Shown here piece after piece: positions 1-64,000 of a stretch of DNA of 64,000 bases. The translations under genes were made by a program, and so were the position numbers. A model generated the notes under the pieces. That model was not told the DNA's origin. It worked only from the letters and a program-made list of their open reading frames with translations, and did not search any database. Numbering within the stretch: the stretch's first letter is position 1; each line of letters opens with the position of its first letter. The DNA comes from Starkeya sp. ORNL1. Its GTDB lineage: Bacteria > Pseudomonadota > Alphaproteobacteria > Rhizobiales > Xanthobacteraceae. Location: assembly GCF_012971745.1 (NCBI RefSeq), contig NZ_CP048834.1:5589001-5653000 (forward strand), given 5' to 3'.

Positions 1-393
1 TTTCAACTCGTCCAGGAGACCAATTCCGTAATTACATTCCCATCGGGAACCATGCACATCAATTCGGGCTATCATCGCATCTCGGGACTGGCGTGGAGCG
101 GATACGGCGCGATCAGTAAAGTTGAGGTCAGCACGGATGGCGGCTCGACTTGGCGTGACGCACAACTTAGCCATCCCGTATTACCCAAGGCACAGGTCCG
201 CTTTGAGATCGACTGGCAATGGGACGGTCAGCCGACCAGCATCCGCAGCCGTTCCACTGATGACAAAGGCAACGTGCAGCCGGATCGAAAGACATTTATC
301 GCCATGATGGGGACAAACGCGCTCTTTCACTACAATGCCCAGCAGACTTGGGCGATCTCGGGGACAGGGGCGGTGCGAAATGTGCTTGAATAG
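1..393 (+). CDS. soxC: Sulfane/sulfite dehydrogenase molybdenum subunit SoxC, C-terminal part (5' truncated by window)
   Basis: The reading frame is open from base 1, so the gene begins upstream. The visible 130 residues match the C-terminal Mo-cofactor oxidoreductase dimerisation (Ig-like) domain: a SGLAWSGYGAISKVEVSTDG segment followed by STWRDAQL, and an ending with NALFHYNAQQTWAI. The enzyme is periplasmic and oxidises sulfane sulfur or sulfite in thiosulfate oxidation, passing electrons to its cytochrome partner. The next gene overlaps it by 14 bp and encodes a SoxD-like cytochrome, which supports SoxC over a nitrate-reductase relative. The catalytic Mo-binding domain lies outside the window, so SorA-type sulfite dehydrogenase is not fully excluded. 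Confidence 0.85.
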   Translation, partial: FQLVQETNSVITFPSGTMHINSGYHRISGLAWSGYGAISKVEVSTDGGSTWRDAQLSHPVLPKAQVRFEIDWQWDGQPTSIRSRSTDDKGNVQPDRKTFIAMMGTNALFHYNAQQTWAISGTGAVRNVLE

Positions 394-919
394 GTCGGTT
401 GTGCTACTTTCCGTGGCTTTCGTCGCTATGCCTGCTTGTAGCTTCGCGACCGAGTTCGGCAGACGCGCGGCGCCGTCGGAGATTAGCCTTTGGGATATTG
501 ATGTGTTGCCCGACGGGACGGGGCTGCCGGACGGCAGCGGAACCGTGACGCAAGGCGAGATTGTGTTCAACGACAATTGTTCCGCCTGCCATGGCTCGAA
601 GGGGGTGGGTGGCCCCAAAGATGCGCTGGTGGGCGGGCGGGGCTCGCTGGCCTCAGATCATCCCATCAAGACGATCGGGAGTTTTTGGCCCTACGCAACT
701 ACTTTGTTCGACTACATCCGCCGAGCGATGCCATATCCAGCTCCGGGTTCGCTGAGTGATGATGATACTTACGCGGTGGTCGCCTATTTGTTGGATCTCA
801 ACGGCATCCCGCTCGACGGAGCCAAAGTAGACAGGCGAAGTCTTCCCTCCATACAGATGCCAAACCGTGATGGTTTCGTACCCGAGCCAGCCTTTCGAGT
901 GATCAAGAATTCAAGATAA
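380..919 (+). CDS. soxD: SoxD-like c-type cytochrome
   Basis: This 179-residue protein starts at ATG 380 inside the end of soxC (14-bp overlap, so probably translationally coupled). The N-terminus has a hydrophobic signal segment (VVLLSVAFVAMPACSF), so the protein should be exported. A single CSACH haem c motif follows, in a GEIVFNDNCSACHG context. The segment around IGSFWPYATTLFDYIRRAMP is characteristic of SoxD, and its Met is a likely distal haem ligand. The protein takes electrons from SoxC. It is a mono-haem version, much shorter than the di-haem SoxD of Paracoccus. An upstream ATG at 335 would remove the signal-like N-terminus and is less likely. Confidence 0.85.
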   Translation: MCLNRSVVLLSVAFVAMPACSFATEFGRRAAPSEISLWDIDVLPDGTGLPDGSGTVTQGEIVFNDNCSACHGSKGVGGPKDALVGGRGSLASDHPIKTIGSFWPYATTLFDYIRRAMPYPAPGSLSDDDTYAVVAYLLDLNGIPLDGAKVDRRSLPSIQMPNRDGFVPEPAFRVIKNSR

Positions 920-1077
920 GTCGATGGGTGGGTGCTGGAGTACGAGAGGGCCGCGCCACCCCTTGGATGGACACGACGACAAATCAAAAAATGAAGCGGC
1001 GGTGAAGTGGGTCCAAATATTTGCTCCTGCCAGCGCTGAAAGGCTTGGTGGCGCAGATCACGTCATACTTCACCGGC

Positions 1078-1389
1078 TCAGCGCTCGGCATCCGGGTCAG
1101 ACGGCGGCAAAATATACGTGGGGGGATCATCGTATCCCTTCCGGCTGCTAAAGAACAAGAGCATCATGAGCCCGAAGCCACATGCCAGTGATACCACAAC
1201 GCCGATACCCATTGCGATATATCCGGAGACGGGAACGTTGGCCGCACTTCCCTCACGCCAGCCAAAAATCAAGAACAGTATTGAAAGTAGAAATATTACT
1301 GCGAGTCCGGCAATTAGGAGGATGATACCTCCCAAATTACGCCGCGGGCTTACGGGTGTCTTGTCGCCGGATTGGATGTCGTTGGTCAT
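1078..1389 (-). CDS. Small two-helix membrane protein, function unknown
   Basis: The 103-residue product starts at ATG 1389, preceded by a GAGGACC ribosome-binding site. It has a short hydrophilic N-terminus (MTNDIQSGDKTP), two long hydrophobic stretches at about residues 20-45 and 55-80, and a charged proline-rich tail. It is almost certainly an inner-membrane protein with two helices. I do not recognise a family. It converges with soxCD with no shared promoter, so its position does not define a role. Confidence 0.6.
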   Translation of the reverse strand: MTNDIQSGDKTPVSPRRNLGGIILLIAGLAVIFLLSILFLIFGWREGSAANVPVSGYIAMGIGVVVSLACGFGLMMLLFFSSRKGYDDPPTYILPPSDPDAER

Positions 1390-1912
1390 GTGAGGTCCTC
1401 GTTGAGAATAAACCTCAGCCGAAGTGCTTAAGGCGTGTGAGGCCCCGGGCTTGGACCATGGTAATCCAAACGGAAGGACTGATTTCATAGCATGCCCGGG
1501 CAACACTCAATGTTCCGCATGTTGGCATTTTTGGATAAAGGCACGACCGTCAAGGCGGCGTGCCCATGCGCTGCCGTACTTCGAAACTGAATGCCGCTAC
1601 CAATGGTAATATGATCTGAGCGCAAGGCAGCGTACGCTGCAGCCGGCCTCGCACAGCTTCGGCGGACAGGATCAAGCTGAAGCGATCGGTGCCGACCGGC
1701 AGCGCGCCGGCTGGTGTCGCCCGGATCAGGCCGAACAACGAGGATGGCGCCCATCCTGACTTCTGGCATGCTGACCTCACTGAGCGGTTCGAACGCAGCT
1801 TCGGACCATCGCCGGCTTTGGGCGTGCGTGGAATATGACGTTACACCTCCGTTGGCGTCTTCGGACCTTGCGGATCGATAAAGGCACCGAACCACAATAG
1901 CAGGCCCATCGC
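1390..1912. other. Intergenic stretch without a supported gene
   Basis: The 520 bp between the small membrane protein and the monooxygenase contain only short open frames with arginine/serine-rich, compositionally random translations. No tRNA, terminator hairpin with a T-run, or IS end was recognised. The first 30 bp carry the ribosome-binding site and probably the promoter of the minus-strand gene. The last part should hold the promoter of the monooxygenase gene. Confidence 0.5.
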
Positions 1913-2983
1913 ATGAGCAGTCCGTCCGAATTCCTTTGGTATATCCCGAACGACGTCAAATCCGGCCACCGTGGCGACTCCACGATCGATAGCCACAATA
2001 GCCTGGAGACGTTGACCAGCCACGCCACGGCGCTGGAAGCGCATGGCTGGAAGGGTGCGCTGATCGGCGCCGGTTGGGGAAGGCCCGATACCTTCACCGT
2101 CGCGGCCGCGCTTGCCGCGCGGACCACCACTTTCGAGCCCCTGATCGCCATCCGGCCCGGTTACTGGCGGCCGGCGCACTTCGCATCGGCCGCGGCCACG
2201 CTCGACCAACTGACCGGTGGCCGCGTGCGGGTCAACATCGTGTCGGGCCAGGACAAGCTCGCAGCGTATGGCGACAGCGAGGGCGACCAGGCCAATCGCT
2301 ACGCCCGCACCAAGGAGTTCATGCGGCTGGTTCGCAGGCTGTGGACCGAAGAGAATGTCACTTACACGGGCGAGCACTTTAGGGTCGCAGAGGCGACCGT
2401 GGAACCGCGCCTCCAGGTCCGGGGCGAGCGCCGGCACCCAAGGCTCTATTTCGGCGGGGCGTCGGAGGCGGCGGAGCGCGTCTCCGCGACCGAGGCAGAT
2501 GTCCAGCTCTTCTGGGGTGAACCGGTCGGCGGCGTCCAGGAGCGTATCGAAAGGCTCCGGCATTTGAGCAGGGAACTTGGTAGGGACCTCCCTCCGCTGG
2601 AGTTCGGGTTGCGTATCACGACGCTGGTCCGCGACACCACAGAGCAGGCCTGGGCCGACGCCGAAGCGAAGGTCGCAGAGATGGCCAGGAGCAAAGGGGA
2701 GGGCTGGAACGACCACCGGCAGGCGGTCGCCGTGGGCCAGCAGCGTCTGCTCGATCTGTACACCCGCGGTGAGGTGCTCGACGACAACCTCTATACTGCG
2801 CCGGGCAAGTTCGGCGGCGGTGGTGCGGGCACCACCTGGCTGGTCGGCTCGGCGCAGGATGTGGCCGCTTCGCTGCGCAAGTATCGGGATGTGGGCGTGA
2901 CCCACTTCGTGCTTTCCGATACGCCGTATCTGTCCGAGATCAAGCGACAGGGCAATCAACTGCTTCCACTACTGCGCGGCTAG
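1913..2983 (+). CDS. LLM-class flavin-dependent monooxygenase, SsuD-like
   Basis: The 356-residue protein is a TIM-barrel bacterial-luciferase-family monooxygenase using FMNH2. SsuD-like segments are visible: FLWYIPNDV at the start, a central LTGGRVRVNIVSGQD loop, LYFGGASEAAERV, and a C-terminal GSAQDVAASLRKYRDVGVTH. SsuD releases sulfite from alkanesulfonates. A nearby sulfite/sulfane dehydrogenase makes a sulfonate substrate plausible, but the substrate is inferred. No flavin reductase or ssu transporter is adjacent. Its stop codon is the first few bases of a palindromic repeat, so the 3' end was probably fixed by the repeat insertion. Confidence 0.8.
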   Translation: MSSPSEFLWYIPNDVKSGHRGDSTIDSHNSLETLTSHATALEAHGWKGALIGAGWGRPDTFTVAAALAARTTTFEPLIAIRPGYWRPAHFASAAATLDQLTGGRVRVNIVSGQDKLAAYGDSEGDQANRYARTKEFMRLVRRLWTEENVTYTGEHFRVAEATVEPRLQVRGERRHPRLYFGGASEAAERVSATEADVQLFWGEPVGGVQERIERLRHLSRELGRDLPPLEFGLRITTLVRDTTEQAWADAEAKVAEMARSKGEGWNDHRQAVAVGQQRLLDLYTRGEVLDDNLYTAPGKFGGGGAGTTWLVGSAQDVAASLRKYRDVGVTHFVLSDTPYLSEIKRQGNQLLPLLRG

Positions 2984-3097
2984 AGCATTTCCCGATCAGA
3001 TGGAATCATCTGATCGAAGAGGAATTGCTCCAGTCTATTGAATCTAGAGCACTCATCTGTCGTTCGGATGGTTCCATCCGAACGGAAAGGGCTCTAG
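2983..3097 (+). repeat. Two-hairpin palindromic repeat, copy 1 (interrupted at its 3' edge by an IS)
   Basis: This is about 115 bp and almost identical to 11935-12049 (three differences over the aligned span). It is built of two nested hairpins. The first has outer arms GAGCATTTCC / GGAATTGCTC around a perfect CGATCAGATG / CATCTGATCG stem. The second has outer arms TAGAGC / GGCTCTA around a perfect CGTTCGGATGG / CCATCCGAACG stem with a TT loop. It carries no coding capacity. Such repeats resemble non-autonomous palindromic elements common in Hyphomicrobiales. It begins in the stop codon of the upstream monooxygenase gene and ends at CTAG, where an IS is inserted. Confidence 0.9.
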
Positions 3098-3550
3098 GTG
3101 ACCGACTCATAACTTCGCAGCCAGATGCGAATTGAAGCGAGCTGGATTGAGGCGAGGAAATTGTCGTCTCGCTTGTCGTAGCGGGTGGCGACGGCCCTGA
3201 AGTGTTTGAGTTTGTTGAAGAAGCGCTCGACAGCGTTGCGTTGGCGGTAGAGCCAGGCGCTGAAGGCGAGGGTTTTGACCCTGTTGGGCATGGCGCGAAC
3301 GTTGGCCCATGCGCCGCGCCCAGCCATCTCGTCTCGCAAGGCGTCGCTGTCATAAGCCCTGTCGGCGAGAAGGATGTTTCCCGGCTCGACCGCGTCCAGC
3401 ATGTCGGTGGCCGAGCGCCCGTCGTGAGCTTGGCCCTCGGTGAGCTTCAGGCGGATCGGGCGGCCTTCGGCGTCGACGAGCGCGTGGATCTTGGTGGTCA
3501 GGCCGCCGCGCGAGCGACCCATGCAACGGGATCGCTCGTCTTTTTTTGGC
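3094..3550 (-). CDS. IS5-family transposase, frame B (catalytic C-terminal part, reached by -1 frameshift)
   Basis: Downstream of the A7 slip site this frame reads KKDERSRCMGRSRGGLTTK and continues through the rest of the DDE core. The second Asp is in LLADRAYDSDALR, and the Glu is in NAVERFFNKLKHFR. It ends SYESVT followed by TAG. That TAG lies inside the CTAG target duplication, so the IS carries no stop codon of its own. The frame stays open further upstream (to about 3726) but without a start; the biologically relevant part begins at the frameshift site. The fused transposase would be about 257 residues, normal for the group. Confidence 0.82.
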
Positions 3551-3863
3551 CGTTGGCGGCATGCTGGTGAACGCGGATCGACGAGGCGTCGATCATCTGG
3601 ATATCGCCATCGTAAGCAGCTGATACGGCTTTCAGAATGCGCGCCCAGTGGCCGGCCTTGCGCCACCGGTTGAAGCGGTTCACGCAGGTCGTATGAGGGC
3701 CATAGCGCGAAGGGATATCGGCCCATGGCGCCCCGGTGCGCAGGCGCCAGAAGATGCCGTTCAGAACGCGACGGTCATCCACGCGTGCAACCCCGCGCAC
3801 CTTCGTCGGCAGAAGTGGCTCGATCACCGACCACTCGAAATCCGTCAGGTCAAATCGCGCCAT
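3498..3863 (-). CDS. IS5-family transposase, frame A (N-terminal part)
   Basis: This frame starts at ATG 3863 behind a GGAGGTTGAG ribosome-binding site and gives 121 residues before its own stop. It begins MARFDLTDFEWSVIEPLLP, the usual IS5/IS427 N-terminal domain, and contains the first catalytic Asp in QMIDASSIRVHQH. The real product is probably the fusion with the overlapping frame made by -1 ribosomal frameshifting at an A7 run at 3541-3547. The zero-frame codons there read CAA AAA AAG, the canonical A_AAA_AAG heptamer. Read alone, this frame ends in a short unrelated tail. Confidence 0.85.
   Translation of the reverse strand: MARFDLTDFEWSVIEPLLPTKVRGVARVDDRRVLNGIFWRLRTGAPWADIPSRYGPHTTCVNRFNRWRKAGHWARILKAVSAAYDGDIQMIDASSIRVHQHAANGQKKTSDPVAWVARAAA
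3540..3547 (-). promoter_or_regulatory. Programmed -1 ribosomal frameshift site of the IS transposase
   Basis: On the minus strand seven A residues precede GACGAG. In frame A the codons are CAA AAA AAG. Slipping back one base gives AAA AAA GAC and continues in frame B, restoring the conserved transposase sequence QKKDERSRCMGRSRGG. A_AAA_AAG is the most efficient class of bacterial -1 slippery heptamer. Confidence 0.8.
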
Positions 3864-4099
3864 CTCAACCTCCAACGCTGAGATCAGTGAATCAGAACAC
3901 CGGGCCGCAGGGAATCCCCTTATGGGTATGTGACCTAGGCCGCCCGGGTCGTACACTGCAAGATATTCCAATGCAGCGGCGTAACGTTCGCCATGGAGGG
4001 TCGGAATTGCGTTCGCGGTTGGAATGAGCCTTTGCCCTCAACCGGCGCGGCTGGCTCCAAGTGTAACGAGCGACAGGAAGACGCCGGCTATGCGTAGCT

Positions 4100-4933
4100 T
4101 TAATTTGTAGCTGCGGCGTTCGGGAAGAACAGCTGCTGCCCGTCGATCTTGTAGGATGCGATAGCGGCCTGTCCTTCGGCTGAGACCACCCAGTCGATAA
4201 AGGACTGTCCAAGCTCCTTCTTTACGCTGGGGTGCTTCTCCGGATTCACCAGTATTATGCCGTACTGGTTGAAGAGTTTCTTGTCGCCCTCGACTGAGAT
4301 TTCCATGCCGTCCTTGTTCTTGAACGAGATCCAGGTGCCGCGGTCAGCGAGCACATAGGCACCCATCGCGTGGGCCGTATTCAGGGCCGCGCCCATGCCC
4401 TGGCCAATCTCCTTGTACCAGGTCGGTTTGGCGCTGGCTGGATCGAGTCCGGCCGCCTTCCACAGGGCGAGCTCCGCCGAATGGGTGCCGGATTTGTCCC
4501 CGCGCGACACGAACGGCGCGCTTTTCTCGTATATGGCTTTGAATGCCGCCAGCACGTCCTTGCTGCCCTTCACGCCAGCGGGATCGGCCTTGGGCCCCAC
4601 TACGACGAAATCGTTGTACATGACGTCAAAGCGCTTCACGCCGAAGCCTTCGTTTACGAATTTCTCCTCCTGCGCCTTGGCATGGACAAACACCACGTCG
4701 ACGTCGCCGCGGCGTGCGGTATCCAACGCCTGGCCGGTGCCTTGCGCCACGACCCGGACGTCGATACCAGTCTTGGCCTTGAACATGGGTAGGATATAGC
4801 CAAACAGGCCGGAATCCTGAGTGGAGGTGGTCGAGGCGACGACGATGGATTTATCCTGCGCTGTCGCCGGCGGTGGGCCTGAAATGAAACTCAAGCCCAA
4901 CGCGACGGCGAGGGCAACCCGGCGTGTGATCAT
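4100..4933 (-). CDS. tupA: Tungstate ABC transporter substrate-binding protein TupA
   Basis: The 277-residue protein has a signal peptide (about residues 1-25, cleavage near ATAQD). The TTST motif in VVASTTSTQDSGL is diagnostic of TupA/WtpA-type oxyanion-binding proteins. Further TupA segments are VAQGTGQALDTARRGDVDV and FVSRGDKSGTHSAE. It captures tungstate (possibly molybdate) in the periplasm for TupBC. Start ATG 4933 has a GGGAGAG ribosome-binding site. It is the last gene of tupB-tupC-tupA, 21 bp after tupC. Tungstate specificity over molybdate is inferred from family resemblance. Confidence 0.92.
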   Translation of the reverse strand: MITRRVALAVALGLSFISGPPPATAQDKSIVVASTTSTQDSGLFGYILPMFKAKTGIDVRVVAQGTGQALDTARRGDVDVVFVHAKAQEEKFVNEGFGVKRFDVMYNDFVVVGPKADPAGVKGSKDVLAAFKAIYEKSAPFVSRGDKSGTHSAELALWKAAGLDPASAKPTWYKEIGQGMGAALNTAHAMGAYVLADRGTWISFKNKDGMEISVEGDKKLFNQYGIILVNPEKHPSVKKELGQSFIDWVVSAEGQAAIASYKIDGQQLFFPNAAATN

Positions 4934-4954
4934 TGATACTCTCCCTGAAGATGT

Positions 4955-5671
4955 TCAGATGACGAGTTCGCCGGCGAGGAAGCGCCTTGCTTCCGGTGTG
5001 GCAGGATTTTCAAAGAAGGTGGCGGCCGGTGCATCCTCATAGAGGTGGCCTTTGGCGAGGAAGAGCACATTGCCAGCCAGGCGACGCCCCTGTCCGAGAT
5101 CGTGAGTGGTCATCACGATCTTGACCCCCGCTCCGGCAATCCGGGCGATGATGTCTTCCACACTCTTGGTCGCGAAGGGGTCGAGGCTGGCAGTGGGTTC
5201 GTCGAGGAAGATGATTTCAGGGTCACGGGCGAGCGCGCGCGCAACCGCGAGACGTTGCTGCTCACCGCCCGAGAGCCGGCGCGCCGGGCGGTCAGCCAGA
5301 GCGGACAGCCCGACTTGCTCCAGCAACTGCCCGATCCGTGCGGGGGCAGGAACGTAGCCGGCCATCTTCAACGCATAAGCGACATTGGCGGCCACGCTCC
5401 GACGCAGCATTACGGGCTTCTGGAACACGAAGGCGCGGCGTCGGCCGACCGGACTGGACCGGAATCCAAAGGTGATGCTGCCTTCGGTGGGCTCGAGCAA
5501 GGCCATGGCCAGTTTCAGCACCGTCGTCTTGCCCGAGCCGTTTGGTCCGAGCAGCATCGTCAATGGCCCTGGCGCGAATGTCAGGTCGATGTCGCTGAGG
5601 ATGCGGGTCGCGCCGACCCTGAAGCCCACTCGTTCGAAGCATATCGGAAGGTCGCTTGACGCATCGCGCAT
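4955..5671 (-). CDS. tupC: Tungstate ABC transporter ATP-binding protein TupC
   Basis: This is a 238-residue ABC ATPase. Walker A is GPNGSGKT (about residue 42), the signature is LSGGEQQR, Walker B is IIFLDEPTASLD, and the switch His is in MTTHDLGQGRRLAG. It starts 4 bp after tupB, so the two are co-translated. It lacks the C-terminal TOBE/MOP domain of ModC, as is usual for TupC. It energises tungstate uptake with TupA and TupB. Confidence 0.92.
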   Translation of the reverse strand: MRDASSDLPICFERVGFRVGATRILSDIDLTFAPGPLTMLLGPNGSGKTTVLKLAMALLEPTEGSITFGFRSSPVGRRRAFVFQKPVMLRRSVAANVAYALKMAGYVPAPARIGQLLEQVGLSALADRPARRLSGGEQQRLAVARALARDPEIIFLDEPTASLDPFATKSVEDIIARIAGAGVKIVMTTHDLGQGRRLAGNVLFLAKGHLYEDAPAATFFENPATPEARRFLAGELVI

Positions 5672-5675
5672 GGTG

Positions 5676-6350
5676 TCAGCCTGCGTGGTGCTCTGACCAG
5701 CGCCGAACCCCCCATGCCAAGGCGTTCACGACCATCACTAGGGTGATCAGAACGACGCCTAGCCCAGTCGCGAGCGGCAGATTGCCTTTGGAGGTTTCGA
5801 GCGCAATGGTTGTGGTCATTACGCGGGTAAAGCCGTCGATGTTTCCGCCCACGATAATCACCGCTCCGACCTCCGCCGCCGCACGCCCAAAGCCGGCAAG
5901 CAGGATGGTGACAAGGGAGAAGCGGGCGTCCCACAAGAGCGTCCCGACCCGGGCCCAGGAGCCGACTGTCATAGCGGAGAGTTCCTCGCGATACTCGGCC
6001 CAGAGGTCTTCCACCACTTGGCGGGTCAGCGCGGCAATGATGGGGGTGATCAGAACCACCTGGACAATGATCATCGCGGTCGGAGTGAAAAGCAGCCCAA
6101 GCGCCCCGAGCGGTCCCGAGCGCGACAGCAGAAGATAGACGATGAGGCCAGCGACAACGGGCGGGAGGCCCATAAGGCCGTTGAGGATTACGATGAGGGC
6201 ATCGCGCCCGGGAAATCGGTTAAGAGCCACTAAGGCTCCGAGCGGCATACCGATTGACGCGGCCAAAACTGTCGCAGAGGCGGTGACGATAAGAGACAAG
6301 CGAACGATAGCGAGGAAGTTTGGGTCCGCGGTGAGTATTAGGTCGAACAT
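5676..6350 (-). CDS. tupB: Tungstate ABC transporter permease TupB
   Basis: The 224-residue integral membrane permease has about five to six hydrophobic helices. The cytoplasmic EAA-type loop is visible as GFGRAAAEVGAVIIVGGNI near residue 165; this version is typical of TupB. It is the first gene of tupBCA. The 86-bp gap to the divergent regulator gene at 6437 must hold both promoters. No strong ribosome-binding site is visible at ATG 6350, so expression may be modest. Confidence 0.92.
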   Translation of the reverse strand: MFDLILTADPNFLAIVRLSLIVTASATVLAASIGMPLGALVALNRFPGRDALIVILNGLMGLPPVVAGLIVYLLLSRSGPLGALGLLFTPTAMIIVQVVLITPIIAALTRQVVEDLWAEYREELSAMTVGSWARVGTLLWDARFSLVTILLAGFGRAAAEVGAVIIVGGNIDGFTRVMTTTIALETSKGNLPLATGLGVVLITLVMVVNALAWGVRRWSEHHAG

Positions 6351-6436
6351 GCTGGCCAGCCCAATTCTGTATGTCTTGGCGGCGACGGATTCATTTTCGT
6401 ATTTTCCCCTCCGCTGTCAAACAGTAGAAAGAATGC

Positions 6437-7342
6437 ATGAATATGCAGGAAGACGCAGGATTGGAGCTGCTGACCACCGCAGAAGCGGCGGGATATCTGC
6501 GCGTCAAGGAGCGCAAACTTTACGAGCTGATCTCGGAGCGGAAAGTGCCATGCACCAAGGTGGCCGGTAAATGGCTCTTTCCGCGCGCCGATCTTGATCG
6601 GTGGCTGCTGGCGGGCATGATGCGGCCCGCTGGCGTGTCCCCAGCCAGCGCGCCCCCGATCGTCGGGGGTAGTCATGACCCGCTGCTGCAATGGGCGCTT
6701 AGCGAAAGCCGCGCGGGCCTTGCGATCTTGCCCGAGGGCAGTGAGACCGGCTATCGGCGGCTACTTGAGGGAACAGTACTTGCGGCGGCCATCCATTTCC
6801 ACGATCTTGCCGATCCCGAGCGCGACGGCAATCTGGCTGTGGTTAGCCGCGAACCGGGGCTCGATGACGCCGTGCTCATCGGCTTTGCCTGCCGCGAGCA
6901 GGGCCTGCTGGTGGCGGAGGACAATCCGCTGCAGCTAACAAGCGTAGTCGATGCAAAGACGAAAGGCGCGCGCATGATCCTGCGGCCTGAAGGGGCGGGC
7001 GCTCAGCAACTCCTAATCGGCCTTTTGCGCCGCGACAGTCTTTCGCTAGCCGACTTGGTCCAATCCGCCTACGCCCCAACCGGACCGGACATCGCCCAGG
7101 CCATTCGCACCAATCAGGGCGATTGCGGCGTCGCCACCCGCGCGGTAGCGACGGCGGCCGGGCTCGGCTTCATACCGCTTTGCACCGAGCGCTTCGACCT
7201 GGTGATGCGCCAGCGGGATTATTTCCGCGGGCCGATGCAGACCCTTCTCGCGTTTGTTCAAACGCCGGCCTTCGCCGCAAGGGCCGCCGCACTTCGCGGC
7301 CTGGATGTCTCCGAGGCCGGCGCGATCAGGTGGGCGCCATAG
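6437..7342 (+). CDS. HTH/PBP-like domain regulator, probable tungstate/molybdate-responsive regulator of tupBCA
   Basis: The 301-residue protein has an N-terminal excisionase/MerR-like HTH domain (LLTTAEAAGYLRVKERKLYE, KVAGKWLFPRADLDRWL; residues about 9-58). A PBP-like domain follows (about 85-290), of the type found in cytosolic oxyanion-binding proteins, with GAGAQQLLIGLLRRDSLSLA and AAGLGFIPLCTERFDLV. It has no signal peptide, so the binding domain is cytoplasmic and suited to sensing W/Mo directly. It is transcribed divergently from tupBCA. The same PBP-like domain is fused to MoeA at 29481-31442. Its role in tup control is inferred from position and architecture. Confidence 0.8.
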   Translation: MNMQEDAGLELLTTAEAAGYLRVKERKLYELISERKVPCTKVAGKWLFPRADLDRWLLAGMMRPAGVSPASAPPIVGGSHDPLLQWALSESRAGLAILPEGSETGYRRLLEGTVLAAAIHFHDLADPERDGNLAVVSREPGLDDAVLIGFACREQGLLVAEDNPLQLTSVVDAKTKGARMILRPEGAGAQQLLIGLLRRDSLSLADLVQSAYAPTGPDIAQAIRTNQGDCGVATRAVATAAGLGFIPLCTERFDLVMRQRDYFRGPMQTLLAFVQTPAFAARAAALRGLDVSEAGAIRWAP

Positions 7343-7616
7343 CGATTGCTCCCAGCTGTTTACCGGCAGTCCCGCCGTTAAATACCCTGTGGCTACTCTC
7401 TCCGCCTGGGGTAGATGGCTGACGCTCCGATCCGTGGAATTTAGCTTCAGCTCGCCACCAAGGCTGTGTGAAAACGCCGACACGGCTGGCCTGGGTGGTG
7501 GCATCATCGCCGAGACGTGGATCCCAGCAACCGGCAGATCCGCAATCACCGGGCTCATTCATAAGACCGCGACTGCGGCGACCGATAGCTTCAGCTGACA
7601 TTCCGAGGAGGCCCGC

Positions 7617-7910
7617 ATGGCGATCTATGCGATCAAGCTGGAGCGAGTTGTCACCACTCGTGAGGTGGCAGAAGTCACGATTGAAGCCGATGATTTCAGT
7701 GACGCCGACAATCAGGCGCGCGACCTTGCGAAGACCGGGGAACTCGACCAACCCGACTGGCGAGTGGCCCGTCGCGACGCTGGTAAGGCTGTTGTCACGG
7801 ACGTGGAACAGCAGAACCCGAACGTCGAGCGACTCGGTATCGGCGTCGCGCGCGTTGCGCGCCCTCGCTTTCGTGCCCGAGAACTGCAACGACCGCCGCA
7901 TTATTTTTAG
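7617..7910 (+). CDS. Small hypothetical protein
   Basis: A 97-residue protein starts at ATG 7617 behind a strong GAGGAGG ribosome-binding site. The first 60 residues (IYAIKLERVVTTREVAEVTI...EADDFSDADNQARDLA) resemble small beta-alpha domains that repeat an 'A-x-(D/E)-x-A' pattern, but I cannot name a family. The last 25 residues are Arg/Pro-rich and unlike a folded domain, so the gene may be 3' decayed or frameshifted. It stands alone between the regulator and the efflux pair. Confidence 0.5.
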   Translation: MAIYAIKLERVVTTREVAEVTIEADDFSDADNQARDLAKTGELDQPDWRVARRDAGKAVVTDVEQQNPNVERLGIGVARVARPRFRARELQRPPHYF

Positions 7911-8323
7911 CATCAGCAATTGGGAATTGCGCCGACATCCGCTCCTGGGCGTCGCACCAGAACCCATCCCCATCAGATTACGGGGCGACATGCCGGAAGT
8001 CAGCGCCTTCAGCACACAATGTGAGGGGTGGGATAGGAACTCCCGCGGCATTTCGGACGATGAACATGGCGGCAGCCCTATGGCAGTACTCCATACCCAA
8101 GTCTGTGCGTCGTCAAGTCTATCCTTTCAGCACCACGCTCGAAATCTACATCCGGGTAGCGTTTGGATATCGATCGTATGGAAATGCCCTCGAACATGCT
8201 GGCGACAATTATGGTGCGAGACATCGGCGATCGACGCCATGTGACGATGGCACAGTCAGACCGCGACCAACGACGTCGGGCGACGTAGAGTGTCGATGGT
8301 CAGGTTGTCATTTGGGGTGCTGA
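7911..8323. other. Intergenic stretch without a supported gene
   Basis: The 410 bp upstream of the efflux operon show only short, compositionally random open frames and no terminator, repeat or RNA that I can recognise. The promoter of the efflux operon should lie in the last part. A GGGGTG ribosome-binding site precedes ATG 8324. Confidence 0.45.
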
Positions 8324-9439
8324 ATGAGTGACGGAACGGACAATCAAGCTTCCGTCGAGGCGTCCAGCCAGCGTCCAGCCAGGCGATGGCTCTATCCCGC
8401 GCTGCGCGTCGGCTTTCTCATCCTGTCGGTCTATCTGGTTTGGTACATTGCCGGCCATTGGAACCGTTGGACAGGCTCCGTGCGGTTCGTAACGACGGAT
8501 GACTCCTTTGTCTCCGGCGACGTCACGCCCCTGGCGGCGCACGTGTCGGGCTATGTCACAAACGTGGCCGTCACAGACTATCAGCCCGTTCGTAAGAATG
8601 ACCTGCTGGTGGAGATCGATCCGTCCGACTATCAGGCCCAACTCGCGCTGGCGGTGGCCAATCTTGCGGCCACACGAGCTACGCTGGCCAATATTGCCAA
8701 CCAGAAGGACGTTCAGAGCGCACTGGTGCGCCAGGCAAACGCCAATATCGAGGCCTCGGAAGCGGATGTCGTGCGCTACCAGCTCGAGGCGAAACGCCAA
8801 CATGCTCTTCTCCAGGGCGGGAACGCAGGTACCCAGCAGTTCGTCGAACAGGCAGATGCCAATGCCAAGCGCGCAGTCGCGCAGAAATCGCTGAACGAAG
8901 CCCAGCTTGACCAGCAGAAGGCCATTCTTGCCGGACTCGACATACAGGAGAAGCAGATACAGGCGCAGATCCAGGCGGCCGAGGCCCAGGTCGCGCTCGC
9001 GACCAACAATCTCAACTACACCCGCATCGTTTCTCCGGCCGATGGTCTGGTCGGCCAGCGACAGGTGCGCCCAGGCCAGTTCGTCAATATAGGAACGCAA
9101 GTCATTGCCGTGGTGACGCTGCCGAACATCTGGGTGATCGCGAACTACAAGGAAACGCAGATGACCAATATCCGGCTCGGCCAGCCCGCACGTGTCACCG
9201 TCGACGCCTTCCCCGAGTTCGCCTTGACAGGCCATGTCGACAGTTGGTCGCCCGGCACCGGCAGCACTTTCGCCCTGCTACCGCCCGACAATGCCACCGG
9301 CAACTTCACCAAGGTGGTGCAGCGCGTACCCGTCAAGATCGTGCTGGACGCCAATGCCGCGCTGGGTACGTTGGTCCGGCCCGGCATGTCTGTCGAGACT
9401 ACGGTCGATACGGGTGCCGCCTCAACGGCAAAGCCATGA
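8324..9439 (+). CDS. emrA: HlyD/EmrA-family membrane fusion protein
   Basis: The 371-residue protein has one N-terminal membrane helix (about residues 25-47, LRVGFLILSVYLVWYIAGHW). A biotinyl-lipoyl half-motif follows (PLAAHVSGYVTNVAVTDYQP), then a long coiled-coil region (about 100-215, rich in Q, A, N), and the second lipoyl half ending RPGQFVNIGTQV. It is the periplasmic adaptor of a tripartite drug efflux pump. Its stop overlaps the start of the MFS gene (ATGA), so the two are translationally coupled. No outer-membrane channel gene is adjacent. Confidence 0.88.
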   Translation: MSDGTDNQASVEASSQRPARRWLYPALRVGFLILSVYLVWYIAGHWNRWTGSVRFVTTDDSFVSGDVTPLAAHVSGYVTNVAVTDYQPVRKNDLLVEIDPSDYQAQLALAVANLAATRATLANIANQKDVQSALVRQANANIEASEADVVRYQLEAKRQHALLQGGNAGTQQFVEQADANAKRAVAQKSLNEAQLDQQKAILAGLDIQEKQIQAQIQAAEAQVALATNNLNYTRIVSPADGLVGQRQVRPGQFVNIGTQVIAVVTLPNIWVIANYKETQMTNIRLGQPARVTVDAFPEFALTGHVDSWSPGTGSTFALLPPDNATGNFTKVVQRVPVKIVLDANAALGTLVRPGMSVETTVDTGAASTAKP

Positions 9440-11034
9440 GCCTGCATCTTACCCCGGTCACCTCGGTCGGCAGGGCGTTGCACTCGATCGCCCATGTCCA
9501 CCCGCGATTAGAACTCGATACGTGGCGACCCTATGTCGGCATTGCGGGCGTGCTTCTGGGGTCGATTGCCGCGACGCTGGGCACTCGGGTTAGCAGTCTC
9601 GGTATCGCGGATTTGCGCGGTGGGCTGCATCTGGGTTTCGATGAGGGCGCCTGGATGACGACCAGCTTCGGCGTCGGCCAGATGCTGGTCGGCGTATGCT
9701 GTCCTTATTTCGGCGCCATACTGGGTGTCAGGCGGGTACTGCTGCAGGGCATCGTGCTCTTCTTCGTCGCAAGTCTGCTTGCTCCCCTATCGCCCAATCT
9801 CGACGCTTTCCTTGCTATGCAGTTCCTCGCTGGAGCGGGGTCCGGGACGTTCATTCCACTGACAATAAGTTTCATTGCCCGCAGTTTGCCGACGCGCTTG
9901 GTCGTCTATGGCATCGCCATCTACGCCATGAACTCCGAGCTTTCACAGAACGTAGCCGCCTCCTTGGAGGGCTGGTACGCCGACAATCTCTCCTGGCGAT
10001 GGATCAATTGGCAATACTGCGGGGTTCTTCCAGTGATGTTCGCCTGCGTATGGTACGGCATACCGCGCGAGGAAGTGAAAATCGAATTGCTTCGGCATCT
10101 CGACTGGCCGGGCCTAGCCTATGCGGGCCTGGGTTTCAGCTTACTCTATGCCGGTCTGGACCAGGGGAATCGCCTGGATTGGAGCAATAACGGGCTGGTC
10201 AACGGACTTCTCATCTCGGGAGCTTTAGTCACGACGGCGTTCGTGGTTCGTGAGCTTTGGGTTACGCGCACGCCATTCCTCAATCTGCGACTATTGATGC
10301 AGCATAATCTTGTTTTGCTCATGCTTGTGCTCGCTGGCTACCGTTTCATCATTCTCTCGACCAGCTACATAATTCCGAACTATCTCCAAACGGTGCAGAA
10401 CTTCCGTGAATTGCAGGTGGGATCAGTTCTGCTCTGGATTGCTCTTCCCCAATTCATCATCGTCTTGCCTCTCGGTTACCTCCTGTCGCGCGTTGATGGG
10501 CGGTGGGTGCTCGCGGCCGGCACCGCGCTTGTCGGGGTCGCCTGTCTGATGGCCGCACAGTTGACGAGCGTCTGGGCGACCGACGATTTCCTTCAATCGC
10601 AGATACTGCAGGCACTTGGACAATCCTTCGCGCTGACCGCCCTGGTGGTCCTGGTCGTGCAATCCATCAACCCAGTCGACGCGCTCACCATCGGGGCGTT
10701 GCTGCAGACCAGTCGTCTTTTCGGCGGAGAGATGGGAACGGCGTTCATGCAGACGTTCGTGCGCCAGCGCGAGCAACTCCATTCCAACCTGATCGGCCTG
10801 CATGTCGACAGCCTGGGCACCCTCACCGCCGACAGGCTCGCCGCCTATCGCAACGCGATAGGTGCCCAGACCGCGGATCTCGCCATCGCAAATGCCCAAG
10901 CTACAAATCTGCTCGCCTCGGCAATCGCCAAGCAGGCCGCAGTCTTGGCCTATATTGACGGTTTTCTGGCTGCTGCAGCAGGTGCGTTTGTCTGCCTGCT
11001 TCTCACCGCCGCCTTGCCGGCAAGGAAAACATGA
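9436..11034 (+). CDS. emrB: DHA2-family MFS efflux permease (EmrB/QacA type)
   Basis: Start ATG 9436 overlaps the emrA stop by 4 bp. Longer frames opening upstream would overlap emrA needlessly. The 532-residue protein has about 14 hydrophobic helices, the number expected for DHA2 transporters. The first helix includes GIAGVLLGSIAATLGTRVSS, a variant of the family's opening motif, and a later segment reads AGAGSGTFIPLTISFI (motif C region). It exports lipophilic toxins or drugs in exchange for protons together with the EmrA homologue. The substrate is unknown and no local regulator gene is present. Confidence 0.88.
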   Translation: MSLHLTPVTSVGRALHSIAHVHPRLELDTWRPYVGIAGVLLGSIAATLGTRVSSLGIADLRGGLHLGFDEGAWMTTSFGVGQMLVGVCCPYFGAILGVRRVLLQGIVLFFVASLLAPLSPNLDAFLAMQFLAGAGSGTFIPLTISFIARSLPTRLVVYGIAIYAMNSELSQNVAASLEGWYADNLSWRWINWQYCGVLPVMFACVWYGIPREEVKIELLRHLDWPGLAYAGLGFSLLYAGLDQGNRLDWSNNGLVNGLLISGALVTTAFVVRELWVTRTPFLNLRLLMQHNLVLLMLVLAGYRFIILSTSYIIPNYLQTVQNFRELQVGSVLLWIALPQFIIVLPLGYLLSRVDGRWVLAAGTALVGVACLMAAQLTSVWATDDFLQSQILQALGQSFALTALVVLVVQSINPVDALTIGALLQTSRLFGGEMGTAFMQTFVRQREQLHSNLIGLHVDSLGTLTADRLAAYRNAIGAQTADLAIANAQATNLLASAIAKQAAVLAYIDGFLAAAAGAFVCLLLTAALPARKT

Positions 11035-11428
11035 CGACAGGCGGTCAAGAAAGTCGTCCCGACGGCATGTCATTCTAACATGGCGCAAGCGTTCAATTAG
11101 CTTCGAGCGGTGCGGTGCGAGGGCGCCGCGGGTGGAGGCCAGGTCCACGGCTTGCGCGACACCCCCGGACAAAGAACTTCAGCACGCCTACCCGACGGTG
11201 TGGCGAACCAACGACCAGAATGCGCGGAACGTGCGTTAGCGGCCTCGGGCCCCCGCCGCGGCGCCATCGTCCTCCAGGCAGGGATTTGGAAGAATGGCGC
11301 CGCGTCCCCGAGGGAGGAGATGCCGGGTTAAGATCGGCCGTGATCGCTGGTTCCGGCAGGACGGCAGCAATATCGGCGACACTCGCTATACTGCGCCCGG
11401 GCCGCTGCGCCGCTGCGAAGGATTAGTG
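11035..11428. other. Intergenic stretch without a supported gene
   Basis: The 390 bp between the efflux operon and a small plus-strand gene contain overlapping short open frames of low credibility (Arg/Pro/Gly-rich). No hairpin with a T-run closes the efflux operon here. Confidence 0.4.
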
Positions 11429-11677
11429 ATGCCTCAGTACAAACTCGTTCTCTGCCCCGACGATCACAGCGTGCTTCGAGAGCTGCTCAACGAAATCAGT
11501 GAGCGTGGCGAGCGGATCATCAGCTTGAACTGGGAGCCGGAACGATCAATTCCTGCCGAGAATTCGAAGCGCCTTTCGAAGGCGTCTGGATATTCGATCG
11601 TAGTGGAAGAACTTGTCGATGTTCGCGATCCGCGTGGCCTCAGCGGAACGGTTCCGAGGCTTCCGCCGGGGCGGTAA
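11429..11677 (+). CDS. Small conserved-looking hypothetical protein
   Basis: An 82-residue protein starts at ATG 11429, preceded by GAAGGA at good spacing. The sequence MPQYKLVLCPDDHSVLRELL...EISERGERIISLNWEP has the composition of a real soluble protein (alternating hydrophobic and charged residues), unlike surrounding frames. The C-terminus is Pro/Arg-rich. No family was recognised. The terminator at 11875 may close this transcript. Confidence 0.5.
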   Translation: MPQYKLVLCPDDHSVLRELLNEISERGERIISLNWEPERSIPAENSKRLSKASGYSIVVEELVDVRDPRGLSGTVPRLPPGR

Positions 11678-11874
11678 GCTGCCGACTGCGCGGAAAGCGA
11701 TGGCATCCCCCGTCACCGGGACACACGTGTGCCAAGTTCTCGCGCTTGATGCCACCGCTATACGCAAGTATGGCCCACATTACCTAGGGATGATTCCCAG
11801 ATAGCCGGTGTTAAGCGACGTTGTGATGATTGGCCGCCCGCTTCCCCTCCTGACCGGGCTGCCGCACTTCACGA

Positions 11875-11908
11875 GGCCCGCCCCATCGCCGTGGCGGGCC
11901 ACTTTTTT
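11875..11908 (+). terminator. Rho-independent terminator
   Basis: A perfect 8-bp GC stem (GGCCCGCC / GGCGGGCC) with a 10-base loop is followed after two bases by six T residues. It would terminate rightward transcription, such as that of the small gene at 11429-11677. Confidence 0.8.
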
Positions 11909-11934
11909 GACTCGGTGCCGGGCGTCCATGGCTG

Positions 11935-12049
11935 GAGCATTTCCCGATCAGATGGAATCATCTGATCGAAGAGGGATTGCTCCAGTCTATTGAATCTAGA
12001 GCACTTATCTGTCGTTCGGATGTTTCCATCCGAACGGAAAGGGCTCTAG
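11935..12049 (+). repeat. Two-hairpin palindromic repeat, copy 2 (intact)
   Basis: This copy has the same length and direction as copy 1 at 2983-3097, with three substitutions. One of these spoils the innermost pair of the second hairpin (GGATGTTTCC instead of GGATGGTTCC). It ends at an uninterrupted CTAG (12046-12049), the empty-site equivalent of the IS insertion point in copy 1. Confidence 0.9.
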
Positions 12050-12185
12050 GTCGCTACAATTAGTCACGTCCATACGTATGGCCGGGACGACCGACCGGAT
12101 AATTGGCCGGTGCGCTACGCTTTGGGATAGTCCGCTCCTCGAGGCCGAGCCGTATCCGCCCCCAACGGCGCAGGTCCCGCGTTGT

Positions 12186-12217
12186 CAGGAGGTCACCCCT
12201 GCCCGGGTGGCCTCCTG
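12186..12217 (-). terminator. Hairpin downstream of moeA, possible terminator
   Basis: The arms CAGGAGGTCACCC and GGGTGGCCTCCTG pair over 13 bp with one mismatch around a 6-base loop. It lies about 65 bp beyond the moeA stop on the minus strand. There is no T-run, so it may act as an mRNA 3' stabiliser or a factor-dependent terminator. Confidence 0.5.
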
Positions 12218-12282
12218 ATTCGTTGGGGTTGGTGGGCAGGGCGGTTTCAACCCAAGGCTTGATTGCGGCGCCGTGTTGCCGC

Positions 12283-13533
12283 TCACCAGACGACATCGTG
12301 GGGGTGAAAGGGCACCATGTCACCCACGGATAGGACGGTCATGCCGGCGTCGAGTTCAGCAAGGCCGTCACTCATCGTCAGCGATGTCAGGAGCGCGGCA
12401 CCCTCTTTCGGGAAGCGGCGCGCCTCCAGGATGCCGTCTGCAGCTGCTTCGACGGTTACCCTCACGTATTCGCATGGACCCGGGCGCTTCTTGTGCGCGA
12501 AGGCCGACCTCACGCGCATCGGGCTGCGACGTTCGGGCAGGGCACCTGCAAGGTGGGCGAGAAGAGGGCGCACGAACATCACGAACGTCACATAGGCCGC
12601 CGATGGGTTGCCAGGCAATCCGATGAAAGGGGTCCTTCCGATGCTTCCCATCGCCAGCGGTCGCCCCGGCTTAATCGCGAGGCGCCAAAATACAACTCGC
12701 CCGGTCGCCTCAATCACTGCTCTCATGTGGTCCTCCTCGCCGGTGGACACCCCGCCTGACGAGAGAATGAGATCGTACAGTTCGGCCGCATCTCCCAGAC
12801 GCTCGGCGAGCTTCTCCCGGTTGTCAGGAAGGATACCACCATCGAGCACCTTGACGCCAAACCTGTTCAGCATGGCAGCCAACATGATCCGGTTGGAGTC
12901 GTAGATCTTGCCGGGCTCGAGACGGACGCCCGGCTTTACCAGTTCGTTCCCCGAGGAGAAAAGCGCGACCCGGAGCGGTCGCCGGACGGGCAGAAGGCGA
13001 TGGCCGGAGGCGGCTGCGAGTGCGAGATCCTGCGGTCTCAGGCGGCGCCCCTTCGCGATGATACGCTCACCGCGAGCGACATCTTCTCCCGCTGGGCGCA
13101 TATTGGATCCCGCTCTCAGGCCCGCCGGTAGTTGCACAAAGTCGCCCTCAGAGTGGACGTCTTCCTGCATGAAGACCGTGTCGGCATCCTTTGGCATGGC
13201 GGCGCCCGTGAAGATGCGCACAGCGTGGCCCGCGGCCGAGAGGGCTTCAAACGATCCCGCCGGAAGACGTCCGCGCAGCGGCAGCACGGTTTTGCTTCCG
13301 GGGTTTAGGTCGGCATGGCGAACGGCGTAGCCATCAACGGCGGAGTTGGCGAAAGGCGGCACATCGTTCAAGGCAAAGATGTCGGCCCCGGCGATGCGCC
13401 CGTCGGCTCTTGACAGCGGAACCCGTTCGACTGCGGCCGCAACGGGGAGGTTCTCGAGGGCAAGTGCGACGGCCTGCTCGACCGTCAGGGTCGAGGAAGA
13501 CGACGCAAAGCAATCGTTCGACAGCTGGACCAT
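12283..13533 (-). CDS. moeA: Molybdopterin molybdenumtransferase MoeA
   Basis: The 416-residue protein inserts molybdate (or tungstate) into adenylylated molybdopterin. The N-terminal MoeA motif is PPFANSAVDGYAVRHAD. The MoCF domain shows FSSGNELVKPG (a variant of TGDEL), a LSSGGVSTGEEDHM loop, and LPGNPSAAYVTF. The length is normal for MoeA. I prefer ATG 13533, with GGAGAAGG upstream, over the TTG six codons earlier. It lies downstream of cydAB-DUF2474 in the same direction. It is the most canonical of three MoeA homologues in the window. Confidence 0.88.
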   Translation of the reverse strand: MVQLSNDCFASSSSTLTVEQAVALALENLPVAAAVERVPLSRADGRIAGADIFALNDVPPFANSAVDGYAVRHADLNPGSKTVLPLRGRLPAGSFEALSAAGHAVRIFTGAAMPKDADTVFMQEDVHSEGDFVQLPAGLRAGSNMRPAGEDVARGERIIAKGRRLRPQDLALAAASGHRLLPVRRPLRVALFSSGNELVKPGVRLEPGKIYDSNRIMLAAMLNRFGVKVLDGGILPDNREKLAERLGDAAELYDLILSSGGVSTGEEDHMRAVIEATGRVVFWRLAIKPGRPLAMGSIGRTPFIGLPGNPSAAYVTFVMFVRPLLAHLAGALPERRSPMRVRSAFAHKKRPGPCEYVRVTVEAAADGILEARRFPKEGAALLTSLTMSDGLAELDAGMTVLSVGDMVPFHPHDVVW

Positions 13534-13681
13534 GCCTATCGCCTTCTCCAAGGCGCCGCCTTTAACCCGCCGCGCCAGCGCCGCCGGGATATATCAGACG
13601 ACAACGCGCAACCACACCGTCCACTGTGTGCTCTCGCTGCAGGGCGTTCCGATAGTTTCTCCATCAATGAACTCGAACGGG

Positions 13682-13825
13682 TTAGGCTGTAATTCCGGCC
13701 AGGTTCATGATAAACCGGAAGATCAAGGCGACAATCGCCAGTACGGCGACACTCGCCGTCCACAACAAGACCATCCAGCCAAGGCGCCGAGCCCAGTCTG
13801 CGCGAGAAGGACTATCCGGCATCAT
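13682..13825 (-). CDS. DUF2474-type small subunit of cytochrome bd (CIO) oxidase
   Basis: A 47-residue protein whose ATG overlaps the cydB stop (TAATG). It has a charged N-terminus (MMPDSPSRADWARRL) and one hydrophobic helix (about residues 16-42) ending near NLAGITA. Position, size and the W-x-RRLGW start match the DUF2474 single-helix proteins that follow CIO-type cydAB, functionally comparable to CydX. It probably stabilises the oxidase in the inner membrane. Confidence 0.75.
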   Translation of the reverse strand: MMPDSPSRADWARRLGWMVLLWTASVAVLAIVALIFRFIMNLAGITA

Positions 13826-14832
13826 TAGTGATAACCTTGGCCGGCTTTCACCTTGCCGCGAAAGACATAGTAGGACCAGGCGGTGTAGGCGAGGATGAAG
13901 GGAATAATGAAGAGCGCACCTACCAGGGTGAAACCCATACTTTGCATCGGCGCTGCTGCATCCCAGATCGAGAAGGCGGGCGGGATGATGGTCGGCCAAA
14001 GGCTGATGGCAAAGCCTGAATAACCGAGGAAAAGCAGAAGCAGTGCCAGGAGGAATGGTCCAGCATGGGTGTCGCGAGAAAGCGTCTTCAGGAGTGCCCA
14101 CGTTGCCAAGAGCACGAGCACGGGCACAGGCGCAAAGAAGATGAGGTTGGGGAACGAGAACCATCGGTCCGCGACCTCGGGATGAGTATATGGCGTCCAG
14201 AGGCTGACGACGGCGATCACCACTAGAAGAGCGATTGTGATCGGTCGGCCGAGCTGGCGCATGCGGTGCTGGAGTCCGCCCTCGGTTTTCATCACCAGCC
14301 AGGTCGCCCCAAGGAGGGCATAACCCACCAACAGACCGACACCGGTGAATAGGCTGAACGGGGTGAGCCAGTCGAACAGGCCGCCAGCATATGCACCATC
14401 ACGGACCTCGAAGCCGTTGATGAAGGCGCCGAGAGCCACCCCTTGCGAAAAGGTGGCAACATAGGAGCCCCACGCGAATGCCTTGTCCCAGAACGCCTTG
14501 TGGGCCTCGTCGGCTTTGAAGCGGAACTCGAAGGCGACGCCCCGCCAAATCAGACCTGCCAGCATCAGCATGAGCGGCAAATAAAGCGCGCTCAGGATGA
14601 CCGCGTAAGCCAACGGAAAGGCCGCGAGCAGCGACGCACCGCCTAGCACTAGCCATGTCTCGTTGCCATCCCACACCGGCGCCACGGTATTCACCATCGT
14701 GTCACGGTCCTCCCGGTCGCGGACGAAGGGAAATAGAATGCCGATCCCGAGGTCGAAGCCGTCCATGATGACATACATCATGAGCCCGAATCCGATGATG
14801 ATGGCCCACAGGAGAGGAAGATCGATGCCCAT
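13825..14832 (-). CDS. cydB: Cytochrome bd (CIO-type) ubiquinol oxidase subunit II
   Basis: The 335-residue membrane protein has about eight to nine helices. It opens with MGIDLPLLWAIIIGFGLMMY and carries MDGFDLGIGILFPF and VAPVWDGNETWLVLGGASL, both signature CydB segments. An AAGGAG ribosome-binding site precedes ATG 14832. It forms the heterodimer with CydA that reduces O2 to water with quinol. Downstream it overlaps the DUF2474 gene. Confidence 0.95.
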   Translation of the reverse strand: MGIDLPLLWAIIIGFGLMMYVIMDGFDLGIGILFPFVRDREDRDTMVNTVAPVWDGNETWLVLGGASLLAAFPLAYAVILSALYLPLMLMLAGLIWRGVAFEFRFKADEAHKAFWDKAFAWGSYVATFSQGVALGAFINGFEVRDGAYAGGLFDWLTPFSLFTGVGLLVGYALLGATWLVMKTEGGLQHRMRQLGRPITIALLVVIAVVSLWTPYTHPEVADRWFSFPNLIFFAPVPVLVLLATWALLKTLSRDTHAGPFLLALLLLFLGYSGFAISLWPTIIPPAFSIWDAAAPMQSMGFTLVGALFIIPFILAYTAWSYYVFRGKVKAGQGYH

Positions 14833-14843
14833 GGTCAGTCTCC

Positions 14844-16259
14844 TTAGCCAATCGCCGGATCGATATCGTCGGGCGCGGCGGAGAGCGGTCGTGCCGGTCG
14901 CCGTGACTGTCCTCGCTCAGGCACGTGTTCGTAAGCCTCGCCCTCCTGGGGCCCTTTGGCGACGAGCTTGAGTATGTAGCTGATCCCCGTCCCGAAGACG
15001 GCGCAATACATGACGATGAACACCAACAGCGTCGTCGATAGCGCGAGCGCCGAGTGATTCGACACCGCATCTCGCGTCCGCATCACGCCGTAGACCACCC
15101 AAGGCTGGCGCCCGATCTCGGTGGTCAGCCATCCGGCCAATATCGCGATTAGGCCTGTGGGGCCCATTAGCACGGTGAAGCGTAGAAAGAATTTCGACTG
15201 ATACAACCGTTTGCGCCAGCGTGCCCAGCAGCTCCAGAATCCGAGAAGCAACATGAGAAAGCCGAGCCCAGCCATGATCCGGAAGGTCCAGAAGACGATC
15301 GTCGAGTTCGGACGGTCTTGGGGCGGGAAGTCCTTCAGGCCCGGGATCTGGCCGCTCCAGCTATGTGTGAGAAGTAAGCTGCCTAAATGGGGAATTTCAA
15401 CAGTATAATGCGTCATCTCGGCGCTCATATCAGGCACGCCAAAGAGGATAAGGGGCACACTCTCACCGGGTTTGTTCTCCCAATGCCCTTCGACCGCGGC
15501 TATTTTCGCAGGTTGATATTCAAGGTCCACGAGCCCGTGTTGGTCACCAATCGCGATCTGTACAGGTGTAACAATAAGTACCATCCACATTGCCATCGAT
15601 AACATCGTTCGCATGGGGGGCGTGTCACGTCCTTTCAGGAGGTGCCACGCCCCGGAAGCCCCGACGAACAGCGCCACGGCAAGATAGGCGGCGACTGTCA
15701 TGTGCGCGAGGCGGTAGGGGAAGGAGGGATTGAAGATCACCTTCAACCAATCGACGGGCACGACACGGCCATTGATTATTTCGAAGCCTTGCGGTGTCTG
15801 CATCCAGCTATTGGAGGCGAGAATCCAGAACGTCGACATGAGCGTCCCCATCGCCACCATGATCGTGGCGAAGAAATGCAGGCCCGGCCCAACCTTGTTC
15901 CAGCCGAACAGCATGACACCGAGGAATCCGGCCTCGAGGAAGAAGGCCGTCATCACCTCGTAGGCCAGGAGCGGTCCCGTGATGCTGCCTGCAAAAGTGG
16001 AGAAGTAGCTCCAGTTCGTTCCGAACTGATAGGCCATGACGAGACCAGAGACGACGCCCATGGCGAAGTTGACGGCGAAGATCTTCGACCAAAAAAAGTA
16101 GAGAGCGCGATAAACCTCGTCCTTTCTCCACAGCCACAGGCCTTCCAGCACGGCGAGATAACTGGCAAGCCCGATGGTGATCGCCGGAAAGATGATGTGG
16201 AACGAGATGGTGAAGCCGAACTGGATACGAGCGAGCTCAAGCGCAGTAAATCCGAACAT
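14844..16259 (-). CDS. cydA: Cytochrome bd (CIO-type) ubiquinol oxidase subunit I
   Basis: The start is ATG 16259 with GGAGGAACC upstream (MFGFTALELARIQFGFTISFH); the 50-codon upstream extension is not coding-like. The protein has 471 residues. The haem ligand His lies in ISFHIIFPA near residue 19. GRQPWVVYGVMRT and the short periplasmic quinol loop are typical of the CIO/short-Q-loop group, many members of which are cyanide-insensitive. It is a high-affinity terminal oxidase. The gene order cydA-cydB-DUF2474 fits this subtype. Confidence 0.94.
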   Translation of the reverse strand: MFGFTALELARIQFGFTISFHIIFPAITIGLASYLAVLEGLWLWRKDEVYRALYFFWSKIFAVNFAMGVVSGLVMAYQFGTNWSYFSTFAGSITGPLLAYEVMTAFFLEAGFLGVMLFGWNKVGPGLHFFATIMVAMGTLMSTFWILASNSWMQTPQGFEIINGRVVPVDWLKVIFNPSFPYRLAHMTVAAYLAVALFVGASGAWHLLKGRDTPPMRTMLSMAMWMVLIVTPVQIAIGDQHGLVDLEYQPAKIAAVEGHWENKPGESVPLILFGVPDMSAEMTHYTVEIPHLGSLLLTHSWSGQIPGLKDFPPQDRPNSTIVFWTFRIMAGLGFLMLLLGFWSCWARWRKRLYQSKFFLRFTVLMGPTGLIAILAGWLTTEIGRQPWVVYGVMRTRDAVSNHSALALSTTLLVFIVMYCAVFGTGISYILKLVAKGPQEGEAYEHVPERGQSRRPARPLSAAPDDIDPAIG

Positions 16260-17059
16260 GCCGGTTCCTCCCTCGCTCCGTCGCAACTCCAGAGCTCGGC
16301 CGAGTAGAAAGACCTGTGAAGCTGGCTGCGCCTCAGATTCGACGGCAGGCTTCGGCCCGCGTGGACCGAAAGGGTGAGGGCGTCTGACGGCGTTCTCGAC
16401 CGGATTCACGCTGTGGGAGCCGAAGGCGAACTGATCCGCTCGGCTGACGTCGGTTCGACATCATATACTTGCTTGCGCCTGCGGTCACAGAGTTTGCGCT
16501 TCGGATCCCGTTGGGCCAAATTCTCATTGATAAGCCGGGATCTCATCCGCGCCGCGGACTAGCAACATCGCATCGGCACACCGAGGTGAGCGTCGCCTGG
16601 GTCTATGGCGACTATTTCAGGCTGGAATGGATGTCTTCAAAAAGTCGTGCGTCTGGCTCGCAGCGTCCCGGCGCGAGGCCGTGACCGCAAGACGCCTCCG
16701 CAGAGGGGAGGTCGGTTTCTCAGGAAAGGAAAGCGATGGCGTCTCCAGGGGCGCGGCTAACCCGGAGAGCACCGATGAGCCGAGGTCATGCCCCCCCGGG
16801 CTGTGCTAGCCACGCGAGAATGCTGCGTCTGGCGGCTTCGAATGGACCTGAAAGCCAGATGATACTCGGGACGACTCCGCTCTCTCCATACTGAGCAGAT
16901 GCTCGTTCTTGTCGAGCCGGCCCGGCACGATCGAACCGGCCAAACTCCAGGACACCGGCTCGTGAGCGTGGTGCCGGCAGTGGCAACCAAGATGCCATTT
17001 CCACTGGGCGCAAAGACGATTACAGTCGCTTTCGGAATGGCTCTAGATCGGATGATCGC
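16260..17059. other. 800-bp intergenic region between cyd and fdh operons
   Basis: This is the longest gap in the window. It separates the leftward cyd operon from the rightward fdh operon and must contain both promoters. All open frames are short with random-looking composition on both strands. No perfect FNR/Anr box, repeat or IS end was found. Decayed coding sequence is possible but unsupported. Confidence 0.5.
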
Positions 17060-17272
17060 ATGAAGGCGCCTTTCTCGACACCGCTGCTTCGGCGCGACTT
17101 GCTACGTGGAGCCATTGCCGGAGTCGCCGTGACGGCCACCGGCGCGGTCGCAATCGAGCCTGCCGCGGCGCAATCCCGCCTCGGCATGGACAAGCGCAAG
17201 GCCCGTTACAACGCCAACTCCACCGAGGTCCAAGAGTTTTACCGCGTCAACGCTTACCCCCCGAAGAAGTGA
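17060..17272 (+). CDS. Small Tat-signal protein of formate dehydrogenase locus
   Basis: A 70-residue protein with a twin-arginine N-terminus (LLRRDLLRGAIAGVAVTATG) and a short mature part with a conserved ending (KARYNANSTEVQEFYRVNAYPPK). This is the 'formate dehydrogenase region TAT target' family that precedes fdh catalytic subunit genes in many proteobacteria. It is probably exported with the Fdh complex, but its role is not established. It lies 7 bp upstream of fdhA. Confidence 0.85.
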   Translation: MKAPFSTPLLRRDLLRGAIAGVAVTATGAVAIEPAAAQSRLGMDKRKARYNANSTEVQEFYRVNAYPPKK

Positions 17273-17279
17273 GGCGCCG

Positions 17280-20234
17280 ATGTTGATCAGGACTTCGGAC
17301 CGGCGTCGGCCCCGTGCGGCGATTGCGCCGGAATCGACCGCTGCGCCCGTTGGCGGAACCGATCGACGCACATTCCTGAAGCGATCGGGGCTGGCCGCGG
17401 GCGGTCTTGCCGTTCTGGGCAATCTGCCGCTTGGCGCGGTGCGCAAGGCTGAAGCCGGTCCCCCGCCGCCGGTCGGCGCAAAGGTAATTACGCGAAAGAA
17501 TATTTGTACGCATTGTTCCGTCGGCTGCTCGGTAATCGCCGAGGTCGCCAACGATGTCTGGATCGGTCAGGAACCGGACTATGACAGCCCAATCAACCGC
17601 GGCTCGCATTGCTGCAAAGGGGCGGCTGTGCGCGACGACGTCCTCAGCCAGCGTCGTCTGCGCTATCCGGTCAAGCTGGTCGACGGCAAATGGGTGCGGC
17701 TGACCTGGGAGCAGGCGGTCGATGAAATCGGTGACAAGCTGCTGGAGATCCGCGAGAAGTCGGGCCCGGACTCGGTCTACTGGCTTGGCTCGGCCAAGTT
17801 CACCAACGAGGCAGCTTACCTCAATCGCAAGCTGGCGGCACTCTGGGGCACCAACAACTCGGACCATCAGGCGCGAATTTGTCATTCCACCACGGTCACC
17901 GGAGTAGCCAATACCTGGGGCTACGGGGCCATGACCAACAGCTACAACGACATCCGCAATGCCAAGACCATACTGGTGATGGGGGGCAACCCGGCGGAAG
18001 CGCATCCTGTCTCGTTGCAGCACATCCTTGAGGGCAAGGAGCTGAACCGCGCCAACATGATCGTGGTCGATCCGCGCATGACGCGGACCGCGGCGCACGC
18101 CACCGAGTATGTTCGTGTGCGGCCGGGCACCCATATCGCGACCATCTACGGCATGCTCTGGCACATTTTCGAAAACGGCTGGGAAGACAAGGAATTCATC
18201 AGCCAGCGGGTCTACGGCATCGATGAAATCCGCTCCCAGGTGAAGAAGTGGAATCCGGCCGAATGCGAGCGTGTCACGGGCCTGCCGGAAGCGCAGGTCC
18301 GGAACATTGCGGAAGTGTTCGCCAAGCAGAAGCCGGCGACGCTGATCTGGGCCATGGGACAGACCCAGTTCACCACCGGCACCGCGAATGTCCGCGCAAG
18401 CTGCATCCTGCTGCTGGCCACTGGCAACGTCGGCCATGCCGGCGCCGGCGCCAACATTTTCCGCGGCCATACCAATGTGCAGGGCGCCACTGATCTCGGC
18501 CTCGATGTCATAACGCTGCCGCTCTACTACGGTCTGTCGGAAGAAGCGTGGCGCCATTGGGGGCGCGTCTGGGAGATTGACTACGACTGGCTGAGGTCGC
18601 GCTTTGCCAACAAGGCGTTGATGGAAGGCCCGGGTATTCCGAGCACACGCTGGTTTGATGCCACGCTATTGCCTAAGGATCAGGTCAGCCAGCCTGATAC
18701 GCTGCAGGCGATGTTCATCATGGGGCACGGCGTCAACACCATCACCCGCATGCCGGAAGCGGTGCGCGGCATCGAAAAGCTTGAAATGCTGGTGGTGTGC
18801 GATCCCTATCCGACCGAATGGTCGGTGCTGTCTGAGCGCAAGAACGGCACCTACCTGCTGCCGGCTTGCACCAGCTTCGAGATGGATGGCTCGCGCACTG
18901 CGTCGAACCGCTCGATCCAGTGGGGCGAACAGATCGTCAAGCCGGTATTCGAATCCAAGAACGACTACGACACCATGTACATGTTCGCGAAGAAATTTGG
19001 CTTCGCCGACAAGATGTTCAAGAACATCAAGGTCGAGAACGGCGCCGTGCTGGCAGAAGACATCCTACGCGAGATTAACCGCGGCGGCTGGTCGACCGGC
19101 TATTGCGGGCAATCGCCGGAGCGTCTCAAGGCGCATATGAAGAACCAGCACAAGTTCGACCTCGTCACGATGATGGCGCCGAAGGATGACCCCGAGGTCG
19201 GGGGCGAATATTACGGTCTGCCTTGGCCGTGCTGGGGGACGCCCGAGTTCAAGCATCCGGGCACGCCCATCCTCTACAACACCAATCTTCCAGTGAAGGA
19301 AGGTGGTGCCACCTTCCGCGCCCGCTTCGGCGTGGAGCGCGTGGTCAAGCGCAAGGTGATGGAGAACGGCCAGGAAGTCGAAAAGGAGGAGCACGACAAT
19401 CTTCTCGCGGAAGGGTCGTACTCGGTCGGCTCCGAAATCAAGGACGGCTATCCGGAATTCACCCTGGGCGTTCTGAAGAAGCTTGGCTGGGACAAGGATC
19501 TGACGGCGTCCGAATTGGCCGTCATTCAAGGTATCAACACGGCCAATCCCGATACCGTGTCGTGGGCGCTGGATTTGTCAGGCGGCATTCAGCGCGTCGC
19601 AATCGAACACGGCTGCTCGCCTTACGGCAATGGCAAGGCTCGTATGATTGCGTGGAATTTGCCTGACCCGATTCCTGTCCACCGCGAGCCAATCTATACG
19701 CCGCGGCCGGATCTCGTGGCTGACTATCCGACGTTGCCGGACGCTCGGCAGTTCCGCGTACCCAATATCGGCTTCACGGTCCAGAAGGCGGCAGTCGACG
19801 GCGGCACCGTAAAGCAGTTTCCGTTGATCCTGAGTTCCGGCCGGCTGGTCGAGTATGAGGGTGGCGGGGAGGAAACGCGATCCAACAAGTGGCTTGCTGA
19901 GCTCAAGCAGGACATGTTCGTCGAGATCAATCCGGCGGATGCCGCCGAACGCGGGGTCGTTGATGGCGGATGGGTCTGGGTGACGGGCGCGGAAAGCGGC
20001 TCGAAGACGCGGATGAAGGCGGTTGTGACCGAGCGCGTCGGCAAGGGCGTCGCATGGATGCCATATCATTTCGCCGGCTGGTACGAGGGCACCGATCTGC
20101 GCGACAAATACCCGAAGGGCGCGGACCCGTTCGTGCTCGGCGAAAGCGTCAACACGATCACCACTTACGGCTTCGATCCTGCGACAGGCATGCAGGAGCC
20201 CAAGGCCACTCTATGCCAGATAAGAGCAGCGTAG
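17280..20234 (+). CDS. fdhA: Formate dehydrogenase catalytic (Mo/W-bisMGD) subunit
   Basis: The 984-residue Tat-exported subunit carries the signal DRRTFLKRSGLAAGG (residues about 28-42). A [4Fe-4S] motif Cys76-x2-Cys79-x3-Cys83 precedes a later SHCCKG. Cys201 in DHQARICHSTTV is the expected metal ligand, so this is the cysteine rather than the selenocysteine form. The C-terminal molybdopterin-dinucleotide-binding domain starts near LILSSGRLVEYEG. It oxidises periplasmic formate to CO2. Length and layout match FdhN/FdhO-like three-subunit enzymes. A tungstate importer 11 kb away makes W a candidate metal. Confidence 0.94.
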   Translation: MLIRTSDRRRPRAAIAPESTAAPVGGTDRRTFLKRSGLAAGGLAVLGNLPLGAVRKAEAGPPPPVGAKVITRKNICTHCSVGCSVIAEVANDVWIGQEPDYDSPINRGSHCCKGAAVRDDVLSQRRLRYPVKLVDGKWVRLTWEQAVDEIGDKLLEIREKSGPDSVYWLGSAKFTNEAAYLNRKLAALWGTNNSDHQARICHSTTVTGVANTWGYGAMTNSYNDIRNAKTILVMGGNPAEAHPVSLQHILEGKELNRANMIVVDPRMTRTAAHATEYVRVRPGTHIATIYGMLWHIFENGWEDKEFISQRVYGIDEIRSQVKKWNPAECERVTGLPEAQVRNIAEVFAKQKPATLIWAMGQTQFTTGTANVRASCILLLATGNVGHAGAGANIFRGHTNVQGATDLGLDVITLPLYYGLSEEAWRHWGRVWEIDYDWLRSRFANKALMEGPGIPSTRWFDATLLPKDQVSQPDTLQAMFIMGHGVNTITRMPEAVRGIEKLEMLVVCDPYPTEWSVLSERKNGTYLLPACTSFEMDGSRTASNRSIQWGEQIVKPVFESKNDYDTMYMFAKKFGFADKMFKNIKVENGAVLAEDILREINRGGWSTGYCGQSPERLKAHMKNQHKFDLVTMMAPKDDPEVGGEYYGLPWPCWGTPEFKHPGTPILYNTNLPVKEGGATFRARFGVERVVKRKVMENGQEVEKEEHDNLLAEGSYSVGSEIKDGYPEFTLGVLKKLGWDKDLTASELAVIQGINTANPDTVSWALDLSGGIQRVAIEHGCSPYGNGKARMIAWNLPDPIPVHREPIYTPRPDLVADYPTLPDARQFRVPNIGFTVQKAAVDGGTVKQFPLILSSGRLVEYEGGGEETRSNKWLAELKQDMFVEINPADAAERGVVDGGWVWVTGAESGSKTRMKAVVTERVGKGVAWMPYHFAGWYEGTDLRDKYPKGADPFVLGESVNTITTYGFDPATGMQEPKATLCQIRAA

Positions 20235-20243
20235 GAACTGACT

Positions 20244-20846
20244 ATGGCTCGCATGAAGTTTCTCTGCGACGCGGACCGCTGCATCGACTGCAACGCCTGC
20301 GCCACCGCATGCAAGAACGAGAACGAAGTGCCATGGGGCATCAACCGCCGTCGCGTCGTCACCATCAATGACGGCAAGCCAGGCGAACGCTCGGTCTCGA
20401 TGGCCTGCATGCACTGCACCGATGCGCCATGCGCGTCGGTCTGCCCGGTGGAATGCATCTATCCGACCGAGGACGGGATCGTATTGCATTCCAAGGATGT
20501 CTGCATCGGCTGCGGCTATTGCTTCTATGCCTGTCCGTTCGGAGCCCCGCAGTACCCGAAGGTCGGCAACTTCGGCTCGCGCGGCAAGATGGACAAATGC
20601 ACCTATTGTGCCGGCGGCGGCGGCACCGAGGTGTCGGGGAGCGCCGAGGAATACGCGAAGTACGGCTCGAACCGGTTCGGCGAAGGCAAGCTGCCACTCT
20701 GCGCGGAGATGTGCTCCACGAAGTCGCTGCTGGCCGGCGACGGTGACATCATTGCGCAGATCTACAAGGAGCGCGTGTTGAAGCGCGGCTATGGTTCAGG
20801 TGCCTGGGGCTGGATGACGGCTTACCACGAGGGCATCGAGGTTTGA
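20244..20846 (+). CDS. fdhB: Formate dehydrogenase iron-sulfur subunit
   Basis: The 200-residue ferredoxin-like subunit has four cysteine groups: CIDCNACATACK, CMHCTDAPCASVCP, CIGCGYCFYACP, and a fourth made from KCTYC plus CAEMCSTK. These bind four [4Fe-4S] clusters that wire the catalytic subunit to cytochrome b. The start is 9 bp after the fdhA stop. It has no C-terminal anchor helix, so attachment is through the partner subunits. Its stop overlaps the region of the next start. Confidence 0.93.
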   Translation: MARMKFLCDADRCIDCNACATACKNENEVPWGINRRRVVTINDGKPGERSVSMACMHCTDAPCASVCPVECIYPTEDGIVLHSKDVCIGCGYCFYACPFGAPQYPKVGNFGSRGKMDKCTYCAGGGGTEVSGSAEEYAKYGSNRFGEGKLPLCAEMCSTKSLLAGDGDIIAQIYKERVLKRGYGSGAWGWMTAYHEGIEV

Positions 20847-20854
20847 GAGACGGG

Positions 20855-21871
20855 ATGACGATCATGGCAAGATCGCTTCTGGCGTCGCTGCGCGGCATGT
20901 TGGTTACGCTGGCGCTGCTGACCGTTGCCTTGTCTGGGTCGGCATTCGCGGAAAAGTTCAATCCGGATGGTTCGCCCAATCCTGACGCCAGCCACGTCAG
21001 CGAACAGGAGGTGCTCAAGCAGTTTCCGCGCGCCGAGGGGCGCATCGACATTCCCGATACGAAGGCCGCGGTGTTGATCCAGCCCATGGGGCGGACCTGG
21101 GATTACTTTCATGAGGTACTGCTGCATTGGGGCGCGGCCATCGTCATCCTGGGCACCATTGCGGTTCTGGCGCTGGCCTATCTGCTGATGGGGCGGTTGA
21201 GAATCGAGGGCGGGAGGTCTGGGCTCAAGATCGTGCGCTTCAAGGCGATCGAGCGTTTCTCACACTGGCTTACAGCGGTGTCGTTCGTAGTGCTTGGCAT
21301 CACCGGGCTGAATATCACCTTTGGCAAGCTGCTGCTGTTGCCGCTGATCGGTCCGCAGGCGTTTTCCGACGTGTCGCAGATCGCCAAGTACGTGCACAAT
21401 TTCGTCAGCTTCGCCTTTGTGGTCGGGCTCGTCCTGATTGCTGTAATCTTCATCAAGGATAATGTACCGGCAAAGGTAGACATCGAGTGGGTCAAGAAAG
21501 GCGGCGGCTTCATTAAATCGAGACATGCGCCCGCCGGAAGGTTCAATCTGGGCGAAAAGGCCGTCTTTTGGCTGTCGCTTGGGGCCGGCATCGTCGTATC
21601 TGTCTCGGGCTATTTTTTACTGTTCCCATTCGCTCTTACCAATATTGCGGGCATGCAGGTCGCGCAGGTGGTGCATGCCGTTGTCGCCGTGATGTTCGTC
21701 GCATTGATCCTGGCGCACATCTATATCGGCACGCTCGGGATGGAAGGCGCGTTCGAGGCGATGGGATCGGGCGAGGTCGACCTGAACTGGGCGAAAGAGC
21801 ATCACGACCAGTGGCTGGCGCAAAAGCTTGAAAAGGAACCGATCCGGTCCGCGCCCACTCCGGCGGAATAG
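20855..21871 (+). CDS. fdhC: Formate dehydrogenase cytochrome b subunit
   Basis: About 338 residues. An N-terminal hydrophobic segment (LRGMLVTLALLTVALSGSAF) looks like a signal peptide. A periplasmic stretch and four membrane helices follow. His ligands for b haems lie in IERFSHWLTA, YVHNFVSF, VVHAVVAVMF and LAHIYIG. It passes electrons from FdhB to quinone. Start is ATG 20855 or ATG 20864; the in-frame TTG at 20843 is less likely. It converges with the polyferredoxin gene, whose stop is 5 bp away. Confidence 0.9.
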   Translation: MTIMARSLLASLRGMLVTLALLTVALSGSAFAEKFNPDGSPNPDASHVSEQEVLKQFPRAEGRIDIPDTKAAVLIQPMGRTWDYFHEVLLHWGAAIVILGTIAVLALAYLLMGRLRIEGGRSGLKIVRFKAIERFSHWLTAVSFVVLGITGLNITFGKLLLLPLIGPQAFSDVSQIAKYVHNFVSFAFVVGLVLIAVIFIKDNVPAKVDIEWVKKGGGFIKSRHAPAGRFNLGEKAVFWLSLGAGIVVSVSGYFLLFPFALTNIAGMQVAQVVHAVVAVMFVALILAHIYIGTLGMEGAFEAMGSGEVDLNWAKEHHDQWLAQKLEKEPIRSAPTPAE

Positions 21872-21875
21872 GCGC

Positions 21876-23912
21876 TCAGTTCGAATCCTTGTCCGGCTTT
21901 GCGATGCCCTCGCGCTCACGCAGATAGTCGTCCGTGGTGCGGATGGACGGCTTATTTGCGTAGGGATCGAACCCTTCACTGGCAACGAATGCGACGCGGC
22001 AGTCCTCGCACATCTTGATGACGTCGATCCGCCGCGATGATCCGCTGTACATCCAGTGTTTGCCTTCCAGCTTGGCGATAACGCGGTCGATCGTGCTTTT
22101 CACGCCAAACGGCTTGCCGCAACTGATGCAGCAAAACGGCTCTTCCTTCTTCAGGATCCTTGCGGGGGCGGTGACCGCACGAAAGTCGATCTGCGGCTTC
22201 AACGTGATGACGTCTTCCGGACATGTCGCCTGGCACAGGCCGCACTGCACGCAAACGTCCTCGACAAACCGGAGCATCGGGCGTTCGGGGTCGTCGCGCA
22301 ACGCGCCGGTCGGACAGGCCGAGACACAAGACAGGCACAGTGTGCAGCCGCCGACGTCGACCTCGATGGCGCCGAATGGCGCACCGGTCGGCAACGCAAT
22401 GACATCGACCGGCGCTGGCGCCGCGCGCTGCAACTCGCCCATTGCAACGCGCAGCACGCCGCGCTTTGCGCCAACCGGCCGAAAGCTTGCAGGGCGCGGC
22501 GCGATCGGCAATTCGGGAATTGCACGCAGCGTCGCAATCAGCACATCGGGGTCATCGGTTTCGATCGTCGCGATCCGGCTGCCGCCGAAGCCAAGTCCGG
22601 TCAGGATGGAATCTGCCAGAGCTATTGTGCGCGTCAGTCCGGAAAGGTCATGCCGCGGTCGCGCGCGCAGCAGGAAGCGTGTCGCCGCAGCACCGTACGC
22701 CATGGCCGCGGCAATGCTCTCCAACCCGACTTGGGTGATCTCGTTGACTGCGACCGGCAGGACGTTGGCCGGCAGCCCGTCGCCGAAGCGGGCCAGCGCA
22801 TCGATCAGCGGCGCGCCGTGCGGCTCGTCGTGAAACAACAAAATCGCCTGTTCGCCTCCGGCCTCGCGATAGGTCAGCAGCAGCGCGCGCAGCTTGCGCA
22901 TCAAGGCGTCTTCGGGCGGAACCGCGTAAGAGGCGGCGCCGGTCGGGCAGGCAGCGGCGCATTGGCCGCAGCCGGCGCAGCTATTCGGATCGATCGCCAC
23001 GTGATCGCCAGCCGGCGCTATCGCGCCGGCCGGGCAAAGATCGAGGCAGCGCGTGCAGCCAACGATCTGCGAGCGCGAATGCGCGCACAGCGAAGCGTCG
23101 AAGGTGATATAGCGCGGCTTCTCGAAGGTACCGATCAGATCGCGGGCCTTCAGCACAGCTTCCAGCACCGCTGTCGGATTGCCGGGGTCGGCGCGCAGAT
23201 ACCCGTCGCGCAGGTCAGCCGCCGGAAATAGTGCGTTGCCGCCGGACAGATCGAGCACGACATCGCAGTTCGACCGCGCGCCGTTGCGCACCGGCCCGAA
23301 CTTCAGCACGTCACGGGACGATGGCAGGGACTGCGCAAAGCTGTCGACGGTAATCTCGAAGGTGCCGAGATGGCCTCTTGCGGTGCGCACCTTGCCCTGC
23401 GCAATCGGGAAGCTCGTCGTCGCACCGGGAATGATATGGGCACCAGGCGCAACCAGCACGGTGACGTCGAGGTGATCCTTGAGCAGCTTGCCGGCATCCA
23501 CCGCGGCTTGGTCGCGGCCATAGATCAGGATGACGCCGCCGCTTTCAAGCTTGATGGAGGCGACATCGGGCATCGGCTCGGCGGCAGCCACAAGCAGCGC
23601 AGCCATTTTGGGACTTGCGCTGGCGGCATCGTTGGACCAGCCCGCGGTCTCGCGGATATTGGCGAATTTGATGGCATTGGCCCGCGCCGTCTCCGATGAC
23701 ACGTCCAAGAACAAGGCAGCTTCCTGCGTACACCCGACTGTCAGCGCTCTATCCGCTGCGGCGATCACGCGAAAGCGGTCCATTTCACGGCCGCAAAGGT
23801 TTCGCGCCGTCAGAATCTCGCTGCCTTTGCAACCACGTCCGACCGCATCCGCGTCGAGTGGTACTGTGTCCTCACAGGAGCAAATCAGGATTTGTTCGGA
23901 AGGAGATGTCAT
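21876..23912 (-). CDS. Polyferredoxin-like 4Fe-4S protein of the formate dehydrogenase locus
   Basis: The 678-residue cytoplasmic protein has many Cys motifs: CTRCLDLCP, CAGCGQCAAACP, CTLCLSCVSACP and CVQCGLCQATCP, giving two paired ferredoxin domains. C-terminal CCISCGKPFG and MCEDCR could bind another metal centre. The N-terminus has ICSCEDTVP. Large multi-cluster proteins of this kind accompany fdh loci in alphaproteobacteria. The role (electron transfer, or metal and sulfur delivery during assembly) is not established. ATG 23912 is preferred over a TTG 15 codons upstream. It is divergent from the next operon. Confidence 0.75.
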   Translation of the reverse strand: MTSPSEQILICSCEDTVPLDADAVGRGCKGSEILTARNLCGREMDRFRVIAAADRALTVGCTQEAALFLDVSSETARANAIKFANIRETAGWSNDAASASPKMAALLVAAAEPMPDVASIKLESGGVILIYGRDQAAVDAGKLLKDHLDVTVLVAPGAHIIPGATTSFPIAQGKVRTARGHLGTFEITVDSFAQSLPSSRDVLKFGPVRNGARSNCDVVLDLSGGNALFPAADLRDGYLRADPGNPTAVLEAVLKARDLIGTFEKPRYITFDASLCAHSRSQIVGCTRCLDLCPAGAIAPAGDHVAIDPNSCAGCGQCAAACPTGAASYAVPPEDALMRKLRALLLTYREAGGEQAILLFHDEPHGAPLIDALARFGDGLPANVLPVAVNEITQVGLESIAAAMAYGAAATRFLLRARPRHDLSGLTRTIALADSILTGLGFGGSRIATIETDDPDVLIATLRAIPELPIAPRPASFRPVGAKRGVLRVAMGELQRAAPAPVDVIALPTGAPFGAIEVDVGGCTLCLSCVSACPTGALRDDPERPMLRFVEDVCVQCGLCQATCPEDVITLKPQIDFRAVTAPARILKKEEPFCCISCGKPFGVKSTIDRVIAKLEGKHWMYSGSSRRIDVIKMCEDCRVAFVASEGFDPYANKPSIRTTDDYLREREGIAKPDKDSN

Positions 23913-24127
23913 GAAGCCGAATTGCTCCGCAAACCGGGCTGCACGGGCCGACGCCAATTGGTCGAAAACCTGATTACACTATATGCTCAGCATTCGACAA
24001 ATACAGAGCGCGATATCCGAATGCGAATGCCTGCACCTGCCGATATTTGGCGATGTATCACGAGAAATTTATAATCTCACGCGCGGCTTTGGCCTCGGCC
24101 TGGATCGCGAAACGACAGGAGGCGCAC

Positions 24128-24667
24128 GTGAAGCTACTGCGCACCATCCGGCTGGATATTTCGGACACATTCGTGTTCGAACAGGCGGCCGAGCCTGGCG
24201 AGTGGGCGGTCTCCGGCGCTTTCATGTTCGCGCGACATAACATCACTGAACTGCAAGGTAAGGCGCGTACCGCATTTCGTGCCGGCTTTCTCGGCGTGGG
24301 ATCGTTCGGCCATTCGTCGTTGGCACAAGTGGTAGAGGCCAGCGCGCAGGATCGCCATGAACTGGTTGGATCGCTCGCGTCCCAGCTCATTGCCCGCTGC
24401 GGCGCGCCCGATCTCACCACCGCCATGCCCGCGGCGGAAGAGGAGGTCGCCTTCGTTGAATCGCTGTGCGAGCATCCCGATGGATTGCTGATCGCGGTCT
24501 CGCGCAGCTGCGAAGAAACTGGGATTCGCGAAGTGTTTCGCACGCTGCGTCCGCGCGCCGATACCGATGGCCATCGACCGTTCCAGTTCGTCGAGGTGAT
24601 CGGCGATGATGAGGCGCCCGAGGAACATTTCGACCTCACAACGCTGGAGCGCGGGGACCGGACGTGA
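24128..24667 (+). CDS. DUF6505-family protein of the fdh locus
   Basis: The start is GTG 24128 behind an AGGAGG ribosome-binding site, giving VKLLRTIRLDISDTFVF and 179 residues; an upstream ATG at 24053 lacks such a site. It is soluble, with no motif I can tie to catalysis. The family assignment is from memory of proteins at this position in fdh loci. It opens a run of five genes joined by 4-bp stop/start overlaps, so expression is tightly coupled. Confidence 0.65.
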   Translation: MKLLRTIRLDISDTFVFEQAAEPGEWAVSGAFMFARHNITELQGKARTAFRAGFLGVGSFGHSSLAQVVEASAQDRHELVGSLASQLIARCGAPDLTTAMPAAEEEVAFVESLCEHPDGLLIAVSRSCEETGIREVFRTLRPRADTDGHRPFQFVEVIGDDEAPEEHFDLTTLERGDRT

Positions 24668-25677
24668 GTACGCGGCGTGATTTCTGGCTCTCCAGCGGCC
24701 ACCATTTGCTGGACCGCAATGCCGAGGGGCGACTCGTGGTCACCGAAGAATTCCTGAAGGCTTATCTGGCGCGGCCGGAGCTGGTACCGCCGCCGGAAGC
24801 CTGCGACGCCGAACGCGGATTGCATCAGATGCTGCTTCGGAATCCGCGAGCGGCAATTACGGTATTGCAGATTGCCGATATCGCCGACGCCGATGCACGT
24901 GAAAACTGGGAGATGATGATTGCCTGGCGCGATCATCTGGTCCGGCACGACACGATCGAGGCCGCCTATCTCAATCTTGTCCGTCATAACGTGGTGTATC
25001 CGCGCATCTTCATCGACCAACTGGTTCATCTGATCCTGCGCAACTTGCTGGATGATTGCGACGACGCTTTCGTACTGCGCGCGAGCGAGCTATTTTTTCG
25101 TCCGCAAAAGGTTCGGTTGGATGGGGGACAACTGACCGTCAGCGATGACGAGAACACGCCGTGCTTCAACCCTCATGCAGCGTCACCGCTGTATTCGCTG
25201 CTTGGAATGCCAGCCGAGTCGGGAAATGAGACGCTCTGCGCCAGCAATGCTGATAGCTACTGGGATCGCAGTGACCTGTTCGACTTTGCGCTTGATCTGC
25301 GCGGCGGCGAGCCGGGCGCCGCGGCGTTCATCTTGGTGTTGACCCGGTGGATTTCCCATTTGCTGGCGATCGACACCGTGATTGATCCGCTGACGGAACT
25401 GCGCGAGGCACCGCTGTCCTGGTATGTCGGCCTCGATGCCGAGGCTACCCGGATCGGCGATTTGCTGTGGCGCTCCGGTAGCATCGATGACGCCGCGCGC
25501 GCGCGTCTGATCGCGCTTTACCGCCTGATATTCGTCCATCCAGCAGATATGATCGAGTCAGTCAGGGGCGAGCCGGTCTATGTCCTGATGGCCGTCGACG
25601 AAGATGGACTGCTGCAGATGAAGCCGCACAACATCATCAACGGATTGCCGATCCGTAGCGCGGAGTTGGTCAAATGA
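24664..25677 (+). CDS. DUF6352-family protein of the fdh locus
   Basis: The 337-residue protein starts at GTG 24664 (GTGA overlap with the previous stop). It begins RRDFWLSSGHHLLDRNAEG and is mostly helical. The order DUF6505-DUF6352-DUF3305-DUF3306-TorD is a recurring partner set of membrane-bound formate dehydrogenases, so a role in Fdh maturation is likely but unproven. No catalytic motif was recognised. Confidence 0.7.
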   Translation: MSTRRDFWLSSGHHLLDRNAEGRLVVTEEFLKAYLARPELVPPPEACDAERGLHQMLLRNPRAAITVLQIADIADADARENWEMMIAWRDHLVRHDTIEAAYLNLVRHNVVYPRIFIDQLVHLILRNLLDDCDDAFVLRASELFFRPQKVRLDGGQLTVSDDENTPCFNPHAASPLYSLLGMPAESGNETLCASNADSYWDRSDLFDFALDLRGGEPGAAAFILVLTRWISHLLAIDTVIDPLTELREAPLSWYVGLDAEATRIGDLLWRSGSIDDAARARLIALYRLIFVHPADMIESVRGEPVYVLMAVDEDGLLQMKPHNIINGLPIRSAELVK

Positions 25678-26171
25678 GATCGACCGCATTGTTGGTAATT
25701 CCCGTCGGCGTCGTGGTTGAACGTCGCGCGGCAAGGAGCAAGTGGGCAGACTATCTGTGGCGCCCGGTATCAGTCCTGATCGGAACGCCCGCTGCTATGC
25801 CGGGGACGCCGATTGAAACCACTACCGGTGCGACGTTGTTTTATGCCGGTGAGACCGCGATCGAACTGCATCGCACCGAAACTGTCTATTACCGCGACAA
25901 TATCAACTCCGACGCACCGATGCTGTGGGTCGTGCTGCAGCCGGTGCTTTCCGAGTTTCCGTACCGCGTGCTGTCTGTCACTGCTGATCCCGGCGAGGGA
26001 GAGGCCTTTACGGATGGTGGTGACAATATCGTGGAGGCGCTGCCGATGCCCGCGGATGTGCTCGAGACGGTCCGCCAATTCATCGCCGAATATCACGTCG
26101 AGCGGCCGTTCAAGAAACGACGCCGGACGCCTTCGGATGCGCTCGGTCCGGAAACGGATGTCGGCAAATGA
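25674..26171 (+). CDS. DUF3305-family protein of the fdh locus
   Basis: The 165-residue protein starts at ATG 25674 in an ATGA overlap. Characteristic segments are IPVGVVVERRAARSKWADYLW near the N-terminus, FYAGETAIELHRTETVYY in the middle, and a basic tail FKKRRR. It has a likely beta-rich fold, is cytoplasmic, and its function is unknown. The basic tail could contact the DUF3306 partner encoded next. Confidence 0.75.
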   Translation: MRSTALLVIPVGVVVERRAARSKWADYLWRPVSVLIGTPAAMPGTPIETTTGATLFYAGETAIELHRTETVYYRDNINSDAPMLWVVLQPVLSEFPYRVLSVTADPGEGEAFTDGGDNIVEALPMPADVLETVRQFIAEYHVERPFKKRRRTPSDALGPETDVGK

Positions 26172-26830
26172 GCCGCACCGAGAACTTCTTCAGCCGCTGG
26201 TCGCGACTGAAGAGCGAACCGGAGGTCGGGCCAGGGGCGGTGGAGACCTCTGGTGTCGAAGCGCCTCCCGCGATAGGCGATGATGAAGGCGCCTCTCGGG
26301 AAACACTCGTCGATTCCCAGCCTGTCGACGAGCCTGACCCGGCTTTCGATCCGGCCAGCCTGCCGCCGATCGAGTCGATCGAGATCGGCACCGATATTCG
26401 CGGCTTCCTGCAACCGCATGTTCCGCCGGAATTGACGCGGGCGGCGCTGAGACGAGCCTGGGCAAGGGATCCATCGATCCGGGATTTCATCGGCATTGCC
26501 GAAAATCAGTGGAATTTCAACGATCCGAGTTCAATCTTTGGCTTCGGTCCGCTGCGTGCCACCGATAATTTGCCGGCGCTGCTGGCGCAGGCACTCGGAA
26601 GACCCGAAGACATCGCGGAAAGGGTAATTGCGGCGTCGGACGCTGCTCCGGAGGCAAATCCTGTTGAAGGCTCTGCGGTTCGCCGAGAGCCGCCGCCAGT
26701 GGCTGAAGCCGTGACCAACACAGAGGCAGACGGATCTCCCGGCGCTGTCGCATTGGAAGACAGCCAGGTCTCGGTCGGGGAGGGGATGTCGCGCCGGCGG
26801 CGGCCGCAGGGCGGAGCACTGCCGAGGTGA
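26168..26830 (+). CDS. DUF3306-family protein of the fdh locus
   Basis: The 220-residue protein starts at ATG 26168 (ATGA overlap). The family hallmark is the N-terminal NFFSRWSRLK. A conserved core reads LPPIESIEIGTDIRGFLQ, PPELTRAALRRAWARDPSIRD and NQWNFNDP. The flanks are acidic and low-complexity, and the last 60 residues look disordered. Function is unknown; it is always found next to DUF3305. Confidence 0.78.
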   Translation: MSRTENFFSRWSRLKSEPEVGPGAVETSGVEAPPAIGDDEGASRETLVDSQPVDEPDPAFDPASLPPIESIEIGTDIRGFLQPHVPPELTRAALRRAWARDPSIRDFIGIAENQWNFNDPSSIFGFGPLRATDNLPALLAQALGRPEDIAERVIAASDAAPEANPVEGSAVRREPPPVAEAVTNTEADGSPGAVALEDSQVSVGEGMSRRRRPQGGALPR

Positions 26831-27420
26831 ACACTGATCTAGACCCCACCATCGACGATCTCGATCACGCACGCGCGCAGGAATATGCGCTGCTGGCAAC
26901 ATTGCTCATGCGCAATCCCGACGCGGCCGTATTGGAACGCCTGGCCTTGCTGCGTGGTAACGACAGTCCGCTCGGGCTTGCCCATGCGGCGCTCGGCGCT
27001 GCCGCGGCCAGTGCCAACGCTGAGACGGTACGGCGGGAGTATTTCGATCTTTTCGCTGGCCTCGGCGAAAACGGGCTAATGCCTTACGCGTCGTTTTATC
27101 TGGCTGGCTCGCTATATGGCCGACCTCTGGAACGGCTGCGGGAAACGCTGCGGGAGCTGGCAATCGAGAAGACCTCGCAATCCGAACCTGAGGATCACGC
27201 CGCGATCGTGTGCGAGATCATGGCCGGATTGATCGGCGGGAACATAGCAGCGCCGGCCGGCGCCGACCGCGAATTCTTCAAGGCGCATGTGGTGCCGTGG
27301 TTCAGGTCGTTCTTCGTCGATCTGGAAAAGTCTAACGCGACAGCGTTCTACGTGCATGTCGGCACGCTTGGCCGCGTCTTCATCGATATCGAAACCGAGG
27401 CATTTAGCTTAGAAGGTTGA
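26827..27420 (+). CDS. TorD/DmsD-family molecular chaperone
   Basis: The 197-residue all-alpha protein starts at GTG 26827 (GTGA overlap). TorD-like features are EYFDLFAGLGENGLMPYASF and the C-terminal HVVPWFRSFFVDLEKS. Such chaperones bind the Tat signal of a Mo/W enzyme and help load the cofactor before export. In this operon FdhA is the natural client. No FdhD sulfurtransferase gene is visible in the window, although FdhA-type enzymes normally need one. Confidence 0.82.
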   Translation: MNTDLDPTIDDLDHARAQEYALLATLLMRNPDAAVLERLALLRGNDSPLGLAHAALGAAAASANAETVRREYFDLFAGLGENGLMPYASFYLAGSLYGRPLERLRETLRELAIEKTSQSEPEDHAAIVCEIMAGLIGGNIAAPAGADREFFKAHVVPWFRSFFVDLEKSNATAFYVHVGTLGRVFIDIETEAFSLEG

Positions 27421-27519
27421 TGCGGCACAAAGCGGAATATTGGCGAGACATCGACAAATGATCATATTGCGAATAGACCATACAATGCTCTCGAGCAGAG
27501 ACAAAAATTGGAGGCTTTG

Positions 27520-27645
27520 ATGCGGGCGTTCATCGCGGCCTGTCTAGTTGCCGTCCTGATTGCAGTTACCGGTGGCGTGGTGCTCGACCAATTTGTCCAG
27601 AAATCAGCCGCTGACGCCTTTGCTGAGCCAAGTGTGCGCCTCTGA
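27520..27645 (+). CDS. Single-helix small protein of the fdh locus
   Basis: A 41-residue open frame starts at ATG 27520 with a clear GGAGG site 8 bp upstream. It has one hydrophobic helix (AFIAACLVAVLIAVTGGVVL) and a short polar tail (FVQKSAADAFAEP). It lies 100 bp after the chaperone gene. Probably a small inner-membrane or exported accessory peptide. Composition and the ribosome-binding site support a real gene, but no family is named. Confidence 0.6.
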   Translation: MRAFIAACLVAVLIAVTGGVVLDQFVQKSAADAFAEPSVRL

Positions 27646-27673
27646 CATCAGCCGGGCGTGAGAGGCCGGTAAA

Positions 27674-27958
27674 TTATTTTGTATCCACGATTGTCTTTGA
27701 CGATCCCTCGGGCGCCGCTTGCATGCCAGGCGCGGACTGTCCCTGCGGGCTTCCCGCTGGCGCGCCGCCGTTTTCGGTACTGATCGGACCGGTCCAGCCC
27801 TGCGGCTGCAATTGTCCCTTGTTGCTTTCGGGCAGCACGGTCCTCCCGGTACTGTGCTGCGAGTCCCCCGGCTTCTTGTCATTGGAATTTGTCCCGGTTT
27901 GCGCGGATGCGGCAAACACCGAGGCAAATGTCGAAAGGAGGACGATGGCGATACGCAT
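27674..27958 (-). CDS. Small exported protein, function unknown
   Basis: The 94-residue protein starts at ATG 27958 behind AAGGAG. It has a signal peptide (MRIAIVLLSTFASVFAASAQ, cleavage near residue 20) and a Gly/Pro/Ser/Gln-rich, probably unstructured mature part. It converges with the single-helix gene. Similar low-complexity periplasmic proteins are common in Bradyrhizobium-like genomes. No function is indicated. Confidence 0.6.
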   Translation of the reverse strand: MRIAIVLLSTFASVFAASAQTGTNSNDKKPGDSQHSTGRTVLPESNKGQLQPQGWTGPISTENGGAPAGSPQGQSAPGMQAAPEGSSKTIVDTK

Positions 27959-28350
27959 GGTGGCACTCCTTGATAAATGGAGAAGCCTTGGGGGTCACGC
28001 TTGGTTCCTCCTCCCGGTGCGAACGATGGCCGTCGCGTTGGAGTGGATTAAAGCCGACGATACGAGGTCAGAGGTTGCGGTTGCGCGGTCGACCCCGATG
28101 TCACGATGCGTCCAGCCATCTTGCTCTGGAAAGTGAGCGGACAAGACGACTTTCGCGACGCGCCAGCTGTTGAGGGCATCCGCACGATCAAGCGTGGGGT
28201 ACAGCCTCGCGGTGCGATGGTCAGTCGAGCCGTATGATCGCTAATGCGGCTGATGGCGGCTTAGCTTGTCTATGCCGGACAACGGACCTAGTTTCGACGA
28301 CAATCCGAAGCTGGTTGTGGTCGCTTGGCGTCGCCTCTGGAGACTGCTTC

Positions 28351-29445
28351 ATGACGCAGCGCCTGCCACTGTCGCTGACGTCCCTCGATGTGGCGCGGCA
28401 GATGCTGTGCGGTGGTTTGCAGCCGGTGGCACCGCGGGATGTTTTGCTGGCAGATGCACTAGGATGCGTGGCCGCCGAGATGGCGGCGACAGAACCATTT
28501 CCGCCGCGCGATATCGCTACCCTCGACGGCTGGGCCTTTGCCGCGCGCGATCTGGTCGGCGCGTCGTCTTATGCGCCGCTGGCGATGGCCGCCGCACCCT
28601 GCTGGGTCGAGGCCGGCGATGCGATGCCTCAAGATTGCGATTGCGTGGTTGACGCCGATGTCGTCGATGCGTTCGGTCCGCTGGTGCAGGTAACGGCAGA
28701 AGCCATTCCGGGGCAGGGTGTTCGTCGCGCGGGTAGCGATATCGCCGGGGGCGGCGCGCTTGTCGCCGCGGGACATCCGATCCGCAGCCTCGACCTCGTG
28801 CGGGCGAGGGGGGCAGGATACACATCGATATCGGTGCGGCGACCGAGCCTGCGGCTGATCGACATGCCGACGACGAAGAAGCGCGATCTTACCGTGCACC
28901 TTATCGCCGAGCTGGCGCAGGCCGCCGGCACCATGGTCACGCGCGGCGATACCGCATCACTGCGGGGCGACGCCAGCGATCTGCTTATCACCATTGGCGG
29001 CACCGGCGTCGGCCGCGGCGACGCTACCGTCCTCGCGCTGGCGCAATCCGGCGTGGTGTTGGCTCATGGCATCGCACTACAGCCCGGCCGGACCACTGCC
29101 ATCGGCATCAACGAGAACATCCCCGTCATTGCATTGCCTGGAGCACCGGATCAGGCGCTGGCGGCGTGGTGGACGCTGGCACTGCCTATGGTGGATCACC
29201 TCGCCTTGCGGGTATCGCGACCAATGGTGACGCTACCGCTCGCGCGAAAGATCGCATCGGGCGTCGGTGTTGCCGAAATTGCACTGCTCAGGCAAACCAA
29301 TGCGACATGGATGCCGCTTGCGGTTGGCGATCTTTCGCTGGACGCAATCGCTTCGGCCGATGCCTGGTGCGCCATTCCGGCAGGCAGCGAGGGTTTTGCG
29401 GCGGGAGCGGTCGTCGATGCCTATCTTCTGAAGTCCTGCGACTGA
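28351..29445 (+). CDS. MoeA-like molybdopterin-binding protein, degenerate
   Basis: The start is ATG 28351 with GGAGA upstream; 364 residues. MoeA layout is recognisable: DIATLDGWAFAARD corresponds to the N-terminal 'SAMDGYA' motif, TIGGTGVGRGDATV to the GGxSxGxxD loop, and LPGAPDQALAAWW to the LPGNP motif. The TGDEL-type motif is absent (LRLIDMPTTKKRDL instead) and the protein is shorter than MoeA. It may bind cofactor or partner with the full-length fusion 35 bp downstream rather than catalyse insertion. A 14-bp tandem duplication spans its stop codon. Confidence 0.75.
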   Translation: MTQRLPLSLTSLDVARQMLCGGLQPVAPRDVLLADALGCVAAEMAATEPFPPRDIATLDGWAFAARDLVGASSYAPLAMAAAPCWVEAGDAMPQDCDCVVDADVVDAFGPLVQVTAEAIPGQGVRRAGSDIAGGGALVAAGHPIRSLDLVRARGAGYTSISVRRPSLRLIDMPTTKKRDLTVHLIAELAQAAGTMVTRGDTASLRGDASDLLITIGGTGVGRGDATVLALAQSGVVLAHGIALQPGRTTAIGINENIPVIALPGAPDQALAAWWTLALPMVDHLALRVSRPMVTLPLARKIASGVGVAEIALLRQTNATWMPLAVGDLSLDAIASADAWCAIPAGSEGFAAGAVVDAYLLKSCD

Positions 29446-29462
29446 AGACCTGCGACTGAAGA
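29435..29462. repeat. 14-bp perfect tandem duplication across a stop codon
   Basis: The unit CCTGCGACTGAAGA occurs twice back to back. The first unit includes the TGA stop of the MoeA-like gene, so the duplication lies at the 3' end and does not alter the protein. It looks like a replication-slippage event. Confidence 0.85.
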
Positions 29463-29480
29463 CCCACCTGTGAGTTCACG

Positions 29481-31442
29481 ATGCCGAATGACACGGTTGC
29501 GAAGCCTCGTGAGGGCGTTGATCAGGACCAGTTTCTGAACATCCTGTCGCGCGAGGACGCCATTGAGCGGTTTGAGGCGGCGCTGTTTCCGCGCGACGTC
29601 CCGAGTGAGCGGAAGTCGCTCGCCGACTCCCTGGGCCGCGCGCTGGCTGCTGACATCGTCGCGCCGATCGACGTGCCGCCGTTCGATCGCTCGAACGTTG
29701 ACGGCTTTGCGGTGCGCTCCGCCGATCTTGCAAGTGCCGGCGAAAGCGCGCCGGCGCGCATATCGCTCAATGACGAGGTGATTGCCTGCGGCAAAGCACC
29801 GGTTCAGCCGGTTCTCACGGGCACGGCGACGTCGATTGCCACCGGAGGGCCGGTCCCGCGCGGCGCCGATGCCATCGTCATGGTCGAGCACACCCAGCCG
29901 CTTGGCGCCGATGCGATCGAGATTCGCCGCGCCGCGTCCCCCGGCCAGTTCGTGTCTTATGCCGGATCCGACATCGCGCGCGGCGAGACGCTGCTGCGCG
30001 GCGGCACCATGATCGGATCGCGAGAGATCGGCATGCTCGCCGCCTGCGGCATCGCCGATGTGTCGGTGGTGCGGCGTCCGCGGGTCGCGGTGATGTCGAC
30101 CGGTGATGAACTGGTGCAGCCCGGTCAGACGCTGCGGCCCGGCGCGATCTACGACACCAACGGCGCCATCGTCACCGCCGCCGTGATCGAGAACGGCGGC
30201 GATCCGATCTTCGTTGGCGCCATCGCGGATGACGAGAAAATCCTGGAAGCCGCCATGCGCGAGGCGTTGGCGGATTGCGACATGCTGGTGCTGTCCGGTG
30301 GCACCTCGAAGGGGGCGGGCGACGTCTCGCACCGGATCATCGCGCGGCTAGGCTTGCCCGGCATCATTGCCCATGGCGTGGCGCTGAAGCCCGGCAAGCC
30401 GCTGTGCCTGGCGGTGTGCGACGGCAAAATCGTCGTGATCCTCCCGGGCTTTCCGACCTCGGCGATGTTCACCTTCCACGACATCATTGTCCCCCTTCTG
30501 CGACGCCTCGCCGGGCTGCCGCCGCGCGCCGAGGCGCAGGTCTCGGCGAAGATCCCGGTGCGGATCGCGTCGGAGCTCGGCCGTACCGAATTCGTGATGG
30601 TGTCGCTGGTCGCTGCAGACGGCGGCCTGATAGCCTATCCAAGCGGCAAGGGATCGGGCGCGATCACATCCTTTGCTCAGGCCGACGGGTTCTTGCGAAT
30701 CGATGCGCTGGCCGACCAGATGCCGGCAGGCACCGAGACCGCGGTGACGCTGTTCACGCCGCATGTCCGCGTACCGGATCTGGTGATCATCGGCAGCCAT
30801 TGCACCGGACTTGATCTGGTCACTGCGCCGCTGGCGCGCGCCGGCCTCTCGGTGCGCTCGATTTCGGTCGGGAGCCTCGGCGGCATCGCGGCAGCGAAGC
30901 GTGGCGAGTGCGACCTGGCGCCGATTCATTTGTTCGACGAAAAGACCGGGCGCTACAACACGCCGTTCCTCGCCGAAGGTCTCGAACTGGTGCCTGGCTG
31001 GCGCCGCATGCAGGGGATCGTGTTTCGTGTGGACGATCCGCGCTTCGAGGGCTTGAATGCGCAGGACGCGGTACATGCGGCACTGGCCGACCCCGCCTGC
31101 ATCATGGTCAACCGCAACCAGGGTGCCGGCACCCGCATCCTGATCGATCGCCTTCTCGGGTCGGCGCGGCCGAATGGCTATTGGAATCAGCCGAAGTCGC
31201 ATAACGCCGTAGCCGCCGCCGTCGGCCAGCATCGCGCCGACTGGGGTATGACCACCGCGCCAGTGGCGCGTGCCTCCGGGCTTGGCTTCATTCCGCTGGC
31301 GGAAGAACACTACGATTTCGCGGTAGTGACATCACGAAAGCAGCGACCGGCAGTGCAAGCATTCCTCGCTGCATTGGTATCCCCCGAGAGCCACGCCGCG
31401 CTCGCAGGGGCCGGCTTCCGGCCGGCGACGACAGAGAGTTGA
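29481..31442 (+). CDS. MoeA fused to a PBP-like oxyanion-binding domain
   Basis: The 653-residue two-domain protein has residues about 25-430 as complete MoeA: FDRSNVDGFAVRSAD, VMSTGDELVQPG, LSGGTSKGAGDVSH. Residues about 440-640 form the PBP-like domain also found in the regulator at 6437 (NQGAGTRILIDRLLG, ASGLGFIPLAEEHYDFAVV). The fusion suggests delivery or sensing of molybdate/tungstate at the site of metal insertion. There is no signal peptide, so it is cytoplasmic. It probably serves the fdh enzyme encoded upstream. The architecture is known in databases; the metal preference is inferred. Confidence 0.88.
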   Translation: MPNDTVAKPREGVDQDQFLNILSREDAIERFEAALFPRDVPSERKSLADSLGRALAADIVAPIDVPPFDRSNVDGFAVRSADLASAGESAPARISLNDEVIACGKAPVQPVLTGTATSIATGGPVPRGADAIVMVEHTQPLGADAIEIRRAASPGQFVSYAGSDIARGETLLRGGTMIGSREIGMLAACGIADVSVVRRPRVAVMSTGDELVQPGQTLRPGAIYDTNGAIVTAAVIENGGDPIFVGAIADDEKILEAAMREALADCDMLVLSGGTSKGAGDVSHRIIARLGLPGIIAHGVALKPGKPLCLAVCDGKIVVILPGFPTSAMFTFHDIIVPLLRRLAGLPPRAEAQVSAKIPVRIASELGRTEFVMVSLVAADGGLIAYPSGKGSGAITSFAQADGFLRIDALADQMPAGTETAVTLFTPHVRVPDLVIIGSHCTGLDLVTAPLARAGLSVRSISVGSLGGIAAAKRGECDLAPIHLFDEKTGRYNTPFLAEGLELVPGWRRMQGIVFRVDDPRFEGLNAQDAVHAALADPACIMVNRNQGAGTRILIDRLLGSARPNGYWNQPKSHNAVAAAVGQHRADWGMTTAPVARASGLGFIPLAEEHYDFAVVTSRKQRPAVQAFLAALVSPESHAALAGAGFRPATTES

Positions 31443-31700
31443 GCACGGTCCACCAAAAGCATGACCAGTCGTCGGATAACCGAGCTATGCCATGAGGAAG
31501 CTCTCGAGGAAGCGCGTGTCCATATACATTTTATATCATTAGAAAATAGCATCGTTGATATTTCCAATCTTCCGCGCCGAAGCCAGACTGCCGGAAGGAA
31601 ATGCGTATGGCTTCGCGGCGGTGCTCCCGGGCGTCCGCACCGCCGCTCGCACATTGTGGCGGCTCCGCCGCCACACAAACCGGCACATGGAGATGCCCTA
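31443..31700. promoter_or_regulatory. AT-rich leader upstream of the catabolic cluster
   Basis: This 258-bp gap contains an unusually AT-rich patch for this genome at about 31520-31565 (ATACATTTTATATCATT, GTTGATATTTCC). It probably holds the promoter of the first catabolic gene. It also marks the visible change from the moderately GC-rich fdh side to the very GC-rich catabolic side. No copy of the TNGTNNNACNA site was found here. Confidence 0.4.
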
Positions 31701-32486
31701 GTGGACCTCGGACTTCAGCAGAAGACCGCACTCGTGTTCGGTGCTGGCGGCGGGCTCGGCGGCGCTATCGCGAAGGCGCTGGCAGCGGAAGGCGCGGCGG
31801 TGATCGTCGCCGACATCAATCTCGACGCCGCCAAGGCGACTGCCGCCGCGATCGCCGGTGCCGGCGGCCACTCCCGGCCCATCGGCTGGGATCTGGCGGA
31901 TCTGTCGGTGATCGAGGCGAACATCGCCGGCATCGAGGCTGATTTCGGCGGCGTGGACGTGCTCGTCAACAACACCGGCGGGCCACCCCCGACGCCGGCC
32001 GCCGGGCAGGATCCAGCCCTTTGGCTGAGCAGCTTCCAGTCGATGGTGCTCTCGGTCATCGCGATCACGGACCGCGTGCTGCCGAGCATGCGCGCGCGCA
32101 AATGGGGCCGGGTCATCACCTCGACCTCGTCCGGCGTTGTCGCGCCGATCGCCAATCTCGGCATCTCCAACGCGCTCAGGCTATCGCTGGTGGGCTGGTC
32201 GAAGACGCTGGCGCGTGAAGTCGGTCGCGACGGTGTGACCTGCAACATCGTGCTTCCCGGCCGCATCGCCACCCCACGCATCAGCTTCCTCGACGAGCGC
32301 AAGGCCGAGCGCGAGGGCCGCAGCGTCGCCGACGTCGCCGCCGAGAGCACCGGCTCCATCCCGGTCGGCCGCTACGGCGATCCGCAGGAATATGGCGACG
32401 TTGTCGCATTCCTCGCCAGCGCGCGCGCGTCCTACATCACCGGTTCGGTCATCCGCATCGATGGCGGCCTTATCCAGAGCATCTGA
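31701..32486 (+). CDS. SDR-family oxidoreductase with non-canonical active site
   Basis: The start is GTG 31701 (VDLGLQQKTALVFGAGGGLGGA, GGAGA upstream), giving 261 residues, normal for classical SDRs. The nucleotide-binding glycine motif and VLVNNTGGP are present, as is the Ser region TSTSSGVV. Where YxxxK is expected the sequence is NLGISNALR, so the catalytic Tyr and Lys are replaced. This recurs in an SDR subgroup with 'LxxSNxxR'. Its reaction is therefore uncertain. It is 8 bp upstream of an RraA-type gene. It is the first gene of the catabolic cluster. Confidence 0.82.
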   Translation: MDLGLQQKTALVFGAGGGLGGAIAKALAAEGAAVIVADINLDAAKATAAAIAGAGGHSRPIGWDLADLSVIEANIAGIEADFGGVDVLVNNTGGPPPTPAAGQDPALWLSSFQSMVLSVIAITDRVLPSMRARKWGRVITSTSSGVVAPIANLGISNALRLSLVGWSKTLAREVGRDGVTCNIVLPGRIATPRISFLDERKAEREGRSVADVAAESTGSIPVGRYGDPQEYGDVVAFLASARASYITGSVIRIDGGLIQSI

Positions 32487-32494
32487 GGAAACCA

Positions 32495-33205
32495 ATGGCA
32501 CTCGAACAAAGCGTCGTCGACACGCTCAAGGCAATCTCCACGGCGACGATCACCACTGTCCTGCTGAAGAAGGGGCTGCGCAATGTCTGGCTCCGCGGCA
32601 CCAAGCCGCTCGCGCCCGGCCAACCGCGCCTCGTCGGCCCGGCTTTCACGTTGCGCTTCGTTCCCGCCCGAGAGGATCTCGCCACGCCCGCAAGCTGGGC
32701 CTCGCCGATCTCCACGCGCGCCGCGATCGAGGCGATGCCGGCCGGCTGTATCGCCGTTGTAGACGCCATGGGCGTCACCGACGCCGGCATTTTCGGCGAC
32801 ATATTGTGCGCCCGCATGCTGAAGCGCGGCGTCGTCGCGCTGATCACCGACGGCGTGGTCCGTGACGTTGCCGGCGTGCTCGGCACCGGCCTTCCGGTCT
32901 GGTGCAACGGTGTCGCAGCCCCTCCTTCGGTCGCCGGGCTCACCTTCGTCGCCTGGCAGCAGCCGATTGCCTGCGGCGGCGTCGCGGTGTTCCCGGACGA
33001 CGTCATCGTGGTCGATGACGACGGCGCGGTGCTGATACCCGCCGCGCTGTTGCCCGAGGTCCTGGCCGAAGCACCGGAGCAGGAGCGGACTGAGGCCTGG
33101 ATCATGAACGAGGTTGGCCGCGATGTGCCGCTGCCCGGCCTCTATCCGATGAATGCGGATACCAAGGCCCGCTATGAGGCGGCGAAGAAGGACGGCACTG
33201 CCTGA
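32495..33205 (+). CDS. RraA-family protein (aldolase/decarboxylase type), copy 1
   Basis: The 236-residue protein starts at ATG 32495 with GAGG upstream. It is an RraA/HMG-aldolase fold: TATITTVLLKKGLRNVW, DILCARMLKRGVVALITDGVVRD and GGVAVFPDDVIVVDDDGAVL. The GD...D/R segment supports a metal-dependent retro-aldol or decarboxylase activity rather than RNase E control, which the cluster setting also favours. A paralogue with the same layout is at 39878-40594. The substrate is unknown. Confidence 0.82.
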   Translation: MALEQSVVDTLKAISTATITTVLLKKGLRNVWLRGTKPLAPGQPRLVGPAFTLRFVPAREDLATPASWASPISTRAAIEAMPAGCIAVVDAMGVTDAGIFGDILCARMLKRGVVALITDGVVRDVAGVLGTGLPVWCNGVAAPPSVAGLTFVAWQQPIACGGVAVFPDDVIVVDDDGAVLIPAALLPEVLAEAPEQERTEAWIMNEVGRDVPLPGLYPMNADTKARYEAAKKDGTA

Positions 33206-33210
33206 CGCAC

Positions 33211-33297
33211 GATGCGTCCGCCAAGGGCGCCTACGTCGTCGCCGCGACGCCCTTCCATCCGGACGGGCGCCTCGACACCCTGTCGGTCGACCGGCTA
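33211..33297 (+). pseudogene. Remnant of a DapA-family gene (N-terminal strand only)
   Basis: Directly after the RraA gene one frame reads KGAYVVAATPFHPDGRLDT then LSVDRL, which matches the first beta-strand and helix of the dihydrodipicolinate synthase/N-acetylneuraminate lyase family. The similarity stops after about 29 codons and the frame closes within about 100 bp, running into the promoter of the next gene. No start codon fits well. It looks like the leftover of a deleted gene, distinct from the intact DapA-family gene at 48627. Confidence 0.55.
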
Positions 33298-33392
33298 CCG
33301 ATTTCCAGGTCGGAGCCGGGAAACCTCATTGAGAGCGCCCGTCGCGGCACATATTGCCGAGGGCATTGTATAGCGGAGACAGTCTTATAAAA

Positions 33393-33403
33393 TCGTCTTA
33401 CAA
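33393..33403 (+). promoter_or_regulatory. Candidate GntR/FadR-type operator, site 1
   Basis: TCGTCTTACAA fits the FadR-subfamily pattern TNGTNNNACNA exactly. It is 50 bp upstream of the uronate-dehydrogenase-like gene and beside a TATAAA-like element. Related sites lie at 35427, 40632, 40781, 47763 and 49672. Confidence 0.55.
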
Positions 33404-33452
33404 GTTGTCGATTCCGCCGGAGATGCCTCCGGTTTGCTGAAGGGCTCCGCGA

Positions 33453-34262
33453 ATGGCGAATGACCGTCCTACCTTGTTCACCGGCGCGGGCGGCATTCTC
33501 GGCAAGTGGCTGCGGCCTAGGCTGATCGAGACATACGGCGCGCTGCGCTCGACCGACATCGTCGATTTTGGGCCGGCTTTGCCCGGCGAGGAAATCGTCA
33601 TCGCCGATCTCGCGGACGCCGCGGCGGTGGACCGTCTGGTGGAGGGCGCCGGGCGCATCATCCATTTCGGCGGCATCTCCTACGAGACCAGCTTCGACCG
33701 CATCCTGTCGTCCAACATTCTCGGCACCTACAATGTGTACGAGGCGGCGCGTCGCTTCGGGGCAGGGCCCATCGTCTATGCCAGCTCGAACCACGCCATC
33801 GGCTTCTACACGCGCGACGACCGGCTGGACGCCAATGTGCGCACCCGGCCGGACTCGCTCTATGGCGTGTCCAAGGCATTCGGCGAGGATCTGGCGAGCC
33901 TCTACTACGACAAATACGGCGTGGAGAGCGCGTGCCTGCGCATCGGCACCGCGCGGCTGGATCCGATCGACCCCCGCCATCTCTCCACCTGGCACAGCTA
34001 TGAGGACCTGCTGCGCCTGATCGAGGCGTGCTTCGCCGCGCCCCATCTCGGCTGCACCATCCTTTACGGCGTGTCGAACAATGACCGCTCCTGGTGGAGC
34101 AATGCGGCGGCGCCGAATGTGGATTACCGCCCGCAGGACAATGCCGAGAGCTTCAAGGATGCGCTCATCCCGGACGGCGACACGCGCGACATGGAAGATC
34201 CCGCGGTGAAGTACCAGGGCGGGCCGTTCATCACCCCCGGCTATGTGCCGCGCAAGGCCTGA
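33453..34262 (+). CDS. Uronate-dehydrogenase-like NAD(P)-dependent SDR
   Basis: The 269-residue extended-type SDR has TGAGGILGKWLRPRL as nucleotide motif, SSNHAIGFY as Ser region and YGVSKAFGED as the YxxxK motif. HFGGISYE, the ASSNHAIG block, and the SYEDLLRLIEACF ending are typical of Udh, which oxidises hexuronates to aldarolactones. Specificity is unproven, but a sugar-acid substrate fits the lactonase and aldolase homologues in the cluster. Its last 22 bp overlap the 3' end of the convergent PLP-enzyme gene. Confidence 0.8.
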   Translation: MANDRPTLFTGAGGILGKWLRPRLIETYGALRSTDIVDFGPALPGEEIVIADLADAAAVDRLVEGAGRIIHFGGISYETSFDRILSSNILGTYNVYEAARRFGAGPIVYASSNHAIGFYTRDDRLDANVRTRPDSLYGVSKAFGEDLASLYYDKYGVESACLRIGTARLDPIDPRHLSTWHSYEDLLRLIEACFAAPHLGCTILYGVSNNDRSWWSNAAAPNVDYRPQDNAESFKDALIPDGDTRDMEDPAVKYQGGPFITPGYVPRKA

Positions 34263-35377
34263 AGCGCGCCCGCCGCATCGCGGATGCGGGTGGCCAGCAA
34301 GGCGAGGCTGTCGGCGTCCAGCCGGCGGACGTCGACCTGCAACAGGCCGCGATCGGCGAGCAGGTCGCGCACGATGATGCGCGGCGTGCCGTTGGCGATG
34401 GCGCGGGCCAAGGCGTGGGCATTGCCGCCCGCCAGCGCCGGCGAGACCTCGAGGATCACCCGGTGGAACGGGTTGCCGGTCTCGTCGGGCACGATGGATG
34501 CGCCGATGCCGGGCAGGCCCTGCAACAGCGCGACCAGCCTTTCCGCACGCTCCAGCACCGCCGCCTGCACCGCTGCCTCGTCGCGGCGGCTCCAGCGTTG
34601 CATGGCGGCGATGGCGCCGATGACCGCCTCCTTGCCGGCCTTCATCGGGCGGCCGACGCCGTGGCGCTGGATGACGCAGGCGCGCACCAGATCGGCGCGC
34701 CCGGCGATGATGCCGGCGGTCGGGCCGCCCATGGCCTTCTGCCCGCTGAACAGCACCAGGTCGGCGCCGGCAGCGATGATGCCGGGCCAGTCATATTCGG
34801 CGGCGGCATCGACAATCACCGGCACGCCGGCGGCATGCGCCTCATGGATGAAATCCTTGAGCGCGATCATGCCGCTCTGCGCGGTGTGGTGGGAGACCAC
34901 ATAGAGCGCCGCCGCCGTGGCGGGACTGAGCGCGGCGCGCAGCTGGTATGGGGCGGCATCGAAGGCGGCGCCGATCTCGACCGGGCGGGCGCCGCTCAGC
35001 CTTATGTCGCCAGTGATCAGCGAGCCGTAGTTGACGACATGGCCCTTCTGCAGAACGATCTCGTTGCGCAGGCCCTGGGTGTCCGGCAGCCGCTCGGCGC
35101 GGCTGGCATCGTCGCCGGTCATGACCGCCGCCGCGGCGATGACGATGCTGGCCGAAGTGCAATTGGTGACGTAGCCGGCCTCAGCGCCGGTGACCCCGGC
35201 GATCACCCGGCTGGCGAGCGCCTGCAATTCGGCCATGTCGACGGAAACCGCCAATATGGCGGCGATCTCACTGATGATGTCGGCATGGACCGGGCTGGCG
35301 CCGAACACGGTTTCCGTGCCTGAGGCGTTCAGCAGCGGCGTGAGGCCATGGCGCGCGAGCAGATCGTCCCCGGACAC
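34241..35377 (-). CDS. SelA-fold PLP-dependent enzyme (D-glucosaminate-6-P ammonia-lyase-like)
   Basis: I place the start at GTG 35377 (VSGDDLLARHG, GGAGA upstream), giving 378 residues. It is a fold-type I PLP enzyme of the SelA/DgaE group. The N-terminus has LTPLLNASGTETVFGASP, the PLP region has VDAAAEYD, and the Schiff-base Lys is in LVLFSGQKAMGGP. It is not selenocysteine synthase: it sits in a catabolic cluster with no sel genes. The likely reaction is elimination of ammonia from an amino (sugar) acid. It is divergent from the next gene with an operator-like site between. Confidence 0.78.
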   Translation of the reverse strand: MSGDDLLARHGLTPLLNASGTETVFGASPVHADIISEIAAILAVSVDMAELQALASRVIAGVTGAEAGYVTNCTSASIVIAAAAVMTGDDASRAERLPDTQGLRNEIVLQKGHVVNYGSLITGDIRLSGARPVEIGAAFDAAPYQLRAALSPATAAALYVVSHHTAQSGMIALKDFIHEAHAAGVPVIVDAAAEYDWPGIIAAGADLVLFSGQKAMGGPTAGIIAGRADLVRACVIQRHGVGRPMKAGKEAVIGAIAAMQRWSRRDEAAVQAAVLERAERLVALLQGLPGIGASIVPDETGNPFHRVILEVSPALAGGNAHALARAIANGTPRIIVRDLLADRGLLQVDVRRLDADSLALLATRIRDAAGALQALRGT

Positions 35378-35426
35378 AGCGCTTTCTCCATCATCACGCT
35401 GGGCGTCTTGAGCTTCTTGCACGAAG

Positions 35427-35437
35427 CTGTCTGATAA
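35427..35437 (+). promoter_or_regulatory. Candidate GntR/FadR-type operator, site 2
   Basis: CTGTCTGATAA (two mismatches to TNGTNNNACNA) is followed by GTTTA, as at sites 3 and 5. It lies in the 100-bp divergent promoter between the SelA-fold gene and the D-threonine-aldolase-fold gene. Confidence 0.45.
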
Positions 35438-35477
35438 GTTTACAATTGTCCAGTCACAGCGGGCATGGGGAGCGCGG

Positions 35478-36776
35478 ATGTCGGCGATCGATCTGAGCGG
35501 GATCGAGGGCAGCCTTGTCGATGGCCGCACCAAGGGTCTTCCACCCGGCGCCGGGCCGTTGGCGCTGTCCGCGGTGGGCGGGCAGGGCTGGAACGTGCTG
35601 CGGGAAGATCTTCCCTTGCCGCTCGCCGTGCTGAAGCGCTCGGCGCTGGAGCGCAACAGCGCCTATATGCGCGGCTTCCTCGCCATGGCCGGCGCTAGCA
35701 TCGCGCCGCACGGCAAGACCACCATGTCGCCGCAACTGTTCGCCCGGCAGATCGCCGACGGCGCCTTCGCCATCACGCTCGCCACCGTGCAGCAGATCCG
35801 GGTGGCGCGCGAGTACGGCTTCGATCGCATCCTGCTCGCCAACCAGGTCACCGGGGCGCAGGCCGCGCGCTATATGGCCGAGGAGGTGGCGCGCGATCCC
35901 GACTTCCAGTTCTGGTCGTTCGTCGACTCGGTGGCCGGCGTCGAGCGCCTCGCCGCGGCGGTGAAGGCGGCCGGCGGCGGGCGCCCGCTCCGCGTCATAC
36001 TGGAAGGCGGCTTTCCCGGCGGGCGCACCGGCTGCCGCACGCTGGACGACGCGATGGAGGTCATGGCGGCGATCATCGCCGCCGCGCCCTATATCGAACT
36101 CAGCGGCGTCGGCGGCTATGAGGGGCTGCTGGCGGGCAAGGACGCGGCCGCGAGGGTCGATGGCTTCCTCGATTTCCTCGTCGAGATCGCGCTGGCCTGC
36201 GAGCAGCGCGGCGCCTTCGCGCCCGGCCCGATCCTGCTGACCGCCGGCGGATCGAGCTTTTACGACCTCGTCGCCGCCCGCTTCAAGGCGGCCGGCCTGT
36301 CGCGTACGTTCCAGGTGGTCATTCGCAGCGGCTGCTACCTCACCCATGATTCCGGCACCTATGAGGACCGCTTCCTCGATCTGCGCCAGCGCATGCCGGG
36401 GATCGACGGGCTGGACGTGCGCCCGGTCCACGCGCTCGAAGTTTGGGCCTATGTGCAGTCGCGCCCGGAGGCCGAGAAGGCCATCCTCGCCATGGGCAAG
36501 CGCGACGTGTCCTATGACTCGCGCATGCCGGAGCCGCTGTACTGGCACCGCCCGGGCCGCGCCGGGCCGCCGCTGCCGATCCCCGAGCGCCATGCCGTCG
36601 CCGGCCTCAACGACCAGCATTGCCATCTGGTGCTGCCGGCCGACAGCCCGCTCCAGGTCGGCGACATGGTGGCGTTCGGCATCTCGCATCCCTGTACCAC
36701 TTTCGACAAATGGCAGGTCATCCCGGTGGTCGATGACGATTATGCCGTGGTGGACGCCATCCGCACCTTCTTCTGA
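35478..36776 (+). CDS. D-threonine aldolase / D-serine dehydratase-fold PLP enzyme ('amino acid deaminase')
   Basis: The 432-residue fold-type III PLP protein has an N-terminal alanine-racemase-like barrel with the PLP Lys in IAPHGKTTMSPQ. The C-terminal D-serine-dehydratase-like domain carries metal ligands in LNDQHCHL and FGISHPCTTFDKW. GGGG-type ribosome-binding site upstream of ATG 35478. Members deaminate or cleave D-hydroxy-amino acids. RidA follows 35 bp later and would hydrolyse the enamine/imine product. The stereochemistry of the substrate here is inferred. Confidence 0.82.
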   Translation: MSAIDLSGIEGSLVDGRTKGLPPGAGPLALSAVGGQGWNVLREDLPLPLAVLKRSALERNSAYMRGFLAMAGASIAPHGKTTMSPQLFARQIADGAFAITLATVQQIRVAREYGFDRILLANQVTGAQAARYMAEEVARDPDFQFWSFVDSVAGVERLAAAVKAAGGGRPLRVILEGGFPGGRTGCRTLDDAMEVMAAIIAAAPYIELSGVGGYEGLLAGKDAAARVDGFLDFLVEIALACEQRGAFAPGPILLTAGGSSFYDLVAARFKAAGLSRTFQVVIRSGCYLTHDSGTYEDRFLDLRQRMPGIDGLDVRPVHALEVWAYVQSRPEAEKAILAMGKRDVSYDSRMPEPLYWHRPGRAGPPLPIPERHAVAGLNDQHCHLVLPADSPLQVGDMVAFGISHPCTTFDKWQVIPVVDDDYAVVDAIRTFF

Positions 36777-36811
36777 GCCGACACTTCTTCCGAGCCGACG
36801 GGGATCCGGGC

Positions 36812-37282
36812 ATGAGCATGACGTTCGACGAGAAGCTGGCCGCCCTCGGCGCCGAGGTGCCCAATGCCACCGTGCCCGGCGCCAATTACGTTCCGGCGGT
36901 CGTGGTCGGCAACATCGTCTTCCTCGCCGGCCAGGTGCCGCGCCGCGACGACCGGCTGATGTGCGTCGGTCGCCTCGGCGAGAACCTCACGGTGGAGGAG
37001 GGCTATGCCGCCGCGCGGCTGTGCGCGCTCAATCTGGTGGTGCAGCTGCAGGCCGCCTGCGGCGGTTCGCTCTCCCGCGTGAAGCGCATCGCCAAGCTGA
37101 CCGGCTTCGTCAATGCGACGGCGGATTTCACCGATATGCCGAAGGTCATCAACGGCGCGTCCGACCTGTTCATCGAGATCTTCGGCGAGGCCGGGCGGCA
37201 TGCGCGCAGCGCGGTCGGCGCGCCGACCCTGCCGCGCGGCGTCGGCGTCGAGGTGGAAGCCATCGCCGAAATAGAACCCTGA
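36812..37282 (+). CDS. RidA-family enamine/imine deaminase
   Basis: The 156-residue protein is the longer YjgF/RidA type with N-terminal MTFDEKLAALGAEVPNATVP. The catalytic Arg lies in GRHARSAVGAPTLPRGVGVE and NIVFLAGQVPRR is the typical strand. It speeds hydrolysis of reactive 2-aminoacrylate-like enamines made by PLP enzymes. Two PLP lyases are encoded next to it, which explains its presence. Confidence 0.9.
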   Translation: MSMTFDEKLAALGAEVPNATVPGANYVPAVVVGNIVFLAGQVPRRDDRLMCVGRLGENLTVEEGYAAARLCALNLVVQLQAACGGSLSRVKRIAKLTGFVNATADFTDMPKVINGASDLFIEIFGEAGRHARSAVGAPTLPRGVGVEVEAIAEIEP

Positions 37283-37354
37283 GCGGCGTCTCGCGCAGGG
37301 GGGAGCCTGCGCGGGTTCGCATCTGCCGGAATTCGAGACACGGGAAAGCCAGCC

Positions 37355-39607
37355 ATGAACGCGCCGTTCGTCAGTTCTGAGGACACCCGCTCGGATCCCG
37401 CCGCGCCGCGCAACACACAGCGCGATCCCCGCTACGACATCCTGTTCGAGCCGGTCCGCATCGGCCCGAAGACCATGAAGAACCGCTTCTACCAGGTGCC
37501 GCAATGCACTGGCATCGGCCATGTGCGGCCGGGCTCCAATGCCGCGCATCGCGCGGTGAAGGCCGAGGGCGGCTGGGGTGGGCTCTGCACCGAATCCTGC
37601 TCGATCCACCCCGAGGTCAACCAGACGAGCTCGACCAATGCGACGATCTGGGACGAGGGCGATGTCATCAACCACCGCCACATGGTGGACGAGGTGCACA
37701 AATGGGGTGCGCTCGCCGCCGTGGAGCTCGGCGCCGGCGGCGTGAAGGACAATCTGTTCACCCGCTATGTCGCGCCGGCCTTCGACCGCTTTCCCTCCGG
37801 CGGCATCCCCAAGGTCTACACCTATCCCGCGGCGGAAGAGGACATCGACCGCGTCATGCAGATGTATGAGGACGCGGCGCGGCGCTCTCGCGATGCCGGC
37901 TTCGACATTCTCTATGTCCATGGCGCGGCGGGTGTGTTCCCGGTCCATGCGCTGTCGCGCCACTACAACCGGCGCACCGATAAATATGGCGGCTCGTTCG
38001 AGAACCGCGCCCGCTTCTGGGTCGAGGCGCTGGAGCGCCTGAAGAAGGTGGCGGGCGACGATTGCGCGGTGGCGACCCGCATCTCCATCGACGACCTTGC
38101 CGGCCCGTGGGGGCTGGAACTGCGCGACGAGGGGTTGGCCTTCGTCGAGTACATCACCAAGCTCGGCCTCGTCGACATGTGGGACGTCATCATCGGCGGC
38201 TCGGGCGAGGACATGTGGGGCGAGGATTCCGGCCCCTCGCGCTTCTACAAGTCCAACCACCAGGCGCCGTGGAATTCGGCGGTCAAGGCCATCGCCAATG
38301 TGCCGGTGGTTGGCGTCGGCCGCTTTACCGATCCCGACGAGATGGCGCGCATCGTGCGCACCGGCCAGCTCGACATCATCGGCTGCGCCCGCCCGTCGAT
38401 CGCGGATCCGTGGCTGCCCCGCAAGATCGACGAAGGCCGGGTGGACGATATCTGCGAGTGCATCGGCTGCAATGCCTGCATCTCCCGCTACAATATGAGC
38501 AACGCCATCATCTGCACCCAGAACCCGACCGCGCTGGAGGAATACCGGCGTGGCTGGCATCCCGAGCGCTTCGAGGCTACGCCGCATGCCAAGACCGTGC
38601 TGGTGGTCGGCGCCGGGCCTTCCGGCCTCGAATGCGCCCGCGTGCTCGGCCGCCGCGGCTACGATGTGCATCTGTGCGAGGCCAGGGACACCCTTGGCGG
38701 CCACATGCAGGACGTGGTGAAGCTGCCGGGCCTCGCCGAATGGGCGCGCGTGGTGCATTACCGCGAGAGCCAGATCCAGCGCATGGCCAACGTCACGCTG
38801 ATGCGCGGCACCGGGCTGGTGACGGCGGACGACATACTGGAATACGGCGCCTCGCGCGTGGTGCTGGCGAACGGCGCCTCCTGGGTCGGCAACGGGCTTG
38901 GCGCCAGCGGGCCGGACCCGGTGCCGGGCGTCGATGCAAGGCTCGATCACTTCGTCACGCCGGAACAATACTTCGCCGGCAAGCCGATCGGCGACCGCGT
39001 GGTGGTGATGGATTCCGACGGCTACTTCATGGCCATCGGCATCGCCGAGGCGCTGGTGGACCAGGGCAAGCACGTCACCCTCGTCACCCATTACGAGACG
39101 GTGGCGCCGATGACCGAGCGCACGCTTGAGGGCTACAACATCCGCCGCATGATGCGCGAGAAGGGCATCCATGAGCGGGTCGGCCATTGGGTCGAGGAGG
39201 TGCGCGGCGGCCCCGGCGCGGTCGAGGTCGTGCTTTATGACCGCTATCGCGACGGCTATCGCCGCACCACGCAGCCTGAGACCGGCGTGTATCCGCGCCG
39301 GGTCGGCGACGCGGTCGAGGTGCTGGCCTGCGACACCGTCGTGCTGTGCACGGCGCGCGAGTCGAAGCGCGAGCTTTACGACGCTTTGGTCGCGCGCAAG
39401 GAGCGCTGGGCGGATGTCGGCCTGGAAGTGGTGGTGCGCTCCGGCGATTGCCTCGCCCCGCGCTATCTGGCCGATGCCATTTTCGACGGCCACCGCATCG
39501 CCCGCGAATTCGAGAGCGTCAATCCCGAGCGCCCGCGCGCTATCATCCGCGAGCGCATGATCTGGGGCGTCGAGACCATCCCGAAGCTGGGCGATCACGT
39601 ACTGTGA
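37355..39607 (+). CDS. Trimethylamine dehydrogenase-like FMN/4Fe-4S/ADP flavoprotein
   Basis: The 750-residue three-domain enzyme has an OYE-like FMN barrel (about 25-365), a [4Fe-4S] motif Cys369-x2-Cys372-x2-Cys375-x12-Cys388 as in TMADH, and a C-terminal Rossmann pair (VLVVGAGPSGLECARVL). The Cys that carries covalent 6-S-cysteinyl FMN in TMADH is present (QVPQC). Compared from memory with TMADH, the substrate-bowl aromatics differ (TESCS for TEYCS, ISRY for ISRW, YVHGAAG for YVYGAHS). A different amine, perhaps an N-methyl or N-alkyl amino acid, is therefore likely. It may oxidatively dealkylate the cluster's substrate. Confidence 0.85.
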   Translation: MNAPFVSSEDTRSDPAAPRNTQRDPRYDILFEPVRIGPKTMKNRFYQVPQCTGIGHVRPGSNAAHRAVKAEGGWGGLCTESCSIHPEVNQTSSTNATIWDEGDVINHRHMVDEVHKWGALAAVELGAGGVKDNLFTRYVAPAFDRFPSGGIPKVYTYPAAEEDIDRVMQMYEDAARRSRDAGFDILYVHGAAGVFPVHALSRHYNRRTDKYGGSFENRARFWVEALERLKKVAGDDCAVATRISIDDLAGPWGLELRDEGLAFVEYITKLGLVDMWDVIIGGSGEDMWGEDSGPSRFYKSNHQAPWNSAVKAIANVPVVGVGRFTDPDEMARIVRTGQLDIIGCARPSIADPWLPRKIDEGRVDDICECIGCNACISRYNMSNAIICTQNPTALEEYRRGWHPERFEATPHAKTVLVVGAGPSGLECARVLGRRGYDVHLCEARDTLGGHMQDVVKLPGLAEWARVVHYRESQIQRMANVTLMRGTGLVTADDILEYGASRVVLANGASWVGNGLGASGPDPVPGVDARLDHFVTPEQYFAGKPIGDRVVVMDSDGYFMAIGIAEALVDQGKHVTLVTHYETVAPMTERTLEGYNIRRMMREKGIHERVGHWVEEVRGGPGAVEVVLYDRYRDGYRRTTQPETGVYPRRVGDAVEVLACDTVVLCTARESKRELYDALVARKERWADVGLEVVVRSGDCLAPRYLADAIFDGHRIAREFESVNPERPRAIIRERMIWGVETIPKLGDHVL

Positions 39608-39736
39608 GGTGACCGGCTCGCCCGGCTCTCGCACCGCTGACAGGCTGATCTGAAACGCGGCGGCGAGACCCTCCCCCTCATCCTGAGAGCTTGACCCAAG
39701 ATTGGACCTATCCGTTGAAGGAGCCACCGTTCCACC

Positions 39737-39823
39737 CTCATCCCCGGACTTGATCCGGGGATCCAGACTTGGGAGCGGGTGCATGCGGATGGGCTGGATC
39801 CCCGGATCAAGTCCGGGGATGAG
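39737..39823. repeat. 30-bp perfect inverted repeat (REP-like)
   Basis: Two 30-bp arms, 39737-39766 and 39794-39823, are exact reverse complements separated by 27 bp. Each arm is itself nearly palindromic (CCCCGGA / TCCGGGG around CTTGA). It lies between convergent genes. The CATCCCCGGACTTGATCC type is a widespread alphaproteobacterial palindromic repeat. It could form a strong hairpin and act as a bidirectional terminator for both neighbours. Confidence 0.88.
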
Positions 39824-39877
39824 GCCAATTGGAGTTTGCGGTCAGGCTCCGACGGGGAAGACGGCTCAGGCGACCCG

Positions 39878-40594
39878 TCAGCGCCCCTGCCGCCACGCCT
39901 TGAACCGCTCGATGCTCTCGGCATTCGCGGGGTAGAGGCCGAAGATGGACTCGCCGGCCATCACCCGCTCGGTGACGAAATCCTCCATCAGCGACTGCTC
40001 ATGGCCGTCGCGCGCGACCTGGTCGGCGAGATGGCGGGGAATGACGACGACGCCCTCGCGGTCGCCCACGATGATGTCGCCGGGATAGACCGGGACTTCG
40101 CCGCAGCCGATCGGCACATTGATGTCGACGGCGTGATGCCGGGTGATGTTGCTGGGCGCCGCGGGGCCCGCGCAATACACCGGAAAATCCAGCTCGGCGA
40201 TGGTCGGGGAATCGCGCAGGCCGCCATCGGTGACGACGCCCGCCGCGCCGCGCACCATCATGCGGGTGACGAGGATGCTGCCGGCGCCGGCGGCGCGATT
40301 GTCCTGCCGGCAGTCGATCACCATCACATGGCCCGGCGGCACCGTCTCCACCGCCTTGCGCTGCGGGTGGTTGCGATCCTCGAACACGGCGGAGACGTCG
40401 ATATCCTCGCGCGAGGGGATGTAGCGCAGCGTGAAGGCCTCGCCGACCATGGAGGGCCCGCCGGTGGTGAGCCGCCGCACCCCCTGCATGAAAGTATTGC
40501 GCAGGCCGCGCGCCATGAGTTGCGAGGTCAATGTCGCGGTGCTGAGCTGTGCCAGCAGGCTGCGCGTCTCGTCGGAAAGAGGTGCGGTGCTCAT
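39878..40594 (-). CDS. RraA-family protein (aldolase/decarboxylase type), copy 2
   Basis: The 238-residue protein starts at ATG 40594 with GGAAGG upstream. It is paralogous to the gene at 32495: LSTATLTSQLMARGLRNTF, LVTRMMVRGAAGVVTDGGLRD and GEVPVYPGDIIVGDREGVVV. The GD-x-E-G-V-V metal region and Arg in DGGLRD match pyruvate-aldolase-type RraA proteins. It probably acts on a different intermediate from copy 1. It is transcribed divergently from the transporter operon, with two operator-like sites in between. Confidence 0.82.
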   Translation of the reverse strand: MSTAPLSDETRSLLAQLSTATLTSQLMARGLRNTFMQGVRRLTTGGPSMVGEAFTLRYIPSREDIDVSAVFEDRNHPQRKAVETVPPGHVMVIDCRQDNRAAGAGSILVTRMMVRGAAGVVTDGGLRDSPTIAELDFPVYCAGPAAPSNITRHHAVDINVPIGCGEVPVYPGDIIVGDREGVVVIPRHLADQVARDGHEQSLMEDFVTERVMAGESIFGLYPANAESIERFKAWRQGR

Positions 40595-40631
40595 GAACGC
40601 CTTCCAAATCTGGCGGGATAGGTCGCGTAAC

Positions 40632-40642
40632 TCGTCTTACAT
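40632..40642 (-). promoter_or_regulatory. Candidate GntR/FadR-type operator, site 6
   Basis: On the minus strand ATGTAAGACGA, close to TNGTNNNACNA and almost identical with its flanks to site 5 (GATGTAAGAC...). It lies 38 bp upstream of the RraA copy 2 start. Confidence 0.5.
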
Positions 40643-40780
40643 CCTGACGGAGAGCGGCATTGTCGCCGTTTCCGCCGGTCCCGGTCGAGGAAGGTGAATG
40701 CTTGCTTGGCGATAGGCAAGAGGTTTTACCGCGCCTCGGCGCGCCGGCTTCCGGCGCCGGGAAGATCAGGCGCTTAATAC

Positions 40781-40791
40781 CTGCCTGACAA
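40781..40791 (+). promoter_or_regulatory. Candidate GntR/FadR-type operator, site 3
   Basis: CTGCCTGACAA followed by GTTTA. The right half matches other sites (GACAAGTTTA, as in the complement of site 5) while the left half is degenerate. It lies about 110 bp upstream of the transporter binding-protein gene in the divergent 303-bp region 40595-40897, which holds no gene. Confidence 0.45.
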
Positions 40792-40897
40792 GTTTATGAA
40801 TTATTGACAGGTCCGGTACGTCATGCAAGCCTTCGAACCAAGGCTGAAGTAACGGTGGGAATTTCCCAATTCGACTGGTTGAACAGCGGAGGTTGTC

Positions 40898-42877
40898 ATG
40901 GCGGTGCGTGATCGTAGTCCCCGAACAACTGGTGCTGGAGGGCTATGGCGGGTCAGCCGAACGGCGCTGCGGCCGAGCGTGGTCGCGCTGTGCGCCGCAT
41001 GGCTGAGCCTCGGCGCCGCAAGCGCCGCCGACTACAAGGAAGCCCCGATGCTCGGCGAGTTGGTCAAGGCCGGCAAGCTGCCGAAAGTGTCCGACCGTCT
41101 GCCGGACAGCCCGCGCGTCGTCACGCCGTTCGAGAAGGTCGGCAAATATGGCGGTACCTGGCGTTCCGGCATGGTGGGCGGCTCCGACCGCAACTGGCTG
41201 TTCCGCATCGCGGGCTACGAGCCGCTGCTGGCCTGGGACCGCGAGTGGAGCGGCAAGGTCATCCCCAATCTCGCGGAAAGCGTCAGCAGCAACGACACCG
41301 CGACCGTCTTCACCATCAAGCTGCGCAAGGGCCTGAAATGGTCGGACGGCAAGCCGTTCGACAGCGATGACATCGGCTTCTTCATCAACGACATCGCCGG
41401 CAACAAGGAATTGCTGCCGAATGCGGTCGACTGGGTGGTGGCGGGCGGCGAGCTCGCCAAGTTCGCCAAGGTCGACGACACCACCTTCACCCTGACCTTC
41501 AAGGAACCCTACGGCCTGTTCCCGCAGAAGCTCGCCAGCGTCTATGGCGTGCAGATGGCGATGATGGCCAAGCATTACTGCTCGCAGTTCCACCCGGCCT
41601 ACAACAAGGCCGGCCTCGACGCCCTGATCAAGGCCGCGGGCGTGCAGAGCTGGACCGAGCTGTTCATCAAGAAGTGCGCTGTCGACACCGAAGCCAATGA
41701 GCGCTGGCAGAACCCCGACCGCCCGACTATGGAGCCCTGGGTCATCAAGGACCCCTATGTCAGCGGCGCCCAGCTCGTGACGCTCGTGCGCAACCCTTAT
41801 TACTTCAAGGTGGATACCGAGGGTAACCAGCTTCCCTACATCAACGACCTGCGCATCTCGGTCAATGCCGATAAGCAGACGCTGGTGCTGAAGGTGGTGA
41901 ATGGCGAGATCGACTATCAGGATCGCCACATCAACGCCAATTCCAACCGCGCGGTGTTCACCGATGCGGCGGAAAAGGCCAAGATCAAGATCACCGACGG
42001 CCCGAATGCCGACATGAACACCACGATCATCTCGCTGAACCTGACCCACAAGGATCCGGTCAAGCGCGAGATCTTCAACAACAAGGATTTCCGCATCGGC
42101 CTCAGCTACGCGATCGACCGCAAGGCGATCATCGATGCGGCCTTTGTCGGGCAGGGCGATCCCTGGCAGGCGGCACCGCGCAAGGAGTCGCCCTTCTATA
42201 ATGAGCGCCTCGCCACGCAGTACACCGAGTACAGCGTCGAAAAGGCCAATGCCGCGCTCGACAAGGCCTATCCGAAGAAAGACAGCGGCGGCTTCCGGCT
42301 CGGCCCGGACGGCAAGCGCATCAGCTTCAACATCATGGTGATGCCGGCGCTGGGCGACTTCCTCGATTCCACCCAGCTCGCCGCGCAATACTGGCAGGCG
42401 GTCGGCATCGACGCCAAGGTCCAGACCGTGGATCGCACCCTGTTCTACGATCGCAAGGACAATAACGACCAGGACGCCGCGGTCTTCCTCGGCAGCGGCG
42501 GCATGGTCGACGCGCTGTTCGAGCCGACCTTCTACTTCCCGTTCTGGAACGAATCCCTGTTCGCGGTGCCATGGGGCAACTGGTTCGCCTCCGGCGGCAA
42601 GTCCGGCGAAGAGCCGCCGGCCATCGTCAAGAAGCAGATGGATCTCTACCGCCAGATCACCCGCTACGCCGATCCGGTGAAGCAGAACGAGCTGATGCAG
42701 CAATTGCTGGAGATCTCGGCCGACCAATTCTATGCCATCGGCATCTCTTCGCCCGGTCCGCTCTACTCGGTGTCGAAGACCAACCTGCACAACGTCTATC
42801 CCCGCCCGTTCGCCTGGACCTATCCGACCCCGGTGGCGAGCGGCACCGAGACCTATTACTTCGATCCCGCGAAGTAG
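40898..42877 (+). CDS. Dipeptide/opine-type ABC transporter substrate-binding protein (family 5)
   Basis: The 659-residue exported protein has a signal peptide ending near ASAAD (residues about 25-45). SBP_bac_5 features include AESVSSNDTATVFTIKLRKGLKWSDGKPF and FRIGLSYAIDRKAIIDAAF. ATG 40898 has a GGAGG site. It is longer than DppA, like the subgroup binding bulky oligopeptides, glycosides or opines. It feeds the permeases and ATPase encoded next. The ligand is presumably the cluster's carbon source. Confidence 0.88.
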   Translation: MAVRDRSPRTTGAGGLWRVSRTALRPSVVALCAAWLSLGAASAADYKEAPMLGELVKAGKLPKVSDRLPDSPRVVTPFEKVGKYGGTWRSGMVGGSDRNWLFRIAGYEPLLAWDREWSGKVIPNLAESVSSNDTATVFTIKLRKGLKWSDGKPFDSDDIGFFINDIAGNKELLPNAVDWVVAGGELAKFAKVDDTTFTLTFKEPYGLFPQKLASVYGVQMAMMAKHYCSQFHPAYNKAGLDALIKAAGVQSWTELFIKKCAVDTEANERWQNPDRPTMEPWVIKDPYVSGAQLVTLVRNPYYFKVDTEGNQLPYINDLRISVNADKQTLVLKVVNGEIDYQDRHINANSNRAVFTDAAEKAKIKITDGPNADMNTTIISLNLTHKDPVKREIFNNKDFRIGLSYAIDRKAIIDAAFVGQGDPWQAAPRKESPFYNERLATQYTEYSVEKANAALDKAYPKKDSGGFRLGPDGKRISFNIMVMPALGDFLDSTQLAAQYWQAVGIDAKVQTVDRTLFYDRKDNNDQDAAVFLGSGGMVDALFEPTFYFPFWNESLFAVPWGNWFASGGKSGEEPPAIVKKQMDLYRQITRYADPVKQNELMQQLLEISADQFYAIGISSPGPLYSVSKTNLHNVYPRPFAWTYPTPVASGTETYYFDPAK

Positions 42878-42890
42878 CGATTACAGGAGA

Positions 42891-42922
42891 CGCCGGCCGC
42901 TCAATGCCCCCAGCGGCCGGCG
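42891..42922 (+). promoter_or_regulatory. Stable hairpin between binding-protein and permease genes
   Basis: An 11-bp perfect GC-rich stem (CGCCGGCCGCT / AGCGGCCGGCG) with a 10-base loop and no T-run. Hairpins at this point in ABC operons usually protect the upstream binding-protein mRNA and lower permease expression, so a processing/attenuation role is inferred. Confidence 0.65.
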
Positions 42923-42953
42923 CCTCTGCTTTCCCGACCATGCAGGAGGCACC

Positions 42954-43940
42954 GTGTTCAGCTTCATCCTTCGCCGCCTGCTTTGGATGATCCCGTCCTT
43001 CTTCGCGGTGTCGGTCGTCGCCTTCACCATCATCCAGTTGCCGCCGGGCGATTTCGTCACGAGCTACGCCGCCGACCTCGCCACGTCCGGCTCGCCCGCG
43101 GACCCCGCGACGCTCGACGCCATGCGGCTGCGCTACGGCCTCGACCAGCCGATGGTGGTCCAGTATTTCCGCTGGGTCGGCAATGCGCTCCACGGCGATC
43201 TCGGCATGTCGTTCGAGTATCGCACCCCGGTCGCCGACATCATCTGGAACCGGCTGGGCATGACGGCGCTGGTCGCCTTCTGCACCTTGCTGTTCGTGTG
43301 GATCGTCGCGTTTCCGATCGGGGTCTATTCCGCCGTCCGGCAATACAGCATCGGCGACTACATCATCACCTTCCTCTGCTTCCTCGGCATGGCGACGCCG
43401 AACTTCCTGCTCGCCCTGTTCGTCATGTACCTGTCGGTCGAGTTCCTCGGCTATTCGGTCGGCGGGCTGTTCTCGCCGGATTATGTGAACGCGCCGTGGG
43501 ATCTCGGCCGGGTGGGGGACCTGCTCACCCATCTGTGGATCCCGGTGGTGGTGCTCGGCGTCGCCGGCATCGCTTCGCTGGTGCGCATCATGCGCGCCAA
43601 CCTGCTCGACGAGCTCGGCAAGCCCTATGTCGAGACCGGCCGCGCCAAGGGCCTGCCGGAGCTGAAGCTGATCCTGCGCTATCCGACGCGGGTGGCGCTC
43701 AATCCCTTCATCTCGACGGTCGGCTGGATCCTGCCGGTGCTGGTGTCGGGCGACGTGATCGTCTCCAGCGTGCTGAGCCTGCCCACCGCCGGGCCGATCC
43801 TGATCCAGGCGCTGAAGACGCAGGACATGTATCTCGGCGGCGCCCTCATCATGTTCCAGTGCATCCTGGTGCTGATCGGCACGCTGCTGTCGGACATCCT
43901 GCTCGTGTGGTTCGACCCGCGGATCCGCTATGACAACTGA
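42954..43940 (+). CDS. ABC transporter permease (DppB-type)
   Basis: The start is GTG 42954 with AGGAGG upstream (MFSFILRRLLWMIPSFFAV), giving 328 residues. It has about six helices. The EAA loop is ETGRAKGLPELKLILRYPTRVALNP. It forms the inner-membrane channel with the next permease, which overlaps by 11 bp. Longer upstream frames would run into the hairpin and the binding-protein gene. Confidence 0.9.
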   Translation: MFSFILRRLLWMIPSFFAVSVVAFTIIQLPPGDFVTSYAADLATSGSPADPATLDAMRLRYGLDQPMVVQYFRWVGNALHGDLGMSFEYRTPVADIIWNRLGMTALVAFCTLLFVWIVAFPIGVYSAVRQYSIGDYIITFLCFLGMATPNFLLALFVMYLSVEFLGYSVGGLFSPDYVNAPWDLGRVGDLLTHLWIPVVVLGVAGIASLVRIMRANLLDELGKPYVETGRAKGLPELKLILRYPTRVALNPFISTVGWILPVLVSGDVIVSSVLSLPTAGPILIQALKTQDMYLGGALIMFQCILVLIGTLLSDILLVWFDPRIRYDN

Positions 43941-45090
43941 CGCGTCCCCGCCAACCGCGCTGCTGCCGGACCTGCCGCCAAACGTCCCGGCACTGGCACA
44001 CAAGGGCTCCGCCTCGCAGTGGCAGCTCATGTGGTGGCAGTTCCGCCGCCACCGGCTGGCCATGGTGAGCACCGTCGTGCTGGCCTTCATCCTGCTGGTG
44101 GCGGTGTTCTGCGAGTTCCTGGCACCGTTCTCGCCGAACGCCTTCACCCCGCGCTACACCTTTGCGCCGCCGCAGGCGCTGCATTTCTTCGACCGCGATG
44201 CCGAGGGCAGCCTGGTATGGCGCCCCCACGTCAATGGCTACAAGGTGACCATCGAGCCGACCGCGCTGCGCCGCATCTTCGTGGTCGACGAGAGCCAGAA
44301 ATATCCGGTCGGCTTCTTCGTGAAGTCGGATCCCTACGACATGTGGGGGATCTTCACGCTGGAGACCAAGCTGTTCGGGCCGCTGAAGAAAGGCGACCCG
44401 ATGTATCTGCTCGGCGCCGACCGCCTCGGCCGCGACATGCTGAGCCGGATCATCTACGGCACCCGCATTTCCATGTCGATCGGCCTCATCGGCGTGGCGC
44501 TGAGCCTGGTGCTCGGCATCATCCTCGGCGGCATATCGGGCTATTATGGCGGCTGGGTCGACAACATCATCCAGCGCGTCATCGAGTTCATCCTGTCGCT
44601 GCCGACCACCCCGCTCTGGCTTGGCCTTGCCGCCGCCATGCCGACCAACTGGCCGCCGCTGCGCATCTATCTCGCCATCACCATCATCCTCTCGCTGATC
44701 GGCTGGACCAACCTGGCGCGGGTGATACGCGGGCGCTTCCTGTCGCTGCGCACCGAGGATTTCGTCACCGCCGCGCGGCTGGACGGGGCGAGCGAGCCGC
44801 GCATCATCTTCCGCCAGATGGCGCCGTCCTTCGTCAGCCACATCATTGCCGAGGTGAGCCTCGCCATCCCGGCCATGATCCTCGCCGAGACCGCCCTGAG
44901 CTTCCTCGGCCTCGGGCTGCAGCCGCCGATCGTGAGCTGGGGGGTGCTGCTGCAGGAGGCGCAGAATATCCGCTCCATCACCACCGCGCCCTGGCTGTTC
45001 TTCCCCGGCATTGCGGTGGTGATCGCGGTGCTTTCCCTGAATTTCGTCGGCGACGGCCTGCGCGACGCCGCCGACCCCTACCGGCAATAG
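43930..45090 (+). CDS. ABC transporter permease (DppC-type)
   Basis: The 386-residue DppC/OppC-type permease has the usual N-terminal OppC_N helix (about 45-65), then a long periplasmic insertion (about 70-160) that explains its above-average length, and five helices. The EAA loop is TAARLDGASEPRIIFRQMAPS. It ends FVGDGLRDAADPYRQ, typical of DppC. It is coupled to the upstream permease by overlap. Confidence 0.9.
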   Translation: MTTDASPPTALLPDLPPNVPALAHKGSASQWQLMWWQFRRHRLAMVSTVVLAFILLVAVFCEFLAPFSPNAFTPRYTFAPPQALHFFDRDAEGSLVWRPHVNGYKVTIEPTALRRIFVVDESQKYPVGFFVKSDPYDMWGIFTLETKLFGPLKKGDPMYLLGADRLGRDMLSRIIYGTRISMSIGLIGVALSLVLGIILGGISGYYGGWVDNIIQRVIEFILSLPTTPLWLGLAAAMPTNWPPLRIYLAITIILSLIGWTNLARVIRGRFLSLRTEDFVTAARLDGASEPRIIFRQMAPSFVSHIIAEVSLAIPAMILAETALSFLGLGLQPPIVSWGVLLQEAQNIRSITTAPWLFFPGIAVVIAVLSLNFVGDGLRDAADPYRQ

Positions 45091-45091
45091 C

Positions 45092-46834
45092 ATGGCAGAG
45101 CGCATGACCAGCGGGCCCGACGACATCGTGCTGGAGGTGAAGAACCTGTCGACCTGGTTCGACACCGGCCGCGACGTGCTGAAGGCGGTCGACGGCATCG
45201 ACCTCACGCTCAGGCGTGGGCGCACGCTGTGCGTGGTGGGCGAGAGCGGCTCGGGCAAGAGCATCACCGCGCGCTCGATCCTCAACATCGTGCCGAAGCC
45301 CGGCCGCATCATGGGCGGCGAGATATTGCTGCACGGCGCCGGCCCGGACGGCACCGCGCTGAACCTTGCCGCGCTCGACCCCAAGGGCCGGCAGATCCGC
45401 GCGATCCGCGGCCGCGACATCGGCATGATCTTCCAGGAACCGATGTCGAGCCTGAGCCCGGTCCACACCATCGGCCACCAGATCACCGAGGCCATCCGCC
45501 TGCACCGCCCGATGAGCCGGGCGCAGGCCCGCGAGCGGGCGATCGAGATGCTGGCGCAGGTGAAGATCCCGCGTCCGGAGCAGAGCTTCGACAGCTATCC
45601 GTTCGAGTTCAGCGGCGGCATGCGCCAGCGCGCCATGACCGCGATGGCGCTGGTGTGCGAGCCCAAGCTGCTGATCGCCGACGAGCCGACCACCGCGCTG
45701 GACGTGACCACGCAGGCCGAAATCCTCGATCTGATGAAGGGGCTGCAGAAGCTCCACGGCATGGCGCTGATGTTCATCACCCACGACATGGGCGTGGTCG
45801 CCGAGATCGCCGACGACGTGGCGGTGATGTACCGCGGCAAGGTGGTGGAGCACGGCCCGGTCGACGACATCTTCTTCGCGCCCCGGCACGCCTACACCAA
45901 GCAATTGCTGAATTCGGTGCTGGCGCTGGAGCAGCGCTCGCACCTTGCCGGCAAGACGGCGAAGTCGAACCGCGACGACGCCATCCTCGACGTGTCGAAC
46001 CTGTCGATGTCGTTCGGCGGCCGGCAGCCCTTCTTCGGCCGCAAGCAGGAGGGGCCGGTGAAGGCGCTCGACAATGTCAGCTTCTCGCTCAAGCGCGGCG
46101 AGACGCTCGGCATCGTCGGCGAGAGCGGGTCCGGCAAGACCACGCTCGGGCGCTGCATCATGCGCATCCTCGACCCGACCTCCGGCCAGATCGTCTTCAA
46201 GGGCCGGGACAGCGCCGGCGTCGATCTCGCCCCGCTGCCGCGCTCCGCGGTCAAGCCGTACTGGCGCGACATGCGGATGATCTTCCAGGATCCGTTCTCC
46301 TCGCTCAATCCGCGCATGACGGTGCTGCAGATCGTCGCCGAACCGCTGCGCAACCACGGCATCGTGCACGGCCCGGAGCTGGAGGAGCGCGTGGCCGAAC
46401 TGCTCCAGCGCGTCGGCCTGCCGCGCGAGGCGATGCGCCGCTATCCGCACGCCTTCAGCGGCGGCCAGCGCCAGCGCATCGGCATCGCCCGGGCCATCGC
46501 GCTGAAGCCGCAGCTCATCGTCGCCGACGAGGCGACCTCGGCGCTCGACGTGTCGCTGCGCGCGCAGGTGCTCGACCTGCTGCTCGACATCGGCCAGGAG
46601 CTGGACATGAGCTACGTGTTCATCAGCCACGACATCGGGGTGATCCGCTACATGTGCGACCGCGTGGCGGTGATGCATCGCGGCCGCATCGTCGAGCTCG
46701 GCGAGACGCAGTCGGTGTGCGACGACCCGCAGCACGCCTATACGCGCTCGCTGATCTCTGCCATCCCCAAGCCTGATCCGCGCCAGCGCGGCAGGACCAC
46801 CCGCATCCGCTATGAGCTGGAAACCGCGCCCTGA
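45092..46834 (+). CDS. ABC transporter double ATP-binding protein (DppD-DppF fusion)
   Basis: The 580-residue protein holds two nucleotide-binding domains in one chain. The first (about 10-290) has GESGSGKS, FSGGMRQR and LLIADEPTTALD. The second (about 300-575) has GESGSGKTT, FSGGQRQR and LIVADEATSALD. Both oligopeptide-type C-terminal extensions are present in abbreviated form. It starts 1 bp after the permease stop. It powers uptake by the family-5 binding protein. Confidence 0.92.
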   Translation: MAERMTSGPDDIVLEVKNLSTWFDTGRDVLKAVDGIDLTLRRGRTLCVVGESGSGKSITARSILNIVPKPGRIMGGEILLHGAGPDGTALNLAALDPKGRQIRAIRGRDIGMIFQEPMSSLSPVHTIGHQITEAIRLHRPMSRAQARERAIEMLAQVKIPRPEQSFDSYPFEFSGGMRQRAMTAMALVCEPKLLIADEPTTALDVTTQAEILDLMKGLQKLHGMALMFITHDMGVVAEIADDVAVMYRGKVVEHGPVDDIFFAPRHAYTKQLLNSVLALEQRSHLAGKTAKSNRDDAILDVSNLSMSFGGRQPFFGRKQEGPVKALDNVSFSLKRGETLGIVGESGSGKTTLGRCIMRILDPTSGQIVFKGRDSAGVDLAPLPRSAVKPYWRDMRMIFQDPFSSLNPRMTVLQIVAEPLRNHGIVHGPELEERVAELLQRVGLPREAMRRYPHAFSGGQRQRIGIARAIALKPQLIVADEATSALDVSLRAQVLDLLLDIGQELDMSYVFISHDIGVIRYMCDRVAVMHRGRIVELGETQSVCDDPQHAYTRSLISAIPKPDPRQRGRTTRIRYELETAP

Positions 46835-46870
46835 GTCCGGGCGTGCCTTCGTGCCGCGAGGAACCCGCCG

Positions 46871-47749
46871 ATGAGCCAGCCTGACGTCGACTGCGTGCTC
46901 GATATAAGGGCCGAGCTTGGCGAATGCCCGGTCTGGTCGCCGCGCGAGAATGCGCTCTACTGGATCGACATATATGCTGGCCGGCTGAACCGCTTCGACC
47001 CGTCGAGCGGCGCCAACCGGGTGTGGACGCTGCCCGAGCCGATCGGCTCGTTCGCACTGTGCGAGGATGGCGGCGTGCTGCTGGCGCTGAAATCGGGCCT
47101 CGCCCGCTACGATCTGGCGAGCGGCGCGCTCAACCTGCTGGCAAGCCCGGAGCCCGATCTGCCGGGCAACCGGTTGAATGACGGGCGCTGCGATTTCCAG
47201 GGCCGCTTCTGGGTCGGCAGCATGGCGGACCCGGTGCAGCCGTCGCGCGCCATGGGATCGCTCTACCGCTTCGGTGCCGACCATCGCTGCGTGCCGGCCT
47301 GCGACGGGCTGTTCGTCGCCAACGGCCTCGCCTTCAGCCCGGACGGGCGCACGCTCTATCACTCGGATTCCTATGCGCCGGTGCGCACCATCTGGGCATG
47401 GGACCTTGACGCCGACGACGGCGCCATCACCAACCGCCGCGTCTTCGTCGACACCCACGGCATGCCCGGCCGCCCGGACGGCGGCGCGGTCGATGCCGAC
47501 GGCTGCTACTGGACGGCGGCCAATGATGGCTGGGAGATCGTCCGCTTCACGCCGAAGGGTGAGGTCGATCGCCGCATCGCGCTGCCGGTCGCCAAGCCGA
47601 GCATGCTGGCGTTCGGCGGCCCGCGCCTCGACACCATCTATGTCACCTCGATCCGGCCGGCCGCGGTGGAGGGCCAGCCGCAGGCCGGCAGCCTGTTCGC
47701 GGTGCATGCCGGCGTCACCGGAGTCATGGAACCGTTATTCAAGGGATAA
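46871..47749 (+). CDS. SMP-30/gluconolactonase-family lactonase
   Basis: The 292-residue six-bladed beta-propeller shows ELGECPVWSPRENALYWIDI (metal-binding Glu and first blade), NRLNDGRCDFQGRFWVGSM, and FVANGLAFSPDGRTLYHSDS. It hydrolyses sugar-acid lactones with a divalent metal. A uronate-dehydrogenase-like enzyme in the cluster would make such a lactone. Start ATG 46871 has GAGG upstream. It ends the transporter operon. Confidence 0.87.
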   Translation: MSQPDVDCVLDIRAELGECPVWSPRENALYWIDIYAGRLNRFDPSSGANRVWTLPEPIGSFALCEDGGVLLALKSGLARYDLASGALNLLASPEPDLPGNRLNDGRCDFQGRFWVGSMADPVQPSRAMGSLYRFGADHRCVPACDGLFVANGLAFSPDGRTLYHSDSYAPVRTIWAWDLDADDGAITNRRVFVDTHGMPGRPDGGAVDADGCYWTAANDGWEIVRFTPKGEVDRRIALPVAKPSMLAFGGPRLDTIYVTSIRPAAVEGQPQAGSLFAVHAGVTGVMEPLFKG

Positions 47750-47762
47750 TATAGAGCTTTAC

Positions 47763-47773
47763 TTGTCGGACGA
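47763..47773 (+). promoter_or_regulatory. Candidate GntR/FadR-type operator, site 4 (regulator promoter)
   Basis: TTGTCGGACGA fits TNGTNNNACNA exactly. It lies between the lactonase stop and the GntR gene, 95 bp upstream of the latter, consistent with autoregulation. Confidence 0.55.
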
Positions 47774-47867
47774 TTTTACAAAATACCAGGGAATCGCCAA
47801 ACTGGTTTCAAGTCGCCTCGAGCGCGCGGTCCAGTGGTAGCCGGAAGCAGAAACAGGAGGTAGAGGC

Positions 47868-48623
47868 TTGGCCCGGAAACCCGCCGAACTCAAGCTGCGG
47901 CACAGGATGGAATGGCCCTCGCAGGCGCCGCAGCGGCCCTCCCGCCTCGGCGACCAGCTCTATGAGCAGATACTCGACCGCATCGTCACCGGTTCGATGG
48001 TGGAAGGCGACAAGCTGCCGTCCGAGAGCCAGCTCTCTGAAATCTATGGCGTTTCCCGTCCCGTGGTGCGCGAGGCGCTCTCCCGCCTGCAGGCCGACGG
48101 CGTTGTGGTCTCGCGCCACGGCTCCGGCTCGTTCGTCCAGCGCCGGCCCAACCAGGCGCTGTCTCAGCTGGCGCCGATCGGCGATGTCGCCGACCTGATG
48201 CGCTGCATGGAGTTCCGCGTCGCGCTGGAGGGCGAGTCCGCCTTCCTCGCGGCGCTGCGCCGAACCCCAGCGGATCTTGATCGAATCAAGCGCGCCTATG
48301 ACGACCTGGAGCGGGTGATCGCCAATGAGGAGATCGGCAGCGAGGCCGACCAGGCGTTCCATATCGCCATCGCCGCCGCCACGCAGAACCGCCTGTTCGT
48401 GCACGCCATGGACGTGTTCGGCGAGCACACGCTGCGCGGCATCGAGCTTGCCCGCAAGCTGTCGCTCCGCCGCAGTGCGCGACGGCTGCAGACGGTGCAG
48501 ATGGAGCATCTGCGCATCATGAAGGCGATCGAGGCCGAAGAGGCGGAAGAGGCGCGCGAGGCGATGCGCACCCATATCGACAATGCCCGCATCCGCGTGC
48601 TGACCGACAGCACCGAGCCGTAA
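47868..48623 (+). CDS. GntR/FCD (FadR subfamily) transcriptional regulator of the catabolic cluster
   Basis: The 251-residue protein starts at TTG 47868 behind AGGAGG. The winged HTH (about 25-90) reads LGDQLYEQILDRIVTG, LPSESQLSEIYGVSRPVVRE and VVVSRHGSGSFV. The all-helical FCD ligand domain (about 105-240) has metal-type His residues in DQAFHIAIA and MRTHIDNAR. FadR-type proteins are usually repressors released by a pathway metabolite and bind TNGTNNNACNA. Six such sites lie in the surrounding cluster, including one upstream of this gene. Confidence 0.88.
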   Translation: MARKPAELKLRHRMEWPSQAPQRPSRLGDQLYEQILDRIVTGSMVEGDKLPSESQLSEIYGVSRPVVREALSRLQADGVVVSRHGSGSFVQRRPNQALSQLAPIGDVADLMRCMEFRVALEGESAFLAALRRTPADLDRIKRAYDDLERVIANEEIGSEADQAFHIAIAAATQNRLFVHAMDVFGEHTLRGIELARKLSLRRSARRLQTVQMEHLRIMKAIEAEEAEEAREAMRTHIDNARIRVLTDSTEP

Positions 48624-48626
48624 TCT

Positions 48627-49544
48627 CTACGCGGCGATCTGGCCCAGTGTGCCGCTGAACGTGTTCAGCGCACGCGCCACGGGCGCCACGCGCTCGCGCG
48701 CCTCCGGCTCCAGGTTCGACAGCAGCGGCAATATGGGGCCCATGTCGGCGATGCCGGCGAGGCTCACGCCGTCATGCAGCACCCGGATCGGGTTGATGGT
48801 GTCGCGCAGGGTTTCGAACGGCAGGAAGGCCGCGCGCAGCCGTTCCGCTGTCTCATAGTCCCCGGCCTTCAACGCTTCGAGCACGGCGGTGGAGGCGCGC
48901 GGTGCAATCGAAACCGAGCCCGAGGTGAAGGCGTGAAGGCCGAATTCGCGCCAGTGGATGATGGCCGGGCGCTCGCCTATGCCGCTGATGATACGGGACT
49001 TGTCCATCCGCTCGATGAGCTCGGCGAGGAAGCTGTCCTCGCTCGGATCGTCGCGCACGATGGCGTATTTGACCGCGGTGACCAGGCCCTTGTCGACGAG
49101 GCGGGCGATCGCCGCCGGCGACAGGTAGTTCTCCGCGCGGACATAGGCGATGACCGGCTTGCCGAGGCGCTCGGCGAAGCGGGCAATGCCGTTCTCCGCG
49201 CCGGCGACCGTCGAGGCGACCGACGCGGGAAGCACCATGGCGGTCGGAAACGGCCGCGCGCGCAGCGCCTCGACCTGATCCATCATCTTGCCGAAATCCG
49301 GCCCGACCGAGGGAATGATCCAGCTTCCGGGGGAGGCCAGTTCCAGCAGCATGTCGAGCGTGGCGGCATATTCGCCGGCCGGGATATTGTAGAAATTGGC
49401 GTTGCCGCCATACATCAGCGTCGAGACGCCGCCCTGCTCCATATGCCGGATCAGCGCCGCATTCGCCGCGCGATTGAGCGTGAGATCGGTGTTCCGGGCG
49501 AGCGGAGGTACCGCTACGACCGATTTCGTCAGATCGCCGTGCAT
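48627..49544 (-). CDS. DapA-family lyase/dehydratase
   Basis: The start is ATG 49544 (MHGDLTKSVVAVPPLARN, weak AAAGAG site), giving 305 residues. It is a class I aldolase-like TIM barrel of the dihydrodipicolinate synthase/N-acetylneuraminate lyase group. The Schiff-base Lys lies in GLVTAVKYAIVRDDP and GVSTLMYGGNANFYN replaces the usual GTTGE loop. Pyruvate aldolase or keto-deoxy-sugar-acid dehydratase activity is plausible. It is convergent with the regulator gene, 3 bp away. Confidence 0.85.
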   Translation of the reverse strand: MHGDLTKSVVAVPPLARNTDLTLNRAANAALIRHMEQGGVSTLMYGGNANFYNIPAGEYAATLDMLLELASPGSWIIPSVGPDFGKMMDQVEALRARPFPTAMVLPASVASTVAGAENGIARFAERLGKPVIAYVRAENYLSPAAIARLVDKGLVTAVKYAIVRDDPSEDSFLAELIERMDKSRIISGIGERPAIIHWREFGLHAFTSGSVSIAPRASTAVLEALKAGDYETAERLRAAFLPFETLRDTINPIRVLHDGVSLAGIADMGPILPLLSNLEPEARERVAPVARALNTFSGTLGQIAA

Positions 49545-49671
49545 GGTCGCTCTTTCATGGCCGGCGATGAAGGCCGGTGTGCCACCCTCCCGGCAGGCGC
49601 CACCTCGGCACGACCGGATCGTGTGTCGCATTCTAGGGTGGCGCCCCGGGCTGTCAAGGCAAGGCGTAAAC

Positions 49672-49682
49672 TTGTCTTACAT
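49672..49682 (-). promoter_or_regulatory. Candidate GntR/FadR-type operator, site 5
   Basis: On the minus strand ATGTAAGACAAGTTTACGC; the core ATGTAAGACAA fits TNGTNNNACNA with one mismatch. It overlaps the stop codon of the amidohydrolase gene and lies about 128 bp upstream of the DapA-family gene. Confidence 0.5.
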
Positions 49683-50510
49683 CTCGGGAGGCGAAATCCC
49701 GAGGATGCGTGCCGCGGTGCCACCCATCACCAGGTCGCGCTCGCGGCCGGTGAGGCCCGGGAAATTCGCGCCCCACGCAATGGCATCCGCATACGAGCAA
49801 ACCGTGCCGACGCCGGGATAATCCGAGCCGAACATGGTGCGCGCGGCGCCGAAGCGCTCCAGCACGGCGCTGTAGAAGGGGATGATGTCGGCGAACGGGT
49901 AGGGGGTTCGCGCATCTTCCGCCACGCACAGCAGCTTGAAACAGACGTTCTCCCGTGCGGCAAGCAAATCGAGATAGGACACGGCGTCGGTTCGGCCATG
50001 AATGCCGGCGCCGAGATAGTCGACGATGAAGGGCGTGGACGGATAGCGCGCCGCGAGCGCGGCGATGACCGGAGCCTGATCGATATCCATGTGGAAGGAC
50101 AGCGAGAGCCTGTGGGCGGCGACGGCTTCGAACAGCGGCCGGCGCTCGTCGGCTGCCAGCCACGAGGCATCGCCCTGGCGGATGAGATTGAAGCGCAGCC
50201 CTTTGCACCCGCCGGGGCCGCACCATCGGGCGAGATCGTCATAGGGGCGGGTCGAGCGTGGGTCTATCAGGCAAATGCCGACGAAGCGCTGCGGCCAGGC
50301 GGCGAGGCAGGCCATCAGATAGCGATTGTCCCAGCCATACACGCTCGGCTGCACCAGCACGACGCGATCGACGCCCGCGCTATCCATATCCGCCAGCAGC
50401 ATCTCGACCGGGGCGGCGATTGTCGGCGGCGGCACATGCGCGAGGATAGGCTGCCAGGGGTATTCCCGAACATCGCCGGACCAGACATGGGTGTGCGCGT
50501 CAATAATCAT
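49677..50510 (-). CDS. LigI-like amidohydrolase (TIM-barrel lactonase)
   Basis: The 277-residue protein starts at ATG 50510 with GAGGGAAG upstream. The metal-site motif is DAHTHVWSGD at the N-terminus; further His in LSFHMDID and Asp in MFGSDYPGVG complete the amidohydrolase_2 pattern. Relatives hydrolyse 2-pyrone-4,6-dicarboxylate or sugar lactones. With the SMP-30 enzyme it would give the cluster two lactonases. A 12-bp direct repeat lies just upstream. Confidence 0.85.
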   Translation of the reverse strand: MIIDAHTHVWSGDVREYPWQPILAHVPPPTIAAPVEMLLADMDSAGVDRVVLVQPSVYGWDNRYLMACLAAWPQRFVGICLIDPRSTRPYDDLARWCGPGGCKGLRFNLIRQGDASWLAADERRPLFEAVAAHRLSLSFHMDIDQAPVIAALAARYPSTPFIVDYLGAGIHGRTDAVSYLDLLAARENVCFKLLCVAEDARTPYPFADIIPFYSAVLERFGAARTMFGSDYPGVGTVCSYADAIAWGANFPGLTGRERDLVMGGTAARILGISPPEM

Positions 50511-50520
50511 GCTTCCCTCA

Positions 50521-50549
50521 AATACCGGCTTGGCACGAATACCGGCTTG
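50521..50549. repeat. 12-bp direct repeat upstream of the amidohydrolase gene
   Basis: AATACCGGCTTG occurs at 50521-50532 and 50538-50549, 17 bp apart start to start, immediately upstream of the minus-strand start at 50510. It could be a regulatory site or a small duplication; it does not resemble the GntR-type sites. Confidence 0.6.
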
Positions 50550-50850
50550 CCTTGTTCGTTGCTAGGTGCGGCCTGAACCGCCGCCGGTTGCCCGGGGCAC
50601 CATGCTTCGTGGCCGCCCGGCAACATCGCGACGGAAATACTCATCCCCGCTGCACAGTCGCCTCCCGCATCACACGATGAACCGGAACAAAAAAGCACGC
50701 GAAATCAACAGGCGACGCGATGCCGGCGTGCCGACCGGAAAACGCCGCACGAGGCACGGAGAACTCCCTAGACCCATTCTAAATCATTAATATTGAACGT
50801 GAATTTCTCATTCTCCATTGTGCGCGAAATTTTTCACCGCTCGCCATGGC
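50550..50850. promoter_or_regulatory. Intergenic region with probable iron-regulated promoter of fecI
   Basis: No gene is supported here. The last 80 bp are strikingly AT-rich for the region (ATTCTAAATCATTAATATTG near 50775-50795), as expected for an iron-responsive (Fur, Irr or RirA) promoter before an ECF sigma gene. I cannot assign the regulator from the sequence. Confidence 0.4.
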
Positions 50851-51363
50851 ATGTCGCTCCTCCTGAACACCGCCTTCATAAGCCAGCGCCGTTCCCTGCT
50901 GGGCACCGTCCTGCGCATTGTCCGTGACCGCGAGACCGCGGAGGACCTTGCGCAGGAGGCCTATCTGCGCGCCCGCAAGGCCGCGGAGAAAGGGCCGATC
51001 GAGAATGTCGAGCCGTTCCTGCACCAGACAGCCCGCAACCTCGCGCTCGACCATGTCCGCCGCCGGCGCACGCGCGAGCGCTACGAAGACGCGAGTGCCG
51101 ACGCGCAGGACGTCGAGAACATTGCCGCCGACTGCCCTTCGATCGAGACCAAGCTGATCGAGCGCGAGCGCGTGCGCCTGTTCGAGGAGGTCATGCAGGC
51201 TTTGCCGGAGCGTGCCCGGCGTGCCTGGGCGCTGTCGTTCCTCGAAGGCTGGTCGTACGCCAGCATTGCCGAGCACCTCGGCGTCTCGCGCAACACCGTC
51301 TACAACGACGTAAAGCTGGTCATGGGCCATTGCCATGACGCCCTCGCGCGCATGGACCGGTAA
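50851..51363 (+). CDS. fecI: FecI-like ECF RNA polymerase sigma factor
   Basis: From ATG 50851 the product is 170 residues, starting MSLLLNTAFISQRRSLLGTV; a TTG at 50818 would add 11 residues. Region 2 is ETAEDLAQEAYLRARK and region 4 is LEGWSYASIAEHLGVSRNTVYNDV. It directs transcription of the siderophore receptor locus when released by the FecR-like protein encoded next. Gene order fecI-fecR-receptor is standard for surface signalling. Confidence 0.9.
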   Translation: MSLLLNTAFISQRRSLLGTVLRIVRDRETAEDLAQEAYLRARKAAEKGPIENVEPFLHQTARNLALDHVRRRRTRERYEDASADAQDVENIAADCPSIETKLIERERVRLFEEVMQALPERARRAWALSFLEGWSYASIAEHLGVSRNTVYNDVKLVMGHCHDALARMDR

Positions 51364-51518
51364 TCTCCCTCACAATCCCGCCGCCTGCGCCGCTTCGGCC
51401 TTTCCGGGGAGGCGTGCTTCAGGCACCAATGCGCATCGCCGGAATCTTTGTGAAAGGCAGGCTCGTGAGACGTCTTCTCCATGAGAGCATCCGGACTGTC
51501 GAACAACGGATAGCCTGA

Positions 51519-52529
51519 GTGGGACACGGACACGACGACAGCGCACGGCCGGATCGCTACAGCCATCGCGACCCGGCGACCGACGAGGCGCTGGATTGGC
51601 TTATGCAGTTGCAGGATGCGCCCGGCGACGCCGCGATGCGGCGTGGCTTCGAGCAATGGCTGGCCGGCGACCCCGCCAGGGGAGAGGCGATTGCGCGGCT
51701 GGAGCGGATGCGCGCGCTTCCCGCGCTTCGCGAAGCGACCCTTCAGGATGCATTGCGCCTCGGCGCTGCGCCGGGCGGCGTGGTCGCGATGCCGCGGCGC
51801 TCGCGGCCGCGGCGCTGGACCATGGCGGCGATGGCGGCCGCGGCCATCATCCTGCTCGCTGTGGGCCTCCACCAATATCCCCTGCTGGCGATCCGATGGC
51901 AGGCCGATTATGCGACGGCAACCGGCGACATCCGGACGATCGCGCTGCCCGACGGCTCGTCCATGACGCTCAACACTGCCTCTGCAGCGGCGCTCGACTT
52001 CGCCGACGGACGCCGGCGGGTGACGCTGCTGCAGGGTGAGGCGTTCTTCGACGTCCGCAAGGACCCCGACCACCCGTTCCGGGTGACGGCGCAATTCAGC
52101 GCGGCCGAAGTCAAGGGCACCGCGTTCGCGGTGCGCACCGACGACGATGAGGATCGGGTGCTGCTGACGCGCGGCGCGGTAGAGGTGAGCCGGCTCGCCG
52201 ATCCGCGCGACAGCCGGCTGCTGGCGCCGGGACAGATGGTCGAGGCCACCGCTTCGAAGCTCTCCGATGCCGTCGCCGTCGACCCGAGCCGCCGGCTGGC
52301 CTGGCTCGACGGCCGCATCGTCATCAGCGACCAGCCACTCGGCGAAGCGCTCAATGAGCTGCGCCGATATTTTGACGGCGTGATCTTCATCGCCAACAGC
52401 CAGGCCGCGGCCACGCCGGTCAATGGCAGCTTCCGCATTGCCGATCCCGAGGCCGCGATCCGCACCCTCGCGGCTTCCGCGGGCGCATCGACCACGCGGC
52501 TGCCGGGCGGCGTGCTGATCATTCGCTGA
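51519..52529 (+). CDS. fecR: FecR-like anti-sigma/sigma regulator
   Basis: The 336-residue protein starts at GTG 51519. The N-terminal DUF4880 segment (DEALDWLMQLQDAP, FEQWLAGDPARGEAI) binds the sigma factor. One membrane helix follows (about 102-120), then the periplasmic FecR domain (LPDGSSMTLNTASAAALDF, LLQGEAFFDVRKDPDHPF). The C-terminal part resembles an STN-like interaction region. It transmits receptor occupancy to FecI. Confidence 0.9.
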   Translation: MGHGHDDSARPDRYSHRDPATDEALDWLMQLQDAPGDAAMRRGFEQWLAGDPARGEAIARLERMRALPALREATLQDALRLGAAPGGVVAMPRRSRPRRWTMAAMAAAAIILLAVGLHQYPLLAIRWQADYATATGDIRTIALPDGSSMTLNTASAAALDFADGRRRVTLLQGEAFFDVRKDPDHPFRVTAQFSAAEVKGTAFAVRTDDDEDRVLLTRGAVEVSRLADPRDSRLLAPGQMVEATASKLSDAVAVDPSRRLAWLDGRIVISDQPLGEALNELRRYFDGVIFIANSQAAATPVNGSFRIADPEAAIRTLAASAGASTTRLPGGVLIIR

Positions 52530-52642
52530 GCCCGATCTAATTTTGTGACGCCCTGTCCCCTCGCGCGTCAGATCGACGAGGGCCCCGGTTGCCGTGCCAT
52601 GCGGAATGCGGCCCTCGGCGCAATAAGTGAGGGTGGGTTCTG

Positions 52643-55108
52643 ATGGCGAGGCGGACGGACAGGGTCGGTCACGAGGTTGCGGCTGCTCGCGGGGCAGCAG
52701 GAGTTCGGCGGTGTTTCGCATCGCTCCTGCTCGGCTCGACCATACTGGGCGGAGCCGTTGCTGCGGGCACGCCTGTGGCGCTTGCCCAGCAGGCCGAACC
52801 GGCTGCGCCGACGATCCGCTTCTCGATCCCGGCCCAACCGCTCGCCGGCGCTGTCGATGTCTTCAGCCGCGCCAGCGGGTGGCAGGTCGGCTATTCCTCG
52901 CAGATCGCGCAGACCCGGACCCGTCCGGTGTCCGGGGCGATGGCGCCGCGCGAGGCGCTGCAGGCGATGCTCGCCGGAACCGGCATCAGTGTCCGCTATA
53001 CCGGCCCGCGGAGCGCGGCGCTGGTGGAAGCCACTGCGGCGAGCGCGGGCGATGGCGGTGCCGAGCCGGGCACCATCGCGCTCGACACCATCAGCGTCGA
53101 GGGCGAGAACGCCTGGGGGCCGGTGGACGGCTATGTGGCGACACGCAGCGCGACCGCTACCCGGACCGACACGCCCTTGATCGAGACGCCGCGATCCGTC
53201 TCGGTGGTGACCGCGGACCAGATCACCGACCAGAAGGCGGTCTCGGTATCCGACGCGCTGGTCTATACGCCCGGCGTCGTCTCGCAGTCGCAATCCTTCA
53301 GCCGCATGGTCGACGACGTCATGATCCGCGGCTTCAACGCTGCGGCCGCCTATGGCAGCTTTCTCCGGGACGGCATGAAGCTGCAGTCCAACGTCTATGA
53401 CGGCGGGCAGGAGCCCTATGGGCTGGAGCGGCTGGAAGTGCTGCGCGGTGCCTCCTCTATGCTCTATGGCCAGCTGGCGCCGGGCGGCATCATCAACGCC
53501 ATCTCGAAGCGGCCGACCGAGCAGCCGCTGCACGAAGTGAACCTCGAATATGGCAGCTATGACCGCAAGCAGATCTCCGCCGATTTCGGCGGGCCGCTGA
53601 CGCAGGACGGCACGCTGCTCTATCGCCTCACCGGCCTGTATCGCGACGCCGGGAACTGGGTCGATGATACGCCCGACGACAAGGTCTATATCGCGCCCGC
53701 CATCACCTGGGCGCCCAATGACAGCACCAGCCTCACCGTGCTCGCCAGCTACCAGCACGTGAATACGCGGTTCTCCACGCCGTTGCTCTATGAGGACGTC
53801 GTCAGCGGAACCATCCCGCGCAACCTGTTCCTCGGCGTGCCGGACTTCGATCGCTATGAGAGCGACATGTACACGCTCGGCTATCTGTTCGAGCACGAGT
53901 TCGACAACGGCCTGAAGCTGCGCAGCAAGGCGCGTTACTACCAGGCCGATGTGCAGTGGGACTACATGCAGGCCAATTTCCTGCCCGTCACAGATGGGCA
54001 GCTCTATCGCCGGGCAAGCGTGCGTGACGAGGTGTCCTACGGCGTCACTGCCGACAACTCGCTTGAAAAGACCTTCGCGGTCGGCGCGGTGGAGCACAAC
54101 GTACTGGCCGGGTTCGACTATTACCGGCGTGGCTATGACAGCCACCGCTACCGCGGCACGACCTTCGTGCCGCTCGACATCGATGATCCCATCTATGCCG
54201 GCCCCGGGCCGATCGACCCGACCGATCGAGGCTCCGATGCGGTGGGCGATCAATACGGCATTTATCTCCAGGACCAGGTCAAATGGGATCGCTGGGTGCT
54301 GCTGCTGGGCGGCCGCTACGACTGGACCGAAAGCACGACGACGGCCTACCAGACCGGTGCCGTGACGGAGCAGAAGGACGATGCTCCCACCGGCCAGGCC
54401 GGGCTGCTCTATCTCTTCGACAATGGACTTGCGCCCTATGTCAGCGTGAGCACGTCCTTCTCCGCCCAGCCGGGCGTCAACTATCTGACGCCGAACCTCG
54501 ACCCGCTGAAGCCCAATAAGGGCCTGCAATATGAAGCCGGCGTGCGCTACCAGCCTGACGGCAGCATCCTGCTGCTCAGCGCCGCGGTCTATCAACTCAC
54601 CCAGACCAATGTCGTAAGCTATACCGCCACCGGCCTGTCCTATCAGGTGGGCGAGGTGCGCTCGCGCGGCATCGAGCTCGAAGCCCGGGCGCAGTTCGAG
54701 GATTTCGGCCTCATCGGTGCCTATGCCTACACGGACGCCGAGATCCTCGACAGTGCCGTTGAATCCCAGATCGGCCAGCAGGTGGAACTGGTTCCCCGCA
54801 ACACCTTCGCGCTGTGGGCGGACTACAAGCTCTCGCTTGGCCTGCGCGGACTGACGGTGGGCGCCGGCGTCCGCTACATCGGCGAGACCAACATGCTCGA
54901 CGTCGAGCCCGATGTGCCGGGCTACACGCTGGTCGATGCGATGCTGCGCTACGACCTTGGCGCACTCGACCGCAGGCTTGACGGCACGACGCTGACGGTC
55001 AATGCGCGCAACCTGTTCGACAAGCAGTATTTCACCTGCGCCGGCTCCACCGGCTGCCGCTATGGCGAGCCGGCGACGGTCACGGCGACGCTCACCTATA
55101 AATGGTAG
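52643..55108 (+). CDS. TonB-dependent siderophore receptor with STN signalling domain
   Basis: The 821-residue outer-membrane protein has a signal peptide (to about residue 50, ALAQQ), an STN domain (about 55-130: IRFSIPAQPLAGAVDVFSRAS) that contacts FecR, and a plug beginning near ETPRSVSVVTADQITDQKA. The barrel ends in a terminal Trp (TYKW). Features match FhuA/FoxA/FpvA-type ferric hydroxamate receptors (LRGASSMLYGQLAPGG). Its stop overlaps the start of the next gene. The actual siderophore is unknown. Confidence 0.92.
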   Translation: MARRTDRVGHEVAAARGAAGVRRCFASLLLGSTILGGAVAAGTPVALAQQAEPAAPTIRFSIPAQPLAGAVDVFSRASGWQVGYSSQIAQTRTRPVSGAMAPREALQAMLAGTGISVRYTGPRSAALVEATAASAGDGGAEPGTIALDTISVEGENAWGPVDGYVATRSATATRTDTPLIETPRSVSVVTADQITDQKAVSVSDALVYTPGVVSQSQSFSRMVDDVMIRGFNAAAAYGSFLRDGMKLQSNVYDGGQEPYGLERLEVLRGASSMLYGQLAPGGIINAISKRPTEQPLHEVNLEYGSYDRKQISADFGGPLTQDGTLLYRLTGLYRDAGNWVDDTPDDKVYIAPAITWAPNDSTSLTVLASYQHVNTRFSTPLLYEDVVSGTIPRNLFLGVPDFDRYESDMYTLGYLFEHEFDNGLKLRSKARYYQADVQWDYMQANFLPVTDGQLYRRASVRDEVSYGVTADNSLEKTFAVGAVEHNVLAGFDYYRRGYDSHRYRGTTFVPLDIDDPIYAGPGPIDPTDRGSDAVGDQYGIYLQDQVKWDRWVLLLGGRYDWTESTTTAYQTGAVTEQKDDAPTGQAGLLYLFDNGLAPYVSVSTSFSAQPGVNYLTPNLDPLKPNKGLQYEAGVRYQPDGSILLLSAAVYQLTQTNVVSYTATGLSYQVGEVRSRGIELEARAQFEDFGLIGAYAYTDAEILDSAVESQIGQQVELVPRNTFALWADYKLSLGLRGLTVGAGVRYIGETNMLDVEPDVPGYTLVDAMLRYDLGALDRRLDGTTLTVNARNLFDKQYFTCAGSTGCRYGEPATVTATLTYKW

Positions 55109-56016
55109 CGACCGTGCCGGGACAAATCCTTAGCCGGCGTCATTTTCTGGGGGCGGCCTGCGCCGCTCCCTATGCCTTTGGTGGCGCGCGCGCGATCGCC
55201 GCGCCAGTGGCGCGGGTGGTGACGCTCGATCTGCTGCCGACCGAGCTGCTGCTCACGCTCGGCATCACGCCGCTCGCCATCGCCAATGCCCCGCTCTATC
55301 GGCGCCTTGTCGCCACGCCGGAACTGCCGGATGCCGTCCCCGATCTCGGGCCGCTGATGGAGCCGAATGTCGAGTACCTGCAAGTGCTGCGGCCCGACGC
55401 CATCCTGCTCGCGGCCTGGCAATCGGGCGCCCTCGAGCGGCTCGCGCAGATCGCCCCGCTGGTGCCGCTGCAGACCATCGCCGGCACTGTGCCGGCGAGC
55501 GCGCACGCCGCCGCGCTGCTGCGGCAGGTAGGTGCGCTGACGGCGCGCAGCAGCGAGGCCGAGCTCTGCATCGCCCGGCTCGAGCAGGGGCTCGCGCAGG
55601 CCCGCGAGAAGCTCGCCGGCCGGCCGATCGGTCCGCTCTATGTGTGCCGCTTCGCCGCCAATGGCCGCAATGTCGCGGTGTTCGGCGGCAATGGGCTGGT
55701 CGGCGACGTCGTGCGCCAGCTGGGGCTGAGCAATGCGTGGAAAGGCCGGGTCAACGCTTCGGGCGTGGTCTCGGTCGGCATCGAACAGCTCGCCGCCGAT
55801 CCCGAAGCGCGGATCGTGCATTTCGATCGTGGCGCCGAGACCCTGAGGGCCATGGAGACCCTGTCGCGCAGCGCACTGTGGCGGGCGCTGCCGGCGGTGC
55901 GGGCCGGACGGGTGACACGGATGCCGGTAGTCTATCCGAGCGGCGGCGTGTTCACCGCGATCCGTTTCGCTGCGCAGCTCGCCGAGGCGCTGGCCGCGGA
56001 GGCGCCGCATGGCTGA
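55102..56016 (+). CDS. fhuD: FhuD-like iron-siderophore ABC transporter substrate-binding protein
   Basis: The start ATG 55102 overlaps the receptor stop (ATGGTAG). The 304-residue protein has a Tat-like signal (SRRHFLGAACAAPYAFGG), two periplasmic-binding lobes (LDLLPTELLLTLGITPLAI and VEYLQVLRPDAILLA), and a helix linker, as in FhuD. It delivers ferric siderophore to FhuB. It overlaps the permease gene by 8 bp. Confidence 0.9.
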   Translation: MVATVPGQILSRRHFLGAACAAPYAFGGARAIAAPVARVVTLDLLPTELLLTLGITPLAIANAPLYRRLVATPELPDAVPDLGPLMEPNVEYLQVLRPDAILLAAWQSGALERLAQIAPLVPLQTIAGTVPASAHAAALLRQVGALTARSSEAELCIARLEQGLAQAREKLAGRPIGPLYVCRFAANGRNVAVFGGNGLVGDVVRQLGLSNAWKGRVNASGVVSVGIEQLAADPEARIVHFDRGAETLRAMETLSRSALWRALPAVRAGRVTRMPVVYPSGGVFTAIRFAAQLAEALAAEAPHG

Positions 56017-58021
56017 AATGGCGCTGGTCCGCAACGCGCCGCTGCCGGATCGCGCCACGCTGCTGGCGGCGGCACTGCTCGGCCTCGCGGTCTGCCTGCT
56101 CGGTGCCAATGCCCAAGCATTGCTGCCGCCGGCACGCTGGCCGGCCATCCTCACGTTCAGCGCTGCGGTCGACCTGCCGAGCCTGATGCTGCGGGACGCG
56201 CTGCTGCCGCGCTTCACTGTGAGCCTGCTCACCGGCGCCGCGCTGGGCCTCGCCGGCGTGCTGTTCCAGCAGGTGCTGCGCAATCCGCTCGCCGAGCCCG
56301 GCACGCTCGGGGTGTTCGCCGGGGCCAAATGCGCGCTGGTCGCGGCTACGCTGTGGCTGCCCGGAGCGCTGGTGCTCGGCTGGGACGTCATCGCCCTCAT
56401 CGGCGGCGGCGCGGCGACCGCGATCGTGCTGCTGCTCGCCGCGCGGCAGGGTTTCGCGCCGCTGCAGGTGATCCTCTCCGGCCTCATCCTGTCGCTCAGC
56501 CTCGGCTCGCTCGCCTCGATGCTGATGGCGACCCACTTCGACGCGGTGAACGACCTCTACACCTGGGAGGCGGGATCGCTGGTGCAGAATGGCTGGAGCG
56601 TCGCCTCGGCCCTGCTGCTGCGGCTCGCCCTCGCCGGCGGGATCTGCGCCCTGCTGTGGCGGCGCCTCGCACTGCTCGATCTCGAAGAGGATGGTGCCCG
56701 CAGCCTCGGCCTGCCCTTGGCGACGACGCGGCTCTGCGGTCTCCTGCTCGCCGTGGCGCTGAGCGCGACCGTCGCCGGCCTGGTCGGGCTCATCAGCTTC
56801 ATCGGCCTCGCCGGCCCGGCGATCGCGCGTCTCGCCGGCGCCCGTCGCTTTCGCGACCGGCTCCTCGCCGCTCCCCTGCTTGGGGCCGCGCTTCTCGCCG
56901 TGACCGACCAGGCGTTGATCCGCGTCTCCGGCGGGGTCGAGATTCCGGCCGGCGCGGTCTGTGCGCTGTTGGGTGCGCCCTTGCTGATCTGGCTGGTGCG
57001 CCGGGTACGGCCCAGCTTTGATGCGAAGGGCACGGCCGGCGATGCCGGCCCGCTCGGTGGCCGTCTCCTGAGCGCCGCCGCCATCCGCCGGCGTCTGCTG
57101 CTCGCGCTCGCTGTCTGTGCCGCGGTGCTGGCCCTCGCTTTGGTGCTCGGTCGCGTGCCGGAGGGATGGCATCTGTCATGGGGCGAGGAGTTCCGGGCAC
57201 TGCTGCCCTGGCGGCTGCCCCGTGCCGCGGCCGCGGGCTCGGCCGGTCTGATGCTGGCGCTCGCCGGTTGCCTGCTGCAGCGCCTGACGGGCAATGCCAT
57301 TGCAAGCCCGGAGCTGATCGGCGTCTCCTCCGGCGCGGCGCTGCTGCTCATCGTCATGAGCTTCCTGCTGCCGCCGCTCGACCGCGTCTCGACCATGGGC
57401 ATTGCCGCCGCCGGCGCGTTCCTCGCTTTGATGGCGGTGCTGCGGGTTAGCCGACGCTCAAACTACGCCGCCGACCACCTCGTGCTCTCCGGCGTCGCCC
57501 TCGGCGCGGTGATCGGGGCGCTGGTGAGCTATCTCGCCGCGCTGGGTGATCCGCGCATCCTGCGGGTCATAGGCTGGCTGTCCGGCTCCACATATGCCGT
57601 GACGCCGGCCGAGAGCGTCATCGTCGCGGGCTTCGCCGCCGCCGCGCTGGCGCTGCTGCCGCTGCTGGCGCGCTGGCTCGCCATATTGCCGCTCGGCCCG
57701 GGCATCGGGCGGGAGCTCGGTGTCGCCGAGGCCGGCAGCCGCCTCGTCATGATACTCGCCGCCGCCCTGCTGACCGGCGCGGCGACGCTGATCGCCGGCC
57801 CGTTGAGCTTCGTCGGGCTGATGGCGCCGTCGCTCGCGCGCCTCGCCGGCATCCGCACCCCGCTCGCGCACGCCTATGCGGCGGCGATCGCCGGGGCGAG
57901 CATCATGATCGCCGCGGACTGGATCGGCCGCACCGTCGTGTTTCCGTGGCAGGTCCCCGCCGGGCTGGTGGCGACCGTGATCGGTGGCGCCTTCTATCTG
58001 GCACTGCCGGTTCGCCGATGA
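56009..58021 (+). CDS. fhuB: FhuB-like Fe(3+)-siderophore permease (fused double permease)
   Basis: The 670-residue protein has two FecCD-type halves in one chain (about 20-335 and 360-665), some 18-20 helices. Each half has the family motif: LAGVLFQQVLRNPLAEPGTLG in the first and GCLLQRLTGNAIASPELIG in the second. SFIGLAGPAIARL and SFVGLMAPSLARL are the paired cytoplasmic ATPase-contact segments. It transports ferric hydroxamates with FhuC and FhuD. An ATGA overlap joins it to the next gene. Confidence 0.93.
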   Translation: MAEMALVRNAPLPDRATLLAAALLGLAVCLLGANAQALLPPARWPAILTFSAAVDLPSLMLRDALLPRFTVSLLTGAALGLAGVLFQQVLRNPLAEPGTLGVFAGAKCALVAATLWLPGALVLGWDVIALIGGGAATAIVLLLAARQGFAPLQVILSGLILSLSLGSLASMLMATHFDAVNDLYTWEAGSLVQNGWSVASALLLRLALAGGICALLWRRLALLDLEEDGARSLGLPLATTRLCGLLLAVALSATVAGLVGLISFIGLAGPAIARLAGARRFRDRLLAAPLLGAALLAVTDQALIRVSGGVEIPAGAVCALLGAPLLIWLVRRVRPSFDAKGTAGDAGPLGGRLLSAAAIRRRLLLALAVCAAVLALALVLGRVPEGWHLSWGEEFRALLPWRLPRAAAAGSAGLMLALAGCLLQRLTGNAIASPELIGVSSGAALLLIVMSFLLPPLDRVSTMGIAAAGAFLALMAVLRVSRRSNYAADHLVLSGVALGAVIGALVSYLAALGDPRILRVIGWLSGSTYAVTPAESVIVAGFAAAALALLPLLARWLAILPLGPGIGRELGVAEAGSRLVMILAAALLTGAATLIAGPLSFVGLMAPSLARLAGIRTPLAHAYAAAIAGASIMIAADWIGRTVVFPWQVPAGLVATVIGGAFYLALPVRR

Positions 58022-58767
58022 TCCCGGCGCTCGCCCCGATCTTCCGCGGTCCACTGGAGGACATCGGCGCCAATCTGGTGCTGGACGACGATCCGCGCCC
58101 TGTTCTGCCCGGCGCCGCCTTGCTCGATGACGCGCGCTTGCGGGAGTTGCTCGCCGCCTTCGGCCGCAGCTACGCCGCCCGCCTCGGCGTCGCGGAATTT
58201 GCCGGCGTCGAAATACAGGCGGTGGTGACGCAATGGTCGAAATGGCATTTCTCGGTGCTGGTGCCGCCGGTGCTGATCGCCAGCATCGTGGCGGACTGGC
58301 ATTTGCCGACCGACCTGGCGCAGGCCGGTATCGTGCTGTCGCCGGATCATCGGACCGCGGCGGTGCGACTCCCCGGTGCAGGCGAACGGCGCGAGGTCAC
58401 TGACGCCCATGAGCGGTTCGCGATGCTCATCGACGGGCATCTGGCGCCACTGATCGCGGCGCTGGCGCGCGCCAGCGGTCTGCCCGCCAAGGTGTTGTGG
58501 AGCAATGCCGGCAACATCGCCGAGAGCATCGTCGGCGAATGCGTGGCGCGGCTCGGTGCCGACCGCCCTGGGGTGGTTCACGCCCGCGCGCTGTTCGCGG
58601 CGAAGAGCCTCGCCGATGGCCGCCGAAACCCGCTGTTCGAGCCGATCCGCCATTTCCCCGATCGTACCCCGGCACGGCGCCGGCGCATCTGCTGCCTGCG
58701 CTATCGGATCGCCGCGCTGCCGCTGTGCAAGACCTGTCCGCTCGACCGGCTGGGCGGGAACGACTGA
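58018..58767 (+). CDS. fhuF: FhuF-like siderophore-iron reductase
   Basis: The start ATG 58018 overlaps the fhuB stop. The 249-residue protein has the C-terminal [2Fe-2S] motif Cys-Cys-x10-Cys-x2-Cys (RRICCLRYRIAALPLCKTCP) that defines FhuF. It reduces ferric siderophore in the cytoplasm to release iron. The N-terminal half is an IucA/FhuF-like helical domain with WSKWHFSVLVPP. Confidence 0.9.
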   Translation: MIPALAPIFRGPLEDIGANLVLDDDPRPVLPGAALLDDARLRELLAAFGRSYAARLGVAEFAGVEIQAVVTQWSKWHFSVLVPPVLIASIVADWHLPTDLAQAGIVLSPDHRTAAVRLPGAGERREVTDAHERFAMLIDGHLAPLIAALARASGLPAKVLWSNAGNIAESIVGECVARLGADRPGVVHARALFAAKSLADGRRNPLFEPIRHFPDRTPARRRRICCLRYRIAALPLCKTCPLDRLGGND

Positions 58768-58790
58768 TCGCTCACCAAGAAGAACGCATC

Positions 58791-59597
58791 ATGGACTCAT
58801 CGCCAGGTCAGATATCCCACGCCGCTCCGCTGTTCGAACTCGACGAAGTGGGTTTCTCGATAGCCGGTCGCGCGCTGCTGGAGCCGCTGAGCCTGAGGCT
58901 GGCGGCGCGGCGCATGGTCGGCCTTGTCGGTCACAATGGTTCGGGCAAGTCGACGCTGCTCAAGATACTGGCGCGCCAGCAGCCGGCCACCACCGGCACG
59001 GTGCGGTTCGAGGGCAAGGCGCTGCCGCACTGGGGCAATCGCGCGCTCGCCCGCAAGCTCGCCTATCTGCCGCAACAGACGCCGCCCGCCGCGGGCATGC
59101 TGGCGCGGGAGCTCGTCGCGCTCGGCCGCTATCCCTGGCACGGTGCGCTCGGGCGGTTTGGCGAGGCCGATCGGGCCAAAGTCGAAGAGGCCATGGCCCT
59201 CACCGGGACTGGCCCGCTCGCGGATCGCCTAGTCGAGACGCTGTCGGGCGGCGAGCGCCAGCGTGTCTGGCTGGCTATGCTGGTCGCGCAGGACACACAA
59301 TGCCTGCTGCTCGACGAGCCGACCTCGGCGCTCGACATCGCCTACCAGATCGAGGTGCTGGCGCTGGTCCGGCGGCTCAGCCACGCGAAGGGCCTCGGCG
59401 TGGTGATCGTGCTGCACGACATCAACATGGCCGCGCGCTTCTGTGACGAGATATTGGCGCTGCGCGCCGGCCGGCTGATCGCGCACGGCGCACCCGCAGA
59501 CATCATGCACCCGCAGCAGCTGCGGACCATCTACGGGCTGGAGATGGACGTCCTGACCCACCCCGCGACCAGCGCCCTGGTCGCCGTCGCCCGATAG
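58791..59597 (+). CDS. fhuC: FhuC-like iron-siderophore ABC transporter ATPase
   Basis: The start is ATG 58791 (MDSSPGQISHAAPLFELDEV), 23 bp after fhuF; the long upstream extension only covers fhuF in another frame. The 268-residue ATPase has Walker A GHNGSGKST, signature LSGGERQR, Walker B CLLLDEPTSALD and switch VIVLHDINMAARFC. It completes the siderophore uptake operon. Confidence 0.93.
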   Translation: MDSSPGQISHAAPLFELDEVGFSIAGRALLEPLSLRLAARRMVGLVGHNGSGKSTLLKILARQQPATTGTVRFEGKALPHWGNRALARKLAYLPQQTPPAAGMLARELVALGRYPWHGALGRFGEADRAKVEEAMALTGTGPLADRLVETLSGGERQRVWLAMLVAQDTQCLLLDEPTSALDIAYQIEVLALVRRLSHAKGLGVVIVLHDINMAARFCDEILALRAGRLIAHGAPADIMHPQQLRTIYGLEMDVLTHPATSALVAVAR

Positions 59598-59659
59598 AGC
59601 GGCCGCGGGGCGGCGGCCATCGAGAGCGCCGCGAGTTGACCTCTGCCTGGCCTGAGAGC

Positions 59660-61084
59660 CTATGCGACCGAGTACATGGTACCCGCAGGCCGATCGATAA
59701 GTTGCCTGAGGATTGCCAGCGCCCGTTCGAGCTCGGCACGGCCGGCGGCACCGAGGCACAGGCGAACACCGGCTTCCGGCCGCCCGGCGACGGAGGCCGA
59801 GCCAGGGGGCGTGATCAGTACGCCGTCATTGCGGGCGGCGAAGAAGAGATCGGCTGCCGTCCAGCCGTTCGGGAGCTCCAGCCAGGCATGATAGCCCGAC
59901 AAGGCGCCGTCATGCGGTGTCCGCTGACCGGGAAAGATCTTCCGGAACAGCGCGTGGCGGCGGCGGCTTTCCTGGCGCAGCTCGCGGACGAGCCGTTCCA
60001 TCACCCCGGTCCGGACCATGCGCAAGGCAACCTCGAACAGCAGCGGCGTCGCACTCCAGGTGCTGGCCCGCACCGCGAGCCGGGCGCGCTCGATCAGCGG
60101 GGCCGGGACCGCCATAGTGCCGGCGCGGAAGCCGAGCTCGAAGATCTTCGAGAAGCTCGACAGATAGAGCGTGCGCTCGGGGATCAGGCCGGCAATCGGC
60201 TCCGGCTTGGTGTCGAGCAGGAAGCCATAGACGTCGTCCTCGATCAGACGGAGGCCGTGGCGCTCGATGATTTCGGCGATCCGTTGCCGGCGTGCCGGCG
60301 ACATGGTCCGCGCGGTCGGGCTGTGCAGCGTCGGCATCGCATAGACGAGCCTGGCCCGCGTCTCGCGGATCCGCTCCTCCAGCGCCTCCGGCACCAGCCC
60401 TTCCTCGTCCATGGCGACCGGTTCGAGCCTGTAGCCATGGAGGTCGGCGAGCGCCTTGAAGCCGACATAGGTCAGGTCCTCCACCAGTATCGTCTCGCCC
60501 GGCGCGCAAGTGAGGCTGAGCGCAAGGTCGAGACCGTGCTGGGCGCCGTTGGTGGCGAGGATCTGTTCAGGCGAGGGACGAAAGCCCGGCGTCGCGATCC
60601 AGTCCGCCAGTCCCGCGCGGTGCTCGGCGAGGCCCTGCTGGGCATCATAGGCAAACAGCCCGTCAAGGCCGTTGCCGCGCGCGAGTTCGGCGAACACGGT
60701 GCGCAGCGCCTCGCGCTGATCGCCCGCGGGGGAGAGATTGATGCCGAGATTGATGAGGCCGCCCGACCGGCCGGAGCTCTGGCGCTGGTCCGGCGCGGCG
60801 ACGAAGGTTCCCTGTCCGACGCGCCCCACCACGACACCGCGTATGCCGGCCTCGCGATAGGCCTTGGTCACGGTGGAAAGGCTGAGGCCGAGATGGCTCG
60901 CCAGCGCGCGGTGCGGCGGCAGTTGCGTGCCGGGTGGCAGCGCGCCGGTGCGGACATCGTCCTCGAGTGCCTGCAGCAAGGCGAGATAGGGCGCGAGGCC
61001 GCGGTCGAGCGATCTCGGGGTCCAGCTCATCTCGGAGCTGCTGCCGGCGATCTCCGTGCCGGCTACCCCGTCATGCTTGTTCAT
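59660..61084 (-). CDS. MocR/PdxR-family transcriptional regulator with aminotransferase-like domain
   Basis: From ATG 61084 the protein has about 474 residues; an ATG at 61030 is possible. The N-terminal GntR-type wHTH (about 30-95) reads LPPHRALASHLGLSLSTVTKAY and RGVVVGRVGQGTFV. A fold-type I aminotransferase-like domain follows (about 110-470), with PLP-type Lys in LYLSSFSKIFELGFRAG. Such regulators sense PLP or PLP-amino acid adducts. It lies downstream of the binding-protein gene, same strand, and may control nearby amino-acid genes. Confidence 0.88.
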   Translation of the reverse strand: MNKHDGVAGTEIAGSSSEMSWTPRSLDRGLAPYLALLQALEDDVRTGALPPGTQLPPHRALASHLGLSLSTVTKAYREAGIRGVVVGRVGQGTFVAAPDQRQSSGRSGGLINLGINLSPAGDQREALRTVFAELARGNGLDGLFAYDAQQGLAEHRAGLADWIATPGFRPSPEQILATNGAQHGLDLALSLTCAPGETILVEDLTYVGFKALADLHGYRLEPVAMDEEGLVPEALEERIRETRARLVYAMPTLHSPTARTMSPARRQRIAEIIERHGLRLIEDDVYGFLLDTKPEPIAGLIPERTLYLSSFSKIFELGFRAGTMAVPAPLIERARLAVRASTWSATPLLFEVALRMVRTGVMERLVRELRQESRRRHALFRKIFPGQRTPHDGALSGYHAWLELPNGWTAADLFFAARNDGVLITPPGSASVAGRPEAGVRLCLGAAGRAELERALAILRQLIDRPAGTMYSVA

Positions 61085-61411
61085 CGTCTCGCCAACCCGC
61101 TGCTGCGTGACCGGCATATCGCCTCATGGTTGCTGGCATCACACCTACACGACTCGCCGGCACGAAGCATTGCACGAATGGCGGGAACAAGGGCGTTTCC
61201 GCATCGAGCCCGGGCGTCCGGCGCGCGGCCCGGGAGAATCGCTTCTAGCACGCCGGCGGCCGGTGTCGCATGACAATCATCAATTGATTGCGCCAGTCAT
61301 GCGGTTGTGAGGCAACGGGGACTGCCCTTCTCCAACTTCCCGTACTGAATTCGGCTGTTGCCGAGCCCAGTACGGGGAAGGTCAAAGTCGGAGCGGAGCC
61401 ACCGCCAGCCT
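61085..61411. other. Intergenic stretch between regulator and binding-protein genes
   Basis: This 327-bp stretch contains no supported gene. It presumably holds the promoter of the MocR-type gene. No terminator with T-run or repeat was recognised. Confidence 0.4.
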
Positions 61412-62242
61412 TCAGCAATATTTGCCGGATTGCGGCACGACCGAGAGGTCAATGCCGCGCTGGGCCATATATTTGGTGATCAGCGCGCAGGACAGGCCGA
61501 GCGTGCGCTGCTGCATCGACCAGTTGGCGAGCAGATTGATGAAGCCCTGATTGCCATCCTTCCGCGGCACCGCCGTCATCATCGGGTTACGCAGCACGGG
61601 GGAGGGGACGATGGCGTGCCCGATGCCGGCCTTGTGCAGTTGCGCCGCGTTCTGGTCGGCCAACACGATGGCGTCGCCGCGTCCGGAGCGTAGCTCCAGC
61701 ACCGCCTGGTCGCGGTTCTTGACCAGCACGATGGTCGCCTGCGGCGCCATGGTCTCGGCGATCACCTGCATGGTGCTGCCGCTCTGCGCGACGAGACGAA
61801 CCTCCGGCTTGTTGAGATCGCGCCAGCTCCTGGGCTCGAAGCCGTCGCGCGCCAGCACGGTCCAGACACCTTCGACGATCGGCTCCAGCACGTAATCGAC
61901 GACGAGGCCGCGCTTCGGATTGGGGTTCACCCCGAAGGCGAGATCGAGCCGACCGGCCAGGAAGTCGGCTGCAAGGTTGCCCCAGGTGGTCTCGACGAAC
62001 TCGATCTTCACCTGCAGCAGATCGGCGATCTGCCGGCCCCAGTCGGGATAGAAGCCGCTCCATTCGCCGGTCGCCGGATCCTTGATGAAGTCCGGCTCCT
62101 CGCCGGACATGACCGGATAGTGCAGCACGCCGCGCTGCTTGATCTCGTTGATGACCAGCGAGGGATCGGTGGCGTGCGCCGCGGGCGGGGCCGAGGCGAG
62201 GATCGCAAAGGCGGCGAGGAGGGCCAGCACCAGTCGTTTCAT
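61412..62242 (-). CDS. Amino-acid-type ABC transporter substrate-binding protein (family 3)
   Basis: The 276-residue protein starts at ATG 62242 with AGGGAACG upstream. The signal peptide spans about residues 1-24 (LVLALLAAFAILASAPPAAHA). SBP_bac_3 features are GEWSGFYPDWGRQIADLLQV, FVETTWGNLAADFLAGRLDL and LVAQSGSTMQVIAE. No permease or ATPase is adjacent, so it either uses a transporter encoded elsewhere or is an orphan sensor-type binding protein. Divergent from the GntR/racemase pair, suggesting an amino acid ligand. Confidence 0.87.
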   Translation of the reverse strand: MKRLVLALLAAFAILASAPPAAHATDPSLVINEIKQRGVLHYPVMSGEEPDFIKDPATGEWSGFYPDWGRQIADLLQVKIEFVETTWGNLAADFLAGRLDLAFGVNPNPKRGLVVDYVLEPIVEGVWTVLARDGFEPRSWRDLNKPEVRLVAQSGSTMQVIAETMAPQATIVLVKNRDQAVLELRSGRGDAIVLADQNAAQLHKAGIGHAIVPSPVLRNPMMTAVPRKDGNQGFINLLANWSMQQRTLGLSCALITKYMAQRGIDLSVVPQSGKYC

Positions 62243-62444
62243 GTCGTTCCCTGTTCCGGATTTCGTATCGGGCCACGCCCCTCCGCATGACGGAGCAAGA
62301 AGGGCATTGACAGGCTAGAGAACATTACGCCAAATGTCATAGATCAATTTGTAGATCGTAGTGACACAAGCGATACGGGGCGGCAGCCGCTCGGAGCGTT
62401 TGGCGGAACGGAGCCTCCCTGTGAGGTTCTTCGGTACCGGCAAT

Positions 62445-62466
62445 TGTATACAGTATGGAGGATACA
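62445..62466 (+). promoter_or_regulatory. Candidate autoregulatory operator of the second GntR gene
   Basis: ATTGTATACAGT (core GTATAC) is followed 9 bp later by GGATACA, giving an inverted TGTAT...ATACA arrangement that covers the GGAGG ribosome-binding site and first base of the GntR start. GntR/FCD regulators often bind TTGTATACAA-like sites. Confidence 0.45.
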
Positions 62467-63146
62467 TGTTTCCGGCGAGCGCCAATTCCCTGTCGCGGGC
62501 GATCCCCGAGGGTTTAGCTGCGCTGCTGGAGCAGGAAATCATCTTTGGGCGGCTGCCGCCCTCGGCCCGCCTGACCGAGGAAGAGGTGGCGCTGCGCTAC
62601 GGCGTGAGCCGCTCGCCGGTGCGCGAGGCGCTACGGCTGCTCGAACGCGACGGGCTGGTGCTGCGCGAGGCGCGGCGCGGCATCTGGGTGGCGCCACTCT
62701 CGCTCAAGGACTTCGATGAAATCTATGCCTGCCGCATCGAGCTCGAAGGGCTGGCGGCGGACGGTGCGGCGCGCTCTCGGGACAAGCTGCGCAAGAAGGC
62801 CTTCGCCGGCCTGTTCGCCGAGCTCAAGACCGCCGCGGAGCGTGGCGACGCGCATGAATTCTTCCTGGTGGACGTGCGGGGCTCGGCCCTCACGTACGAG
62901 CTCGCCGACAACCGGACGCTGACGCGCCTGCTCGCCGGCCTGGAAAAACAGGCGCTGCGCTATCGCTTCCTCGCCTATCTGCGCAACCCCAGGATCGTCG
63001 ACCTGTCGCTCGAAGACACCGGCCGGATCTATGACGCCATCGTCGATGGCGATGCGCCGGCGGCCAAGGAGATGACCGAGAACCTCATCCGCGAAATCTG
63101 GCAGGTCATGCGCGCTGCCTTCGCACAGTCATTCGGCGAGGGCTGA
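62466..63146 (+). CDS. GntR/FCD-family transcriptional regulator
   Basis: ATG 62466 with GGAGG upstream is chosen over a longer frame whose first 35 codons cover the promoter. The 226-residue protein has a wHTH (about 10-75: LTEEEVALRYGVSRSPVREALRLL) and an FCD helical domain (about 80-215). It is 2 bp upstream of a proline racemase-family gene, so it probably controls hydroxyproline/proline catabolism and the divergent binding protein. Confidence 0.87.
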   Translation: MFPASANSLSRAIPEGLAALLEQEIIFGRLPPSARLTEEEVALRYGVSRSPVREALRLLERDGLVLREARRGIWVAPLSLKDFDEIYACRIELEGLAADGAARSRDKLRKKAFAGLFAELKTAAERGDAHEFFLVDVRGSALTYELADNRTLTRLLAGLEKQALRYRFLAYLRNPRIVDLSLEDTGRIYDAIVDGDAPAAKEMTENLIREIWQVMRAAFAQSFGEG

Positions 63147-63148
63147 GC

Positions 63149-64000
63149 ATGCTGAACCTTGCCTCCTCGTTCGACGTCATCGACTCGCACACCGCCGGGC
63201 ACCCGACGCGGGTGATATTGAGCGGCGTTCCCAAGCTCGACGGTGCGAGTGTGCTGGAGAAGCGCGAGGATTTCCGCGCGCGTTTCGACTATCTGCGCCC
63301 GTTGTTGCTGCACGAGCCGCGCGGCCATGCCGCCATGGTCGGGCTGGTGCCGGTGGCCTCGACCGTCGCCGACTACGGCGCCTTCTTCATCTCCTCCTAT
63401 GTCTATCTCGACATGTGCGGCCACGGCACCATCGGCTATGCGCGCACGCTCGCGGCGACCGGGCAGATCGCGCCGCAGCTCGGCGACAGCTTCACGCTGG
63501 AAACCCCGGCCGGCGTGGTGACGGTCGGCCTCGTCTGGGGAGCAAACGGCGATCTCGCCGGTGTCCGGCTGCGCAACGTGCCGAGCTATGTCGGCATCGC
63601 CGACCTTGCCGTGGATTTCGAGGGCTTCGGCACCGTCAAGGCCGACATCGTCTATGGCGGCATGTGGTACGCGCTGGTCGACGCCACCGCCATGGGGCTC
63701 GAACTGGTCCCGGAACGGGTCTCCGAATTGCTGCGCATCGGCAGCGCGCTCAAGCAGGCCATCAAGGCGGCCATTGCCGGCCGGCCGGAATTCGCCGGGG
63801 CCGTCGCTCCGAGCGTGCTGTTCTATGCCGACGGCGCGCCGGGCGAAGCGGTGCATTTCCTGGTGCTGGAATCCAACAAGTTCGACCGTTCGCCCTGCGG
63901 CACCGGCACCGCGGCGCGCGTCGCCCAACTCGCCGTGCGCGGACGGCTCGGAGCGGACGGCACCTACCGGGCACGCAATATCCTCGGCGTCGATTTCCTC
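63149..64000 (+). CDS. Proline racemase / 4-hydroxyproline epimerase family enzyme (3' truncated by window)
   Basis: The frame is open from ATG 63149 to the end of the window (284 codons), so the C-terminus is missing. The opening IDSHTAGHPTRVILSG is the family hallmark. Both active-site cysteines are present: MCGHGT and SPCGTGT. This argues for a racemase/epimerase rather than trans-3-hydroxyproline dehydratase, in which one Cys is replaced by Thr. Co-transcribed with the GntR gene. Substrate (proline, hydroxyproline) is not decided by sequence alone. Confidence 0.88.
   Translation, partial: MLNLASSFDVIDSHTAGHPTRVILSGVPKLDGASVLEKREDFRARFDYLRPLLLHEPRGHAAMVGLVPVASTVADYGAFFISSYVYLDMCGHGTIGYARTLAATGQIAPQLGDSFTLETPAGVVTVGLVWGANGDLAGVRLRNVPSYVGIADLAVDFEGFGTVKADIVYGGMWYALVDATAMGLELVPERVSELLRIGSALKQAIKAAIAGRPEFAGAVAPSVLFYADGAPGEAVHFLVLESNKFDRSPCGTGTAARVAQLAVRGRLGADGTYRARNILGVDFL

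Follow-up and report, generated by a model that had tools for sequence, protein, structure and literature searches.

Closest described systems

The oxidative uronate pathway comprises uronate dehydrogenase (Udh), Gli, Gci, and KdgD, and a lactonase variant employs UxuL/UxuF (PMC6353982). 2-Keto-3-deoxy-D-glucarate is the substrate of FlDet, an RraA-family dehydratase/decarboxylase of Flavobacterium alginate breakdown (PMC8563752). Other described relatives of the proteins considered here are the galacturonate/pectin-binding protein SPH1118, the trimethylamine dehydrogenase TMADH, and the DgaE/DGL enzymes.

In the analyzed window (the whole 64,000-nucleotide stretch of Starkeya sp. ORNL1 DNA), about 13 genes look like an uptake and breakdown route for an amine-bearing sugar acid. 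A literature search did not turn up a published account of this kind of route, in agreement with the preliminary description of this DNA, or any paper containing both "uronate dehydrogenase" and "trimethylamine dehydrogenase", most subscription journals being outside this search. The genes, in window coordinates, are as follows.

~31,701-32,486, SDR, outside the supported module
32,495-33,205, RraA1, outside the supported module
33453..34262, + strand, Udh-like uronate dehydrogenase (a mutated uronate dehydrogenase matches at 269 bits)
34241..35440, - strand, SelA-fold, DgaE-like PLP enzyme, start uncertain (239 bits to DGL, 7lc0)
35478..36776, + strand, D-threonine-aldolase-fold (DTA-like) PLP enzyme (PF14031, D-ser_dehydrat; 346 bits to 3gwq)
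36812..37282, + strand, RidA-family (YjgF) imine/enamine hydrolase (PF14588, PF01042)
37355..39607, + strand, TMADH-type flavoprotein with altered pocket (734 bits to TMADH, the best solved structure)
39878..40594, - strand, RraA2, RraA-family enzyme (PF03737, 121.9 bits; NF006093)
40898..42877, + strand, SPH1118-like substrate-binding protein, SBP_bac_5 (438 bits to SPH1118; binding residues)
42954..43940, + strand, permease (PF00528); likely start, the ORF opening at 42732
43930..45090, + strand, permease (PF00528, PF12911)
45092..46834, + strand, fused ABC ATPase (two ABC_tran stretches)
46871..47749, + strand, SMP-30 family lactonase (PF08450, 289 bits)
47868..48623, + strand, GntR-FCD regulator (PF00392, PF07729)
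48627..49631, - strand, DapA-family lyase (PF00701), likely start 49544
49677..50510, - strand, COG3618-type amidohydrolase of the lactonase fold group (PF04909, Amidohydro_2)

Conservation and probable co-regulation of the module

Gene calls and the Pfam and NCBIfam models recovered every enzyme family listed in the preliminary description. The gene set is more than a chance assemblage, because it recurs in six other alphaproteobacterial genomes and has an operator-like motif in common; Taklimakanibacter lacteus is one of the cultured carriers. Twelve genes are present in all seven clusters, that of Starkeya sp. ORNL1 included: those for Udh, the DTA-fold enzyme, RidA, the flavoprotein, RraA2, the binding protein, two permeases, the ATPase, SMP-30, GntR, and the COG3618 amidohydrolase. 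The DapA-like gene is the thirteenth (6/7), and the gene orders fall into two main arrangements and one shuffled. The SelA-like gene is present in 3/7. Because SDR and RraA1 (31.7-33.2 kb) adjoin the cluster in one of the seven cases and the matrix scan of the window gave no motif site at either, the evidence supports a left boundary at Udh (33,453) and a module spanning 33,453-50,510. These two genes, counted as members in the preliminary description, probably lie outside the pathway.

The motif was first spotted by eye and then tested with a matrix, which was built from five other loci and scanned over the window and over 20 shuffled windows. The five best places in the window all lie in gaps of the cluster.

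33395..33405, + strand, upstream of udh (25.1 bits)
35429..35439, + strand, in the gap between the SelA-like and DTA-like genes (37.8 bits)
40783..40793, + strand, in the gap between RraA2 and the binding-protein gene (41.0 bits)
47761..47771, - strand, before GntR, the weakest (15.3 bits)
49670..49680, - strand, upstream of the DapA-like gene and abutting the amidohydrolase gene at its end (17.5 bits)

Four of them exceed all 20 shuffled windows, and the site before GntR scores below the best place of one shuffled window. All three whole-genome matches to the pattern are inside the cluster. The locus is probably one co-regulated catabolic unit in which uronate chemistry (Udh and the lactonase families) is joined to C-N chemistry, as the single catabolic locus of the preliminary description implied. 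Searching the gaps for exact dyads had revealed none that they share. The count of the core pattern in the window is weak when taken alone (5 matches against 1.81 expected, a number reached in 5 of 100 shuffles).

Proposed import and oxidation of a uronate

The binding protein is 38.6% identical to SPH1118 and retains, as do its counterparts in all seven clusters, the seven subsite-1 residues that hold galacturonate, among them E216, which contacts the free O1. The residues around C5 and C6 are also unchanged. It differs from SPH1118 by R496T, R438L, D483F, V484L, and N324D, and in the subsites beyond the first (2-3). Arg496 of SPH1118 touches O2/O3 of galacturonate; this site is Thr in all seven clusters and in none of 29 other relatives. 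The same importer type also occurs beside genes for uronates or sugar acids where nitrogen genes are absent. One such locus (L122 in genome G257) combines it with Udh, SMP-30, and canonical Gci- and KdgD-like proteins, the latter two being absent from the cluster studied here.

The Udh-like protein (the Agrobacterium-entry set 3rft/3rfv scores 257 bits) is the only match at E<=1e-50 in the Starkeya sp. ORNL1 genome. Its active-site columns are kept in six clusters, the exception being Bosea sp. 117, where Met replaces the catalytic Lys. The cluster resembles the oxidative uronate pathway in this active site, in putative lactonases of the SMP-30 and COG3618 families, in its importer for acidic sugars, and in its GntR regulator. 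It differs in lacking Gci/MLE, a close KdgD, and KGSA dehydrogenase, and in adding a PLP lyase, RidA, the flavoprotein, and RraA2. No Gci (MLE) or aldarate dehydratase was found among the cluster genes with Pfam/NCBIfam, and a single-query search of the genome, run without a positive control, gave no KGSA dehydrogenase match at E<=1e-60. A canonical galacturonate locus was also sought elsewhere in the genome: the best MLE homologues sit with FMN dehydrogenase and HpcH aldolase genes, without Udh.

The model of the amidohydrolase (from 6 sequences, pLDDT 78.5) is nearest to 4dlf, 2ffi, and 4mup, and the protein is 29% identical to the Salipiger one. The DapA-like gene was dropped as the canonical KdgD step, its product being 22-25% identical to KdgD-type references and scoring 41 bits against the KdgD family (cut-off 278). 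RraA2 and FlDet belong to one family, and the substrate of FlDet is an intermediate proposed for this cluster. RraA2 (7/7) and the DapA-like enzyme (6/7) are both retained.

Carbon-nitrogen chemistry

The flavoprotein is homologous to TMADH/DMADH over its whole length and keeps the 6-S-Cys-FMN cysteine, the 4Fe-4S cysteines, R222, W264, and D267. Among solved structures, the matches that follow TMADH are histamine dehydrogenases. Most of the trimethylamine pocket is altered: sites 60, 74, 105, 169, 172, 175, and 355 all differ in the six clusters checked, and W264 is the sole member kept of the aromatic bowl of TMADH. On these residues, TMADH or DMADH function was rejected. The pocket of the cluster reads S-x-G-H-A. 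The differing pocket occurs in 46 of the 121 rows compared, and some sources call this subfamily "dimethylamine/trimethylamine dehydrogenase". A GTDB pattern scan suggested a gap below 82% in the flavoprotein family; a later comparison corrected this, with homologues grading from 84% down to 55%.

RidA had been paired with the PLP lyases. Its gene adjoins the flavoprotein gene on the same strand in all seven clusters and a PLP enzyme gene in three. By position, RidA belongs with the flavoprotein, not just with a PLP lyase.

We propose from sequence that the DTA-like protein is an amino sugar acid ammonia-lyase. Its nearest solved relative (3gwq) is named D-serine deaminase, and its gene directly precedes RraA2 in four of the seven clusters. 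Two plasmid relatives are located with D-aminoacylase. Of 19 loci holding homologues with at least 49% identity, none has Udh, SMP-30, or HpcH as a neighbour, and the two versions of the cluster carry DTA-like proteins that are not sister to each other. A tie of the whole family to sugar acids, hinted at by two plasmid loci, was not borne out over 26 loci. D-Glucosaminate dehydratase is EC 4.3.1.9. The SelA-like protein has the SelA fold of DgaE/DGL and carries His-His and SGQK (Lys) motifs, which may be the counterparts of His162-His163 and Lys217 of DGL. It differs from DgaE/DGL in reaching half of the family cut-off (296 bits for NF047797, cut-off 600) and in residing in a cluster without a sugar phosphate gene.

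Candidate pathway and alternative explanations

Linkage, the common motif, the kept uronate subsite and Udh active site, and the altered flavoprotein pocket are observed in the sequences; from here on we infer a substrate, step order, and products. Our tentative reading, to which we give slightly less than an even chance, is one GntR-regulated module that imports and then oxidatively degrades an amine-bearing uronic acid, probably N-alkylated, at or near C2. The SPH1118-type importer would bring the amino-uronate in, the flavoprotein would oxidize the C-N bond (N-dealkylation), and RidA would hydrolyze the imine. Udh would then oxidize C1 to an aldarolactone, which SMP-30 and/or the COG3618 enzyme would open to a 2-amino-2-deoxyaldarate. 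The DTA-fold enzyme, joined in this lineage by the DgaE-like one, would eliminate ammonia and the C3 hydroxyl to give a 2-keto-3-deoxyaldarate. Finally, RraA2 and/or the DapA-like enzyme would yield alpha-ketoglutarate semialdehyde, or pyruvate and tartronate semialdehyde, so that a PLP ammonia-lyase and RraA would stand in place of Gci/KdgD.

This amino-uronate reading is favored by the retention of twelve genes in all clusters and of the thirteenth in six, the motif at five cluster places, the seven kept subsite-1 residues with Arg496 replaced by Thr only in the clusters, and the kept Udh active site beside an altered flavoprotein pocket. It is also favored by locus L122, where Gci- and KdgD-like proteins accompany the same importer type, and by the DTA-like gene preceding RraA2, an RraA-family enzyme acting on 2-keto-3-deoxy-D-glucarate (PMC8563752). 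The reading is weakened by the neighbourhoods and non-sister versions of the DTA-like family, the low identities of the DapA-like protein and the amidohydrolase, the empty, uncontrolled KGSA dehydrogenase search, the retention of both RraA2 and the DapA-like enzyme, and the Met of the Bosea sp. 117 Udh. We also count against it that we know of no N-alkyl amino-uronate that is a common nutrient.

If the amino-uronate reading is correct, nitrogen elimination joins the bacterial ways to 2-keto-3-deoxyaldarates, and a nitrogenous uronic acid is predicted in nature; an N-alkyl substrate would point to an unrecognized environmental amino-uronate. The flavoprotein subfamily, named for amines and having another pocket, would gain a testable function, and the binding protein makes the substrate question directly testable. 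It is rather doubtful that the cluster encodes the first route to break down a 2-amino-2-deoxyhexuronate bearing an N-methyl or other N-alkyl group, with the flavoprotein as an amino-sugar N-demethylase, a PLP ammonia-lyase and RraA replacing Gci/KdgD, and a single GntR.

The preliminary description considered the substrate an opine-like conjugate of an amino moiety and a sugar acid, degraded as separate halves; the union of uronate and C-N chemistry is supported, and the separate halves stay conjectural. In such a scheme the flavoprotein and RidA would split the C-N bond between a uronate and an amine-linked, amino acid-like part. Udh, the lactonases, DapA, and RraA would take the uronate half, and the DTA-like and SelA-like enzymes would deaminate the released D-amino acid. 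All gene families fit, as do the D-serine deaminase name of 3gwq and the D-aminoacylase located with the two plasmid relatives, and the divergent subsites 2-3 could hold another group. A free O1 contact kept at E216 and a PLP gene directly before RraA2 in four of the seven clusters, which suggests a sugar-acid product, argue against it. Because the single-uronate subsite is kept while the next ones differ, and because of this gene order, a single amino sugar acid degraded along one route fits somewhat better, and we regard a conjugate as unlikely.

Still less probable are two ordinary pathways abreast, plain uronate and amine/D-amino acid catabolism, sharing one locus and regulator with substrates of their own. 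The ordinary Udh active site and the occurrence of the importer type without nitrogen genes agree with them, but membership is constant in all seven clusters despite rearrangement, with one importer, one regulator, and one motif, Thr at site 496 distinguishes the clusters, and Gci, aldarate dehydratase, and KdgD are missing from the cluster. Least probable of all, and improbable in its own right, is nitrogen at another position (C3, C5, or the ring), removed as a primary amine by the flavoprotein, with the PLP enzymes acting later or on a side product. The rank of histamine dehydrogenases in the structure search and the contact of Arg496 with O3 as well as O2 would suit this arrangement. Against it, PLP elimination requires an amine alpha to a carboxylate, a position that C2 attains after Udh, and the residues around C5 and C6 are those of SPH1118.

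Conservation and composition of the cluster

The catabolic cluster at 33,453-50,510 of the window, which spans 5,589,001-5,653,000 in a genome assembled as one contig of 6.29 Mb, is a genuine, conserved module that is probably co-regulated. Seven distinct clusters were found, each counted once (L034 = G021, L035 = G003, L061 = G304).

Carriers of the cluster (opened loci in brackets)
The window
Xanthobacteraceae MAG (L034/L026)
Bosea sp. 117 (L035/L027)
Rhizobiales bacterium Y(2018) (L036)
Taklimakanibacter lacteus (L061)
Aestuariivirga sp. YIM B02566 (L062)
Genome G064 (L028)

Gene calls and family scans of the window recovered every enzyme listed in the preliminary description. In the neighbourhood comparison it called for, the TMADH-like flavoprotein, RraA2 and Udh genes are present together in all seven clusters and the SelA-like gene in three; the SDR and RraA1 genes adjoin the cluster in the window only. 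Amidohydrolase, GntR, RidA, the D-threonine-aldolase-fold (DTA-like) PLP enzyme, SMP-30 and the importer genes (binding protein, two permeases, ATPase) are likewise universal; the DapA-like gene is absent only from L034. The SDR and RraA1 genes (31701-33205) are perhaps a separate sugar-acid pair.

Among 101 related genomes, 15 (own included) had a flavoprotein match at E-values of at most 1e-60, four of them (own among them) with at least 83% identity and the remaining 11 with at most 49%. Scanning GTDB contigs yielded 47 flavoprotein loci, five at least 82% identical over almost the whole protein; the other 42, many on short contigs, were without further cluster genes, save matches of at most 35% to common families. 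The binding protein reaches at least 82% in three of 397 genomes of the order (own, G304 and G064). Among the 120 database matches listed, flavoprotein identity falls gradually between 84% and 55%. For the window's DTA-like protein the nearest database relative, at 93%, carries the name Xanthobacteraceae bacterium, and the DTA-like protein of G064 is identical to an entry named Rhodoligotrophos appendicifer. Flavoprotein P0147 (76%) and DTA-like protein P0037 (62%), both database matches, probably come from one genome.

RidA adjoins the flavoprotein gene on the same strand in all seven clusters (gap -43 to 84 bp, gene starts being extrapolated here and below). The DTA-like gene adjoins RidA in three clusters and lies directly 5' of RraA2 in four (spacing 19 to 35 bp). 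From this adjacency RidA is read as serving the flavoprotein, on whose imine it would act, and RraA2 as the enzyme to which the product of the PLP enzyme would pass.

To the left of 28 kb the GC content of the window is about 0.57-0.64, and to the right about 0.64-0.73. In the flanks of the cluster, ORFs at 17,280-23,957, judged by eye, resemble formate dehydrogenase subunits and are followed by two MoeA-type genes (28,234-31,442); ECF sigma factor and FecR-type genes (50818-52529) precede ORFs that by eye resemble an iron importer and a TonB receptor.

A shared operator-like motif

The core GTCYKAYAAGT was first suggested by reading gaps by eye, and a plain count makes a weak case for it (5 window matches vs 1.81 expected). 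Thirteen promoter sites from five other loci, with the window and its near-copy L034 excluded and L036 and L062 at half weight, went into a matrix that was scanned over the 64 kb.

Putative operator sites (matrix score)
40,783 (41.0)
35,429 (37.8)
33,395 (25.1)
49,670 (17.5)
47,761 (15.3)

All five lie within or bordering cluster gaps, and the next-best place in the window scores 4.9. Shuffling single letters within 100-base blocks gave twenty control windows, in which the maximum was 16.8; thus four sites exceed all shuffles and the fifth falls under the best of one, the matrix sites having been selected by a pattern first noticed in the window and some being orthologous promoters. The weight is carried by the occurrence of one motif before different units and by L036 and L062, where three divergent promoters with one site each serve all 13 genes. 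The pattern YGNYTKAYAAGTT, fitted to the motif sites, occurs three times in the whole genome, always within the cluster; its reversed control occurs four times. The putative sites resemble operators of FCD regulators (TNGTNNNACNA).

Predicted specificity of the importer and enzymes

The binding protein is 38.6% identical (233/604 aligned residues) to SPH1118. SPH1118 binds galacturonate: N53, R57, E216, R466, E505 and W594 touch the uronate at the reducing end, F592 reaches the two rings that follow, and Arg496 contacts O2 and O3 (PMC9314435). The first seven residues are retained in all seven clusters and in none of 29 distinct relatives outside them, the best of which retain five. Site 496 is Thr in every cluster, vs Arg in 27, Lys in one and Gln in one of the relatives, and subsites 2 and 3 are unlike those of SPH1118 (R438L, D483F, V484L, N324D). 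This pattern suggests a uronate ligand with free C1 and an altered group at C2 or C3. Retention of Glu505 with loss of Arg496 would suit a positive charge there.

The nearest solved structure to the flavoprotein is TMADH. C30, R222, W264 and D267 are common to both, as are all four cysteines that bind the 4Fe-4S cluster. Sites 60, 74, 105, 169, 172, 175 and 355, which we take to form the pocket, are S, N, G, H, A, F and Y/F in all six clusters compared (the set without L028), Y, S, W, Y, H, L and W in TMADH, and Q, T, F, Y, H, G and W in the Paracoccus aminovorans and Methylophaga rows, presumably of DMADH type. Our literature search found no paper on the roles of these TMADH sites. Since the cofactor residues are kept and the pocket residues changed, the protein is, as judged by cofactor, an amine dehydrogenase for which trimethylamine is an unlikely substrate. 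The S-x-G-H-A pocket occurs in 46 of 121 flavoprotein rows; four more are incomplete there, and the remaining 71, all at most 67% identical, have different pockets.

Against 30 other Udh-like rows, 29 of them distinct, three of the Udh columns conserved in 90% of those rows are changed in every cluster (67, 106 and 224); none is a known catalytic residue. Tyr77, the neighbour of Ser76, occurs in 7/7 cluster rows vs 0/30 others. Ser76 should correspond by position to Agrobacterium Ser74, which faces C2 (PMC4476818). In Bosea sp. 117 (L027) Met replaces the SDR catalytic Lys, which counts against the uronate-route reading in that strain.

The DTA-like protein matches 3gwq, 'D-serine deaminase' (346 bits). 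Its neighbourhoods were surveyed over about 7 kb in 385 genomes of the class, several loci being cut by contig ends. None of 19 loci (two fragments) with homologues of at least 49% had Udh, SMP-30 or HpcH within that distance; RidA was near in three, and SBP5 and SDR together in one. At about 40%, one of seven loci had a weak HpcH match (26%). Thus the family alone does not point to sugars. Two of eight plasmid loci opened, L118 (Agrobacterium larrymoorei) and L119 (Novosphingobium capsulatum), combine the DTA-like gene with SMP-30, SDR, RidA and an HpcH-type aldolase and are possibly amino-sugar oxidation loci; of the other six, two have D-aminoacylase and four neither set. The DTA-like genes of L118 and L119 are annotated 'amino acid deaminase', and L118 additionally contains GH88 and GH28. 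A quick tree does not place the DTA-like proteins of the two cluster versions as sisters (SH-aLRT 98), so recruitment of this gene may have happened on two occasions.

The SelA-like protein has DGL as its closest match (239 bits), shows His-His and Lys motifs resembling those described for DGL (PMC9529869), and in the curated-family scan reaches half the cut-off. Homologues in Aureimonas, Martelella and Aminobacter (L083, L084, L085) neighbour a dipeptide-type importer, a deacetylase-family gene, RidA and IclR.

Proposed pathway

In the known route (PMC6353982), Udh yields a lactone; either Gli with Gci or the UxuL/UxuF lactonases come next, and KdgD after them. Locus L122 of G257 combines the cluster's importer type with Udh, SMP-30, GntR, MLE, KdgD and an amidohydrolase, its MLE and KdgD sharing 57% and 58% identity with their counterparts in the pectin locus of Salipiger. 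On an Agrobacterium plasmid this importer type occurs beside SMP-30, a gene of the DapA family, 'galactarate dehydratase' and a regulator of FCD type. What the window cluster has in common with L122 is the importer type, Udh, SMP-30 and the type of regulator. The window cluster contains no MLE, and its DapA-like protein falls in a different subfamily, with 22-25% identity to KdgD references and 55% to a protein of Thalassospira that adjoins a separate kdgD and lies near Udh. The amidohydrolase is 29% identical to that of Salipiger.

Where the oxidative route has MLE and KdgD stand the PLP lyase, RidA, the flavoprotein and RraA2. Probably the module is a variant of this pathway with a nitrogen branch, and we consider it likely that uronate and C-N chemistry meet on one substrate. 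A specific amino-uronate route is proposed tentatively, with somewhat less than even confidence, because a PLP ammonia-lyase would convert 2-amino-2-deoxyaldarate to 2-keto-3-deoxyaldarate, and FlDet, a Flavobacterium enzyme of the RraA family, converts 2-keto-3-deoxy-D-glucarate to alpha-ketoglutarate semialdehyde (PMC8563752). Among the matches listed, titles and abstract openings described no amino-uronate catabolic pathway of this kind, and no paper pairing 'uronate dehydrogenase' with 'trimethylamine dehydrogenase' was found in a search that left out most subscription journals.

Elsewhere in the genome, one locus (L195, 3,412,000-3,431,900) contains two FMN-dependent dehydrogenases, an HpcH aldolase and an MLE-family protein 54% identical to Salipiger MLE.
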